From Imbricaverruca yamaguchii (taxonomy: Eukaryota; Arthropoda; Thecostraca; Neoverrucidae), in contig JAOTOL010001437.1 of the NCBI GenBank assembly GCA_034440575.1, forward strand, positions 176,501 through 240,500: a stretch of DNA of 64,000 bases. Reading direction: 5' to 3'. The notes below the pieces were generated by a model, which saw only the letters and a list, made by a program, of their open reading frames with translations, made no database searches and was not told the origin of the DNA. This document shows, one piece after another, positions 1 through 64,000 of this stretch. A program made the position numbers and the translations under genes. Within the stretch, counting starts at the first letter, position 1, and the number at the start of each line of letters is the position of its first letter.

Positions 1-214
1 ACGCGACGGGACGGTATTGAGGTCAAAGTCCAATTTCAATAACATTGCAGAGTGCGCCGTCGCGGAAGGGGAGCGCTCTGGTTTCTCCCCCTCCATAGGT
101 CTGCTCTACGTTCGACAAACATGGGGTCTGGCCAGTGACCAATAGCATGCGCTGTAGACGTTGGAGACCCAAGCGACGGATTTTTGACAGAGGCATCGCA
201 CCACCAACAGTCAC

Positions 215-335
215 TTGTCGGTGGGGAGAACAACAAAGGAAGAGGTTCCCGGGCTCATGAAAATTCATTATTTCACGGACGGATGCGCTGCGCAATGCAA
301 AAACAAGTACAGCTTCGCGAATCTGTGCTATTGTA
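215..335 (+). pseudogene. fragment of uncharacterised invertebrate protein family (part 1)
   Basis: Translation in frame from 215 reads ...LMKIHYFTDGCAAQCKNK followed by YSFANLCY. I recall this HYF-S/T-DG-AAQ-KN motif from an uncharacterised protein family found repeatedly in invertebrate genomes, often near transposons; that is memory, not a search. The coding look stops near a GTAAGG at about 331, which could be a donor site. The matching downstream part lies at 2906-3243. No start or catalytic motif is seen, so it may be an exon of a decayed gene or a transposon-derived fragment. Confidence 0.4.
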
Positions 336-340
336 AGGAG

Positions 341-2900
341 GCTTACATTTATTTTTTCCCTCGTGTAGCTTTCACATTTTCCCCACCTTCCCCTTCCCTT
401 ACAAACATTTGCCCCGAGAAGTAAAAGCAAACGCGAGTGACGCTGGCGCGAAGATCAGAAGGCGGCTCCGGAAACAACAACCCGAGTAATGGCCTGGCAC
501 CTTCAGCTGGCAGACATGGGTCCAAACACCAGCTGGACCACCTCCAGCAGAAGGGTCATCGGCCCGTGAGGTCGATGTGCCGGACCTGGAGCCGTCGCCA
601 CCCAATCCAGAACCTTCTAGAACGCCATGAAGGCCCCAGGCGGCAAAGGCAAACCCGACGAATCAAAAACTGGAGGTCACCCCCGAAGCCCTGGGAGTGG
701 GTGCACAAAAAAGGAGGCGGGGCTAAATAAAATTCAAGAGAGCAGAACAGGACAGACGGAACAGGAGAGACGTGCATAGGGGACTGGAAGACGCGCGGCA
801 GTGGACGCCGGACCGACGCATCAGAGGCGTCCAGCGGTGGCCAGATGGCTGAGTTCTCGGATGGAGGAGATGAAGTGATCAGCTGAGGCCACTCGCCACT
901 CACCATCTAGCATGTGAGTGTTGTATTTCTGACATGTCTTCCTCCTTCCCAAATCTTTCCGAACCAACCTAAATTCTCTTCCGCAGCTTCTGCCTTCTCA
1001 CCAAATACATTGCTGGGAGCGACCTGTCTCATGGGGGGGGAGGGACCAAGTAGGATACGTTCAGGATGGGGAGGAAGTGGACAGAGATGTTGGAGATGGC
1101 GAGAAGTGTATGAGCAGTGTGTGCGTAATGCGATGCGGCGTATGTAAATTTAGATATATTAGATTAAGCATATAAGTTCTCTGGTGACATCATCAAAGAC
1201 CGGCGGTAGCATTTCGGCAGTGATGGACAGGAGGAGCGGCAGAGCAAGGCTGGATGAAACAAGACAGAGTGCAGCACAATGATGTTTGGATATATGCATG
1301 ATATTAATTTGTGCTATGAAGTAAATTTATAAGCGAGGCAGCCGACCTGCGAGCCGTCCTTCTATGGACTGAACGTTTCCGGGTGGTGGTAGTGAGTGTT
1401 CAAGCCAGTTCACTTTCTCCAAAATATTATTATTGTTATATATATGACGTGCGTTTGGATAATGTCTAATTGAGAGAGGGTGCGATGAACGGACACTTCG
1501 GGGGCATTACATCACCTGCTCCGGATCTCTTGACCGCAAAATTCCGCTGGCATCTGCGACCCAGGGGTGCAGGTGAGGGGGCGAACATGGTATGCAGGTG
1601 AGAGGGCGAACATGGAGGGGCCGATAAAGGGGCCACCACATTGCGTTTTCCGGAAGTCTGACACCGGACTATAGGGTAGAGGCAAAACACTGCCCGGTAA
1701 TGTGTCCACCGCCGAACACTGCACGTGGGCACGGTTGGTGCAGTGATTCGAGGGACACATGGACGGGTTTGGCATGCCATAAGCCCTGAGGCTAAAATGG
1801 TAGGGCCGGCTAGAGTATGACGACGACCAGGTACGTGCCCAACGTGGTAGGGATCCGTGCCCGCCCGTGGGGTACGTCAGACCTGGTCGCAAGCGTACGA
1901 CGAATAAGGCCCGGCGCGGCATCGATCGAACTTAAGGCCAGGTATGTCGGCCAAAGACACCAGAGGACTTGTATCAGCCCTCGGAGCCAGTACAATGAGC
2001 TCCTCGTTGCAGTTAAGACTTTGTCCAGGCGAGGAACACTGCCAATAATGGCTAGGCCGGCCATGGTTAGCAGTGAAAGGTTTACTTGTTCGGTCAACTT
2101 AACATCAAAATTGAGCGATGGTCTGTCGATCTATGTGTTTGTGTACCGCTGAGGGGGGGGGGGGGGGTCGGGAGCTAAATTTGGGGACCAAGCAGTTCAT
2201 TAATTAATAAGGAGAGCATGAATGGGGCGAGCGAATGTGAAGTGAAGGACGAGAATGAATGTGAATAGGTAGCTTTAAGTATCAGCGGAAGCCGCTTGGG
2301 GCTCAACGCAGGCACCTATTTCGTGTCGTACATTGCACAAAATTAAACTATTACTAGCGTCCAAAAAGTCCCAACACGGGACATGTCATTCAAACCAATG
2401 GCAAATTTAATTATCATCAATTATCTAATGCAACGTATTAATGATAATCTGGCTAATGACTCTCACTTACCTATATGGTGTTCCAATAACTTCGACCTCG
2501 CACATATATAAATTCGTGTTAGGGACGGAAACTCAAACCAACATCTCGTCGGCTGGGGTTTGGGGAATGTGTGGTGGAGTTGGCGGCGAAAAACAACACA
2601 ATGCACCACTGGCATAGCCACAATAAACAAAGGAGTGAGTTAGGTCAAGGCCTCAATAAGTCAGTTAGTTCAAGTAGTTCAATCAGTTCCAGTCTAGCTT
2701 AGGTTAGGCTGGATCTAAAATACACTTTACACAACCATACAATTCACCCAGAGTTAGAGCACTATCAGGAACAGCTTTCACCCACACCACACACACCCAC
2801 ACCCCACTCACCCCACATACACCCACCCCACTTACACCCTGCACACCCACACCCCCACAACACCGCGCACCCGCACCCGCCGCCACCCCGACACCCAACC
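341..2900. other. non-coding stretch, no gene recognised
   Basis: No convincing protein similarity was found in any frame. It contains a G homopolymer at about 2152-2167 and a CA/CCCACA-rich low-complexity block at about 2776-2890. If the fragments at 215-335 and 2906-3243 belong together, this is their intron or an insertion between them. Confidence 0.5.
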
Positions 2901-2905
2901 ACTAC

Positions 2906-3243
2906 ACTATCATGACATCGACTTCCCCGGTGTGACATGTGAGTGTCACTTTTTTGCCACGTACCTCGAGAGCCTGCGGCGCCCGGTAAAAGATCAAATC
3001 CTCACACCAGAGGACATGTACAGATTTCTCACCGGGCAGCTTGTCACAAAGATTAAGTTTTTCTATGTGACAAAACAGAGGAAGTACAGAAGGCTGAGCA
3101 GGAGCTGAATGGCCGCTTCACCAAAGCCGTTACGATCAAGGGAACAAGAAAGCACCACAGGTTCTGCCCTGTGAGTCAGAAAATAATGCGGAGCCACGCC
3201 CTCTCAGAAGACAAGACTGGCAATCATGTCAAGGTGTTGAAGT
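2906..3243 (+). pseudogene. fragment of the same uncharacterised family (part 2), frameshifted
   Basis: The frame starting near 2906 reads YHDIDFPGVTCECHFFAT, then LRRPVKDQILTPEDMYRFL and KIKFFYVTKQ. It continues LCY from part 1 in the order I remember for the family, apparently lacking a glycine-rich segment after FFAT. After about 3090 the coding signal shifts frame and goes on as EAEQELNGRFTKAVTIKGTR and KHHRFCPVSQKI, ending with TGA near 3243. The frameshift and missing segment make it a pseudogene. The function of the family is unknown to me. Confidence 0.4.
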
Positions 3244-3415
3244 GATATGTTGGTGCGCTAGTGTCGTATTCCATCGATAGGAATATGTCAATGGGCACCT
3301 GCCATTTTACGTATAATCATGCAATCAGTACAGGAACACAAGGTGTGATATGTTGGTGCGCTGGTGTCGTGCTGTTCTATCGATAGGTATATACATATGT
3401 CAATGGGCATCTATA
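3239..3415. repeat. direct duplication, about 65 bp, two copies
   Basis: The segment starting GTGATATGTTGGTGCGCT occurs at about 3242 and again at about 3347. Each copy contains a CTATCGATAGG-like core and ends in ATATGTCAATGGGCA. The second copy is slightly expanded. It is a local tandem duplication with no coding content. Confidence 0.7.
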
Positions 3416-4740
3416 ATTGTATCGGTGACCTGACCTCAGGTCACGTGACCTAACTTGACCCATCTGGGTAATCCCACATATCACTGTAACCGTTTTGATG
3501 TGACGAACAGTTCAGCTATTGAGTTGAGTTCAGCTATTTAGCTCATTTAGGGATTCAGTTTTAGTCAGAAATAAATTCGTGACCGCAGATCCAATGACCT
3601 TGAACACCTAATGTCAATGTCACCTGATGACCTGATGGCAGTATAACAGACACCAACCGACAGGTTTCGTCGTCAGGAGGCACTCTGGACCATTTCGAAA
3701 CCGTGTACCAAATAGATGCGAAGTTATCAACGGACATGGGGCCCAACCAGCGTGTTGTGTCAGCACTGCGATGCCCAAAAGTACTTTTTACAGGTCGAAC
3801 CCCAAGTTTTAAAATTTATTTATTTGAAATAGCATGAATGGGACTCAAATCGTCATCAGATAAAAGTTATAATTTCAGCAGCCAAAGGGTCAGGGTCACG
3901 CTGCAAAAGATATGTTATGAGGTAATGTGACCTAATAAATAGAAAATAGAAAATCCGAGATAGCCAACTTGTTCCTTGATACATCCAAATTCAACCAAAA
4001 AAGTTCAATGAAATAGCTCCCTTAGCCTCAAAGTTATGGGTCGTCAAAGTTAGTCCTCTTCACTGACCTTGGAAAACTTGCCAAAACTGTATCTTGGGAA
4101 GTATTTTTGGGGGGATTTTTTCATCATAAATAAATGTTTTGCCCTTGAAAGCCCCGGTACACAACTTTTCAAGAAAATAACAAGTGGTCGGACGGCGCCC
4201 ACCGGTTGAGTTATCATGGAATTCCTCAGTAGTCTCCATTGCAATTCGGTGTTCTAGCACTTTTAATCCAAATGTCTTCATTGAATAGATTCTAGGAACA
4301 TGTTTGCTAAGCAGAGATTGTTGCATATACCGTGAGTCCACCATCTGACAGAACCATTTCTGTTGAACGGCATAACTTGAATTAGATGCTCAACATGCCA
4401 TCAATGCTGCTACGCAGTTACCCAGCTGCCAAGATCTACGCGGGTCAGTTCCCATGTTCGTCATGTGCCTTGTCAGGTTACATAACAAGCATCACTCATC
4501 ACTCGTCACATCATGACCCTTCATATCACTCCTCATGTGATCTTGTCAGGTCACATCACGAGCGCCTAATCCTCTCGGGGGATTCTGAAATGTCGAGAGG
4601 TGTTCTTTCACTTGAAGTTGATATTATATGGTATGGACTTCACCATTGTACATATACTACCATAATAAATGATAGAAAAAACATTTTGTTATGTCTCATG
4701 CTTGAAAATGAAGTGCAGCGATGTTTTTTGTTTTCTTTGT
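3416..4740. other. intergenic stretch, nothing recognised
   Basis: This AT-moderate sequence contains GGTCACGTGACCT-like motifs near 3430-3460 that resemble parts of other dispersed repeats in the window. No gene, RNA or complete element was identified. Confidence 0.4.
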
Positions 4741-4741
4741 A

Positions 4742-4850
4742 GGGTGGTTCTCGACGCACTTTATGCACAATCACGGCTAATGGGGCCGCCCACACTGTTT
4801 CGCCGGTGGGCCGCGATATTGGGAAATTTTATTCGAGTGGTGCGAGTGGT
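4742..4850 (-). mobile_element. partial SINE, tail half (family of 37544-37725)
   Basis: Read on the minus strand, this matches the 3' half of the SINE at 37544-37725: CACCACTCG, TTTCCCAAT, GCGGCCCACCG, GTGTGGGCGGC, AAGTGCGTCGA and AACCACCC in the same order. The tRNA-like head is missing. It is a 5'-truncated retroposed copy. Confidence 0.75.
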
Positions 4851-5686
4851 ATCAGAAGTGCTACGATCTGATATGTGCAGCTTTTGTTTAGTTATGGATA
4901 GCAGGGAGGTTTTTTCTAGCGTATTCAAATGTGTGCGTGCCATTTTTTAGGACATTTATATGTCTAAAAAATAGGAGTACCAGCTACCATTGCTGTCCCC
5001 ACACTTTGAAAGGTGGGAGGGCCATGTCCCCCTTACCCCTACGCCTATGCATGAGTCAGTTATGAAGGCCTACTCTGTGGGGTTCAATGTTCAACTAGAA
5101 ATTGTCAGCACATGTCAGCTTTGGGAGTACGCAGTCCTTCCAAATATGTAATAGTTCTACCTGTTCTTTAGGCGTTCCTCTATTTCTATTTAAATGGCCC
5201 ATTGCTAAGCTCAGAGAAGAGCGAACTGTCTGTAAGAGAAAATGATGATACAAGTCGGTTTCAATGCTTAATTATAATTTCTATTTGGTGCTTCGCATGG
5301 CATCCATTCTGCGAATTACTCCCCTCCCGCCAGTGCAGCCTTTTATGACGTCATAATCTACCCGTACATGCTGGACAATTTCGTAATAACTTCCTTCGAA
5401 CACTAACTTGATTGCAGCAATTTGGATTTGGATTGCAGATGGTGGTGTGATGGCGGGATGTGCTTGATGACAAAGGGTTATTGAATTTGGAAATATGGTG
5501 CAGTTCTCTGGGGGTTTAGTGTGGGAATGTGTGTTCGAATGGATAAATAGAGAGCTTTGAATCGAAATGGTTGAACTGTGGTTTCTCCCAGCAAGGACGA
5601 GCGGTGTCGTGTCTCCTTGCATCATTTTTGGATCAGGTTTAGACACTTCCTAGTCTGCATAGCTACCTGGGTAGACAGGCACAAAG
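4851..5686. other. upstream region of the ATAD2-like gene, nothing recognised
   Basis: No open frame with recognisable content and no repeat family was identified here. It would be the 5' flank of the ATAD2-like gene if the exon at 5727 is its first exon. Confidence 0.4.
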
Positions 5687-5688
5687 CG

Positions 5689-5695
5689 ATATATA
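5689..5695 (+). promoter_or_regulatory. possible TATA box (ATATATA)
   Basis: ATATATA lies 32 bases upstream of the ATG at 5727. The spacing leaves room only for a very short 5' leader, so it is a weak candidate. AT-rich hexamers like this arise often by chance. Confidence 0.2.
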
Positions 5696-5726
5696 CCGGC
5701 AGGCATCTTAGTTCACATAATTCGTG

Positions 5727-5789
5727 ATGGTGCGAACAAGACATTCCCATCGGAGAGGAGTTGACAGTTCTGCTGGTGATCTAAAGGAG
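5727..5789 (+). CDS. ATAD2B: ATAD2-like exon 1 (candidate start exon)
   Basis: ATG at 5727 opens [20 protein letters not shown] plus E, then a strong donor, GAG|GTATGT. The basic MVRTR start resembles the MVNTRKSS start I recall for ATAD2B. The exon ends in phase 0, matching exon 2 read from 14804. If this exon is wrong, translation could begin at ATG 14846 in exon 2. Confidence 0.55.
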
Positions 5790-8700
5790 GTATGTACAGA
5801 GTTGTATCTGCTGCTTAATATCAATATTTGTATTGCGAACATGATTATTGCATAGTAAAAGTGGCAGTGAAATTTCAACTTGGATGATCTGCTACTAATC
5901 TTTACAGGGTTTGAGTTTAAAACTGCAGTGTTGTACTGAGATGGCAGGTTTCAATTAATTGTAATTTGTGGTTAACTGACAGTCAAAGTCTGATAGATGC
6001 CACTGATGACCTGATAGATGCAGCATTGTACATAGTATCATCAGGTGATCAGACTTAATTAGAACCACAAGGCCCTATCCAGGTTAAGTCCATAAAGGGA
6101 AGATATCATAACCCTGGCAAAAGACATAAAGACATAAAGACATAAATGATTAGTGCAACTATGAGCCACAAGGGCCCTTCTTGGTTGCACTCTGTACACT
6201 AAACCAGTTGCCCACCAAATCTGTCAATCAGCCCTCCTTGTAATACTGAAAAGCAAGCCCTCCATTCTTATAATGCTTGTCTATGCTGTTTTTAAAGATG
6301 TTCAATGTGCTGCTACTGACAATGTTTTCTGGCAGCTGGTTCCAGTGTTCTACTACCCTGTTGGTGAAGAAAGTCTGCCTTAACCTTGTTCTGCTGTGGT
6401 TAACTTTAATTTTGAATTTATGACCTCTAATTGCATCATTTCTGTTCATTCTAAACATTTCCCCAAGATATCCCCTCTCCCGACCATGGACAAATTTAAA
6501 GACCTCGATGAGATCTCCTCTCAGCCTTCTATATCTAAGTTAAAACATATTTAAGTTCTTCAATCTTTCCTCATATGCCAGGTTGCTTATGCCATTAACC
6601 ATTTTTGTAGCCCTCTTTTGTACTCTCTCTAGAAGCCAACAATCTTTTTCATAGCTAGGAGACCAAGCTTGGATGCAGTATTCCAAATGTGATCTGACAT
6701 ATGCACAGTAAAGCTTCCTGATGACTTCCTCACTTCTGTATGATACATTCATATTTATTGCCCCGAGCATTCTCAGTGCCTTCTTCCTGGCTTCCTTGGT
6801 CTGTTCTGATGCCCCCAATGGTGTATAATTTAAGGGAAAAATAAAAAAAAAAAAAAAAAAGTCTAGAATAACACCTAAATCCTTCTCCTGTTGAGTCACT
6901 GATAGCACTTGGCCACCCATCAAGTATGGATTCTTCATATGCTGCTTACCTACATGCATGATTTTGCACTTATCAAAATTAAATTTCATTTGCCATTCTT
7001 CGGACCACTTCACAAGTTTGTCTAAGTCTTTTTGCAGCGAGATATGCTCATCTTGACCTGTTATTGCCCTAAAGACCTTCAAATTATCCGCAAATTTCAA
7101 AACTTTACTGCTTAGGCAACTTTCAATGTTATTTACAAATATAATGAACAGTAGTGGCCACAGTACTGACCCCTGGGGAACTCCACTAAGAACATTTTGC
7201 CATGATGACTTTGTACCATTTAGCATCACTCGTTGCTGTCTATCTGAAAGCCACAACTCTATCCATTTTAAGACGCTACCCGCAATATCACGGAACTGAA
7301 GCTTTATCATTAACCCTTTATGGGGTACCTTGTCAAAGGCCTTACTAAAGTCAAGATATGCTACATCAACCTGATTTTCCTGATCACATTGTTCTGTGGC
7401 AAAGTTCGAAAAGTCCAAGAGATTTGTGAGACACGATCGTCCTTTTCTAAACCCATGTTGGGTATCTTGAATCAATCTGCTACCTTCCAGATAACTAACT
7501 ATTCTATCCTTGATAATTGATTTGAGTACCTTGCGGACTAGGGATGTGAGACTTACTGGCCTATAGTTTTCAACTTTCCCTCTTTCTCCTTTCTTGAAAA
7601 TAGAAACTATATTTGCCCTTTTCCAATCGGTTGGAATTTCATTTTGTGAAACTGATCTACAAAATATTATACTAAGTGGAAATGCCAGTTCCTTTTCAGT
7701 TTCCCACAACACCCTAGCATAAATTTCATCAGGTCCTGTTGCCTTGTTTGACTTTATTTTCCTAATTGATTGTAAACAACATCACTATCAATGAAATCAA
7801 CATCATTTGTCAGATCATATGTCACTGAACTATGGTGTACGGTCGGCAGATTGGTCATATCTTCCAATGCAAACGCTGATTTAAACTGCTTGCTCAGCTC
7901 CTCAACCATCTCACAATCCTCACCCAATGTAGTCCCGTTTACTTCCAGTGGACCATACATCGGATATTGATTGAGGTCGGGTAACAAGTGTTAAAAACAT
8001 ACCACAAGGGCACTATTTGTCACGTGATGCAGCAGACTCGGAATAGCACTGGTGGGAATGGGCTTCCCAAAACAAACGTAAACCATTACAGGCGCCGGCA
8101 CTGTTCCGTATAATTCCACAGAGTAAGAGTTAAATATAGTAGGGCATGTTCCGAGCTGGAAACTCGCAAATGTCGCAACCAATGCTGGGATGCGGGGGAA
8201 ACTTTCATCAAGGCCACTCAACAGATACAGCCCAACTTCCCTACCTACACCTTAACACTGGCATTGGTCGCACTCCAAGAAACACCAACGGCGCGCACAC
8301 TAGAAACTGATGGCTAGCCATGCTCTCCAGTTCCAGACATCTATCGAGTCTGCACTTCTAGCCCCAAACGTTTGGAATACAGCCCAAAGTTCCTGTCAGA
8401 CACAGATCACCAGACCACCGGCCTCAGACCCACAACAGGTACGGCATAAGAGTACACCATCCATCCGGTGTCAGCCTGCTGCTTTAGCCGGCCGGCCGGG
8501 CCCAGCCCCGGCGGGGCGGGCACCAGGTGGGGGGGGGGCGCCCACAAAAGTTTAAAAAAAAATGCACTGAAGTCCAAGAAACACCACTTCCCTAATTCCA
8601 AACATCCCGTCACATCACATATAAATGACAATATGCCTTATATATTCAGTCCTACTAACTCAGTTACTTGGGGACGAGTAGTCTAGGGGTAAGTTGCTTG

Positions 8701-11700
8701 TCTCACAATTGAAAGGTTGTGGGTTCAAGTCTCACCTGTCACTGCTCTTCGCCTGCAACCAATCAGCATGATAGATTGGCAATGCTACGCGACTCAACTG
8801 CCAGTGTGTCATAAAAACCAATAACCAATAACCATCACTCAGTTATCTACCACATGCAACATGAGTGCCACACTAGTAATTTTCAGACTGTCTTCACCCA
8901 TCCCATCTTGGGGGGTCTTAACTTGCTTAACATGTCCCATCTCTGGGGGTCTTCAATTGCCCCTCTCAGGTTTTTCATGGATAGTGGACAAACAGCACAC
9001 AGCAGTGTGCCCAAATTTGGCATACCATTTCCCACATCAACTTGGCATGCTGTTTCAAAATGTTGAAGTCAGGCCATCTAGGGTCAATGAGTCAAGGTCA
9101 AGTGAGGTCACCTCCAAAAAAGTTCACCCAGTTGTCACACTTTAATGGAATACAAATATTTGAATTAAACTTTCAGAGTTTGTTTACCTTTAGGGATGCA
9201 ACAAAATGTATCAGTGTAATTTTTTTTTACTACATAAATTAATATAAATAAATCAATATAAATTTTCCATATTTGCTAATTGCAGTTCAAATATAAGATT
9301 CTGGCTAAAGTAAGCATTTTTTATTTGGGCAAGTTGACTTCCAACGTTTCTCAGTCTGCTCTACTCATTGGAAAGGGAAAATTGAAGAAAACTTGGAAAC
9401 TCAAAATTTTGAAGTTTCACAAAAATAACAGTTTTTTTTTTTGGGGGGGGGGGCAAAAAATTGTATGGCCGTGGTCGATTTTGCTGTCCTTTTCTTGCAC
9501 CAAATATTTTTTTATATATAAAATATCCCCAGTGTGAACTCCACAGAGCCAAAAACAATGTAAGTAGTGAAGTCATGAAAATCTAACCCTTCTGGTGACA
9601 TCAATTTTGGTGGGTAATTGTTTTGGTGATGGATCCAGACCCTACTTGTCAAGCACTTTCTGGTGACACCTCTTTTGTTTTCATGTGATGCTTAGTTTGG
9701 ATTTTAGAGGGGGGTTACTCTCTGCCCCCAAGATGGGATGTGAGGATCTGACTGGAGAGATGGTGTGGGTTAAGGGGGTAAATTTGTGCTTTAATGCATT
9801 TTCAATTTTCCATGAATACCATTATTATGAATGTGAATCTGAGGACATGACCACCAATTTTCATAACTTGTGCTTACTTTTCAAGTTGAAAGTTGATGTC
9901 ATAGGCTTGTCATTAGAACAGCCCATCTTCATGAGTGTTTATCATACCTGATTTTTTGGAATACCATGTTTATGAATGTGATTTTGGTATTTCTCAGACA
10001 TGATTAGGGAAAGTTCAACACTCCATGTAGTGGATTAAACATTTCACATAGAAAATACTTCCTTTCAAAATTTTTCCTCAAATATTGCACACAAACAGCC
10101 TTGTTCACCAACATAGCAACACAATGTTGGCAGACAGATGCTCTGCTCCAATTCATTGCCAGAATATATTACATTTACATACCTAACCTAACCAAACATA
10201 ACCTAATCAAATTTCTTGATGATGTTACTAGCCTTTCTCTCAATGTTACTAGCTGCTCTCAATGACATTAATAACTACTAATTATCTGAGAGGGCTTCAG
10301 GAACATCTTAGTGTGATACATGAAAATTATCAAATTCAGTGTGAATACACAGCTTGTGATGTTAGTGAGCCTCAGACTACCTGTAATTGGCTTCAGACTA
10401 CCTGTAAGACTACACACTTGACCATTCTGTAAAATGTTCTCCCTGACCTCTAACTCCAGTCTGTCTCTAGAAGCCTGCCTACATCCCACTCATATCATGT
10501 GGGTGGCATGCAATGAAGGTGGTGAAACCAATGGTCTTTAGAGACCTCCAGAGCTACCAGGCATCAGCATCCTTAAATTGATTATTTTTATGATGAAGCA
10601 AAAGGTGATGTCAAGGAGCAAACTGGTGTAGAAAAATGTGCATATGCATGCATAATGTTCATTAATGAGTGTTCTTCAATTGTTTCCTGATTGTTTGATG
10701 ACGGTCATACTGTTGGTAGTGTTTCTGCTGTTTTCACCGATCAGAGCAATTCTGCTGCCAGAAGCCATACAAAGTTTTAAAGACTTAAATACCACAGTGA
10801 CAGTGCGACAGTGACAGGCTATGATCTTAACCCGCTCTGTCTTTTCTGTCAGATCCTCACACCCCCATCTCAGGGGTGGACAGTAACCCCCTCTAAAATC
10901 CAAACTAAGCATAGCACGAAAACGAAAGAGGTATCATCGGAAAGTGCTCGACAAGTAGGGTCCGGATCCACCTCCCAAAGCAATTCCCCCCAAAAAGTGA
11001 CGTCACTAGGGGGCTATATTTTCATGACTTCACAACATCCATTATGTTTTTTGTTGTGGGGAATTCATTTTGGGGGATATTTGACGATACAAAATTATTT
11101 GGAATCAGAAAGGACAGCAAAATCGACCACGGCAATACATTTTTTTCGTCCCCAAAAATAAAAATGTTAATTTTTCGAAATTTCAAAATTTTGAGTTTTA
11201 AAGTTTTCTTTACTTTTCCTTTTCTGATTGGTGGAGCAGGCCGATAAACGTTGTTGGAAGTCAACTTGCCCTAATAAAAAATGCTTACTTTAGCCAGAAT
11301 CTTCAATTTAAACTGCTATAGGAAAATATAGAAAAATTGTATCCAGTCAAAAATGGGAAAAAATTAAAAGTTCCTCGGAAACATTTTGTTGCATCCCTAA
11401 AGATAAGCAAATGCTGAAAGTTTCATTAAAATATCTGTATCCGTTAAAGCGTTACACTGGTTAAACTTTTGTGGAGGTGACCTCACTTGACCTTGACTAA
11501 CTCGTTGACCCTATATGACCTAACATTGAAATTTTAACATAACCTACCAAATTGATGTGGGAAAATGTATGCCAAATTTTGGCATGCTGCCTCGCGCCGT
11601 ATGTTCATTATCCGCGAAAAACCTGAGGGGGTGGTTGAAGACCCCCTAAGATGGCATAGAATAAGAAAAGGTGATGTCAAAATAGTCTCCTGGAAATATT

Positions 11701-14700
11701 CAGAAGCTCCTAGGGCATTTTGGCTCATCAGGGTGTGCAATATTCACGCCTGATATTGCTTAAAAGTCTCCAATATAATGCCCTGAGGGAATGCTCAGAA
11801 CTAATAATGCTGAAAAAAATATTTCAACCAATATTCGAAAGGCCTAATTATCAAAATATATAATGCTTCAAAATTGCTAATGCATAAAATGTATAGTGCA
11901 TGAAATCTACAATACTCAGAGCCTATAATGATAAAAACCTATATCAGCTGATGATTGCATGCCAAACTGGCCATACTGTTCACTCCATCTCCACCATAGT
12001 CTACCAATGGAAGATAATGCTCAAAGGCCTATAAACACAGCAGCCAAAGTGGCAACACATGTGAATAGAACATGACTTGCTTGCTACATTGGTCACATTC
12101 ATGCATTTGGCATGTGGAGAAAGAACAGGGGGTTGGAATAGAAGCTCCCTGAAATCAATTACTTGGTGTCAGTGACTTCCAAGCTGAGTTACTGGTTTTA
12201 TGGACAGGCCTTTATTAACATAGGTTTGGTAAAGGTTATTGATGAAGGCATTAAACCTACTGCACCAAATTTAATGTGTAGTTAATAGAGCCTGGTTTAA
12301 TAGGGTCAGATTACAGTTATGGGTTCAAAAGACCCTGGCAGATGATGTGCCCCTAAACTCCAATTCATCACCATAATAGGGTCAGATTGCATTGTTTCTA
12401 TGCTTGAAAACTAAATGCATGTCAGTTGTTTCAAAGCACAATTGAGTTGCTACATGTAAGCAAGCCCATGAGCTATTGGTAATTAGTCACCTTGAAATGC
12501 ATGTTTTTGACAGGAAAACATAATATTTACATTAAAATGTATTATTTTTGTCTTAGGGAAACATTTTTCAGTGATGTGTATGCATGTCATTGTTCTACCT
12601 CATGTAGCTTTCCAATGGAAGGAAGCTTACACAAAATCTGTCCCACCCTGAAAATGCAAAATAGTAAAGTAAGGAAGAGCAGACTGAGCAAATTTTGATC
12701 CCAGTCAAAATGTATAGGATGAAGTGCATTGGTTGATCTGTCACAAAAACACCAGGTGTCTGCCATGATATAACTAGGAACTGCTTTGCTGTGGAATGAC
12801 AGTGGTTCTTAGTGGCAACTTCACTGTAAATGTCCACCACTGGCGCACCCCTTCCCATCAGCAATGGATTCCATTGGTGAAATGCTAATCCCAGCCCCCA
12901 TGAAAAGAGTGCAGAGTGGACATCGCATATTCCATACAAAGGAGCACCGCGAGCGCCAGGCCTCCCACAGCTTGGACGTGGACAAGACCATATAATCTCT
13001 CCCCACCCATATAAAAAGCTGTGAAGGGGGCACAGTAGTTCAGTTGGTAGTGTCAGACTCTTGATCGCAAGATTGTGGGTTCCAACCTCACAACCGACAG
13101 CATTTACCGCGTCCACCCGCGGCCAATCAGCGTGAGAGTTTAGCGATGCTATATGACCTAGACGTTGAATGAGTCGTAAAAACCCATGGTTCTTCTCTAA
13201 AAACTGCCCCCCCCACCCTTGTGTGTTCTGCCCAAAACTGAACTTACCTATGTTGCTGATGCAGCAAGCAAGTCATGTCCTATTTGCACGTGTTGCCACT
13301 CTGGCTGCTGTGTCTATAGGCTTTTGAGCATTACCTTCCATTGGTAGACTATGGTGGAGACTGTAGATTATAGTGGACTGTACAGCCGATTTTGGCATGC
13401 AATTATGAGCTGACAGATTTGGATCTTTATAAGCTCTAAGTATTGTAGATTTCATGCACTATACATTTGATGCATTAATTGTTCTAAAGGATTATCCATT
13501 TGGATAATTATGCCTTTTTAATATTGGTTGATGCAGGTTATAATAGTAATTAAGCATGATATTTTTTTAAAAAGCATTATAGGTTTTGAGCATACCCCCA
13601 GGACCTTGCATTTGAGGCTTTGAAGCATTATAGGGTTTGCATATTGCATATCCTGATCAGCTAAATGGCTTAGGAGCTTCTGAATATCTCCAGGAAGCTA
13701 TTTTGACATCACTTTTTTAAGATCATAACATGTCACTGTTGCATCTTATTGCAAGTTATGGATGGTATTTAAGTCTTTAAAACTTGTTATGGCTTCTGGC
13801 AGCATACTTTTTATGGTCGGTTAAAGCAGCAGAAACACTACCAACAGTATGACCATCATCAAACAATCAGCAAACATAATTGAACACCATTCATTAATGG
13901 GCATTATGCATACATATGCACATTTTTCTACACCAGTCTGCTCCTTAACATCGCCTTTTGCTTCACCCTAGAAAGAATCAATGTCAGGATGCTGTTGCCT
14001 GGTAGCTCTGGAGGATGGCTCTAAAACCATTGGTTTTGCCACCTTCATTGCATGCCACCCATATGATATGGGTGGGATGAAGGCAGGCTTCTAGAGACAG
14101 GCTGGAGATAGAGGTCAGGGATAACATTTTTCAGAATGGTCAGGTGTACAGTCATACAAGTGGTCTGAGGCCAATTTCACTAACAGCACAAGTTGTATGT
14201 TCACACTGAATTTGGTAATTTTCAAGTGTTACCTCTCACAATTTCTTCATATCAGCAATGCATATAAATCACCATCAACTGACTGCCAGCCTTACATACA
14301 CCAGCTGGTAAATATACCAGCTGGTGACTTAAATATGAAATATAATGGAATGCAATTAATTAAATACATCTTATTCAATTTTATCTTATTAAATCTTATT
14401 AACCATAGTTACATACAACTACCTAAAGGTGTATTCACACCAAACTCAGTGTGAATGCACAGCTTATGATTCAGAAACTTGTTATAATTTTTTTTCTGAA
14501 AGGATCATATCTAAAGTAAGATGGAAAGTTATTTGTATGCCATATGGCAGGAAACCAAATCAGTTTGTGTTTGCAGCGTCATGAAAGTTATATATTTGCT
14601 CTGTTATACAGTGCTCAACGTTCAGTTGGAAGTGCAAACTGAGGTTCTTATGTCACATGTTTTAAGATAAATATCCTCTCCATATCCGCTCAGGATCAGT

Positions 14701-17700
14701 ACTGAAATAATGGTTTTTCGTTAAGTTGAGATGTTAACATAAGTACCGTAGGATGTCGAAATTCGCCATTGAATTCGCCACGGAAACGATATTGTCTGGC
14801 CAGCAGGAGTCGCCGTCAGCAGAGGCTGGCGGGTGTCCGGATAAGATGGCGTCGCCTGCTGCGGGAGCGGTCAGAGAGCAGCGCACCACCCGTGGCACTG
14901 GCCGGCGCGGCGACACCCATCCGCTCCAGCCCATCGTAGCCACAGGTAGCGCGTCCGCATGAGTAGACCAGCCACAGGTAGCGCGTCCGCACGAGTAGAC
15001 CAGCCACAGGTAGCGCGTCCGCAGGAGTAGACCAGCCACAGGTAGCGCGTCCGCAGGAGTAGACTAGCCACAGGTAGTGCGTCCGCAGGAGTAGACTAGC
15101 CACAGGTAGTGCGTCCACAGGAGTAGAATTGCCACAGGAAGCGCGTCCGCACGAGTAGACCAGCCACAGGTAGCGCGTCCACCCTGTAGAGTAGTATGGC
15201 CACAGGTAGCGCGTCCGCAGGAGTAGACCAGCCACAGGTAGCGCGTCCACAGGAGTAGACTAGCCACAGGTAGTGCGTCCACAGGAGTAGAATTGCCATA
15301 GGTAGCGCGTCCACTGGAGGAGAATAGACACAGGTAGCGCGTCCGCACGAGTAGAATAGACACAGGTAGCGCATCAACAGGAGTAGAATAGACACAGGTA
15401 GCGCGTCCACAAGAGTAGAATAGCCACAGGTCATCCATCCTGTGGAGTAGCATAGCCGCAGGTAGCACATCCACCCTGTAGAGTAGCATGGCCACAGGTA
15501 GCGCATCCGCTCTATGGAGTAGCATAGCTATAGGTAGCGCGTCCACCCTGTGGAGCAGCATAGACACAGGCAACACATCTACTATGTGGATGATTATAGC
15601 CACAGGAAACACGCCTGCTCTATGGGACGCCTCTAGCCACAGGTAAGACACCCACTCTGTCCTATCGGCCACAGGGAGCACATCTGGTGTTTTGTTCAGG
15701 GTCTCTCAGGGCCCTACTGTGTCCGTGGTCGTGGCTGTTCTCCGAGTGAGACTGTTGACAGGCGTTGTCCGGTGTGGTGGTGTTGACGGGTGAGCTGGCT
15801 GGTGAGACTGTTGACAGGCGGTGCCCGGTGTGGGTGGTGTTGACGGGTGAGCTGGCCGGTGTGGTAGTGTTGTCGGGTGTGCCCTACTGTGTCGGTGGTC
15901 GTGGCTGTTCTTCGAGTGAGACTGTTGACAGGCGGTGCCCGGTGTGGTGGTGTTGACGGGTGAGCTGGCCGGTGAGACTGTTGACAGGCGGTGTCCAGTG
16001 TGGTGGTGTTGACGGGTGAGCTGGCCGGTGAGACTGTTGACAGGCGGTGTCCAGTGTGGTGGTGTTGGCGGGTGAGCTGGCCGGTGAGACAGCGTGACTC
16101 GGCTGACAGGTGTACGCCGCACCCGTAACTGTTCGCCACTGCCGCTGTACACCGACCAGTGGGAGGGCGAGCGGCCGCACAAGTACGCCACCGGTCCGTT
16201 CCGATCGCCCCGGCCGCGGCGCGCCATCCAACTGCCGCCCAGACCGCGCAGATACAACGTCGAGTTCACCGAGATCGAGGGTGGGTGACTAGCTGTGGCC
16301 AGTGAGTGGGGCGGGCGCTTGATGTCACTCTAGATCGCGATGGTAGGTGGCATATGGAAGGGTGTCAGTCTAGGTCGCGAGGGTAGGCGGCTTTTGTGAG
16401 GGTGTCACTCTAGGTGGAGGGTAGGTGGGATATGAGAAGGTGTTGGCGAGGTCGAGGGTAGGTGGCACATGAGAGGGTGGGGGCGAGGCTGAGACTCAGG
16501 TGTCACTCTAAGTCGAGGGTAGCTGGTGTATGACAGGCGTTGGTAAGTTTTGGACCACGCGTTGCTTGTGCCTTGCGACGATGGACATCGACCACAGCTA
16601 ACCGCTTGAGAGCATGGCGTAGCCAGCGAGCAGCTAGTTAGACCTGTCGCTCGCATGCCGTCGATCATGATTCGTCTGGCTTCCGACTTGGCATTGCGAT
16701 CTGTATGCAATTAGATAGTGCTGGCCGTTCCGAATGATGTGTAGCACGGAACAAGGGGGTGGTGTAGGGCACATTTATATATTTTTTTATATAAAAAATC
16801 CGAGTTGTTGTTGGGGTGGCTTGAGGAGCCAGGGTTCTATTGCTAAGCAGAGCTTGTTGCGTGAACCCTGACCCCACCACCCGACCCAATGAACTCCAGC
16901 TCAACGGCAGAATTTAGACCGAAAGTTTAACTTGCCGCCAATACACCGACACGGCCGCCCGGTAGCTCGTCCCCAGCCTTATCGGGCCAGCTGCCAACTG
17001 ACACTCCCGGCCGGGGGCTAAATGCGAGCGCGCGAAGCGACTCGAACCCTGTGTTGCCGGTACAGGGGAGACCAGTGCAGGCCAGCGCTCTAACCAACTG
17101 AGCTACCGGGGCGGCAAATTTGATACATTGTACATGGCTGATCGAGGCGCCTTTAAGCAACGAACCAACCCAGGTGTGGGAGAAGTTTTTGTCACTCGTG
17201 TGTACTTTACAGAGGAGCGGCGCAACTAGGCTGTGACGTGACGTGAAACCAATGCATAATGGGAACAAACGTCTACCCATTGGCATGATGTATCACTGTC
17301 ATCAGAAGTTTGGCGTCCACCTGTCCGTCCTCTTGTCTGTCCACTTGTCTGTCCACACTACCATAACGCGCCACGCCTTCCCCAGTGCGTCGCAGCGGCC
17401 GCAAGCGGAAGATGATGTACGACAACTTCAGCGACACGTGGATCACCACGCAGATCGCTCACTCGAGGCTGCGCGACGGCCGCGGCGCCGAGGAGGCCGA
17501 GTCGAGTTTGCCGGCCAAGTCGTCTGCGTCTCCGTCGCCGTCTCCGTCGCCGTCTCCGCCGCCGTCTCCGCCGCCGACGGAGGCGCCGGGCGAACGTTCG
17601 CCGCCGGCGGCCGGGACACCGGTCCGGCAGCGCCGCTCGTCCACCCGCCGCATCCTGCTGCCGCCTCTCGAGGACGACGTACGTGTCGGCCGGCGCGCCG

Positions 17701-20700
17701 CAGCTCGGTCGGTGGCGCGCTCAACCCCGATCGTGGGATCTCTGGTTGGGACCCTGCGACCGGCAAGATTACCGAGCTCACCCGTGACGGCACCGCGGGA
17801 TCACTGAGTCCATCCGCGACACCCCCACTGGGTTACCGAGTCCAGCCGCGACACCTCCACTTGGTTACTGAGTCAACCTACGACACTACGGCGGGATTAC
17901 CGAGTCCAGCCGCGACACCTCCACTGGGTTACTGAGTCCACCTACGACACTACGGCGGGATTACTGAGTCCATCCGCGACACCTTCACTGGGTTACTGAG
18001 TCCACCTGAGACACTACGGCGGGATTAGAGTCCATCTGCGACACCTCCACTGGGTTACTGAGTCCACCTGCGACACTAGGGCGGGATTACTAAGTCCACA
18101 CACGACGCCTCCGCGAGATTGCCGTGTCCACCCGCGACATACCTACGTGAGACGTATTCGACGTCGATTGGTCTAGCAGATGGCCTAATGTTCGAATGTT
18201 TCATAAATGAACCCAGGACTCTCCCTCGACGCACGTGCCAGCGCGCAATTGGCGGTGTGGTTGCCGGCGCCCAGTTGGGCAGCCTTCTTGAATTATAGTT
18301 TCAGCAATGTACGTGGATTATGCCACTTGATACCGCGTACTGAATGTTTAGCTCCTGGAAGCCATAGGTAGTGCATTCGCTGGTTGTCCCAATCAGCCAT
18401 CAATGGGCGCAAAGTGACCCTTGATGTCGACGCGCCCCTAAACTCCAATCTACCACCACCGCCAATCAGCCATCAATTCATTAGTTGGTCGACTGAATTG
18501 TTCGTCGTGTGTGTTGCACCAGTTGCTGGTGGTGTGGGGGAGCTATATATGTAAGCTGTGTGTGTTGCTGTACCAGTTGCTGGTGGTGTGGGTGGTGGTG
18601 GTGTGTGGGGAGCTATATATGTGAGCTGTGTGTGTTGCTGAACCAGTTGCTGGTGGTGTGGGTGCTGGTGGTGTGTGGGGAGCTATATATGTGAGCTGTG
18701 TGTGTGTGTGTTGCTGTACCAGTTGCTGGTGGTGTGGGTGGTAGTGGTGTGTGGGAGCTATATATGTGAGCTGTGTGTGCGTTGCTGTGTCAGTTGCCAG
18801 TGCTGGAGGAGGGGCTGTGTGCCCAGCTGTGACCGCCGCCGCTCGTCGCCAGGGTATGGACATGTACTCGCGCGTCAAGCGGATCCACCGGCCGGCGCAG
18901 CGGTTCGGCTGCGCCTCGGCGTCGGCGGTCGAACAGTCGCGCCGGCCGGCCGCCGTGCGCGGCTTCGTGCTGGCCGACTCATCCAGCGGCGACGCCACCT
19001 CCTCCGACGAGGACGAGCCCAGCTGCGCCGACCAGCCCAACGACGAGCCGTGCCAGCGCGAGCCAGCTGAGCGGCTCAGCTCGGCCACGCGCAGCATGGC
19101 AAAGTCGCCGCGCGCCGACTCCAAAGTCATCAAGAAGTACTACCTGCGCGAAAAGCGGAGTATGCCGACATTCTACCAGGGTGAGTAGGTGCGGGAGTCT
19201 TCACCGGGCGCGGCATTTAATCATGTTTGTTTTGTTTATACCAGCTGTGATAGTTTGTTCCAGTTGGCTACAGCCGCGTTAAGCTGCCCAAGATATTGGT
19301 GTTATGTGGTGAAATCCATTTTTTTCAGGTCATTCAGATTTGTAACGAAAGGAAATGATCTGTTGAACATGGCTATCGAATGGCTAGATTATTATCTGTC
19401 ATGCTATTGCAGTCACACCCGGCGTCATCTGTTCTGAAAACTGGCAAGCTGTGACTAGTGCCCTTAAAGATAGTGTGATTTGTATAACTTGTGCAAGTAG
19501 ATATGTACAACGCTCGTACTCGCCAGAAAAGAACATTAAAAACTGGACAAGTCCTAAAAAGAGACCAAGGTAATCCAAAAACATACCATTGGTCAAAAGT
19601 AATATCTTGTGACTGGCTTAAACCGTTGTTTTGTTACCGATGAAGTCAGCACAGTGACATAGACCTTCCAATTTGTCTGAGGACAAGTTCGACTCTGCAT
19701 GCCTTGCACGATATGACGAATCGGTCTGGGCGAGCTCGGAGTTCCTGGGAGGTGAGGTGTCCGGTTGGCTCGGCGGTTCTGGCGCCGCCGGGCAAGGGCG
19801 GGTTCAATCCTGGGGTCGGGCAGTTTGTTGACGTGGAGCGTCGCTGCGTCAGATGAGTCGCTGCTGTCAGCGGCGGCCGAGCCCGGGCTGTCTGCCGAGC
19901 CGTTCCCGGGCCACCGCTGGCACCGCTGCCACCGACGTCGCCAGAACGCCGCCTTCAACGGCAGCACCACGGACAGCAGCAGCGGCCGCGACAGCGGCGA
20001 CGACCGCTTCGAGCGGCGCAAGGCCCGCAGCATGCAGGGCTTCAGGAACAAGTAAGTGGTCGAGACAGGCCGCTCGAGTAGGACGTGCGTCCTGCTGCAC
20101 TGGAGGTGTACCTGGAGCACGTGTCTGAACCAGGGCGGCGGGGCTGCTGCGGCTCTGCTTCCCTTGATGCGGCAAGGATCGCATCCCCCTAAGGAAACAC
20201 AATCAATAGTTAACATGCATTGTGTATGGAACATACGAATGCTTGCTAGTATCATAGAATACCTTAACACGACTTCTAGTAGACCAAAACGGTTCCAAAC
20301 GTTCGTCAGTTGTGTTGCAAGTGCATACTTGGTTGCATGTTGGGTATTTGACGTGCAAGTTTTGATCAGGGTTGCTTGGTGTGGTTGGGATGATCAATGG
20401 ACAGGCTATTAACCCACTCTGTCATTCCGGTCAGATCCTCACTCCCCTTTTCGAGGGTTGGGGGTCATTATATCCGCGTCTAATCTCCAAACTAAGCTAC
20501 GCTCGAGAACGAGAGGTGTCACCGGAAAGCACTCGACGAGTAGGGCCAAAAACCACCCCAAAATGTTCCCCTTACAATAGCGGCGTCACTGTGAGTAGTG
20601 GGTTATGAGATCACAATTTGCATCGTGTTTTTTACTTTCGGAAGTCCATGTTGGGGACGATTTTAAAAAGAAGACTTATTTGGAATCGGAAGGCGAAGGA

Positions 20701-23700
20701 GAAATGGAGCACGGTCCCCGAAAAATATTTGCCCACCCAGAAAATAGACATATTTCGCCTCCCAAATTTTGAGTTTTCGATTTTATAATTGACAGACTTT
20801 ATTGAGGTCATCCACAATTGACTTGTGGCTATTACGACATCGCGTCAAATAGATAAAACAACACAGCACAAAAGGTAAAAAGGAGGGTCAAAATAACAGA
20901 ATACAAGTTAAACTAAAAAAAATATATATATATAAAATAACAGCAAGTCGAGCAGTCTATCACTCCGGCGCGGGCGGCACGTCACGTAGATACTCCCGTA
21001 GATCACGTAGATAATTGTGTTGTAATGGGTAGAGCGCACTGAGAAACGTCGTTTTAAGTAAACATGGCCTCATACAAAATGCTTGCACTGGCGATAATCT
21101 TTCATTTTTTAAAACCTATTAGGGAAATTTTCAGCACAAAGAAGTCATGAAATCTGAAACTTTCAAAAAGCCTTTGACACGTTCTGTTGCTTATTTAAAA
21201 GTAACTAAACGATGAAAGTTTCATTCAAATATATTTGCCATCTAAAGCGTCACGGCTGGCTGAACATTTTGGAAATGACCTATCTTAGTCGTGACCAGCT
21301 TGGTCACCGCTGATGGCCTGACCTGGTTATCACGGCTGTTCTGCTGATTTGGTCGCTGTTGTGAGATCCAAACGGTCCTGCAAGGAAGATATACCTTCTG
21401 ATTTTGGGGTGGCGTTTTATCTTCGCTATGGTGGAAGCTAAATCTTCCCGGTGGTACACATATGATTGTTGCAAATCTTCTCATGACTGTGTCTCCGTCT
21501 CGCACGAGTTGTCCCAGCCAGACTAGAATATGCCACGTTTTACGTTTGGTCCATCGTTGCGAATGGGTGAGGTATCTAGACCCTGGGAGGGACAACAATG
21601 ATGACACCAGAAAAAGCTGGCATGTGTTAGAAGAAAACTATGTGCGTGTGTAGACGTCATCAGAACCCCCGGAGAAGGGTGTCGGTAGCTTAGTAATTAA
21701 GCTGAGCGGCTGGCATATCGGAGGTGCAGGGTTCGATCCCCCGCGGTGCCCACCGCCCTTCCTTCCAGGGTGAGGGGCAATCGACGCTGCTGAATGCACC
21801 GTAAAGAGTCACAACCACCAGAGCCATCAGAGATGGTCCACGGGACAGTTGAGGGGAGCACTAGAGGAGCCGAGTACCCAGGGATTACCATCCAACTATC
21901 AGATATGGCCAGAGTGATTTTTAGAACAGTTGGGGGAGGGGCACTAGAGAAGCCGAGTGCTAAGGGATTACTATCCAACTATCAGAGATGATGAGAGTGG
22001 TCCTTGGAACTGTGTTGGGGACCACTAGGACAGTGTCCTAAAATTACTTTACCATTAACTGTGTGAATGAAGAAAGAAGTTGCTTGGGAGTAGTGAAAGA
22101 TTGGAAGAAAATAAAGGATCTCCACTTAAGGATTAAAAAACAGAATGCTGTTGTAATACACATTTTTCACTTCAGTCACATGCATTTTACATTATTTAGC
22201 TGTCGTGTGTATAATGACTACCCACACATCATGTGGCAAATTGGTAAAAACCTAAGACAAGGATGAAATAGCACAATTCCATTAACTGTGAATTTCCAGG
22301 CCACATTGTCAATTATTTTACACCACACTAGAGGAGCCGAGTACTCAGGGATTACCCCGGAGGTCCGAGTTGATATGAGACAAACCTTGCAGATTAGCGA
22401 TATGCTTCAATGCAAGAAGCTGGGCACAATAAGTGTAGTCGTGGGGTTGAAGTTTTTCATATTTGTTGACATTAAACAGACTCATTGTTGAGCCTTTTCC
22501 GTGATTGAGTGTTCGTTATTTCCACTTGGGAATCCGGCGCCGTGTGTGTCGGCGGCGGCACATCTGCTGTGTGTACGTGCCCGTGCCGAGTCGGTCTGCA
22601 GCGGCTGGTGTGTTGATGGTCTGACGGAGCCGTGGTCGTGTTGCCGGTCTGACAGAGCCGTCGTCGTGTTGGCGGTCTGACAGAGCCGTGGTCGTGTTGG
22701 CGGTCTGACAGAGCCGTGATCGTGTTGCGGTCTGACGAGCCGTGGTGGCGGTCTGAAGAGCCGTGGTCGTGTTGGTCTGAGGAGCCGTGATCGTGTTGGC
22801 GGTCTGACAGAGCCGTGGTCGTGTTGGCGGTCTGACAGAGCCGTGATCGTGTTGGCGGCCTGACGGAGCCGTGCTCGTGTCGGCGGTCTGACGGAGCCGT
22901 GGTCGTGTTGCCGGTCTGACGGAGCCGTGGTCGTGTTGCCGGTCTGACGGAGCCGTGCTCATGTCGCCGCCAGATGTCTTCCGATGAACTTCACCAAGGC
23001 GGACGCCACTCAGCGTGCTGTGCCCCGGCAGCGCGTGGGTACCAGCCTTGCTGACGTGGACCCCATGTCCGTCGACAAGTAAGTGCCGTGCTGTCCAACG
23101 GGGCCGCGCCAATAGCCATGCACCAACGAGTATCGCGCTGTCCAACAGAGCCGTGTCCGTGGACAGGCGAGTGCAACATGGCTGATAATTTCTGCCACCA
23201 AGCCGGATTTTACAGGTTTCATAGGTTTTTACTGGTAGGGGTCCTGCAGATACTTTATTTAATCTTCCTCAGGTATATAAGACAAGGTGTATAATACGCA
23301 AAGTTGGAACTGAAAATGTTACAGGAAGTGTAAGCATATTTTTATTTTTCTCTTCGCAATTTTTGAACCGGTTTTGCCGGTAAGCTTCGTTCTCATGACA
23401 ACTAGCTTTCCCAGTAAAAACTTCCACCCAGGAATGTAAACATAAAAAGTATAGAGCACAGATATTGAGACCGTGGCGGTGTTATCACGTAATGTACGGG
23501 TGAATGTTGTGGCCATGATGCGGTGCCACTGGTGATAACCGCACAAAACTAGCTCGTCACCAATGTCACCAGTTGGTGGTGCGGTGCCGCTGCCGATGAC
23601 CGCACCAAACTTAGCTCGTGCACGTCCCGAGCCCACTAGTTGGTGGTGCGATGCCGCTGCCGATGACTGCACCAAACGTAGCTCGTGCACGTCCCGAACC

Positions 23701-26700
23701 CGCCAACTGGTGGTGCAGTGGCGATTCGGCGACATTGTGGACGTGAGCCTGAACTGTTTTGTGCTGCTGCATTGACACCGATCTTGCCTACATTGTGCTC
23801 CGTCACGCTGGTCATGGTGCTGATAGCCTAGCTGGAGCCTGAGCCATGCCGGGCTGGTACTTAGACTTCGTATTGGACTCGGTCGTGCCGGTGCCGGATG
23901 GTCGTCGTCTCACACCTCCGTAACTGCAAAGAGCGGTCAGCGTGGTCGTCCCGTACCTCCGTTACTGCAGAGAGCCGTCAGCGTGGTCGAACCACGGGCT
24001 GTCCGCGCCGTCTGTGGACGTGACGTCAAGCTGTGATAGCTGGTAAACTTGTGCCTTTCGCATGAATGTTTATGATTTCCATGGCGGGCATGGGCACTAC
24101 GAACTGTAGAAAGGTCAGTTATGTAGCTGTGTGCTGAAAGAGCAGCACTTGCTTTGTTGTAGGATGTAGTTAGCTGTGAGTGCTGGTAGTGAGGAGTACC
24201 ACACGTTTCCCAGGCGACACGGTGTCGAGGCCCAGACCGCAGGTAGCATACAGGGGAGCGGGGGCAGGCGATCGTAACGGTGCGGTCGTGCCGCCAGGGA
24301 TGTCAACTTCGACATGATCGGCGGTCTTCGGGATCACATCCGCGATCTGAAGGAGATGATCTTGCTGCCGTTGCTCTACCCGGAGGTGTTCAGCAGCAAG
24401 AACATAACACCTCCCAAGGGTGTGCTGTTCTGCGGACCCCCTGGTAGGCTATTGTGCCACTGTTTGCAGAGTTGAGAAGAACCCTGGCTCTTTTACGGGG
24501 TGTTTGACTGCCGGGCGACATAGCGTCGGCAACCTCTCACGCCGATTGGTCGCGGGTAGACTATTGTCGTGGGTTGCAGAGTGTATGTGGTTGTATTATG
24601 TATGCATTTGCCTATCCGTCTGGGAAGAAAGAAGGTTTGCACACGATAGCATAGCACGTGTTCAAGTTCAGTGTTCTTGATGCATCCTGTGCACTAGTGT
24701 GCTGTTTGAACAATCATGACCATAATGCCATCCCCAATGGAAGGTCTGATCTTAGTGGCCCTGCTGAACCTAGCTTGAGTTAGCACAGCCTGACCAGCTT
24801 AATATCACCCGTTTTTCAAAACCCAGCATAAAACTGATTGATAGCTGTTATGCCACTGTGCTCTACCCTGCTCTGCTTTATTATCTCATGTTTTGCTTTG
24901 CCGTGTTCCATCCCATTCTACTTTGGCCTGCTATGGCTTGGTGTACTCGGTTGCACCCTGCTCTGTTCTGCTCCGTCCTGTTCTGTCTTTCTGCTCTGCC
25001 CAACCCCATCCTGATCTGCTTTATTGTGTGCTGACTGTTCTGCTATCCTCTTCCATGTAGTGTGCTGTTCTGCACTTCTTTTGATGTGCCTTGTTCTGTC
25101 ATATCATGTGCTGTTCTATCCCGCGTTGCCCTGTTCTGCCATGCCATGTACTGGTCTGGGCGCTGCATGACCGATGTAGTCGATGCGCCCCTAAACTCCA
25201 ATAACCGGGGACGAGTAGCCTGAGGGTAAGCTGCTCGTCTCGCAATCGAAAGGTTGTTGGTTCGAATCTCACCTGCCGCTACTCTTCGCCCGCGACCAAT
25301 CGGCGTGAGAGATTGGCGACGCTGCATGACTCAACTGTCCATGTGTCGTAAAACCAATAACCAACCAAACTCCAATAACCAACCAACCAACCATGTACTG
25401 GTCTACCTTGTTGCACCGTGATCTGTCATGTCGAGTACTGTTCTACCATAATGTGCCCTGTCGTTTGCTGCTCTACCCTGGTGTGGCCTGTCGTGGGCTG
25501 TTGTACCCTGATATGGTCTGTTGTGTGCAGTTCTACCCTGTTATGCAGTGTCGTGTGTTGCTCTACCCGGCCGTGGCCTGTTATGCAGTGTCGTGTGCTG
25601 CTCTACCCGGCCGTGTCCTGTTGTGCAGTGTCGTGTGTTGCTCTACCCGGCCCTGGCCTGTTGTGCAGTGTCGTGTGTTGCTCTACCCGGCCGTGGCCCG
25701 TTTTGCAGTGTCGTGTGTTGCTCTACCCGGCCGTGGCCTGTTGTGCAGTGCCCTGGCGCCGTCTGACCCAGACTGTCTCCCAGGCACGGGGAAGACGCTG
25801 ATGGCACGGGCCCTTGCCAACGAGTGCAACCTGGGTGACCGTAAGGTGGCGTTCTTCATGCGCAAGGGTGCCGACGTGTTAAGCAAGTGGGTGGGCGAGA
25901 GCGAGCGCCAGCTGCGACTGCTATTCGACCAGGTGAACACTTCCCCGACATCCGAGTTGAAAACACCAGCATTGCAGATAGTGGAGTATAGCATAACGGT
26001 GATTGTAGTGTGGAACACTCGAATCATCCAGTTGGTTGTTGGTCACAACAACCAACTGGATCACAACATTACTACACTCACCTTGCTTTCGAATAGCATC
26101 CGTGCTGAACTAGAAGTTTGTGTTTCGGTGCCAGTTCTTTTATGTGAACGAATGCATTCCAAATCGATTGAACCCGAAATAATTGTTAAATTGTTCCCAT
26201 CATCCATTTTTATAGACAGCACTTGGATGCCATCGAGCTATGCATGTCTAATGGTGCTTGTATGCCAATGATTAGTCGTGTTGAAGGTCGTTTTTCCGTT
26301 CAGGCGTACCAAATGCGGCCATCCATTATCTTCTTCGACGAGGTGGACGGCCTGGCGCCGGTACGCTCTTCCAAGCAGGACTACATCCATTCCTCCATCG
26401 TGTCCACCCTGCTGGCGCTGATGGACGGCGTCGACAGCCGTGGAGAGGTCAGTCCGAGGTCACCAGACAACACCAGACCAGTCAGATGTCACCAGACGCC
26501 ACCAGACTAGTCCGAGGTCACCAGACCTCATCAGACTAGTCAAAGGTCACCAGACGACACCAGACCAGCCAGAGATCGTCGGGCGCCACCAGACTAGTTT
26601 GCTGCGGGGCGTGCGGCGCAGGCAACCTTCCATCACACACTACATTTTCCTTCTATTGACTTCTGTCGCACTATCTCGTTATTCTGCTGTCAGGGATCGC

Positions 26701-29700
26701 AACGCAGATGGATCAGACAGGAACATATATTGAAACAGGTAAAGCCACGTCTGGTGACATGACCCTCGTCTTTCAAGCAGTCGGGGATGGGCTAGATGTT
26801 CCTATGTCGCCTTATAATTGGACGCACATTAGCCACTGATAAATATATATTGTGTGACGTGTAGAGACCTAGGTGTCATGGACTTAGTGCCTCCTTGACC
26901 GTGCACGATGTTTGGTAACGTGCCCAAGATATGTAAGAGAGAGGAGACTTATGTTGACACCATCAACCTATTCGCACGTAACTCGGTCACGTTAGTCCGA
27001 TGTCACTAGAGACGGTCTCCGACACCGTGTGTTGTATTGTACAGTGATCAGTTGGCCGTCCCCGGGACCAGTTGTGTTGTGATGGCCCGGTCTCCGACAC
27101 CACACCGTGTGCCGTGTCTGCCCGGTCTCCGACACCGAGCTGTGTGCCGTGTCTGCCCGGTCTCCGACACCGAGCTGTGTGTCGTGTTTGCCCGGTCTCC
27201 GACACCGAGCTGTGTGCCGTGTCTGCCCGGTCTCCGACACCGCGTTGTGTGTCGTGTCTGCCCGGTCTCCGACACCGAGCTGTGTGTCGTGTCTGCCCGG
27301 TCTCCGACACCGAGCTGTGTGCCGTGTCTGCCCGGTCTCCGACACCGAGCTGTGTGCCGTGTGTGCCCGGTCTCCGACACCGAGCTGTGTGCCGTGTGTG
27401 CCCGGTCTCCGACACCGAGCTGTGTGCCGTATGTACCCGGTCTCCGACACCGCGTTGTGTGCCGTGTTGGCCCGGTCTCCGGCACCGAGCTGTATGCCGT
27501 GTGTGCCTGATCTCCGACACCGCGTTGTGTGTCGTGTGTACCCGGTCTCGGACACCGTGCTGTGTGGCGTGTGCCCGGTCTCCGACATCACACTGTGTGC
27601 CGTGTCTGCCCGGTCTCCGACACCGAGCTGTGTGCCGTGTCTGCCCGGTCTCCGACACCGAGCTGTGTGCCGTGTCTGCCCGGTCTCCGACACCGCGCTG
27701 TGTGCCGTGTCTGCCCGGTCTCCGACACCGTGCTGTGTGCCGTGTGTGCCCGGTCTCCGACACCGCGTTGTGTGTCGTGTCTGCCCGGTCTCCGACACCG
27801 AGCTGTGTGTCGTGTCTGCCCGGTCTCCGACACCGCGTTGTGTGTCGTGTTGGCCCGGTCTCCGACACCGTGCTGTGTGCCGTGTCTGCCCGGTCTCCGA
27901 CACCACACTGTGTGCCGTGTTTGCCCGGTCTCCGACACCGAGCTGTGTGCCGTGTCTGCCCGGTCTCCGACACCGAGCTGTGTGCCGTGTCTGCCCGGTC
28001 TCCGACACCGAGCTGTGTGCCGTGTCTGCCCGGCCTCCGACACCGTGCTGTGTGCCGTGTGTGCCCGGTCTCCGACACCGCGTTGTGTCGTGTGTGTCTA
28101 GCGTGTTGCCCTGTCTCCGACACCCGTTGTGTGTCGTGTCTGCCCGGTCTCCGACATCACACTGTGTGCCGTGTTTGCCCGGCCTCCGACACCGCGCTGT
28201 GTGCCGTGTCTGCCCTGTCTCCGACACCGCGTTGTGTGTCGTATGTGCCCGGTCTCCGACACCACGCTGTGTGCCGTGTTTGCCCGGTCTCCGACACCGT
28301 GCTGTGTACCGTGTCTGCCCGCCTTCAACACAACACTGGCGTACCGTCACGGCAGGTGATTGTGATCGGCGCCACCAACCGGCCCGACAGCGTCGACCCG
28401 GCCCTGCGTCGGCCCGGCCGCTTCGACCGCGAGTTCTACTTCCCGCTGCCGCCGCTGGAGGTCAGTGGTGTCGTCGCTGTTCCTCCCAGTCGCTCGCATG
28501 ACCTTGTACGGCGAGGCGACCGAGTGTATAACTCGAGGCGTTGACAGGACGACCGAAACCTGTACGTGTATGCTAGACTTGACAGATACTGGACATTTTG
28601 GGACCGAAATTCGGGGCCGGACAGCATGATGGAGCGAGTCTGGCAGGGTCCCGGCTAAAATGTCGGGACGGAAACTCAGGGTCGGCCGGGCTCATGCGGC
28701 CAAGTCTGGCGGGGGCTCAGCTATAATGAACTGATGCTCTGTTAAAAGACCAGCTGTTTAATTTGTGTTTGCCAAAAGACTTAGCTGGCAAAAACTTAGT
28801 TGGAAAAAAACATTACATTTTCCCTTGACGAGCTCCTTACTCCCAGGGGATGAGTTGTAAATATACCTACTAATGAAGATGTTTTATATTGACATGTGTT
28901 CGTGGCATCAGCGTAGTGGTTACAAGATAATTATTGGAACACAAGTATCCAAATTACTTACAATCTATTACATTAAGATACTCAATTACATAGATACTCA
29001 ATTACATATAATCTCTTACATTAAGATATCCAAGTACACAATCTATTATATTAAGAATAAGTAAAATTAGGAATATTAAGCTTTGATACGTTCATGATTT
29101 AGTAATGCGTATGCGAAATGCTGCACCATGTATGCAAGCATCATCCCAAACCAATACCAATTCAGATATACCAAGTAATATTCTTGAACCTTCGGGCTTT
29201 AGGATGCATCGACCGTGTTTAGCATATAGTTTCTTCAGCCTTCATGAGGCATGATAATCTGCTACAAAACTATAAAAGCAATATATCTAAATGGTCTGCC
29301 ATACTATGCTTCCCTGCGTCGCATTCGTCTTCAGCCTGCCTCTTAGAACGCATAGAATATAAAGATAGTACCTCTTAGAATATAAGACATAGTTCGTTGT
29401 GACTGAGATGCCTGGCTTGGTTAATCCATCAGGGCAGCCTTATGTACTGATTTGATTTTGCTAACTGCCGATGTATGTGTAATGGTCATACTGTATAAGG
29501 ATGCAGTTAGCATGTTCGTACAGTTATTGGAAGAGCGTGTAATCCCGTGAGCAGATGCTGCGTACCCCTCCACCGTATGGCTCTGACCCAGTGTTGTGCA
29601 CCAGTCCCGGGAGCAGATCCTGCGTATCCAGCTGGCGGCGTGGCGGCCGCCCGTGCTGGACGCCACCGTGTGCTGGCTGGCCCGCCAGACGGCCGGCTAC

Positions 29701-31326
29701 TGCGGTGCCGACCTCAAGCACCTCGTCACTGAAGCTGTGCTGCACGCGCTGCGCGAGCGGTACCCGCAGATCTACCGCAGCAAGCAGCGTCTGCTGATAG
29801 ACGTCGACTCCATTCAGGTGCGGTCCGCGCAGAGGCGCCGACATTGTCATGCCGCCGACTCGATACATTATCATACCGCCGACTCGATACAGGTGCGGCC
29901 CGCGCAGAGGCGCCGACTCGATACATTATCATACCGCCGACTCGATGCAGGTGCGGCCCGCGCAGAGGAGCCGACTCGATACATTATCATACCGCCGACT
30001 CGATACAGGTGCGGCCCGCGCAGAGGCGCCGACTCGATACATTATCGTACCGCCGACTCGATACATTATCATACCGCCGACTCGATACAGGTGCGGCCCG
30101 CGCAGAGGCGCCGACTCGATACATTATCATACCGCCGACTCGATACAGGTGCGGCCCGCGCAGAGGCGCCGACTCGATACATTATCATACCGCCGACTCG
30201 ATGCAGGTGCGGCCCGCGCAGAGGAGCCGACTCGATACATTATCATACCGCCGACTCGATACAGATGCGGCCCGCGCAGAGGCGCCGACTCGATACATTA
30301 TCATACCGCCGACTCGATACAGGTGCGGCCCGCGCAGAGGCGCCGACTCGATACATTATCATACCGCCGACTCGATACAGATGCGGACCGCGCAGAGGCG
30401 CCGACTCGATACATTATCGTACCGCCGACTCGATACATTATCATACCGCCGACTCGATACAGGTGCGGCCCGCGCAGAGGCGCCGACTCGATATATTATC
30501 ATACCGCCGACTCGATACAGATGCGGCCCGCGCAGAGGCGCCGACTCGATACATTATCATACCGCCGACTCGATACATTATCATACCGCCGACTCGATAC
30601 AGGTGCGGCCCGCGCAGAGGCGCCGACTCGATACATTATCATACCGCCGACTCGATACAGGTGCGGCCCGCGCAGATGCGCCGACTCGATACATTATCAT
30701 ACCGCCGACTCGATACAGGTGCGGCCCGCGCAGAGGCGCCGACTCGATATATTATCATACCGCCGACTCGATACTTACGTTGCCCATGTCTGACGTGCTG
30801 CAGGCTGCAGACATACTCCGGTAGATATTGTCTTTCGGAAGTGCACTCCAGAAAAGTGTGATGCAGTTGATCAAGTGGTTGTAAGTGTAGCATGCTGCGC
30901 CAACACTGGCTGGATGACTTCCTAACACATCCCACGTGGTTGTTCAGGTGTGGTCTGATACGGTGCTCCACGGGTAGAAATTGTATGTGCAGGAACCGAG
31001 GCAGTAGCAGAGCGAATGTTAGTTTGTTTTAACCCACCAAGCACACAATTACTTCGGAAATCATAAATCAAATTCAGAGGCACATCACAGTGAAGTATCT
31101 GGCCCGGACCGGCCCGGGCCTGGTTGGACCGGCTGGGGAAGGCTGGAGACGACCGTCATGACCCGGGCCACCCATCACGGCCTGAGCTGTGACGTCACGT
31201 CTTTGAAAACTTGTTACAGCTTTTCAAGTCTTTTTGTTGGGGGGGGTGGTTAAGGGGGGGAAGGGTAGGCCTTCTCACCCCCCAAAAATCCCCCCCCCCC
31301 CCCCCGGAAAAAAAGGAAAAAAAAAA

Positions 31327-31359
<33 letters not shown>

Positions 31360-34300
31360 CCTGCAGTCAGATTCCAACCTAGTTTTATTTTTAACGGTTT
31401 TCACGGCGCTACCCAACCACGCGCAGTCAATGCGCTCTTAAGCCGAAATAATAAATCGATTAGTCATCGGCGTTCACCTCAATAATGCCTTTCGAGTGCG
31501 TGCATCGAAAAGAACCTGCGCGACAGAACCAGGTCGGCGACGGTCCTGCGCTGATGAACAGGCGGTCCAGCGCTATTCAACGTTATTCGGTTGCGGCCCG
31601 GCCGTCTTTGGCTTTCTGGTGACCGTCTAGGCGCCGGATATGTGTTCTCTTGCCGACACCTATTGCTCGTCACACTCGCCACACGAATAATGGCCCGTTC
31701 GGCCCCTCCTCCCTCCATATGACACTTTCTACTGGTGATAGGCATTCTTGAGTAGGGAAACTAAGACCACTATTTAGAAATACTTGGGACAGTTTTTCTG
31801 AGTTGAGAGCCCCAATGCGCATATTCGTTTGAGTGAACAAAACAATCTGTTTGATCTACTGGCCAGTTAGTATAGCACACCTTTTGTTCAAAACTCTTGT
31901 GCGACCGCGTGACGTGACGTGTGCTCAGGTTCTGCCCGGCCACTTCCGAGCGGCGATGGGCCGGATGACGCCGGCCGGCCAGCGGGACAGGACCGAGGAG
32001 CGCCGCCTGCTGCCGGCCGCCGTCCGGCCGCTGCTGACGGCGCCACTGGCAGCGGCACGCGCTGCACTCTGCGTCGCCTTCCCGTTCGGCTACAAACGCG
32101 CCACCGAGCTGAGGTGACGTGCTGAGTTGGTCTACGGCCGCCGCTGGCTCCACTGGTGGCTGACGCTTCGGCAGCTCATTCGCTGCGCTGGCAACACAGG
32201 CGGCTCACCTCTCAATGGTCTGATCGCCTGTTGCGAGCCGTCACGGGCACAGGGTTAAAATAGTGGTTTTTCGTTAGGCGTGAGATGTCGAAACGGGCGC
32301 AGAAGGATGTCGAAATTTGTCATGGAATTGGCGTCAATTAAAATGTTTAAAAAAAAATGTTTTTCAGACTCAAATTTGAGCCAATGGCGTAGGTACTTAC
32401 GATTATACATTTGTCACTTGCTTTGAGATTTATAAGTTAGGAAGAGCTATATTCGGAACAGGGAGAAAATTATCTATGCTATAAACTGGTACCGTACACC
32501 GCATCACATCATAGTTAAACTCTTTACCAGAAATTGCGTTGCGAAATGTTCGTGTATCACTATTCCTTATTGGGAGCATTAGCATGGCAATTATATGCGA
32601 GATACTGTTAGGAAGGAGACACGATGACTTCATAAGTACTCATCATGGAACAGGATGTCGATTCTTCTTGGAGAAGGATGGTGATTGCGTGTTCATAAAG
32701 TGGAATTTTCCAGCCTATTTAACGAACAATTTATCACTGCACAGGCACGCACATGGAACAATTTGACCAAATAAAGGCGATGCATTAGGTAGTGAGGCTC
32801 AATAAGTTGTGATCGAAGAACTCAACTTTTCCCTTCCTCAGTACTTTACTCCGGATGCCGTGTGTGCGGGGGATTAGTGTACGGCTTCCCTGACGTTGAC
32901 CGCCACGGTGTGGGCAGAGTGCTCGGCTGTGTGGCCTGTGTTCAGATGTGCTGTGTTGGCCCGCTGCTGACTGGCTGTGTGGCCTGTGTTCAGATGTGCT
33001 GTGTTGGCCCGCTGCTGACTGTGGCTGTGTGGCCTGTGTTCAGATGTGTTGTGTTGGTGCGCTGCTGACTGACTGTGGCGTGTGGCCTGTGTTCAGATGT
33101 GCTGTGTTGGTCCGCTGCTGACTGTGTGGCCTGTGTTTTAATGTGTTGTGTTGGCCCGCTGCCGACTGTGGCTGTGTGGCCTGTGTTCCGATGTGCTGTG
33201 TTGGTCCGCTGCTGACTGTGACTGTGGCTGTGTGACCTGTGTTCCGATGTGCTGTGTTGGTCCGCTGCTGACTGTGGCTGTGTGGCCTGTGTTCCGATGT
33301 GCTGTGTTGGTCCGCTGCTGACTGTGACTGTGGCTGTGTTGCCTGTGTTCCGATGTGCTGTGTTGGCCCGCTGCTGACTGTGGCTGTGTGGCCTGTGTTC
33401 AGATGTGTTGTGTTGGTGCGCTGCTGACTGACTGTGGCTGTGTGGCCTGTGTTCAGATGTGCTGTGTTGGTCCGCTGCCGACTGTGACTGTGGCTGTGTG
33501 GCCTGTGTTCCGATGTGCTGTGTTGGTCCGCTGCTGACTGTGACTGTGGCTGTGTGGCCTGTGTTCCGATGTGTTGTGTTGGCCCGCTGCCGACTGTGAC
33601 TGTGGCTGTGTGGCCTGTGTTCAGATGTGCTGTGTTGGTCCGCTGCTGACTGTGTGGCCTGTGTTTTAATGTGTTGTGTTGGTCCGCTGCCGACTGTGGC
33701 TGTGTGGCCTGTGTTCCGATGTGCTGTGTTGGCCCGCTGCCGACTGTGACTGTGGCTGTGTGGCCTGTGTTTTAATGTGTTGTGTTGGCCCGCTGCCGAC
33801 TGTGGCTGTGTGGCCTGTGTTCCGATGTGCTGTGTTGGCCCACTGTTGGCTGTGACTGTGGCTGTGTGGCCTGTGTTCCAATGTGCTGTGTTGGCCCGGT
33901 GCCGACTGTGACTGTGGCTGTGTGGCCTGTGTTCCGATGTGCTGTGTTGGCCCGCTGCCGACTGTGACTGTGGCTGTGTGGCCTGTGTTCCGATGTGTTG
34001 TGTTGGCCCGCTGCCGACTGTGACTGTGGCTGTGTGGCCTGTGTTCCGATGTGTTGTGTTGGCCCGCTGCCGACTGTGACTGTGGCTGTGTGGCCTGTGT
34101 TCAGATGTGCTGTGTTGGCCCGCTGCTGACTGTGACTGTGTGGCCTGTGTTCCGATGTGTTGTGTTGGCCCGCTGCCGACTGTGAACTGTGGCTGTGTGT
34201 GTGCCGGCAGCCGGTCGGACGCCTACATGCCGCGCATGCTGCTGGCCGGCCGGCAGGGACAGTGCCACACCGAGTACCTGGCGCCCGCCCTGCTCTACGG

Positions 34301-37300
34301 ACTGGAGAACGTGCGCGTGTTCACCTTCAACGCGTTCGCTCTGCACGCGACCGGCACCGAGCCGCTGCAGGCGCTAGCCCAGGTGAGGCGTGGGGCGCAT
34401 CAGCGCGCCCTTGGGTCGCCGCCCTCAGCGTCAGATGGGGCGCGTGTCGAGCTGTAGCTGCTCCCGCACTAGAGAGTAGGCGGCGCGCCAGCTGACAGAG
34501 AGGATGCCGGTGGCAGTTGGTGACCCGCCGTGCTGACTCACCCGTCTGACCGGTGTCCGTGTGTGACCGGTGTCCGTGTCTGACCGGTGTCCGTGTCTGA
34601 CTGGTGTCCGTGTGTGACCGGTGTCCGTGTCTGACCGGTGTCCGTGTGTGGGCAGCTGCTGTCGGAGGCGGCGCGCAGTGTGCCGGCCGTGGTGTACCTG
34701 CCCCGGTTGGACAGTCTGTGGGTGTACCTGGCGGAGCGACTGGGCCTGCGGGAGCCCCTGCTCAACCTGCTGGACGACTTGCCGCGACGCTCGCCTCTGC
34801 TGCTGCTCGCCACCTGCAACCTGGCCGGTGACGACGGTCTGCCGCCGGAGGTCAGTGTCGGCCGCCGGAGGTCAGTGTCGGCCGCCGGAGGTCAGTGTCT
34901 GCCGCCGGAGGTCAGTGTCGGCCGCCGGAGGTCAGTGTCGGCCGCCGGAGGTCGTGTCGGCCGCCGAGGTCATGTCGGCCGCCGGAGTATGTGGCCGCCG
35001 GAGGTCTTGGCCGCCGAGTGTCGGCCGCCGGAGGTGTGTCGGCCGCCGGAGGTCGTGTCGGCCGCCGGAGGTCAGTGTCGGCCGCCGGAGGTCAGTGTCG
35101 GCCGCCGGAGGTCAGTGTCGGCCGCTGGAGGTCAGTGTCTGCCACCGGAGGTCATTGTCGGCCGCCGGAGGTCAGTGTCGGCCGCCGGAGGTCAGTGTCG
35201 GCCGCCGGAGGTCAGTGTCGGCCGCCGGAGGTCAGTGTCGGCCGCCGGAGGTCAGTGTCGGCCGCCGGAGGTCAGTGTCGGCCGCCGGAGGTCAGTGTCG
35301 GCCGCCGGAGGTCAGTGTCGGCCGCCGGAGGTCGTTGTCGGCCGCCGGAGGTCAGTGTCGGCCGCCGGAGGTCAGTGTCTGCCACCGGAGGTCAGTGTCG
35401 GCCGCCGGAGGTCAGTGTCGGCCGCCGGAGGTCAGTGTCGGCCGCCGGAGGTCAGTGTCTGCCACCGAAGGTCAGTGTCGGCCACCGGAGGTCAGTGTCG
35501 GCCGCCGGAGGTCAGTGTCGGCCGCCGGAGGTCAGTGTCGGCCGCCGGAGGTCAGTGTCGGCCGCCGGAGGTCAGTGTCGGCCGCTGGAGGTCAGTGTCG
35601 GCCGCTGGAGGTCGTTGTCAAGTCATGGCGTCGACAGTCGGAGAGCAGTCCTGATCAGTACCGTGTCGACAATCAGAGGTCATTGTGGGGTCATGGTATC
35701 AGAGTAAGAGGTGCATGCCTTGGGGCTTGCCTTCGGCAGTCAGGCCACTGTCTAAGCATGGTGGGAACAGTTGAAGGAGTAGGAAGAAAATGGGCACCAC
35801 AGCTGCTCTCGTTGAGTTCGCGCTAATATAATTAAGTTACAGATTGCATTGAGGTAACCTTAATTATGTTGGGAACAAAGTGAAAAATGATGCGTGGAAA
35901 AGGTTGTAAAAACGTATGTCTACCGCTGGTATAATCCGTGACTTGCAGTAGGAAGTTTTCTGAGCCTATGCATGTTTTATCACGATTGCGTGTGGAATAC
36001 AACACAAAATATTTTGGTTAACTTGCAAAAAGTGGGCCCAGATTACATGTACGCATGTCAGTGTCCTAAAGTTACTTTCACGTTAATGTGTGGAGAAGAA
36101 GTTGCTTGGGAATAGTGAAGATTGGAAGAAAATAAAGGATTGCAATACAAGGATTAAAAAGGGAATCCTTAAAAATTTATAGCACAAAATATTTTGGTTA
36201 ACTTGCAAAAAGTGGGCCCAGATGAAATACCACAAGTCCATTAACTGTACATTTATTTAATTTTTTACATGTACGCATGTAACACCGTAATTGCCTCCTG
36301 AGTTTCTACTGACCAAAGGCAGGTTTTGTTAACTGTCTCTGTACACCTCAGGTGGCCAATCTGTTCAGTGCAGCGCGTGGTCAGATTCACCTGGTGAACG
36401 ACCCCAAAGCCAAGGAGCGACACAAGCTATTCACGCGGCTCTTCCTGAAAACTGCCATCCTGCTCAAGAAGCGAAAGCAGAAGGAAGGTGAGCGCGGTGT
36501 TCTCGGAGTCGGCCTGGATTGGTGTTGTTTGCCGCTTGGTGTTTAACTTAGTGAGCTTGGATACAGATATGGGACCCCATTGCTCATACTTATAATTTGG
36601 TTTGGCAATGACTGGCACCACATCGCTTATTACCCACTAGTCGAGGAGGAGCTCCCCGTGTCCCCGCCGTATGGTGACCGTGGTGGTATGGTGGTCCGGT
36701 GTGACCCTCTATGATTCGGTGTGACCCGTTGTGGTCCGGTGTGACCCGCTATGGTCCGGTGTGACCCGCTGTGGTCTGGTGTGACCCGCTGTGGTCCGGT
36801 GTGACCAGTTGTGGTCCGGTGACTCCCGCTTTGGTCCGGTGTGACCCGCTGTGGTCCGGTGTGACCCGCTGTGGTCCGGTGTGACCCGCTATGGTCCGGT
36901 GTGACCCGCTGTGGTCCGGTGTGACCCGCTGTGGTCCGGTGTGACCCGCTGTGGTCCGGTGTGACCCGCTGTGGTCCGGTGTGACCCGCTGTGGTCCGGT
37001 GTGACCCGCTGTGGTCCGGTGTGACCCGCTGTGGTCCGGTTGGCAGTGGAGGAGGAGCTGCCTGTGGCGCCACCGCCGCCGCCTCGCCAGCTGAGTGAGG
37101 CGGAGCTGCGCAAAACGCACCGGCGCGAGGAGAGGCGGCTGGCCGAGCTGCGCATCTTCCTGCGCGAGATGTGTGGCAGACTCATACGGAACCGACAGTA
37201 AGTAGCCGACACTGTGTGTGTCGTAAAGCCACAGTCCAACCAATCCAATCGACCCAATCATTTGAACTTTTAACATGGGACCTTTTAGAGCTTACCCTGG

Positions 37301-40300
37301 CCTCTCTCCTCAATCCATTTGGGTCCACCCACTGCCTTCATGAATTATGCTCCCCCCCCCCATAATTTTCCTTAAGTAGTCAATGCACCTGCCTTATGCG
37401 ATATGGTGCATTTGGCAGGTGCTGACCCTTCTGAAGTGTAGCGAAATGACCAATTCAGTCGATGTGCCCTAAAGCCCCCTCACCCATCCCCTCCTGAAGT
37501 GTGCTGTTGCCCTGATCAGTCTGCTGTATTGCTGTTGTCATTGAGGGGCGCGGATGGCCGAATGGTTAAGGTGTTGAACTCTGGGTACCACAGGTCCCGG
37601 GTTGAACACTCACACCACTCGGGACATTTCCCAATCCGCGGCCCACCGACGAAAAAGTGTGGGCGGCGCCGTTAGCCGTGATCGTGTAAAAAGTGCGTCG
37701 AAAACCACCCAATAAGCAAACAAGCAGTAGTCGTCGACCTGTATCTGCTCTATTGGTCTGCTGTTGTATGACAGTAACTGTAGCGCCGTTGTTGTTGACT
37801 GGTGTTGTGTCCGTGTTGGCCCGGTACTGACTGGGCCGGGTGCGCCAGGTTTGAGCTGTTCCGACAGCCGGTGGATGAGGAGGACGCCCCAGACTACTAC
37901 AGTATTATCGAGCGGCCCATGGACCTGGACACCATCATGACACGCATCGACCAGCACAGGTCGGTCCGGTGGCAGCCATTGGTGTCAGCGTGGGCACAAC
38001 TACCGCACGCATCTCCACGGTTGGGTTTGCAGTTGGCAATCCTGGATTTGGAGAGTGCAATTGGCTGACCTTCGAATGCCAGGGAATGGGCGCTAAATGA
38101 CCTAGTAGTCGGCACGCCCTTAAACCCAAATAACCAATCAATCGAATGCCAGGGAGATATTCGCAACTTTCTTATCTGCTTCCGGGCAGGTACATAATTT
38201 GGACTTTTAATGCAAGAAGAATCAGGAGTAATGAATTGAAGATAAAAATTTATTTGACACCGTGGGGCACAGCCGCTGTTTTCTTTGATAACCAGATAGT
38301 GTGCATTCATATAGTCTGACAGCATCATTCATCTTTCCAGTGGGAAAAGGGAGAGCCCAACTTTCTGGACGAAATTATGTTCTTCATGACGGAAATCCAG
38401 GCTCTTTTCCAACTCTGGACATGTCACCTACCTACCAAATCTCGATGTGAAAAAGTTTGCCAAAAGCGAAAGTTCAGGGAAAAGTAGGTGCATCTCAAGT
38501 CATATATTTTCCTTTGTACGTACATATTTCCTCATTGTACGCTATAAGTTCAAGCCTGGCGATTAAGGTAGTATATGCAGTTTGCTAACCTGTAACCCTT
38601 GTAGTTTCAGGACATCAGTAGGTATGCACATGCGCTTGCGTGTAAGCATGCTAGTATATGGACGCATGTATGCATGCATGCATGTATGTATGCGTGATTC
38701 TTTGGTTGTCTATTAATATATAATATGACACCATGTTTTAATTTTGATGGCTCATCTTTGTATATGATGTCCAACTAAAGGTGAATCTGAACACTACGTA
38801 CGGTAGTCAGTGTGGTCACTGATCAGCATACCCCAGGTCGTTGACCGGTGCAGATCACGCTGCTGGAGAGCGTAGAGCAGACGTCTAACTTTCGTAGGTC
38901 AAGCAGATTTCCCGTCAACCCAAACTGTCGTCGGGAAGAGTGGGTTAGGCCATGCGGCTTTAGTGCTGGTGTCTGAAGAGTCCTGTCCTGCAGGTACGAG
39001 GCAGCGGAAGACTTTCTGGCAGACGTCGACCAGATATGCACCAACGCGCTCGAGTACAATCCCGACACCACCGAGATGGGCCGCGAGATCCGCCACCGCG
39101 CCTGCATGATGCGGGACCAGGTAATGCGTCGGCCCTGCTCCGTACTGCGGGACCAGGTAATGTGCTGCTGCTGCTGCTGCTCCGTACTGCGGGACCAGGT
39201 AATGTGCCGCCGCTGCTGCTGCTCCATACTGCGGGACCAGGTAATGTGCCACCGCTGCTGCTGCTCCGTACTGCGGGACCAGGTAATGTGCCGCCGCTGC
39301 TGCTGCTCCGTACTGCCTGACCAGGTAATGTGCTGCTGCTGCTCCATACTGCGGGACCAGGTAATGTGCCGCCGCTGCTGCTGCTCCGTACTGCGCGGCC
39401 AGGTAATGTGCCGCCGCTGCTGCTGCTCCATACTGCGGGACCAGGTAATGTGCCGCCGCCTCAACCAGTAATTGCTGCTGCTGCTCCATACTGCGGGACC
39501 AGGTAATGTGCCGCCGCTGCTGCTGCTCCGTACTGCGGGACCAGGTAATGTGCCGCCGCTGCTGCTGCTCCGTACTGCGCGGCCAGGTAATGTGCCGCCG
39601 CTGCTGCTGCTCCATACTGCGGGACCAGGTAATGTGCCCCCGCTGCTGCTGCTCCGTACTGCGGGACCAGGTAATGTGCCGCCGCTGCTGCTGCTCCATA
39701 CTGCGGGACCAGGTAATGTGCCGCCGCTGCTGCTGCTCCGTACTGCGGGACCAGGTAATGTGCCGCCGCTGCTGCTGCTCCATACTGCGCGGACCAGGTA
39801 ATGTGCCGCCGCTGCTGCTGCTCCGTACTGCGGGACCAGGTAATGTGCCGCCGCTGCTGCTGCTCCGTACTGCCGGACCAGGTAATGTGCTGCTGCTGCT
39901 CCATACTGCGGGACCAGGTAATGTGCCGCCGCTGCTGCTGCTCCATACTGCGGGACCAGGTAATGTGCCGCCGCTGCTGCTGCTCCATACTGCGGGACCA
40001 GGTAATGTGCCACCGCTGCTGCTGCTCCATACTGCGGGACCAGGTGATGTGCCGCCGCTGCTGCTGCTCCATACTGCGGGACCAGGTAATGTGCCACCGC
40101 TGCTGCTGCTCAATACTGCCGGACCAGGTAATCATAATTTAATTAGCAGATTGTTTTTTTTAATGCTCATCCAGGAATTCAAACTAAATTGCCTTTTTGT
40201 TCCTCGATTGCATGCAATTGTGCTGAATTTTCATTCGATCCCGTCCGCCGGGAAGTGACAGCCATGTCGTAGCGACCGGCCGTGATCCTATAATCCCATA

Positions 40301-43300
40301 GGACGAAGTGGTATACGTGTGTTCCGTTAGTATTTGATATCCTTGTCATACTGCAGTTTGTGATTTTTCAATGAAGGATGTTTGGGCAGACTGCAGGAAG
40401 GAAGGATTAGTTGCTAGGGGTATTTATTGAGCTTTTCACTGACAGAACCACATAATGTCAAAAAGTGGATTTCCAAGTTCACACGTAACTCCAGATCAGT
40501 GGCCATAAGTTGACTGAACCCCTGCATTGTCAGTGTCCATTGTGGTTCTGTGGCCTCAAATTGACAGAACACCTAGATTGGCATGGCCCCTTGGTTCTAT
40601 GCAGTGGCAACGGCACATCGTATGGCCAGGGGAGGGGTAACATTCACCTCTGTCCCATTGTTCACCATGCAACCCTGGAGTGGTCAGCAGAGTACCTCCG
40701 TGCCCTGTTGTGCCGACACGGCTGGCTGCTCTGGAGTGGTCTGGTCTGGCACCCTCCGTACCCCGTTGTGCCGACACGGCTGGCTGGTCTGCCAACCTCC
40801 GTACCCCGTTGTGTCGACAGTGTCACAAGCTGATCGACGAGCAGATGGACTCTGACTTTGAGGAGGAGTGCAGGGCGATCCGTCAGAGTCGAATGGAGCG
40901 TGCTGAGTCGCCGTCCAAGTTCGCGCCGCGCTACCTCATCACACCGCGTTCGTACTTGCAGCAGATGGGTGAGTCGCTCTCCCAAACAAGGATGGCGTTG
41001 TGTCTACGGAAGGTGTTATCGCCGCAATAGCCGCAATACTACATTGTGCTGTCATACTGCTGAATAATTGCCTGCCAATGATGCGTGTTGTCCAGACGAT
41101 GTCGGTGATAAGCCGGTGTTGTAACGACTTTAACCAGGGCGGTCCTCAACTTTGGGCGGACGGTACTCGGCTCGGGTCGGACGATAGCTGCCAACTTTTC
41201 AGCAAAGACGATACTTTGGTGTTTGGCGAGTGATTCGCCGGCCTCGAGCCGCCTGCTGTAGCGGTTGTGTGGTGTGCGGACTGCGCTGTGCGCCGGCTGA
41301 CCTGTCGCGGCGGTGCAGCATCCCAGGGCGGTTCGTCAGGCGCGCCAGCTGACGACGCTGCGGACGGCTCAGCCGCCCGCCCGCCATCCGAGCCGACCTC
41401 GCCCGGCCGCCGGAAGCAGGGCCGCCGCCACACTCGCTGGTCACGCGGCGTGGTGGCCAACGGCCGGCGGCGCGCCAGCCGCCTCGACACCGACCGACAG
41501 CAGCAGCAGCAGCAGCAGCTGAGCGGCGAGCTGGACCTCGCCTGCCCCGCGCAGCACGTCGCACACGCCAAGCAGGTGGCCAAGCCGGCGCCGCCCGACG
41601 AGGACAGCGGCCACGGCTCCACCACGGCGCCCGGCAGCGACGAGCAGCTGGCAAGTGTGGCCGCCGGGGTCCAGGTGAGCGCCCGCCACAGATGATCATT
41701 CTCAATTGGGGGATTCGGATGATGAGTCGAGAGAGTGGCTACGATATCTACCTCAATGGATGGAGACATAACCTGCCAACATGGCATCACTACGTTGGTA
41801 GGTTGTGTGATCTCGCAGGCTATGTTGGCATGGCTTAATGGGACCTCGCTGGGGCAACTGCCGATTCCAATCACAGCAGATAAAATGTGACACCAACAGT
41901 ATTAAAGCATTGGTTTTTCGTTTGGTGTGATATGTCGAATTGAGTACAGAAGGATGTGTAAATTTCTCACGGAAGCATGTTTATAATGTTTTAGTCCTTG
42001 AAGTAAGTTTGTGAACCAAAAGTGTACACATATGCGATGTTTTTATTTGAGGGACGTCTATTATAAGAGTACATAGTATTGATAATGATGGCAAATACCA
42101 TCAACAAATGATTTACTAGCATCACACCGTAGGACTATTGTGTTTGGTTGGTTGGTCATTGGTTTTTACGACACGTCGACCGTTGAGTCATGTGGCGTCG
42201 CCAATCTCTCACGCCTATTGGTCGCGGGCGAAGAGTAGCGACAGGTGAGCCTCGAACCCACAACCTTTCGATTGTGAGACGAGCAACTTACCCCTAGGCT
42301 ACTCGTTCCCGGACTATTGTGTTTGTGCATCTGTATATTAGCTATGCATCTGGCATTATCCTGAATTGCAACAAGATCCTTGTGCATCACAATCTGTATT
42401 GGGAAGCATAAACATAATGCCTATGCACAACAGTTTTTTTAGAAGCGATGCATGGTTACTTGATAAACATGTCAAGAAGCACGGTGTCGGCACTTATTGG
42501 GGAAGGATGTCTAGTGGGTGTTCAGAAAGTGGTACACCCTACTATATTTCACCAATAATTTATCACTGGGTACCAACCACGCATAATTGTGGTTGCTCGA
42601 CCCATTCTGACTTAGAACTTGATGCTCACCCAGCCCCAAAGTATAAGCACTTATGTATGTTCCTCAGCAATTAACGATAAATAGGTCGGTGTCGACTGCT
42701 GCTGCTGTGTGAGCTGGTACAGTGTCATCTGGTGCTGCTGTGTGAGCTGGCTCAGTGGCTGCCGCTGTTGCTGAGTGAGCTGGTTCTGTGTCATCTGCTT
42801 CTGCTGTCTGAGCTGGTTCTGTGTCATCTGCTGCTGCTGTGTGAGCTGGTTCTGTGTCATCTGCTGTGGCTGTGTGAGCTGGTTCAGTGTCATCTGTGTG
42901 AGCTGGTTCTGTGTCATCTGCTGCTGCTGTGTGAGCTGGTTCAGTGGCTGCCGCTGTTGCTGAGTGAGCTGGTTCTGTGTCATCTGCTGCTGCTGTCTGA
43001 GCTGGTTCTGTGTCATCTGCTGCTGCTGTGTGAGCTGGTTCAGTGTCAGATGCATGAGCTGGTGCAGTGTCGGCTGTGTGACTCGCAGGTGGACCATGGC
43101 CGGCTGCTGCTGCTGTGTGAGCTGGTTCTGTGTCATCTGCTGCTGCTGTGTGAGCTGGTTCTGTGTCATCTGATGCTGCTGTGTGAGCTGGTTCAGTGTC
43201 GGCTTTGTGACTCGCAGGTGGACCCTGGCGGCTGCTACTGCTGTGTGAGATGGTTCAGTGTCATCTGTGACTCGCAGGTGGACCATAGCCGGCTGCTGCT

Positions 43301-46300
43301 GCTGTGTGAGCTGGTTCAGTGGCGGCTGTATGGACCGTGGCCGGCTGCTGCTGCTGTTCAGTGTCATATGTGACCGTGGCCGGCTGCTGCTGCTGTGTGA
43401 GCTGGTTCAGTGGCGGCTGTGTGTGACTCGCAGGTGGACCGCGGCCGGCTGCTGCTGCTGTGTGAGCTGGTTCAGTGTCATCTGTGACCCGCAGGTGGAC
43501 CGTGGCCGGCTGCTGCTGCTGTGTGAGCTGGTTCAGTGGCGGCTGTGTGTGACTCGCAGGTGGACCGTGGCCGGCTGCTGCTGCTGTGTGAGCTGGTTCA
43601 GTGTCATCTGTGACCCGCAGGTGGACCGTGGCCGGCTGCTGCTGCTGTGTGAGCTGGTTCAGTGTCATCTGTGACCCGCAGGTGGACCGTGGCCGGCTGC
43701 TGCTGCTGTGTGAGTTGGTTCAGTGTCATATGTGACCCGCAGGTGGGCCGTGGCCGGCTGCTGCTGCTGTGTGAGCTGGTTCAGTGTCATCTGTGACTCG
43801 CAGGTGGACCGTGGCCGGCTGCTGCTGCTGTGTGAGCTGGTTCAGTGTCATCTGTGACCCTCAGGTGGACCGTGGCCGGCTGCTGCTGCTGTGTGAGCTG
43901 GTTCAGTGGCGGCTGTATGGACCGTGGCCGGCTGCTGCTGCTGTGTGAGCTGGTTCAGTGTCATCTGTGACCCGCAGGTGGACCGTGGCCGGCTGCTGCT
44001 GCTGTGTGAGCTGGTTCAGTGGCGGCTGTGTGTGACCCGCAGGTGGACCGTGGCCGGCTGCTGCTGCTGTGTGAGCTGGTTCAGTGTCATCTGTGACCCG
44101 CAGGTGGACCGTGGCCGGCTGCTGCTGCTGTGAGCTGGTTCAGTGGCGGCTGTGTGTGACTCGCAGGTGGACCGTGGCCGGCTGCTGCTGCTGTGTGAGC
44201 TGGTTCAGTGGCGGCTGTGTGTGACTCGCAGGTGGACCGTGGCCGGCTGCTGCTGCTGTGTGAGCTGGTTCAGTGCCATCTGTGACCCGCAGGTGGACCG
44301 TGGCCGGCTGCTGCTGCTGTGTGAGCTGGTTCAGTGTCATCTGTGACCCGCAGGTGGACCGTGGCCGGCTGCTGCTGCTGTGTGAGCGGGTTCAATGTCA
44401 TCTGTGACCCGCAGGTGGACCGTGGCCGGCTGCTGCTGCTGTGTGAGCTGGTTCAATGTCATCTGTGACCCGCAGGTGGACCGTGGCCGGCTGCTGCTGC
44501 TGTGTGAGCTGGTTCAGTGTCATCTGTGACCCGCAGGTGGACCGTGGCCGGCTGCTGCTGCTGTGTGAGCTGGTTCAGTGGCGGCTGTGTGTGACTCGCA
44601 GGTGGACCGTGGCCGGCTGCTGCTGCTGTGTGAGCTGGTTCAGTGGCGGCTGTGTGTGACTCGCAGGTGGACCGTGGCCGGCTGCTGCTGCTGTGTGAGC
44701 TGGTTCAGTGTCATCTGTGACCCGCAGGTGGACCGTGGCCGGCTGCTGCTGCTGTGTGAGCTGGTTCAATGTCATCTGTGACCCGCAGGTGGACCGTGGC
44801 CGGCTGCTGCTGCTGTGTGAGCTGGTTCAGTGTCATATGTGACCCGCAGGTGGACCGTGGCCGGCTGCTGCTGCTGTGTGAGCTGGTTCAGTGTCATATG
44901 TGACCCGCAGGTGGGCCGTGGCCGGCTGCTGCTGCTGTGTGAGCTGGTTCAGTGTCATCTGTGACTCGCAGGTGGACCGTGGCCGGCTGCTGCTGCTGTG
45001 TGAGCTGGTTCAGTGTCATCTGTGACCCTCAGGTGGACCGTGGCCGGCTGCTGCTGCTGTGTGAGCTGGTTCAGTGGCGGCTGTATGGACCGTGGCCGGC
45101 TGCTGCTGCTGTGTGAGCTGGTTCAGTGTCATCTGTGACCCGCAGGTGGACCGTGGCCGGCTGCTGCTGCTGTGTGAGCTGGTTCAGTGGCGGCTGTGTG
45201 TGACCCGCAGGTGGACCGTGGCCGGCTGCTGCTGCTGTGTGAGCTGGTTCAGTGTCATCTGTGACCCGCAGGTGGACCGTGGCCGGCTGCTGCTGCTGTG
45301 TGAGCTGGTTCAGTGTCATCTGTGACCCGCAGGTGGACCGTGGCCGGCTGCTGCTGCTGTGTGAGCGGGTTCAATGTCATCTGTGACCCGCAGGTGGACC
45401 GTGGCCGGCTGCTGCTGCTGTGTGAGCTGGTTCAATGTCATCTGTGGCCCGCAGGTGGACCGTGGCCGGCTGCTGCTGCTGTGTGAGCTGGTTCAGTGTC
45501 ATCTGTGACCCGCAGGTGGACCGTGGCCGGCTGCTGCTGCTGTGTGAGCGGGCCGTGAAGCTGACGGCCGGCTGGAGCGTGGCCGAGCTGGAGGAGCTGC
45601 ACGACCGGCTGGTCGCCGTTGTTCGCCGCTACCACTACCGACGACAACGCAATGACATGCTCAAGGTGACGATGGTGGCAGGCAGGTGTCGGCACGTCCA
45701 GGCTGGCCACTTCTGCGGCCTCCCGTTAGGAACAGGTTTAGAAGAACGTTCTCCATGCATATTTTAGTGTAAAATGGTGTACTTCACAGTGTTGGAATGA
45801 TGTTATTCTTTTTGTTAGGTGAGAGATGTTGAAACGAGCACAGTGGGATATCGAAATTTGCTACGGAAGCGTGCTGTTGACAATGTCGCTTCAGTCCTAC
45901 AACTTCAATTTTGGGCCAATAGTGTACTCATGGGTGCATGCTTTTCATTTAATTTTGGGGACATCTACTTTAGGGATGCCTTTGCTAACTGTAACGACTA
46001 CAATACCATGGCACCAGCAGATGACATTGGTCAAGAAACAACATTATAGATAGTATTTACATCTGTACTTGTATTATATCACAATTTGTAATGGTGTGCA
46101 TAATGAGGATTTTAGGCACTAAATGTATTTATAAACGAAACGTAGATATTTCATAAATACATCAAGGAGCAGAATGTCGCTACTTCATTGGAAATGATGA
46201 TGCTTCGGTGTTCAGGAAGTGGTACCTTCCATCCTGTTTCACCAATAATTTCTCACTGGCACTTCATCACCACTAAGCGTTATGTCCATCAACAGCTATC

Positions 46301-47012
46301 CTGTTATGTTGAACAGCTTACTCAGATTGCTGGTGCTGCCCAATGCCACCAGAGCAGACTATCACCAGTGATGTCCATGGTTTGTATTCTGGTGCATGTT
46401 GGCCAAGTCTCGGGCATCCAAGTACCAAATCAATTGTTCATTGTGAGGTGTTCATGTGGAGTATGCACATAGGCTAGAACATATTGAAACTGAGGGCCTC
46501 CAAGTCCGTTTCCAGTTTGGGATTTGAGTGTATGACATGTTGAGTCTATTTGTTATAACAAGCGTACTAGCAGGACTAACTGCTCGCTTCGATATCAATA
46601 TTTTCCACTGTGCCTGCATGCGATGCATTTCAGTGTAGTCTTGCCATTATGTTTTGAATGCATTGGTATGGTATGGGAGCAGAATAATCAAAGTAGTCTG
46701 CGCGCCCTCAGGCAATTATCCACCACCACCAGCAGCATGGCCCGGTATGAACTCAAGTTTCCTGCTGGGAAAGTTGGATCTGCACGCAGATTCAACCTTT
46801 CGAGTTTAGTTCAAGATTGTGGCCTATGCTGTAGGAATCTACGCACATGATGTTGCCTTTTTTTTGCTGGTTTCTTTAGTCTTTCTCGATCGCACAAAGC
46901 ATTCATACTGAAATTTGATGGGAGCGATCAGTAGTAGTTGAGCATTGGTAGACCTGCAACAACTACATGTTCCTCTTCGCAGGAGATGGAAGCCATCCTG
47001 GAGTCAATTTAG
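5727..47012 (+). CDS. ATAD2B: ATAD2/ATAD2B-like AAA+ ATPase with bromodomain, complete 23-exon gene
   Basis: The model joins 5727-5789, 14804-14945, 16110-16280, 17386-17678, 18853-19180, 19853-20051, 22974-23078, 24298-24443, 25784-25932, 26304-26447, 28356-28460, 29605-29817, 31929-32113, 34211-34382, 34656-34850, 36352-36487, 37047-37197, 37849-37959, 38994-39120, 40821-40968, 41319-41674, 45516-45665 and 46983-47012. All introns are GT-AG and all phases agree; the product is 1272 aa (human paralogues are about 1390-1460). Order: basic/acidic N-terminus, AAA1 with Walker A GPPGTGKT (about 480) and Walker [10 protein letters not shown] (about 540), degenerate AAA2, bromodomain (about 945-1055), C-terminal helices. 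The family is nuclear; it binds acetylated histones and promotes histone turnover and transcription. Phrases such as MDMYSRVKR and CLPMNF are nearer ATAD2B than ATAD2 as I remember them, but an invertebrate gene may be orthologous to both. Least certain: exon 1, the exon 6 start and exon 23. Confidence 0.88.
5790..6119. other. start of intron 1
   Basis: It begins with the GTATGT donor of exon 1. It holds a short local repeat of GATGACCTGATAGATGC-like words near 6000 and nothing else recognised. Confidence 0.4.
6120..7985 (-). mobile_element. CR1/L2-like non-LTR retrotransposon, 5'-truncated
   Basis: On the minus strand the reverse transcriptase reads ...[73 protein letters not shown] and VLKFADN. 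The C-terminal thumb region has [15 protein letters not shown] and [13 protein letters not shown] and runs on to 6228 in another frame. The catalytic FADD is changed to FADN. A poly-T/A tract of about 40 bp near 6840-6860 interrupts the coding region. A piece of the linker before the RT is at 7754-7985. The 3' end has an ATGTCTTT-type tail (6120-6150 on the plus strand), as in CR1/L2 LINEs. It is a dead copy inside intron 1. Confidence 0.85.
7986..8668. other. intron 1 sequence, nothing recognised
   Basis: It contains a very GC-rich GCCGGCCGGCCGGGCC-like block at about 8486-8545 with a G run. No gene or repeat family was identified. Confidence 0.4.
8669..8833 (+). mobile_element. tRNA-derived SINE (family S1)
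   Basis: The head has an A-box-like TAGTCTAGGGGTAAG and a B-box-like GGTTCAAGTCTC. A unique body with CAACCAATCAGC follows, and the tail is GTGTCATAAAAACCAATAACC. Flanks ACTCAGTTA at 8658 and 8837 are a short target-site duplication. Related copies lie at 25207, 42147 (minus) and 48321. Confidence 0.88.
8926..9773 (-). mobile_element. TTAA-flanked non-autonomous DNA element, family R1 (copy a)
   Basis: An 848 bp element with no coding content. Read on the minus strand it starts TTAACCCACACCATCTCTCC, continues GTCAGATCCTCAC, then AAATCCAAACTAAGCAT, and ends near GAAGACCCCCAGAGATGGG before TTAA. It is homologous in order to copies at 10827-11664, 20409-21330, 48703-48840 and 61355-62231. Its ends are imperfect inverted repeats of the type TTAACCC...TCT. 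TTAA flanks plus a CCC start are the hallmark of piggyBac-type elements, so I infer a piggyBac-mobilised MITE-like family. Confidence 0.7.
9774..10309. other. intron 1 sequence, nothing recognised
   Basis: AT-rich sequence with a degenerate CCTAA-rich stretch near 10180-10200. No gene seen. Confidence 0.35.
10310..12093 (+). repeat. left arm of a large fold-back (inverted) repeat
   Basis: Apart from the R1 insertion at 10827-11664, this segment is the inverted counterpart of 13258-14222. Shared blocks include TTCAGTGTGAATACACAG, CTCTAGAAGCCTGCCT, GGTAGTGTTTCTGCTG, ATTCAGAAGCTCCTA and GACTTGCTTGCT. The spacer is about 1.2 kb. It is probably a fold-back DNA element or an inverted duplication. 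Confidence 0.75.
10827..11664 (+). mobile_element. TTAA-inserted R1 element (copy b) inside the fold-back arm
   Basis: The element starts TTAACCCGCTCTGTC at 10827 and carries the same ordered blocks as copy a, about 838 bp. The right arm of the fold-back keeps the uninterrupted site: its complement reads ATGATCTTAAAAAAGTGATG, while here ATGATCTTAA is followed by the element and then AAAAGGTGATG. The right TTAA has decayed to about ATAA. Confidence 0.8.
12300..12380 (+). mobile_element. short LINE-tail fragment
   Basis: GTGCCCCTAAACTCCAATTC, preceded by an AAAAGACCC block, matches the 3' end of the I-type LINE at 51855-51905. It is a very short 5'-truncated or tail-only retroposed piece, located in the fold-back spacer. 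Confidence 0.55.
12381..13025. other. spacer of the fold-back element, nothing recognised
   Basis: Frames here are interrupted or lack any recognisable composition. No gene or repeat was identified. Confidence 0.35.
13026..13190 (+). mobile_element. tRNA-derived SINE, second head type
   Basis: The head reads GGGGCACAGTAGTTCAGTTG (A-box-like), with ATTGTGGGTTCCAACCTC as B box. The body shares CGGCCAATCAGCGTGAGAG with family S1 and the tail is GAGTCGTAAAAACCC. It lies in the fold-back spacer. It folds poorly as a tRNA, so it is a SINE rather than a tRNA gene. Confidence 0.8.
13258..14222 (-). repeat. right arm of the large fold-back repeat (empty R1 site)
   Basis: This is the inverted copy of 10310-12093 without the R1 insertion. 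It contains the intact TTAA target at about 13720 and so dates the R1 insertion after the inverted duplication. Confidence 0.75.
14223..14700. other. intron 1 sequence
   Basis: AT-rich. A direct copy of the fold-back arm end (CTCAGTGTGAATGCACAG) is at about 14445-14470; otherwise nothing recognised. Confidence 0.4.
14706..14800 (+). repeat. partial dispersed repeat R2
   Basis: ATGGTTTTTCGTTAAGTTGA, followed by AGGATGTCGAAATTCGCCAT, matches the start of repeats at 32256, 41905 and 45785. It abuts the splice acceptor of exon 2. Confidence 0.65.
14804..14945 (+). CDS. ATAD2B: ATAD2-like exon 2
   Basis: Acceptor TGGCCAG|CAGGAG, coding [20 protein letters not shown] and on to HPLQPIVAT, donor CCACAG|GTAGCG. 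It ends with one base of a codon and joins exon 3 in frame as GGT. ATG 14846 is an alternative start. The first AG could also be at 14806. The N-terminal region is poorly conserved in the family, so support is mainly the phase match and position. Confidence 0.55.
14946..15690 (+). repeat. minisatellite A, about 32 bp unit carrying the exon 2 donor
   Basis: Twenty-odd units of the type GTAGCGCGTCCGCAGGAGTA plus GACCAGCCACAG follow exon 2 directly. Each unit ends CCACAG|GTAGCG, the same as the exon 2/intron junction, so the splice donor is repeated throughout. Units decay toward 15690. Confidence 0.9.
15710..16090 (+). repeat. minisatellite B, about 56 bp unit
   Basis: Tandem units contain GGTGGTGTTGACGGGTGAGC and GAGACTGTTGACAGGCGGTG. 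The GTTGACAG|G word resembles the exon 3 acceptor GGCTGACAG|GTG just downstream, so this array may also derive from a junction. Confidence 0.85.
16110..16280 (+). CDS. ATAD2B: ATAD2-like exon 3
   Basis: Codes [20 protein letters not shown] and on to [11 protein letters not shown]. It joins exon 4 as ...[12 protein letters not shown], which lines up with VEVRRSC in human ATAD2. Acceptor GCTGACAG, donor GAGG|GTGGGT; phases fit both neighbours. Confidence 0.7.
16320..16540 (+). repeat. degenerate minisatellite, about 50 bp unit
   Basis: Repeats of GTCACTCTAGGTCGAGGGTA followed by GGTGGCATATGAGAGGGT variants, four to five copies, in intron 3. Confidence 0.7.
17010..17115 (-). mobile_element. tRNA-like SINE head
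   Basis: The minus strand reads GCCCCGGTAGCTCAGTTGGT and TAGAGCGCTGG, then GGGTTCGAGTCGC. A and B boxes are good, but the acceptor stem does not pair (GCCCCGG against CTTCGCGC). I call it a tRNA-derived SINE or tRNA pseudogene. Confidence 0.65.
17386..17678 (+). CDS. ATAD2B: ATAD2-like exon 4
   Basis: Starts in phase after TTCCCCAG and codes [20 protein letters not shown] and on to a Ser/Pro-rich tract (residues about 160-200). It ends LEDD|GTACGT in phase 0. RRSGRKRK corresponds to the RRSCRIRS block of the family. The SP-rich part is encoded by a TCGCCGTCTCCG microrepeat and may vary in length. Confidence 0.8.
17790..18135 (+). repeat. minisatellite C, about 31 bp unit
   Basis: Alternating units GGGTTACTGAGTCCACCTGC / GACACTACGGCGGGATTAC, about ten copies, in intron 4. 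Confidence 0.85.
18395..18470 (+). mobile_element. short LINE-tail fragment
   Basis: AATGGGCGCAAAGTGACCCT, then GTCGACGCGCCCCTAAACTC, is nearly identical to the 3' end of the I-type LINE at 51855-51905. Only the tail is present. Confidence 0.75.
18505..18805 (+). repeat. minisatellite D, about 75 bp unit
   Basis: Four units contain TTGCTGTACCAGTTGCTGGT, GGTGTGTGGGGAGCTATATA and TGTGAGCTGTGTGTG. It lies just before exon 5. Confidence 0.85.
18853..19180 (+). CDS. ATAD2B: ATAD2-like exon 5
   Basis: Codes [19 protein letters not shown], an acidic Ser/Asp/Glu stretch ([15 protein letters not shown]) and [26 protein letters not shown] and YYLRxK are conserved ATAD2-family blocks. Acceptor GTCGCCAG, donor CCAGG|GTGAGT, ends in phase 1. 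Confidence 0.88.
19181..19852. other. intron 5, nothing recognised
   Basis: No repeat family identified. The family's conserved FYSGPASPAR segment, expected between exons 5 and 6, was not found here. Confidence 0.4.
19853..20051 (+). CDS. ATAD2B: ATAD2-like exon 6
   Basis: Codes ...[20 protein letters not shown], then [20 protein letters not shown] and MQGFRNK, matching the RRKHAIHSSDTTSS...ERFERRK block. Donor AACAA|GTAAGT leaves AA for exon 7. The start is uncertain: AGs at 19851-19852 and 19869-19870 both give the right phase. Confidence 0.8.
20409..21330 (+). mobile_element. R1 element (copy c), diverged
   Basis: Starts TTAACCCACTCTGTCATTCC at 20409 and carries GTCAGATCCTCAC, AATCTCCAAACTAAGC, GGTGTCACCGGAAAGC and the later GAAAGTTTCATT block in the same order as the other copies. 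The right end is not clear. In intron 6. Confidence 0.7.
21676..21830 (+). mobile_element. tRNA-derived SINE, third head type
   Basis: GTGTCGGTAGCTTAGTAATT as A-box region and GCAGGGTTCGATCCCC as B box, followed by an unrelated body. No paired acceptor stem was seen, so it is not called as a tRNA gene. Confidence 0.65.
21830..22025 (+). repeat. tandem repeat, about 85 bp unit, about 2.5 copies
   Basis: Each unit has GCACTAGAGGAGCCGAGT, a GGGATTAC word and CCATCCAACTATCAGA. Another partial copy occurs at about 22325-22355. Confidence 0.75.
22026..22325 (+). repeat. dispersed repeat R3 (copy a)
   Basis: AGTTGCTTGGGAGTAGTGAA followed by GATTGGAAGAAAATAAAGGA, and later CCATTAACTGTGAATTT, recur in the same order at 36050-36270. 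No coding content. Confidence 0.75.
22600..22970 (+). repeat. minisatellite E, about 28 bp unit
   Basis: GGTCTGACAGAGCCGTGGTC plus GTGTTGGC, about 13 variants, ending just before the exon 7 acceptor. Confidence 0.9.
22974..23078 (+). CDS. ATAD2B: ATAD2-like exon 7
   Basis: Joined to AA of exon 6, it codes [20 protein letters not shown] and [22 protein letters not shown] and [10 protein letters not shown] are signature blocks just before AAA1. Acceptor CGCCAG, donor GACAA|GTAAGT. Confidence 0.93.
23560..23735 (+). repeat. short tandem repeat, about 76 bp unit
   Basis: Two to three units of TTGGTGGTGCGGTGCCGCTG, followed by CCGATGACCGCACCAAAC and CTCGTGCACGTCCCGA. A second small duplication, CTCCGTAACTGCAAAGAGC, lies at 23915-24000. 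Confidence 0.75.
24298..24443 (+). CDS. ATAD2B: ATAD2-like exon 8 (start of AAA1)
   Basis: Codes [40 protein letters not shown] and GVLFCGPPG. The first half of Walker A (GPPG) ends the exon and the rest is in exon 9. Acceptor GCCGCCAG, donor CCTG|GTAGGC. Confidence 0.95.
24444..25143. other. intron 8, pyrimidine-rich low complexity
   Basis: About 24840-25140 is a degenerate run of CTGCTCTG/TTCTGCTC words. No gene or element was recognised before the nested retroposons. Confidence 0.5.
25158..25390 (+). mobile_element. tail-only LINE retroposon (about 59 bp) split by a SINE
   Basis: A piece of the I-type LINE tail (CGATGCGCCCCTAAACTCCA) with an AACCAACC tail is bounded by perfect CCATGTACTGGTCT duplications at 25144-25157 and 25391-25404. 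The SINE at 25207-25366 later inserted into it. Confidence 0.75.
25207..25366 (+). mobile_element. tRNA-derived SINE (family S1) nested in the LINE tail
   Basis: GGGGACGAGTAGCCTGAGGG head, GGTTGTTGGTTCGAATCTC B box and GTGTCGTAAAACCAATAACC tail. Perfect AAACTCCAATAACC duplications at 25193-25206 and 25367-25380 show target-primed insertion. Confidence 0.9.
25405..25760 (+). repeat. minisatellite F, about 40 bp unit
   Basis: Units GTCGTGTGTTGCTCTACCCG followed by GCCGTGGCCTGTTGTGCAGT, about eight copies, in intron 8 directly before exon 9. Read in the exon 9 frame the array is open from about 25393. Confidence 0.9.
25784..25932 (+). CDS. ATAD2B: ATAD2-like exon 9 (Walker A, AAA1)
   Basis: Codes [40 protein letters not shown] and [10 protein letters not shown]. 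It completes Walker A GPPGTGKT with the catalytic K and T, and carries the KWVGESER pore/second-region motif. Acceptor TCTCCCAG, donor GACCAG|GTGAAC. Confidence 0.97.
26026..26061. repeat. perfect 16 bp hairpin
   Basis: ATCCAGTTGGTTGTTG and its exact complement are separated by GTCA, about 95 bp after the exon 9 donor. Flanking GTAGTGT and ACTACAC words extend it imperfectly. Confidence 0.8.
26304..26447 (+). CDS. ATAD2B: ATAD2-like exon 10 (Walker B, AAA1)
   Basis: Codes [40 protein letters not shown] and [17 protein letters not shown] is Walker B with the D-E pair. Phase 0 at both ends; acceptor CGTTCAG, donor GAGAG|GTCAGT. Confidence 0.97.
26448..26600 (+). repeat. short repeat, about 32 bp unit
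   Basis: GTCACCAGACNNCACCAGAC and TAGTCCGAG-type units, about five copies, starting at the exon 10 donor. Confidence 0.75.
26601..27070. other. intron 10 sequence, nothing recognised
   Basis: No gene, RNA or repeat family identified. Confidence 0.4.
27075..28340 (+). repeat. minisatellite G, 35 bp unit, about 36 copies
   Basis: Unit CGGTCTCCGACACCGAGCTG followed by TGTGCCGTGTCTGCC. It fills intron 10 up to exon 11. All three plus-strand frames and two minus-strand frames stay open for hundreds of codons because the unit lacks stops and is not a multiple of three; these are not genes. Confidence 0.95.
28356..28460 (+). CDS. ATAD2B: ATAD2-like exon 11 (sensor 1 and arginine finger, AAA1)
   Basis: Codes [20 protein letters not shown] and [22 protein letters not shown] is the sensor 1 strand and RRPGRFDR the arginine-finger motif. 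Acceptor ACGGCAG, donor CTGGAG|GTCAGT; phase 0 at both ends. Confidence 0.97.
28461..29604. other. intron 11, nothing recognised
   Basis: Contains a short duplicated block, GGGACGGAAACTCAGGGTC versus GGGACCGAAATTCGGGGCC, at 28595-28700 and an AT-rich TTACATTAAGATA repeat at 28960-29060. No gene. Confidence 0.5.
29605..29817 (+). CDS. ATAD2B: ATAD2-like exon 12 (end of AAA1 lid)
   Basis: Codes [20 protein letters not shown], then [19 protein letters not shown] and [20 protein letters not shown]. [16 protein letters not shown] is the family lid motif and RRYPQIY follows as expected. Acceptor TGCACCAG, donor ATTCAG|GTGCGG. Confidence 0.95.
29818..30775 (+). repeat. minisatellite H, about 58 bp unit carrying the exon 12 donor
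   Basis: Unit GTGCGGCCCGCGCAGAGGCG, CCGACTCGATACATTATCAT, ACCGCCGACTCGATACAG; some units add a 26 bp sub-block. Each ends GATACAG|GTGCGG, copying the exon 12 junction ATTCAG|GTGCGG. The exon 12 frame stays open through the whole array, to about 30861. Confidence 0.95.
30776..31928. other. intron 12 remainder with homopolymer runs
   Basis: A poly-G/poly-C/poly-A block lies at 31239-31357: G runs, then about 16 C, then more than 30 A. No gene was recognised. The A run is long enough to be an old retroposon tail, but no element body precedes it. Confidence 0.5.
31929..32113 (+). CDS. ATAD2B: ATAD2-like exon 13
   Basis: Codes [20 protein letters not shown], then [20 protein letters not shown] and [13 protein letters not shown]. 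It matches the DFxxAMxxMxPASQR...PLL...VFPHAE helical linker between the two AAA domains. Acceptor GTGCTCAG, donor CTGAG|GTGACG leaving two bases. Confidence 0.9.
32256..32765 (+). repeat. dispersed repeat R2 (copy a)
   Basis: Starts GTGGTTTTTCGTTAGGCGTG, then AGGATGTCGAAATTTG, and ends near TTTATCACTGCACAGGCAC. The same ordered blocks occur at 41905-42590 and 45785-46270, with a partial copy at 14706. Non-coding, about 500 bp; all copies lie in this gene. Confidence 0.75.
32925..34205 (+). repeat. minisatellite I, about 54 bp unit
   Basis: Unit TGTGGCCTGTGTTCCGATGT, GCTGTGTTGGCCCGCTGCCG, ACTGTGACTGTGGC, about 24 copies with deletions, running up to the exon 14 acceptor. Confidence 0.95.
34211..34382 (+). 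CDS. ATAD2B: ATAD2-like exon 14 (start of degenerate AAA2)
   Basis: Codes [40 protein letters not shown] and on to EPLQALAQ. It aligns with YRPRLLLSGExGxGQ..HLAPALLH. The Walker A of AAA2 is lost (GRQGQCH, no GK[ST]), as is usual in this family. Acceptor GCCGGCAG, donor GCCCAG|GTGAGG. Confidence 0.93.
34540..34650 (+). repeat. 17 bp tandem repeat, about six copies
   Basis: TGACCGGTGTCCGTGTC units in the 273 bp intron between exons 14 and 15. Confidence 0.9.
34656..34850 (+). CDS. ATAD2B: ATAD2-like exon 15 (AAA2)
   Basis: Codes [40 protein letters not shown] and [21 protein letters not shown]. It matches REAxRxxPSIVYxPHI...LLLATS...LPEE of AAA2. Donor CCGGAG|GTCAGT; phase 0 at both ends. 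Confidence 0.93.
34851..35620 (+). repeat. minisatellite J, 20 bp unit that is exactly the exon 15 junction
   Basis: Unit GTCAGTGTCGGCCGCCGGAG, about 38 copies. The last ten bases equal the end of exon 15 (GCCGCCGGAG) and the first ten equal the intron start (GTCAGTGTCG). The true junction is thus the first of a ladder of identical donors. The exon 15 frame remains open to about 35654. Confidence 0.97.
35621..36049. other. intron 15 sequence
   Basis: Contains the first copy (about 36002-36043) of a direct repeat, CACAAAATATTTTGGTTAAC, that recurs at about 36182. Nothing else recognised. Confidence 0.5.
36050..36270 (+). repeat. dispersed repeat R3 (copy b) with internal direct repeat
   Basis: GTCCTAAAGTTACTTTCACG, AGAAGTTGCTTGGGAATAGT and GAAAATAAAGGATTGC match 22026-22325 in order. 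The block AATATTTTGGTTAACTTGCA occurs at 36002 and 36182. Confidence 0.75.
36352..36487 (+). CDS. ATAD2B: ATAD2-like exon 16
   Basis: Codes [40 protein letters not shown] and RKQKE, the end of AAA2 (family EVxxLFxxxYGEIFNV...EERxKFF). Acceptor CACCTCAG, donor GGAAG|GTGAGC in phase 1. Confidence 0.93.
36637..36667 (+). pseudogene. partial copy of the start of exon 17
   Basis: ACTAGTCGAGGAGGAGCTCC followed by CCGTGTCCCCGCCG resembles the exon 17 start GGCAGTGGAGGAGGAGCTGC / CTGTGGCGCCACCG. It sits at the far side of the 20 bp array, as if an exon-start duplication bracketed the array. The AG before it could act as a cryptic acceptor. Confidence 0.6.
36690..37045 (+). repeat. minisatellite K, 20 bp unit, about 18 copies
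   Basis: Unit GTGTGACCCGCTGTGGTCCG, ending at the exon 17 acceptor GGTTGGCAG. Confidence 0.95.
37047..37197 (+). CDS. ATAD2B: ATAD2-like exon 17 (pre-bromodomain)
   Basis: Codes [20 protein letters not shown] and [20 protein letters not shown], matching EVLPVAPPPEPRSL...ELRIFLRNVTHRL. ELRIFLR begins the first bromodomain helix. Donor CGACA|GTAAGT in phase 2. Confidence 0.95.
37544..37725 (+). mobile_element. tRNA-derived SINE, Leu/Ser-like head (family S2)
   Basis: Head GGATGGCCGAATGGTTAAGG with a B-box-like CCCGGGTTGAACACTC, body GCGGCCCACCGACGAAAAAG, tail GTGCGTCGAAAACCACCCAA. The tail-half copy at 4742-4850 (minus) proves it is dispersed. A LINE-tail fragment (ATGTGCCCTAAAGCC) precedes it at about 37435-37480. 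Confidence 0.8.
37849..37959 (+). CDS. ATAD2B: ATAD2-like exon 18 (bromodomain, ZA loop)
   Basis: Codes [20 protein letters not shown] and [16 protein letters not shown]. PxDYYxxIxxPMDLxTI is a classical bromodomain ZA-loop motif. The family's RVF shelf (NIF in ATAD2B) is ELF here. Acceptor GCGCCAG, donor CACAG|GTCGGT. Confidence 0.97.
38085..38140 (+). mobile_element. short LINE-tail fragment
   Basis: GGGCGCTAAATGACCTAGTA followed by CACGCCCTTAAACCCAAAT matches the I-type LINE 3' tail. Confidence 0.65.
38141..38993. other. intron 18 remainder
   Basis: A short ATGCATGTATG microsatellite lies at about 38640-38695; nothing else recognised. Confidence 0.4.
38994..39120 (+). CDS. ATAD2B: ATAD2-like exon 19 (bromodomain, acetyl-lysine asparagine)
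   Basis: Codes [37 protein letters not shown] and CMMRDQ. The Asn in NALEYNP corresponds to the acetyl-lysine-binding Asn and the Ile of EIRHRA to the gatekeeper position. Acceptor TCCTGCAG, donor GACCAG|GTAATG, phase 0. Confidence 0.97.
39121..40130 (+). repeat. minisatellite L, 42 bp unit carrying the exon 19 donor
   Basis: Unit GTAATGTGCCGCCGCTGCTG, CTGCTCCGTACTGCGGGACC, AG; about 24 copies. Every unit ends GCGGGACCAG|GTAATG, the exon 19 junction. The unit is 14 codons long and the exon frame reads on to about 39471, adding repeats of the type [14 protein letters not shown] if downstream donors were used. Confidence 0.97.
40131..40655. other. intron 19 remainder, nothing recognised
   Basis: No repeat family or gene identified. 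Confidence 0.4.
40660..40815 (+). repeat. tandem repeat, about 43-60 bp units, before exon 20
   Basis: ACCTCCGTACCCCGTTGTGC followed by CGACACGGCTGGCTG, three variants. The last copy runs into the real acceptor GTTGTGTCGACAG, which resembles the repeated GTTGTGCCGACACG. Confidence 0.75.
40821..40968 (+). CDS. ATAD2B: ATAD2-like exon 20
   Basis: Codes [40 protein letters not shown] and [10 protein letters not shown], matching AIIKEELDEDFEQLCEEIQESR...SSKYAP, the last bromodomain helix and following segment. Acceptor GTCGACAG, donor GATGG|GTGAGT in phase 1. Confidence 0.93.
41319..41674 (+). CDS. ATAD2B: ATAD2-like exon 21 (disordered, poly-Gln)
   Basis: Codes [20 protein letters not shown], then [14 protein letters not shown], a run of seven Gln (CAG repeats, about 41500-41519) and on to ASVAAGVQ. 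This is the poorly conserved linker before the C-terminal helices. The start after GGTGCAG at 41318 is chosen because it fits the phase from exon 20; an AG at 41326 does not. Donor GTCCAG|GTGAGC. Confidence 0.8.
41905..42590 (+). repeat. dispersed repeat R2 (copy b), interrupted by a SINE
   Basis: Starts TTGGTTTTTCGTTTGGTGTG, then AGAAGGATGTGTAAATTTC, and ends near ACCAATAATTTATCACTGG. The S1 SINE at 42147-42310 splits it. Confidence 0.75.
42147..42310 (-). mobile_element. tRNA-derived SINE (family S1) inserted in R2
   Basis: Minus-strand copy: tail GGTTTTTACGACACGTCGAC on the left, head GCCTAGGGGTAAGTTGC on the right. Flanked by a perfect 15 bp duplication, GGACTATTGTGTTTG, at 42132-42146 and 42311-42325. 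Confidence 0.92.
42690..43060 (+). repeat. minisatellite M1, about 30 bp unit
   Basis: CTGCTGCTGTGTGAGCTGGT followed by TCTGTGTCAT, about 12 copies. It is a shorter unit related to the array that follows. Confidence 0.9.
43060..45515 (+). repeat. minisatellite M2, about 61-63 bp unit carrying the exon 22 acceptor
   Basis: Unit GTGTGAGCTGGTTCAGTGTC, ATCTGTGACCCGCAGGTGGA, CCGTGGCCGGCTGCTGCTGC, T; about 40 copies. Each has GACCCGCAG|GTGGACCGTGG, the acceptor and start of exon 22. A higher-order block (43741-44130) is repeated at 44909-45298, showing recent unequal exchange. Confidence 0.97.
45516..45665 (+). CDS. ATAD2B: ATAD2-like exon 22 (C-terminal helices)
   Basis: Codes [40 protein letters not shown] and [10 protein letters not shown], matching VDHERLKNLLKTVV...FQLENLYAVISQCIYRHR of ATAD2. 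Phase 0 at both ends. The first roughly 33 bases are identical to the repeat unit upstream, so which copy is the authentic acceptor rests on the sequence after TGTGAGCGGGCC. Confidence 0.92.
45785..46270 (+). repeat. dispersed repeat R2 (copy c)
   Basis: TTCTTTTTGTTAGGTGAGAG, ATATCGAAATTTGCTACGGA and the end CACCAATAATTTCTCACTGG, as in the other R2 copies. In intron 22. Confidence 0.75.
46271..46982. other. intron 22 remainder, nothing recognised
   Basis: No gene or known repeat seen. It ends in TTCCTCTTCGCAG, a good acceptor. Confidence 0.4.
46983..47012 (+). CDS. ATAD2B: ATAD2-like exon 23 (terminal, stop codon)
   Basis: GAGATGGAAGCCATCCTGGA reads EMEAILESI then TAG at 47010-47012. It mirrors the family's C-terminal LIQKMEQEVENF pattern and is in phase 0 after exon 22. 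It is short, so the call rests on phase, acceptor quality and this similarity. Confidence 0.72.
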   Translation, partial: EMEAILESI

Positions 47013-48206
47013 CTCCGCAACCACACTGCCAGAGAAATCAAAACAGACCGCCACGCAACACTGCCATGCCCGCCGCGGACGGGACCAAATACAGCTGCCG
47101 TCTTCACGTGCGCTCTGCTGGACTTACCTCAGGTCATCGTGTGGACCTGGCTTCGGGGTCGCACCAGGCCCCGGCAGTGTCACAATGACACGCAAATGTT
47201 CTCGCTTTCCGAGGTTTTGGTTTGTTTTTGCAGTTTTTTTTTGGATCTCAGTACGTAACCCATGGACGACCTTGCGGCTTACGGTGCCGGTGCAGACTGC
47301 CGATTCTCAGATGGCCTACAATAGGTGGATGCTCAACTTGCAGCAACGGTTATACCGGAGAGTCTGCCAGTGTTCTTGCTTTTGGAATAGGTGTCAGCCA
47401 AGTCCAGCGAAATAGGAACCGCCACACGTCTTGGCGCGTGGCCCAGCTCTAGTTCTTGTGCAGCAAGTTAGAACATGTGCAGGTTTTAGTCCTTCCCATT
47501 TGATACTCATAATACACATATTTGGACTTAAGTGCAAGTTGTTTGAGGTGAACTGCTCTCGGTTGTGTTCCATGAGAGCTGTGTTGTGACTAGTCATGAA
47601 TGCTTTTCACCCCTGCCTCACCCATACACAGAAGTGAAGCTTTGGCAACGAAGCTAGCGCTGTGAGGTTCTCCCTATTATCCGGATTATCAGAAAGTTGG
47701 TGTTGACAGGTAGCCAAAGTAGTATGCACCATATCGCACGCTGGTGTTGCCTCTACAGCCGCTGTAAGCTGCACTTGCACAATTCCAATACCACAGCCCC
47801 CACCCACGCTCGGACGCATGCCTCCGAGGTGCACATCGGACGGTGTCAATCTGGCGCGTTCTAGACGCTACGTGAGTCCAGTGGATGTTCACAGGAGCGT
47901 CGCCGATTGCTACTAGAATTGAGTTGGTAGAGTCGTGTTGACGTCACGGTTTGGAGTCACGCTTTTGTCTTGCTCGGTGTAGTTCGCCCATGAGCTGCTC
48001 TCAAACCGGAACCGGTTATAGGCCATTTATCTTATTAGTTATGTAATGTCAGCCGATAAAATTTGCCAAAGCACATGTGACGATTGCGGCCACCTTACAT
48101 GAACATATGTGCGGCATTATGAATAGAAACGATAGTATCCCCAAGTCGTCAAACCGCGCATGGAGGGTAGCACACTGCATCAACAGGCGCGAAGGTGTGC
48201 ATCTGG

Positions 48207-48210
<4 letters not shown>
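47013..48210. other. 3' UTR and downstream region of the ATAD2-like gene
   Basis: No clear AATAAA signal was picked out shortly after the stop. No other gene or repeat was recognised. Confidence 0.4.
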
Positions 48211-48255
<45 letters not shown>

Positions 48256-48272
48256 TTTTGTGTGTGTGTGTG
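48211..48272. repeat. (AT)n microsatellite followed by T and (GT)n runs
   Basis: About 40 bases of alternating AT, then a T run and GTGTGTGTGTGTG. Confidence 0.95.
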
Positions 48273-48320
48273 TTCTTTGAAAACAAAGTGCCAAGTTGCA
48301 AGTTCCATGAATGTGGGGGG

Positions 48321-48484
48321 GGGGGGACGAGTAGTCTAGGGATGAGTTGCTTGTCTCAATCGAAAGATTGTGGGTTCGAATCTGACCTGTCGCTACTCTT
48401 CACCCGCGACCAATCAGCGTAAGAGATTGGCGACGCTACATGACTCAACGGTCGATGTGTCGTAAAGCCAACAACCAACCAACT
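48321..48484 (+). mobile_element. tRNA-derived SINE (family S1)
   Basis: Head GGGACGAGTAGTCTAGGGAT, B box GTGGGTTCGAATCTG, tail GTGTCGTAAAGCCAACAACC. Perfect ATGAATGTGGGGGG duplications lie at 48307-48320 and 48485-48498. Confidence 0.92.
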
Positions 48485-48702
48485 ATGAATGTGGGGGGAG
48501 GGGCTTAGGTAGCGAGGTGGTGCTTCGCATAAGGCCGTAGAACACAATTCTGGCTGCACCACTGGTCCGACGGCGAGGGTCTCCAGCTACTGGACAAAAT
48601 CAACCGGAGCGGCCCGGTCCGGACAACGGTTTAACAGACTGTGGCTTCGTTCTGCAGTTGTGCGTTCTCATTTGCGTTTTTTTTTTGGCGAGTCTGCTTT
48701 TC

Positions 48703-48840
48703 TTAACCCGCCCTCCTGTCAGATCCTCGCAACCCGTCCCGGTGGGGGGTCGTTAAGGGCCCCCTCTAATCTCCAAACTAAGCGTCAGACGAAAACGAAA
48801 TAGGTGTCGGAAAGCGCTCGATGGGTAGGCCCAGACACCG
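48703..48840 (+). mobile_element. R1 element fragment (copy d)
   Basis: Starts TTAACCCGCCCTCCTGTCAG at 48703 with GATCCTCGCAACCCG, AATCTCCAAACTAAGCGTCA and AGGTGTCGGAAAGCGCTCGA; only the first 140 bases remain. Confidence 0.7.
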
Positions 48841-49084
48841 TGTTTTGTATTTTCTCGAAAAAGTGGCCGCCAAGCCACAGACATAGCGCCTCTCCCAAAC
48901 TCAGCCACCCCGTCGGCGAGTGGAGGGACCCGGGGAACGTCTGAAATGGGTCCCACGCCTCCGCCGCAGCCGAGTGTCTCCCAGAAACGCGGGCTTCCTT
49001 CGTCCGAATCCCCGCCGTGTGGTAGCTCACAGAGGTCCCGCCCAAGGACAAATTAACTTGGGCCTGATCGGAGCTACCTCCATG

Positions 49085-51910
49085 AGTCCTCGAAAGACCC
49101 TACTTCAAGACAGGGCACCGGGACTCAATTTTAAAACCGCATCCGACATTTTTTTTAGCAACAATGACGTCCCGCATAAAGCGTTTCTCAGGAAAACACG
49201 CCCCAGTTCCTCTCCCGGTCTTGCACATGGCAGGACAGGACATCATCGACCCGGAAGAAATGGCTGATAAGATAGGATGTGCTTTGTCCGCACGCTCGGA
49301 AAATACATATAACGGGCAATTCTTGAGACACAAGGATCGGTGCGAGGCACGCCCTCTTTATTTTTCCATCACAGACGTCCTCCAGTACAACATGCCATTC
49401 TCCATTACCGAATTAACCGCAGCAATGAGCACACTCAAGAGCGTGGCAGAGGGTTCCGACACTATGCATAATGATATGATAAAACGTTTACCAGCTGCTG
49501 CTTTAGAAGCACTTTTGGAAGCACTAAATGCAATGTGGGCATCGGGCGCAATTCCACCTGCATGGCGGAAAGCAATTGTAGTGCACATACGTAAACCAAA
49601 TAAATCTGGCAATGATCCACTACATTATCGTCCAATCTCACTGACCTGCTCCCTGTCTAAACTGTTCGGAAAAAGTGGTGAACGTCCGATTCGTGTGGTT
49701 TTTATAACATAACGATCTCCTTACTGTGATACAGAGTGGGTTCCGAAAACACCGTAGCACAATTGACCGCATTTTAACACTCGGCTCCGTTGTGCGCTCT
49801 AGTTTTATGAAACGCCACCACACAGCAGCGATATTTTTTACATTGACGGTGCATATGACACGGCGTGGCGTCACGGTATCCTGATGAAGTTATACACTAT
49901 GGGAATCAGAGGTCCCATGGGTGTCTTCTTGTCCAATGTTCTATCTTCCAGAACGTTTCGCGCTAGAATAGGAAACTCCCTATCTGGCACATTTTCACAA
50001 GTTAACGGAGTCCCGTAGGGGAGCGTACTGAACGTAGCATTTTTTGCAATTTCAATCAATGATGTGGGTACCTTGCTGCCGACTTCCGTAGGGAGAGCGC
50101 TTTTCGTGGATGATTTCGCCATATGGTCCTCTTCACGCTCTGTGCACGCGGTTGAGAGACAACTTCAAATGGCTGTTCGGAAGGTGCAGGATTGGTGCAA
50201 CAAAACCGGTTTTGTTATGTCTACATCGAAAACCACAGCTATCAACTTCTGCCGGAAACGCTCCTGTACTGACCCCATGACTCAATGGACGCCATATACC
50301 ATTCAAGCCAGCTGCTAAGTTTCTGGGTGTGTGGATGGATCGCCGACTGACATACACCACCCACATCAACGATCTTGGCACAGAAATGTGCAAAGCGACT
50401 ACAGGTAATGCGTACAGTCTCTAGATGTTCGTATGGAGCAGATAGATCTATCTTGCTTCTTATGTATCTATCGCTCGTGCGTTATAAAATTGACTACGGA
50501 TGTTTTAATTATGACGGAACGTATGCCACAACCAAGCGTCGCCTTGATGTGATCCACAATGCAGCTCTTCGCATCGCTACTGGAGCCTTTCGCACTTCAC
50601 CGGCTGCTAGTGTAATGGTAGAAGTAGACGAGCCACCTCTTGCGCTACGCCGAAAGTTATTGGGCGCGAGATGCGCATGTAATGTCGCACAAAACCGGAA
50701 CCATCCTGCCTATCGGTGGATATTTTCAGGGACATCAAGAGCACGTCACAGGGCTCAGCGTGGATTACCGTTTTCCACTCGTATGTCCTCGATTCTTCGA
50801 TAATATAATATCCGGCCGCGTTCCATAGCACGTGAAATCAACCGAGCACTCCCCTTTGACATGCTGTCCCAGTGAATACTGACGTGACTTTGACCTGCTC
50901 AAGGAAAGGCCAGGTAAACCCGGAGGAACTCCGCATGTTAGCATTGGAAAAGATACATGAATATCACGACTTTTAGGGCATTTACACAGACGGCTCAAAG
51001 TCGGTCTCTGGTGTCGGGTGTGCTTACGTAAGTCGACAAGGTGTTCGATCTTTTTGTTTACCGATTCAAACCTCGATTTTTAGTGTCGAACTGTATGCCA
51101 TTCTACAAGCCCTCTATTTTATACAGAAAGACCGCTCCACAAAGTACGTGGTTTTCACAGACTCTCTGAGCAGTCTCCTGGCACTGAACACCTTTAACCA
51201 GGATAACCGACTTGTTCGGAGGATTATCAAAGTAGTAAAATCCCTGCATGACATCGGAATAAACATAGTGTTCTGCTGGATCCCTGGCCATGCTGGACTC
51301 GCCGGAAACGAAGCAGCTGACATAACCGCCAAACACGCCAGTAGCAATAGCCGTGTGGTCCATCTACGGCTCCCTCCAAGAGATATATACCCTACAATAT
51401 TGTCAAGTATACAGTCAGAATGGCATCGAACCTGGAATTCGAAGTGTAGTAAGCTCAGGGTTTTAAAACCGACACTAGGAAAGTGGCTGTCCTCTCACCG
51501 AACCAAACGCCGGAAAGAAGTAATACTCTGCCGATTGAGAATAGGCCATACCTTTGCAACACAGTTATATGTTGACCGGTGATGACCGACCGCTATGTCC
51601 GCGCTGTTCTAACCCGCTTACCGTGTACCATATTTTAGTTGGCTGTACACTGCTAGGTCCTCTACGACGCCAGATTTTCGGACGGTTGAATACCGACTCT
51701 TCTTTACGTATGCTTATAGGGAACGACTCAGAGGTCGTGGCGTCTGGGAATATTTTAATGTTCTTTCGACAAGCTCGCCTTGACGTGATATACCCCCACC
51801 CGTGAAGATGGATAGAAAGCCATGATAGCAACACCGTAGATTGATTACAATTCAGTTATGGGCGCAAAATGACCCTAGATGTCGACGCGCCCCTAAACTC
51901 CAATTCACCA
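49085..51910 (+). mobile_element. I-superfamily LINE with RNase H, 5'-truncated and frameshifted
   Basis: RT blocks: FSITELTAAMSTLKSVAEGS, IPPAWRKAIVVHIRKPNKSG, LHYRPISLTCSLSKLFGK (49164-49710), SGFRKHRSTIDRILTLGS, then the catalytic FVDDFAIWSS near 50105-50130. RNase H follows: YTDGSKSVSGVGCAYVS (50985), FSVELYAILQAL, VFTDSLSSLLAL and WIPGHAGLAGNEAAD (51280). A C-terminal zinc-knuckle-like CPRCSNPLTVYHILVGC is at 51597. The 3' UTR ends GGGCGCAAAATGACCCTAGA ... CCCCTAAACTCCAATTC. Several frameshifts and a stop in the GVPQGS block make it inactive. Confidence 0.9.
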
Positions 51911-53640
51911 CACAATGTTAATTTATCATTTTCCATATTCAATACAAAGTATGCCCTGAATATCAGGACCTGGACCCATCCACTAACTTCGTGAGATGTA
52001 TCCAGCCTTGATCACATCACACCAAGGCTGCATGTTAATTTCACATCAAGCCAGGGGCTAGAAGTTTAAAGAACTTCAGAACCTGTTTTCAGGTTTAATG
52101 AAAATGACAAGCTCACATTAATAGGGTACCGAACTAGGGAGTTCGGACCGCGCCCCCCCCCCCCACATACCCAGATCGCCAGCGATGTCCCACACAGACC
52201 AATCCGTTTCAGTGCCACAATTATTGGTTGTTGTTTTGCACTGTTTGTGTCGCTAGAGGTAAGCTGAACCCCTGCCACACTGGGGTACGGCCGGAGGGGA
52301 ATCTGCACCTCAATATTTTTTGTATTGATAGCTCGAAAATGCGCGGGAATATAAATTTGAAACATTCGATACGTTCATGCCATGAGCCACGTCACCACCA
52401 GCGTCTTTTGAATGTCAATAATTGCGAAACAAAGAAGCTGGCTATTTGTTTTCGCCAAATGGCAGCCAAATCAATGGGCAGCAATACTACCAACTAAGAT
52501 TCTTTGCGGTGCAACGTGGTTGCTAAAATTCGTAAAACATGCAAAAACATCTCCGTCTTGCGGGGGTGTTAAGCTTTTAAAAAATCTGGATATATGACAT
52601 TATGATTCAGTTTGTTTATATTCATAGCAACTTTCAAGTGCACCCCTTCCAAAATGGGATATGGGATGCAAAAATGTTCGGTGATTGCTCTCATGTGAAA
52701 ATTGAGTGTTGCACGTTGTCGCCGCACCGTTTGCGGTCAACGTTGAGCCAACATCAGTGACACTAGCCTTTGACATTGCTTGAAACCTTGCAGTCCTTCC
52801 AACTGTTAGGCAAGCAAAGCAAACATGAAAACTAAGCGGGAGTTGTTTTACACGCCTTTGAGGAGGTAGGTGCCACCTCGGTGTTGGCTCCCCCCCCACA
52901 TAATGTAAGCTTTAGTATGCGACCCTTTACGCTCTAGAGCCTTCACTACGACCCTTCACCAAGCAAAGGGCTTCCTATTGCCTTCATGCGTTGTACGCCC
53001 CCTCCACCCAATAGTTTTCGAAATCAGCGGACCTTGATAAATAAAAATGTTCCAAATAAAGCGGGGAGATATCAATTACCAATCGCTCCATGCGTTTGGA
53101 CATGTTTCTTTTATTGCGTATTTGTATTTACTAAGATTTCTCTGCAAAAACATTGTATGAGCTTACGACCAGATTTAGTATTTGAAAAGGTCACGTCAGC
53201 CACTGTATGACCCCGATCTTGTACTTGCTCATGGATGTCTTTCTTGGCTACCTTAATGGATAAGGCGCATGGCGTCACCCAAATTCGGCCTCTGCGCTGC
53301 CTTAATTTTATATTTTGCTAGAATCAAAACTTCACCGCAAGTGTATGAAATTTTAACCTTTGGAAGGACCTGTGACATCACACATAGCACTTTGTCAATA
53401 TGCTTGACCTATCTGAGCCCATCTCATTGAGCTTTGTCGTCCGCCGCCGAAAGCAAAGCAATCGGCCCATGACCTTTCAAGCTAAGGCAGTGGGAATAAT
53501 CCGCGTCCCCTCCCCCAGTGATTTTCGGGTTAATGCACCCAGGAACATAAACTACTTACTAAGCTGATGAATGAAACTTGCTAGGCTTCGTCCGTCATCA
53601 GCCCATTAATGTCTATTTGTTTATGTGCATTCAAATCCTG
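51911..53640. other. intergenic, nothing recognised
   Basis: Holds a C run at 52156-52166. Several short frames lack recognisable similarity. Confidence 0.35.
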
Positions 53641-53742
53641 TTCGGGAGGGCGATTTTAACGCACGCCAAACCATTTGTTGTTGAGTAAACGTCCACGGTC
53701 GTGGATGTCTTATAGAACAATTTTTACACGAGGAGACCTTGT

Positions 53743-53973
53743 GTGTCTTCAACGCAGGTACCAGCAATCACTTTGGTTTGTCATCCGGAGTTGGCATCCG
53801 AAGTCCCTGCGCCGGACTTCAGTATCTGGGTACAATATTTTGATTGGTCGGTGGGCAGTGACCCTCTGGAAAGTGACCACTTCCAAGCTTGGCTCGAATA
53901 CCGTGATGCCCAGTCCCTGTACACGATTGAAAATTCGCAAGGCAAACTCGATGAACTACAGAGCACAGCTTGA
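53743..53973 (+). other. unrecognised open frame, possibly an exon or transposon remnant
   Basis: After a TTCAACGCAG (acceptor-like) the frame reads VPAITLVCHPELASEVPAPD, FSIWVQYFDWSVGSDPLESD and HFQAWLEYRDAQSLYTIENS before a stop. Its composition looks protein-like. I do not recognise a family. It may belong to the degenerate element downstream. Confidence 0.3.
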
Positions 53974-55235
53974 AGCAGCGTAGGCAGCCGATGGCCAGGA
54001 GCAACCACAATGTGGAAATATTGAACTCGCTGCGCCTAAAGTCTGCGTAAGCTTGCGTACCTCGCACGTCTGCCGCTCCCAGGAGCACGCCATTCCCATT
54101 GTGGACGGAAAAATGCGCAGTCGCCACACGTGCGAGGAAACGAGCCAACAAAAGCCGAGTAAAAGCAAACCGCTTTTACATAAAACATGATTATCTTTGG
54201 TATGGCCGTGGCTCCAGCATGACGTACTATCCGGACGGCAAAGCAGCTATCGTGGCGAGAATGTATGAGCCAAATAAAGAAACATACACCGACTGAGCAA
54301 GTGATGGCGCAGTAGATGGCACGTCTGTTCATTCCTGGGATGGCTGTGGTTGAAAGAGCTGGGTGAAGCTGGTCAGCATGGCTGCGTAAAAGCGAGATGT
54401 AGTGGCCGTCTTGGTCATTTTCCTAGCTTCTCGAAATGACGCGCCCCTGTCACTTCAATTGTGTGACGCTCTACTCGAGTTTAAAAACTGGGTAAACTCA
54501 GTCACGGGCAGAATAGTTACCCTCGCAGTTAGGACAGCACAAGGTTTTCAATGAGCAAGTTTGCAATGTCCACATAAGTATCCGAGGAGGCACGTCGCGG
54601 GCATCTCGGCTTGAATCAACAGTGACGACTATTATGTCCGTACCCATGGCAGACGAAGCATTTCATCGGGATTTGGCGATAAAAGCGGACCCTGACCCTA
54701 ACGTGCCGATTCTTACATGAGTAGGCTGTGTTTTAGAGTTAAAAGTGAGTACACTGTTCTTTGTGTCGTGTGAAACACCATGCCTACCATTTTTAATCTA
54801 GCCTCCAGGATCATGTAAGTCCGCGAACAAATTCTTCAATTTGTACACCTTGTAGGCCATGACAAGTGGTGACACTTCTTGAGGAGTTTTTGGCACGATG
54901 AGTTTCACATTCAGGGGCACAGTCCTTTGAAAGTGTTTCCCGTCGACGGTGTACGTGCACGTAAATGCCGTGGCTTTTAGCGCCGCTTAACTTCCTCCGG
55001 AGCCGAAAATTCCACTTCGATGCCACCATCACCTACCTGTCGCACCGTACCATTGTACCGAATCGATTGGTGCCCTCCCACCGTTCGAAAGGGCTGAGGT
55101 CGGACAGTTTGAGCTCTGAACTCGAACAGATCAGGACGGTGAGGTCAACGAACTCGGGATCCACTTCAGTTCCACGTTCGGTGTCTTGCTAGATCGCGTT
55201 CCCCTGACGGAATGAGAATCCCTAGCAGAAGGGCG
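53974..55235. other. degenerate sequence, nothing firm
   Basis: Short frames without clear similarity, possibly a decayed 5' part of the LINE remnant at 55590-56275. Confidence 0.3.
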
Positions 55236-55589
55236 AGTGGAGCCAGCGACTAAATCAGGCCTCATCGAGGAGGCGCGGGACTGGAAGAGAGAAACGGGAA
55301 CGACAGATCGTCCAAGACAAGGGCGACGGTTTATTTGCATGTCAGAAGAATCCATGGAAGTGTTTTGTGTCGGCCCTGCGGGACGTTCCATATCAAGGGG
55401 CATTACAGGGGGACGCTTGCTGCCGTGAAAGCAGGACGCCAAACGCCCGCAAAACTACACGGGGCGGGCAGCACCTTTGCGAGGCCGGGAGAGAGAGAGG
55501 CTTGCCACTCCAGCCGCACGTGAGCCCCGCCCACCTCCTTCACCTCGGCCCACCTCAGCCAACAGGCGCTGTGAAGAAACCCTGGTCCC

Positions 55590-56275
55590 CAGCCCTTCCT
55601 AGCCATGTGGATATTTCTGGAAACGAGTTGGCGGAAGCTGCGGCGGAGCGATCAGCACGCACGCCGTGCACTCGGACGCTGCCACTTCCTGACACGGACC
55701 ATTGCCGAGAGGTGTCCGTCTTCCTCCACGACAAGTGGCATTCAATGTGGGACGCGACACAGGCGAACACACAGAGCAATTAAGCAACGTCCGAGAATGT
55801 GCAGCTCGCCTATCGTAAACATAGACAGGAGGTTGCACTTTGTCGCCTCCGCATAGGGCATGCTCATGCCACTCGCTGTTAGTTGTGCGGTGGTAAGAAG
55901 CCTCGGTGCACAGGATATTGTGCACCACCGACAGTTCGCCATGTTTTGATATCGTGTTCTCTTTATGCTGACGAGAGTAATCGCCAATTTGGATTTACAC
56001 AGGCAGATTCACTCAGTGATATTCTGTCTGACACGTCTAGCAATGCCCAACTAGGACGACGGATCGACTTCCTGTTCGACATATCGTTATCGGCAACATA
56101 TACTCATCACTGATATGCATTGGACGCAAAGTATATAGCACAATAGCACCAGCTAGGCGATGCCTGCAATGAGAAGCTTGATACTATCTCTAACCGTATT
56201 TTGATGAATATCTGAGTAATGGGCGCAACATGGCCCTAGTTTTAGACGCACCCTGAAGCCTAAATAAGCCACAAA
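55590..56275 (+). mobile_element. second I-superfamily LINE remnant (RNase H end and 3' tail)
   Basis: LPSHVDISGNELAEAAAERS is the last RNase H block (compare WIPGHAGLAGNEAAD at 51280). VALCRLRIGHAHAT and the C-terminal CAPPTVRHVLISCSLY follow through frameshifts. It ends with GGGCGCAACATGGCCCTAGT and ACGCACCCTGAAGCC (56222-56262), the same 3' tail as the LINE at 49085-51910. Confidence 0.8.
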
Positions 56276-56975
56276 ATCCTGTTCTGGAACTGTGCACTCA
56301 AGATGTCAATAAGTATCGGATCCAGGAATTGCCATTGGGGCACATGTCCGGATGGAACGCCTATGACTGAAAAATAGAGTGCTGGGGGTATGCAATCGAG
56401 CCTTCCCGTAGTGATGCGTTCCATTTCCAGAGGGGTTCTTTTTCGCGGCTGGAAAACCGCCACCTTACCATGGGAAGCATGCTCCCAGGTGTCAACACAA
56501 CGCCAATACAATGCATACGCTGTCAATAAATGCATGTCTCTGTGGTCGGAACTGGTTGCGGCGGCTTACCAGGGCCGATATACTGAACCAGACTTGCGCG
56601 TACACAGCTGCAACGAGAATTAACGATGGGGTTTGCAGCAGTCTGTTGCATGGTTTGCAGTTTTTTAGCCACTAACCCTGTGGTTCCTGATTTGACCACT
56701 GGTAAAACAGAGGCGTCAAAACCATTTGTACCGGTAAACACTTCCACATAATTTGCTTAACCTGTTGTATATGCGATGCACGCTGTATACATGACACGCC
56801 ATTTTTATCCCTAGTAGTGTCATGCACCATACTTGTGTAATACATAAAAAGATTAAAATAATGAACGGAAAATATCCGACGGAAAACAAACAAGGCCCCA
56901 ATCTTTTGCCTATTTCACCTCTTTTTTAATGGTTAAACGATAAATGGTTGTAATAGCAAGTTATCTTTTCAAGAC
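56276..56975. other. intergenic, nothing recognised
   Basis: AT-rich with no recognised coding or repeat content. Confidence 0.35.
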
Positions 56976-57627
56976 ACTCAACTTGGGTTTAGGAAAGGAC
57001 GGTCGTGTCTCACAAATTTCTTGGACTTTTTGAACTTCGCCACAGAACAATTTGATCAGGGAAATCAGGTTGATGTTAGTATCTTGACTTTAGTAGGGCC
57101 TTTGACAAGGTACCCCATAAACGATTAATGATACAGCTTCAGGCCCATGGTTTTGCAGGTAGCATCTTAAAATGGATAGAGTTGTGGCTTTCAAATGAAC
57201 AGCAAAGAGTGATGCTAAATGGTACAGTCATCATGGCAAAATGTTGTTAGTGGAGTCCCCCCAGGGGTCAGTACTGGGGGCACTACTATTCATTATATTT
57301 GTAAATAACATTGAAAGTGGCCTGAGCGGTAGTTTTGAAATTTGCGGATGATTTGAAGGTCTTTAGGGCAATAACAGGTCAAAATGAGCATATCTCGCTG
57401 CAAAAAGACTTAGACGAACTTGTGAAGTGGTCCGAAGAATGGCAAATGGAATTTAATGTTGATAAGTGCAAAATCATACATGCAGGTAAGCAGCATATGA
57501 AGGCTCCATACTTGATGGGTGGCCAAGTGCTTTCAGTGCCTCAACAGGATAAGGATTTAGGTGTTATTCTAAACACAAAATTGTGGGCATCAGAACAGAC
57601 CAAGGAAGCCAGGAAGAAGGCACTGAG

Positions 57628-58184
57628 AATGCATTAATTGATCGTGACAACCACCGATCCAACTTCATTGCTGACGGTGAAAGATGAAGATGATGACAGC
57701 AAAGTCGGCCGGTCCGGGGTTTGACAGTCAGGTACTTATCACTTGCTGCTCGTGTACTTGGTAACAGCCTTCGTGCCCTCGGACACAGCGTGCTTGGCAA
57801 GCTCACCGGGCAGCAGGAGGCGAACTGCCGTCTGGATCTCCCGCGACGTGATGGTGGATCGCTTGTTGTAGTGAGCAAGACGCGATGCCTCTGCAGCGAT
57901 ACGTTCGAAGATGTCGTTGACGAACGAGTTCATGATGCTCATGGCTTTCGACGAAATGCCGGTGTCCGGGTGGACCTGTTTGAGAACCTTGCAGATGTAG
58001 ATGGCGTAAGACTCCTTCCTCTTCTTCCTACGCTTCTTGTCTCCTTTCGAGATGTTCTTTTGGGCCTTGCCCGCCTTCTTGGCGGCCTTGCCGCTAGTCT
58101 TCGGTGGCATGCTTGACCCAGACTGTCCGTAACAGCCACTGCACGTGGAGGACATGTATTGTTAAATAAAATAAATAAATAATG
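57628..58184. mobile_element. H2B-bearing insertion flanked by AATG duplications
   Basis: LINE sequence stops at GAGAATG (57628-57631) and resumes at AATGCTCGGG (58181-58184). The intact LINE copy reads AGAATGCTCGGG once. The insert is therefore about 549 bp with a 4 bp duplication. An A-rich AAATAAAATAAATAAATA tract (58163-58180) lies at the right end, on the H2B 5' side. Confidence 0.75.
57739..58110 (-). CDS. H2B: histone H2B, intact and intronless
   Basis: A 123-residue protein starting [19 protein letters not shown], with the histone fold including [20 protein letters not shown] and ending [11 protein letters not shown]. Length and sequence are those of arthropod H2B. It pairs with H2A in the nucleosome. 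The start is the ATG at 58110; an upstream in-frame extension to 58155 is not H2B-like. One change stands out: [11 protein letters not shown], where H2B normally has YAIYIYKVLKQ. No canonical histone 3' stem-loop (GGYYYTTNTNARRRCC) was found in the roughly 105 bp before the LINE resumes, and only about 70 bp separate the ATG from LINE sequence on the other side, including a T-rich TATTTATTTATTTT. It may be a displaced copy whose expression is doubtful. Confidence 0.95.
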
Positions 58185-58825
58185 CTCGGGGCAATAAATA
58201 GGAATGTATCACACAGAAGTGAGGAAGTCATCAGGAAGCTTTACTGTGCATATGTCAGGCCACATTTGTAATACTGCATCGAAGCTTAGTCTCCTAACTA
58301 TGAAAAAGATTGTTGGCTTTTAGAGATAGTACAAAAGAGGGCTACAAAAATAGTTAATGGTATAAGCAACCTGGCATATGAGAAAAGATTGAAGAAATTG
58401 AATATGTTTTCACTTAGATATAGAAGGCTGAGAGATCTCATCGACATCTTTAAATTTGTCCATGGCCTGGAGAGGGGATATCTTGGGGAAATGTTTTAAT
58501 TTAACAGAAATGATGCAATTAGAGGTCATAAATTAAAAATTAAAGTTAACCACAGCAGAACAAGGTTAAGGCAGACTTTCTTCACCAACAGGTTAGTAGA
58601 ACACTGGAACCAGCTGCCAGAAAACATTGTCAGTAGCAGCACATTAAACATCTTTAAAAACAGCATAGACAATCATTATATGAATAGAGGACTTGCTTTT
58701 CAGTATTACAGGGAGGGCTGATTGACAGATTTGGTGGGCAACTGGTTCAGTATACAGAGTGGAACCAAGAAGGGCCCTTGTGGCTCATAGTTGCACTAAC
58801 CTTTTATGTCTTTGTCTTTATGGTA

Positions 58826-59640
58826 CTACCCCCTCCCCAACACCTGCTTATTGTTTGGTACTCACTGCTGGACTTGGCAGCAGTGTATTGCGCGGTATTA
58901 ACCCCGCTACTGTGCTGATAATAGACCGCTGCATTGTGCAGGATAGGCGTGCATATACCTCACACACATACATGTCTTGCACACGTACAATGCAAACGTC
59001 AGGGAAGTAAATACATAATGTATTCTGATTTACATATTCAATATATTTATTGTTTGTACATCGTCACCAATTGCCAATGTTGCGGTCTGAACGAGCTGCG
59101 TCCAGCACACATTACGCGCTAGGCTTTCGATGATGCGCGATCCGCACTGCTTTCCGGCAAAGTTTGTGCAAACGTTCACGTATACGCGTAATCAACCTTG
59201 AAGATGTTGGTTAATACTACGCAATGTCCAATTACACATTAAACAATGCATTGCGCACTTGCCCTTCAACATCACGTGAACTCGCGCCTAACCTGAAAAG
59301 ACAAACTAAAGCATACAATCGGACCATAGACACTACCGCATGACTTAATTCATAAATGCAACTAACTTGCTTAAGATCATGGCAATGGTGAAACATCCAC
59401 CCCGATTTCGAGAACAACATTCCCGCTTTCCCTGGCGTTTCCAAAGCGAGGATCCTCATCGATGTGTGCCAGTCATGTGATCCAGCGGCCGTCCGGTATG
59501 CATGTACCTCAAATATTATCTACAAAGGAAGGTAAAATAATGCATAAATACCAACAGGCAGCATGAGCTGTTGTGAAGACCTTTGCCACACTATAAGTGG
59601 GATATTTATAAACCAGTCCCATGGCATGCACTCTCAAAAC
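58826..59640. other. intergenic, nothing recognised
   Basis: Between the LINE and the XPA gene. No gene or repeat identified; it would include the XPA 3' UTR (minus strand). Confidence 0.4.
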
Positions 59641-59682
59641 GAGAAACATATGACTAGTATTGCACCGACATCCTCCACAATT

Positions 59683-60591
59683 TCACATTTTCTCATATGT
59701 CTGCGAGTGGTCGCACTCTGTACAAGAGCGTGTGTACATGTCTTCCTCCTCGTTGTACACTTCTTCACCGTAAGTGTGTTCGTGCCCACTCAGGTCCTTC
59801 TTGTAGACGCTGCTGCGCACTGCCATTCTCAGCTCCTTGACTCGCTTGTTTAACTTATTCACCTTTACCTTTTCTTGTTTAGCGTTGCGCAGCTCGTGCT
59901 GGCGCTCCAGCTCCTCCTCGGAGCCCCACACCTCCAGCGCTCTCTCTTCCACCTGAAGTCGCAGGTAGAGCCGCATCTCTCCCCAGCGCGGGTTGTGCGG
60001 GTTGCGGCGGGTGATGTAGCGCAGGACGGGCGCCCGTCTGTCCAGGTCGGCGTCCTGCAGTATATATTCGCGGCGCGCCTCGGTGCGCGTGATGAGCGCG
60101 TACTTGTCGGCGTGCTCTTTCCGGCAGCCGTCGCACACGGGCCGGTCGAAGCTGTCGACGAGGAACGAGGAGGCCACCGGCCGGCCGCACTCGTCGCACT
60201 CGGGCCGCTCGGAGACGTGAAGCGGCGCCGGCGACTCGCGCACGGTTGGTGGCGCCGAGGCGGCGCTGTCGCCGTCGGCCGCGTCTTCGATGAAGAACCC
60301 GCCGCCGGAGTCGACCAGACGGGAGCCTTGGACGCGCAGCACACGGCCGCCGCAGCCGTCGTCGAGCGCCGCCGAGCTGGACGGGTGTTCCAGCAGTCGC
60401 GCCTGACGCAGCAGTAGCGCCCGCTGTCGGTTGCGCTCCACCAGCGCGCGCTGGGACCGGCTCAGGGGTGGGCGGCCAGCCTGCGCGGTGTCAGCGCCGA
60501 GCTTCGCCTCTGATGCCACACAGCCGCCTGTGGAGGCACTGGCCTTTGCAGGTCCTGCTTCGGGGGTCGCAGACTCACGTCTCCGCTTCAT
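59683..60591 (-). CDS. XPA: XPA, nucleotide excision repair damage-verification protein
   Basis: A 302-residue protein in one uninterrupted frame (human 273). XPA scaffolds nucleotide excision repair in the nucleus, binding damaged DNA junctions, RPA, TFIIH and ERCC1-XPF. Visible features: basic N-terminus (KRRRE, likely nuclear targeting); GGGF at 96-99 followed by acidic residues, the ERCC1-binding motif; zinc finger C132-x2-C135-x17-C153-x2-C156; then ITRTEARREYILQDADLDRR, NPHNPRWGEMRLYLRLQVEE and RALEVWGSEEELE, the DNA-binding core; and C-terminal CTECDHSQTYEKM, the conserved family end. The vertebrate gene has several introns, so the absence of any here is notable. No stop or frameshift is present. 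Start chosen at ATG 60591, the first Met before KRRRE. Confidence 0.96.
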   Translation of the reverse strand: MKRRRESATPEAGPAKASASTGGCVASEAKLGADTAQAGRPPLSRSQRALVERNRQRALLLRQARLLEHPSSSAALDDGCGGRVLRVQGSRLVDSGGGFFIEDAADGDSAASAPPTVRESPAPLHVSERPECDECGRPVASSFLVDSFDRPVCDGCRKEHADKYALITRTEARREYILQDADLDRRAPVLRYITRRNPHNPRWGEMRLYLRLQVEERALEVWGSEEELERQHELRNAKQEKVKVNKLNKRVKELRMAVRSSVYKKDLSGHEHTYGEEVYNEEEDMYTRSCTECDHSQTYEKM

Positions 60592-61354
60592 GCCGATTTG
60601 TCACGCTTACCTGCAGGGATGGTGCTGAATTAGGGCACAGACCAGATAGGCTCCTGTGGCTTCCACTGGCAGCACAAATACAATATTACTTCTTTATGTT
60701 CTCATGCCTTTTTAACAATAGTTCGAGATGCATATATATATATTTATATACTGATATGGGGCACCTCCTAAGTATACTTGAACCAACAAGAACCACATCA
60801 GGGTCAAACATACCTGCCAGCTTATACCATGATAGAAAAATGAGCAAGAAGCTGCATGTGCACTGTATTATAATGGGTATTCTTGAAGAAAACAATATGT
60901 ACTAAGCCATGGCTTGTATAACTTTCTAAAAAAACCTTACACGACCCTTGCCTTACATTGGATAGATGCAATACACTAGGTGGCATTAAATGCCACAGGA
61001 TGTGATGGTCTCTTCAGAATCTCCAAAATCAAAACATCCAGATATAAAATGATGTTCATCAAATTATTTCCAGATTCACATTCACATTGAGTTAGATATT
61101 CACAGGATTTTGAAGAATGGCACTCTTCTAATTCCATGCAAAATTGGTAAACTGGTAGTACTCAATGCACAGATCATCAGAAACATAAAAGCTGGGTGAT
61201 GCATACTTTAATATATATTAATATTACTCACATGCTACATCATACTGTAATACTTTTCAACAGCTGAATTAATTGGTACTATTGTGCTTGAAGATAGTAA
61301 CAAGAGGTGTTTACATATTTGCCTTCACAAATCAAACTGAGGGGTAAGGTTGCA
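60592..61354. other. XPA upstream region and intergenic
   Basis: Has an ATATATATATTTATATA tract at about 60732-60750, about 140 bp upstream of the XPA start. No gene recognised. Confidence 0.4.
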
Positions 61355-62231
61355 TTAACCTGCACCATCTTTCCAGTCAGATCCTCACACCCCATCTCAG
61401 GAGGTGGTGGAGGTTAGTAACCCCTCTAAAATCCAAAATAAGCATTGCACAAAAACGAAAGAGGTGTCATCAGAAAGCTCTCAATGAGTAGGGTCTGGAT
61501 CCACCCCCAAAACAATTTCCCCCAAAAGTGCTGTCACCAGGGGGGCTAGATTTTCATGACTTTTCATAACTTACACTGTTTTTGGCTCTGGGGAGTTCAT
61601 TTTAGGAGATATATGAAAAACAAAATGTGTTTTGAAGGAGAAAAGGACAGCAAAATTGACCAGGGCTTTAATTTTTTTGCCCCCCCCACAATTTTTTTTT
61701 TATTTAAAAATTCCGAATTTTCAAGTTTTCTTTAATTTTCCTTTTCCAATGAGTAGAGCAGACCGAGAACCGTTGTTCAAAGTCAACTTGCCATAATAAA
61801 AATGATTACTTTAGCCAGAATCCTCTGTTTGAACTGCAATTTGGCAAATACTCAAAATTTATATGTAGACAGACACAAAAATGAAAAATTATGTTCATAT
61901 GTTTTGCTGCATCCCTAAAAACAAGCAAACTCTGAAAGTTTCATTAAAACATCTGTATCCATTGAAGTGTGACAGCTGGTTGAACTTTTTTGAAGGTGAC
62001 CTCACTTGACCTTGACTAACTTGTTGACCCTAAATGACCTGACTTCAAAATTTTGAAACAGCATGCCAAATTGATGTGGGAAAAGGTATGACAAATTTGG
62101 GCATGCTGCAGCATGCCGTTCGTTCACTATCCATGAAAAACCTGAAGGGGGAAGTTGAATTAGTTAGTTACTAGGGTTATAGGGCACATTGGGGGGGGAA
62201 GTTGAAGAACCCCTGAGACAGGATGGGTTAA
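61355..62231 (+). mobile_element. TTAA-flanked R1 element (copy e), 877 bp
   Basis: Starts TTAACCTGCACCATCTTTCC and ends with the complement of TTAACCCATCCTGTCTCAGG, with TTAA at both edges. Internal blocks GTCAGATCCTCACACCCC, AAATCCAAAATAAGCATTGC, GGTGACCTCACTTGACCTTG and ATTGATGTGGGAAAAGGTAT match copies a-c. No coding capacity. Confidence 0.78.
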
Positions 62232-63660
62232 GTTAGGTGAGCTTACGTGTTTTTTGGTTGGATTTTTTTTTCCACAAAATTTTCCCCAAAATATGGATTA
62301 CTTTTTTCAAAAGAACTGTAGGTTAAGTTAGGTTAGATTAGGATTTCATTCATTTGAAAATTTCCAAAATATATATTGTTCAACATTTTGTTAAACTATA
62401 TATTTTAACTTTCCCAAAGAGAGGGTAGTCTGTTACATTTTCACTCCTTAAAAAAAAAAAAAAACACTTAAGCTGCTACTTAACTTGAGGACCCTTTTTG
62501 GTACTATTTTGTTCACAATCTGAAAAGTAAGCATTTGCACACAAAATAAATGGTTATCATCTTCACCACCTACATAAACATGGCATTCCAAAAAATCCAG
62601 GAAATCCCAAAACAACATAAACAAATCTGCAATATTTCAAGGTCAATGGTCGAATGCACTCTTGCACCAAGACGGCCAACATTTGTTTCCCATCCCAATG
62701 ACAATCAAAATACAAAGTGCACTGCCAAATAACTATTGATACTGAAATATATTTCCTCTTACACGGTATCTGCACACAAATTTATCGAGGGTGTGTCGCC
62801 ATAGATGAAATGTTGTGGATAAATCGAGGATATTAACGTCTCGCACCGGTACCTACCTGTTGGCAAAGCCATATATTGACACAAAAAAACCTATCCCCAA
62901 TCTTCTATGAATGTATCTCACTGCTTCAAGGTTCATTCTTGCGTTTATACAAAACAGGTTGTTGGAAGACTAGCTATGACGTACGAGACTCTTGGAAGAG
63001 GGGGAAATTTGTACAATGCTTACGATTTCACTATTTATTATGCACAACAGTATTATTCGTTTTTTATTAGAGATATCAGGCTTGCATCTGAGATAACTGC
63101 CACACTTCTCATGTCCCTGCCTTCGCCCCCTGTTTCCTTCGCATTGCCCTCCTACCCTCCACCTCCTTCACATTGTTCTCATGTCCCCGACCCCTTACAC
63201 CTTTCTTTGTCCCCTGTCTTCTGTCCCCAGCACCCTATCTCCATGTGACTTGCACCCTGTCCCCTTCACGTCTCCTGCCCCGTCCCCTTCCTCCTAACCT
63301 GAGCTAATCTAAACAAACGTAACAGATTCGAACCGGGCCTGACCTAACCTAACTTAACCTAAAGATAAAGAACTAAATCCAATTTCACCTAATCCAGAAT
63401 CGCTGTTGACGTCAGAGCTGGTCTCGTAAGAATCTGTGTACATGCAACAAGTGCGCTAATTTCGATGACATTTAATATTCAAGCAGTGGGATAGGCTTCT
63501 GGAAGATTGGTGGTTTATCTATGTATTCGGCTGATCTAGGTATATGCTAAGGGCATTGATTCTAGCTGCCCTTCATGACCATAGTTGAACGGTTGAAGGT
63601 TGGCATTGAATTAATGGTGATGCTTGGCACTAAGTGTTGCAGTTCCTACTGGTCGCCCCG
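62232..63660. other. intergenic, nothing recognised
   Basis: Contains degenerate TTAGG/CCTAA tracts at about 62320-62345 and 63330-63365, an A run at 62450-62464 and a pyrimidine-rich CCCCTTC block at 63110-63300. Confidence 0.4.
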
Positions 63661-63669
63661 TTAGCAACC

Positions 63670-63965
63670 ATGCCTGGATACTGCTTGGTACCGGGATGTA
63701 GGCCATCAACGAAACGAGTTTCATACCATTCTCTGCCAAGAAACCAGGAAATGGCCAGGCACTGGCTGGAAATGTGTGGACGGAAGGATCTGATTGGCGG
63801 TAAACTAACAAGTAGTGTTAAGATATGTTCTGCACATTTCCATAAAACTGACTTCAAAAGTCACTATCAGTACACTCTCATGAAATCTGGGAAGACTGGG
63901 GCAAGACCTCGTTTAAAGGATGATGCAGTGCCAACATTTGTTACCCTTGGGTGGAAGAAAATCAG
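63670..63965 (+). CDS. THAP-type zinc finger protein, first exon (gene continues past the window)
   Basis: ATG at 63670 codes MPGYCLVPGCRPSTKRVSYH. The C2CH zinc site is C5-x4-C10 with C53-x2-H56 in KICSAHF, W32 is conserved, and DDAVPTFVTL carries the AVPT signature of the THAP fold. The exon ends AATCAG|GTGAGT in phase 2. THAP proteins bind DNA as host factors or as P-element-type transposases; the window ends before that can be decided. Confidence 0.9.
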
Positions 63966-64000
63966 GTGAGTTTGCCCAATAGTCAGGCCATTCTCTGTCA

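Follow-up and report, generated by a model that had tools for sequence, protein, structure and literature searches.

The locus examined here raises the question of how a gene keeps its splice sites working when tandem arrays copy its splice junctions over and over, and why such arrays gather at exon edges. The window is a stretch of 64,000 nucleotides from the barnacle Imbricaverruca yamaguchii (contig JAOTOL010001437.1), in which an ATAD2-like gene with 22 coding exons and a spliced product of 1,268 aa, its start codon being uncertain, was modelled:

14753..47012, + strand: ATAD2-like gene; spliced model open, GT/AG at 21/21 introns

The product was 78% identical over residues 420-1268 to the ATAD2-like protein P0121 of Amphibalanus amphitrite, and 873 of 1,211 residues were identical in the full-length alignment. 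For XPA, which also lies in this window, identity was 77% with A. amphitrite and 79% with Pollicipes. ARAGORN found no tRNA, and an exon 18 fragment compared with solved structures gave no match. Coding exons are numbered here one lower than in the preliminary description (its exons 2, 12, 15, 19 and 22 are coding exons 1, 11, 14, 18 and 21).

Splice junctions inside tandem arrays

At 5 of the 42 splice junctions (donors of exons 1, 11, 14 and 18, and acceptor of exon 21) the junction lies inside a tandem array whose units copy it:

14937..15606, + strand: array over the exon 1 donor (exon ends at 14945), 32-bp unit (some 36); TRF 676 (14937-15546) and 192 (15413-15606)
29805..30774, + strand: array over the exon 11 donor (exon ends at 29817), compound 58-bp unit (24 + 34 bp); TRF; own junction best of 21
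34837..35613, + strand: array over the exon 14 donor (exon ends at 34850), 20-bp unit; TRF score 1302; own junction best of 21
39109..40132, + strand: array over the exon 18 donor (exon ends at 39120), 42-bp unit; TRF 524 and 1162 (period 42), 1584 (period 126)
42689..45549, + strand: array over the exon 21 acceptor (exon starts at 45516), 61-bp main unit; TRF score 3536 for 43372-45549

The five arrays named in the preliminary description were thus recovered in place by TRF and the gene model, each unit carrying a real splice junction. In the exon 18 array the TRF core starts at 39135 and the authentic donor is a diverged first copy, the interval given above including 12 exon bases; the 5' part of the exon 21 array consists of 33-bp sub-units. 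A scan of all 42 junctions for near copies, defined as sharing 20 or more nt with the junction 24-mer and lying at most 1,500 bp away, returned 7, 14, 31 and 12 for the donors of exons 1, 11, 14 and 18, respectively, and 23 for the exon 21 acceptor. When each TRF unit was aligned with junction windows of 15 nt on each side, the own junction ranked first of the 21 of its type for all five straddling units, with scores of 36-60 against 20-30 for the best other junction.

AG|GT was present in 18/22 copies of the exon 1 array (18/25 in a looser search without the authentic site), in 12/15 of the 34-bp sub-units in the exon 11 array (3 had AGAT), and in 37/38, 25/25 and 36/36 copies of the exon 14, 18 and 21 arrays, respectively; 18 further matches in the exon 11 array are its 24-bp sub-unit, which carries ATTA. 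The claim that every unit places AG directly before GT accordingly held for the unit consensus, where it follows from the donor consensus already being AG|GT, but not for single copies, some of which have lost it. Conservation was somewhat higher in the AG|GT columns than in the rest (combined P 0.022), but selection on the AG|GT of each copy is not claimed, as the motifs by which copies were found included AGGT.

Three further places resemble junction-derived repeats more weakly:

16323..16488, + strand: weak junction-derived array at the exon 2 donor (exon ends at 16280), unit of 37-40 bp; unit-junction alignment and motif matches
26450..26598, + strand: weak junction-like array at the exon 9 donor (exon ends at 26447), unit of 29 bp; TRF score 166
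40703..40820, + strand: acceptor region of exon 19 in three spaced copies, the last alone with AG; below the array threshold

Weaker cases had been proposed at coding exons 2, 16 and 19 (exons 3, 17 and 20 in the earlier numbering). That at exon 2 was upheld as a weak case, its own junction ranking first of 21 in the 15-nt alignment (24 vs 20) and tied for first when the windows were narrowed to 12 nt per side; TCGAGGGTRGGTG matches at 16275 (the exon 2 junction) and 16452, and with one mismatch at 16415 and 16513. The exon 16 array did not prefer its own junction in the alignment (18 vs 26), and at exon 19 the acceptor region is indeed repeated but AG is confined to the last of the three copies. 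The exon 9 donor, absent from the earlier list, had its own junction first of 21 with 15 nt (22 vs 20) and not with 12 nt (16 vs 20).

Splice sites probably in use

Both the protein and its reading frame speak for the copy nearest the exon as the splice site that works. Relative to A. amphitrite P0121, the product with exon-proximal sites carries no insertion at junctions 11/12, 14/15, 18/19 and 20/21. For exon 1, where the protein is unconserved among relatives, the reading frame alone is informative: all 21 later copies would introduce a stop, as would all 35 earlier copies of the exon 21 acceptor. Later copies of the exon 11 and exon 14 donors leave a reading frame without stop, and among those of exon 18 the frame stays open in 8/24. 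Translation through the exon 11 array yields a reading of 330 aa, which had no match at E 0.001 among 7,990 candidates scored. Predicted local RNA structure did not differ consistently between authentic and copied sites: copies were predicted to be more open than the authentic site in 25/25 cases for exon 1, 0/14 for exon 11, 9/36 for exon 14, 12/23 for exon 18 and 21/35 for exon 21. Hiding of the extra copies by RNA structure was rejected on account of this inconsistency between arrays.

Arrays as probable mirage-type minisatellites

The reading that we prefer, at a probability of roughly 0.7, is that the arrays are minisatellites of the 'mirage' type, in which the copy touching the exon is spliced and the array acts as intron. 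A short tandem duplication would arise close to one end of an intron; where the duplicated piece crosses the junction, every new copy would receive AG|GT; the array would then grow and turn over by slippage and unequal exchange, and the exon-touching copy would remain the working splice site, so that the protein would be unchanged and the array would behave as intron. The analysis shows the arrays themselves, the junction sequence in their units, their anchoring at exon edges of present introns, their composition by side and the site that preserves the protein; we infer the neutrality of the arrays, this mode of growth and the unspliced state of the extra copies. Exact repeats of 417 bp in the exon 21 array (at a distance of 1,168 bp) and of 156 bp in the exon 11 array (at 256 bp) are counted for growth by block duplication.

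Mirage minisatellites are described from lancelets in the available text of PMC3087553, for Adh3, the globins BflGb6 and BflGb9, TnC and PGBD5; tandem duplications of exon-intron boundaries, with AG/GT in many copies and regular splicing, are reported there and in accessible parts of PMC3902484. The units of the five barnacle arrays likewise contain an exon-intron boundary. The barnacle differs in having five strong cases in one gene, and further intronic arrays in that gene that lack the junction, most of them near exon edges; moreover, regular splicing is reported for the lancelets, whereas in the barnacle the conserved protein suggests it. Cephalochordates are the only group in the mirage reports considered, as far as their available text goes, and the present host lies outside that group. 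Mirages are named for their structure, so the difference in host argues against shared ancestry and not against membership of the same kind. Among the matches listed (subscription papers being outside the scope) there was no report of boundary-spanning minisatellites in barnacles or other crustaceans.

Two other known systems were compared. Minisatellite-sized internal tandem repeats at exon-intron boundaries of human segmental duplications can alter splicing (PMC2812944, in part); unit size and location are alike, but transcripts there keep the repeats in exons or make new introns, whereas the barnacle protein speaks for intronic repeats. In the model of Rogers, described for 24-bp repeats in fission yeast and for potato RdRp (from portions of PMC4974935), tandem duplication around AGGT supplies both splice signals to each copy, as it does here; the barnacle arrays, in contrast, lie at the ends of introns already in place.

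Placement and composition of the intronic arrays

Altogether 17 arrays were delimited, occupying 14/21 introns and about 40% of intron sequence; outside the gene (31 kb) a single array of 86 bp was found. The 17 came from 35 TRF rows with a score of at least 100 (38 of 82 rows taken), other such rows being judged to describe these arrays with different periods; the exon 19 repeat of three copies and weaker repeats were left out. Besides the five straddling arrays and those at the exon 2 and exon 9 donors they comprise, all by TRF:

15711..16090, + strand: acceptor-side array, intron 1, 56-bp unit, end 19 bp from exon 2
18527..18821, + strand: acceptor-side array, intron 3, 70-bp unit, end 31 bp from exon 4
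22592..22964, + strand: acceptor-side array, intron 5, 28-bp unit, end 9 bp from exon 6
25415..25750, + strand: acceptor-side array, intron 7, 30/40-bp unit, end 33 bp from exon 8
27085..28321, + strand: acceptor-side array, intron 9, 35-bp unit, end 34 bp from exon 10
32925..34199, + strand: acceptor-side array, intron 12, 56-bp unit, end 11 bp from exon 13
34544..34647, + strand: acceptor-side array, intron 13, 17-bp unit, end 8 bp from exon 14
36691..37040, + strand: acceptor-side array, intron 15, 20-bp unit, end 6 bp from exon 16
17795..18112, + strand: array, intron 3, 64-bp unit, 116 bp from the exon 3 donor
23519..23716, + strand: array, intron 6, 67-bp unit, nearest junction 440 bp away, the sole mid-intron array

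Non-random placement of arrays in present-day introns is supported. An edge lies at most 35 bp from a junction in 14/17 arrays (4.7 expected), a number reached in 0/4,000 simulations, and relative intron positions were non-uniform both for all 17 (P 5.5e-9) and with the five straddlers removed (P 2.8e-5). Donor-side and acceptor-side arrays differ in composition in the way that the two zones of splice signals differ: all nine acceptor-side arrays (9/9) are T-rich and A-poor, a skew equalled in 0/8 donor-side arrays (P 8e-5). Arrays across the junction itself were in borderline excess (5 seen, 2.1-2.2 expected, P 0.04-0.05), and this excess depends on founder intron length, with P 0.02-0.004 at 600-1,000 bp and P 0.19, that is lost, at 300 bp. 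Of the proposal that repeats are seeded at splice sites, the anchoring in present introns and the side-specific composition are supported; the straddling is borderline, and 10/17 units preferred no junction of their own in the unit-junction alignment.

Among arrays at most 42 bp from a junction, strong straddling was seen in 4/6 on the donor side and 1/9 on the acceptor side (P 0.089); with the two weak donors added the figures become 6/6 and 1/9 (P 0.0014), a post hoc grouping that serves as a lead only.

In array-free introns GC falls from 0.59 beside exons to 0.40-0.42 at 250-400 bp. Among non-array intron windows of 40 bp with GC of at least 0.50-0.62, however, 11-22% lie near junctions (6% of all windows do), and GC content was rejected as the cause of anchoring; junction-straddling windows were left out of this count. 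A uniformly G-rich coding strand, as a sign of R-loops, was unconvincing, with positive GC skew in 11/17 arrays only.

Origin of arrays at exon edges

Two accounts of why arrays start at exon edges are sub-cases of the mirage reading, and the probability given for that reading overlaps with theirs. The first, which we consider plausible at somewhat below even odds, invokes no special mechanism: founder introns were short (about 100-150 bp), duplications were forced near or over junctions, and later insertions lengthened the unique part. With founders of 150 bp, 11.0 of the 17 arrays are expected within 35 bp of a junction (P 0.10), with 5.2 straddlers; with 100 bp the expectations are 14.1 and 6.5. 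The 12 non-straddling arrays alone give P 0.10 and 0.35 at 150 and 100 bp, respectively. Short introns have precedent in Daphnia pulex, with a median of 76 nt (Table 5 of PMC3152781, seen as an extract), and intron 1 of the present gene retains just 123 bp outside its two arrays. Against this, P is already 0.013 at 200 bp, and the seven array-free introns measure 350-1,317 bp. Nine non-straddling arrays are still close to the intron ends although their introns have at least 500 unique bp (P 0.00016, relative to present intron lengths). Dispersed repeats were seen in 8/21 introns only, by a self-comparison that single-copy elements in the window would escape, and short founders leave the single small array in the 31 kb outside the gene unexplained.

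That last contrast, with arrays filling about 40% of intron sequence, speaks instead for exon edges of transcribed genes in this lineage as hot spots of minisatellite birth through mutation tied to transcription, splicing or exon-edge chromatin, an account that we hold tentatively and with lower confidence. It is favoured by the anchoring within 35 bp, by positions far from uniform even without the straddlers, by the side-specific composition and by the small share of GC-rich non-array windows near junctions. It is weakened by the restriction to a single gene, by the lack of a uniform R-loop sign in GC skew and by junctions as points being unenriched (5/42 in arrays, compared with 35% of intron positions), and founder introns of at most 150 bp would explain the anchoring away. 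A more specific form, slightly more doubtful still, is that barnacle splice-signal zones are the hot spots: donor arrays would be founded on or beside the donor and acceptor arrays on the T-rich, A-poor stretch upstream of AG by a process coupled to transcription or splicing, and the splice signals of a gene's introns would thereby seed the arrays that come to occupy them. Founder introns of at most 150 bp would give the same picture, the five straddling arrays included, so either a special mechanism or accident may account for it.

Recursive splicing and assembly artefact as improbable readings

The preliminary description had taken the copies for recursive-splicing ratchet points, zero-length exons at which introns are removed stepwise; this we now consider very improbable. 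AG|GT does occur in 128/136 copies (authentic ones included, the 18 ATTA sub-repeats of exon 11 left out), and exon 14, 18 and 21 copies are middling as both acceptor and donor, with pyrimidine fractions of 0.53, 0.54 and 0.57 against 0.57 for the gene's own acceptors. The juxtaposition of AG and GT shared with ratchet points is nevertheless trivial, being the ordinary donor consensus. On matrices built from 21 sites only, exon 1 copies scored a median of -1.5 as acceptors (pyrimidine 0.37), exon 14 copies 2.9 and exon 18 copies 4.4, against 5.6 for own acceptors; exon 21 copies have an acceptor context, being acceptors, but scored 5.8 as donors against the gene's own 7.6. Barnacle copies are, moreover, tandem, with one favoured site, and the array-bearing introns (273-3,841 nt) are far below the 40-kb average given for multi-step introns of dystrophin in the portion available of PMC4829307, although mostly inside its range of 650-248,401 bp.

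Assembly artefact, for which one lancelet mirage aberrantly assembled in a draft genome gives precedent (PMC3087553, in part), is the least credible explanation, given seventeen different arrays with unique flanks in an intact 22-exon gene and copy variants that were divergent and ordered in the seven arrays examined; copy number may err, existence hardly.

Significance

If the pattern is genome-wide, boundary-spanning minisatellites would recur in a distant animal group and would not be a lancelet oddity. The gene would then serve as a natural test of how the spliceosome chooses among dozens of near-identical neighbouring sites, and both the growth of introns through self-seeded repeats and the gain of introns by duplication of AGGT would become directly testable.

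Gene model and neighbouring features

The arrays were placed on an ATAD2-like gene model, in which exons are counted as coding exons, so that each number is one below that of the preliminary description:

14753-47012, plus strand: ATAD2-like gene, 22 coding exons with GT/AG borders

The spliced product was 1,268 amino acids long and uninterrupted, with 78% identity, across residues 420-1268 of the product, to the Amphibalanus amphitrite ATAD2-like protein P0121 (1,272 amino acids), and with 873 of 1,211 aligned residues identical over the whole-length alignment. Most exon joins were backed by an alignment that included two barnacle and two decapod sequences, in which conservation was poor at joins 1/2 and 19/20; several exons were missing from the Pollicipes model P0131 (741 amino acids). 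A 6/12-bp repeat in coding exon 3 (17521-17588), encoding an S/P-rich stretch, was the only TRF repeat wholly within a coding exon of the gene. The region of the first in-frame ATG (14700-14790) resembled, as judged by eye only, a dispersed element at 32249-32327 (intron 12) and 41896-41974 (intron 20), these two copies being matched by BLAST, and the real start codon may therefore be the later ATG of exon 1. The other features of the window were:

59683-60600, minus strand: XPA open frame, single frame, downstream of the gene
57739-58161, minus strand: histone open frame, which we take to be H2B-like, single frame, downstream of the gene
63634-63969, plus strand: THAP-domain open frame, single frame, downstream of the gene
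6540-7781, minus strand, and 50977-51582, plus strand: reverse transcriptase and RNase H open frames
25205-25368, 42147-42312, 48323-48483 and 8670-8828: copies of a dispersed element roughly 160 bp long

The XPA frame was 77% and 79% identical to its counterparts in A. amphitrite and Pollicipes pollicipes, respectively, over 86% of its length, from which the window most probably belongs to a thoracican barnacle distinct from both species. The reverse transcriptase and RNase H frames are probably retroelement remains. Copies of the 160-bp element were 82-90% identical and occurred in both orientations, two of them in introns of the gene.

Array density and anchoring at exon edges

Seventeen arrays (TRF score of 100 or more) were found in 14 of the 21 introns, occupying 11,457 bp of 28,453 bp of intron; beyond the gene, the window held one array of at least this score (86 bp). 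Positions with two or more near copies nearby made up 34.9% of intron, 2.2% of exon and 0.1% of outside positions in a copy scan. Array edges were enriched near junctions, whereas junctions as points were not, since the coverage of junctions by arrays (5 of 42) was under the intron average. An edge lay within 35 bp of a junction in 14 of the 17 arrays and within 50 bp in 15, against 4.7 and 5.7 expected for founders uniform over the present unique intron length (0 of 4,000 simulations each), both thresholds having been chosen with knowledge of the distances. Tested without any threshold, relative positions still departed from uniformity, with P = 5.5e-9 for all 17 arrays and P = 2.8e-5 when the five straddling a junction were left out. 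For the number of straddling arrays, 2.1-2.2 were expected (P = 0.04-0.05).

Hot spots at exon edges are one reading of this anchoring. It could also have arisen without any mechanism if the founder introns were short, which is possible given a median intron of 76 nt in Daphnia pulex (a table in the available part of PMC3152781): founder introns of 150 bp gave P = 0.10 for the 35-bp count, with 5.2 straddlers expected, but at 200 bp the count was less readily explained (P = 0.013). GC content alone was insufficient as a cause.

Base composition differed by intron side. AT skew on the coding strand was strongly negative in all nine acceptor-side arrays (-0.42 to -0.71) and ranged from -0.24 to 0.46 in the eight donor-side arrays (Mann-Whitney P = 8e-5); the skew of array-free introns was -0.29 towards the 3' end (last 10-60 nt) and -0.04 towards the 5' end (first 10-60 nt). 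AG dinucleotides numbered 0-24 per kb in five acceptor-side arrays, 46-56 in the other four, and 25-157 in donor-side arrays. From this skew and partial AG poverty, the founders on the acceptor side resemble fragments of the 3' end of the intron, and such side-specific composition would fit both hot spots and short founder introns.

Growth by block duplication, on top of unit turnover, is suggested by long exact repeats far apart within arrays: the exon 21 array (42689-45549) repeats 417 bp at a spacing of 1,168 bp, and the exon 11 array repeats 156 bp at a spacing of 256 bp.

Arrays that copy a splice junction

The five arrays named in the preliminary description as carrying a splice junction in their unit were all recovered by TRF, and near copies of the junction 24-mer within 1,500 bp were found at 5 of 42 junctions (donors of exons 1, 11, 14 and 18, acceptor of exon 21). 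The suggestion that repeats were seeded at splice sites was examined in this gene alone, by a test akin to the one proposed in that description, comparing each array unit with its nearest junction and 20 other junctions of the same type. When 15 nt were taken on either side, the five strong arrays matched their own junction best, as did, narrowly, those at the exon 2 and exon 9 donors; at 12 nt, the exon 2 donor tied and the exon 9 donor was no longer first. For the 12 arrays besides the five, mean ranks were 0.377 (15 nt), 0.469 (12 nt) and 0.652 (20 nt of exon alone), with P = 0.07, 0.36 and 0.97; the corresponding values for all 17 were P = 0.0003, 0.007 and 0.31, and P = 0.0097 with 30 nt of exon. 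A wider window (20 nt exon, 40 nt intron) gave P = 0.0002 for the 12, although this window overlaps the arrays themselves. Derivation from a junction thus held strongly for five arrays and weakly for two, the other ten being without such sign.

Probable working splice sites and the recursive-splicing proposal

The protein is kept by joins at the exon-touching copy, which is the first donor (exons 1, 11, 14 and 18) or the last acceptor (exon 21). Relative to P0121, the window protein carried no insertion at 11/12, 14/15, 18/19 or 20/21. All 21 later exon 1 donors and all 35 earlier exon 21 acceptors would introduce a stop, as would 16 of the 24 later exon 18 copies, the frame staying open in eight. 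In the exon 11 array, none of the 32 later positions (many being sub-repeats without GT) would meet a stop, nor would any of the 37 in the exon 14 array. None of the three forward frames was closed within these two arrays (29805-30774 and 34837-35613), so a longer or frame-shifted protein, free of premature termination inside the array, would result from read-through or from splicing at a later donor. P0131 carried four extra residues (VTVT) precisely at 18/19 (junction 39120/40821); either the gene model may be wrong here or Pollicipes may have a small duplication of the donor.

AG|GT was intact in 128 of 136 copies, counting authentic sites and excluding the 18 exon 11 sub-repeats that carry ATTA. 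The proposal that these copies act as recursive-splicing ratchet points (for recursive splicing, see the available part of PMC4829307) found no support. By scores derived from the gene's own 21 sites, median acceptor values were -1.5 for exon 1 copies, 2.9 for exon 14 and 4.4 for exon 18, against 5.6 for real acceptors; exon 11 copies reached -3.8 with both sub-repeats mixed, and the donor score of exon 21 copies was 5.8 versus 7.6. Upstream pyrimidine content was 0.37 at exon 1 copies, 0.48 at exon 11 and 0.53-0.57 at the others, compared with 0.57 at real acceptors. On these scores and contents, ratchets appear unlikely at exon 1, whose copies are poor acceptors, and unproven at the other arrays. 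Introns of 273-3,841 nt would presumably not need stepwise removal.

Relation to earlier work

In the parts of the sources available, tandem repeats are described at human exon-intron boundaries (PMC2812944), AGGT duplication as a route of intron gain (PMC4974935), and PGBD5 and TnC as further genes with the 'mirage' minisatellites of lancelets (PMC3902484). A term look-up found the word 'intron' absent from the main text of two cirripede genome papers (Capitulum and Sacculina). In Daphnia, according to the available part of PMC3152781, introns are much poorer than other regions in repeats whose unit exceeds 8 bp, whereas the barnacle ATAD2-like gene presents the opposite. The splice-junction arrays are real and of a known kind; what is striking is the number of their occurrences within one gene.
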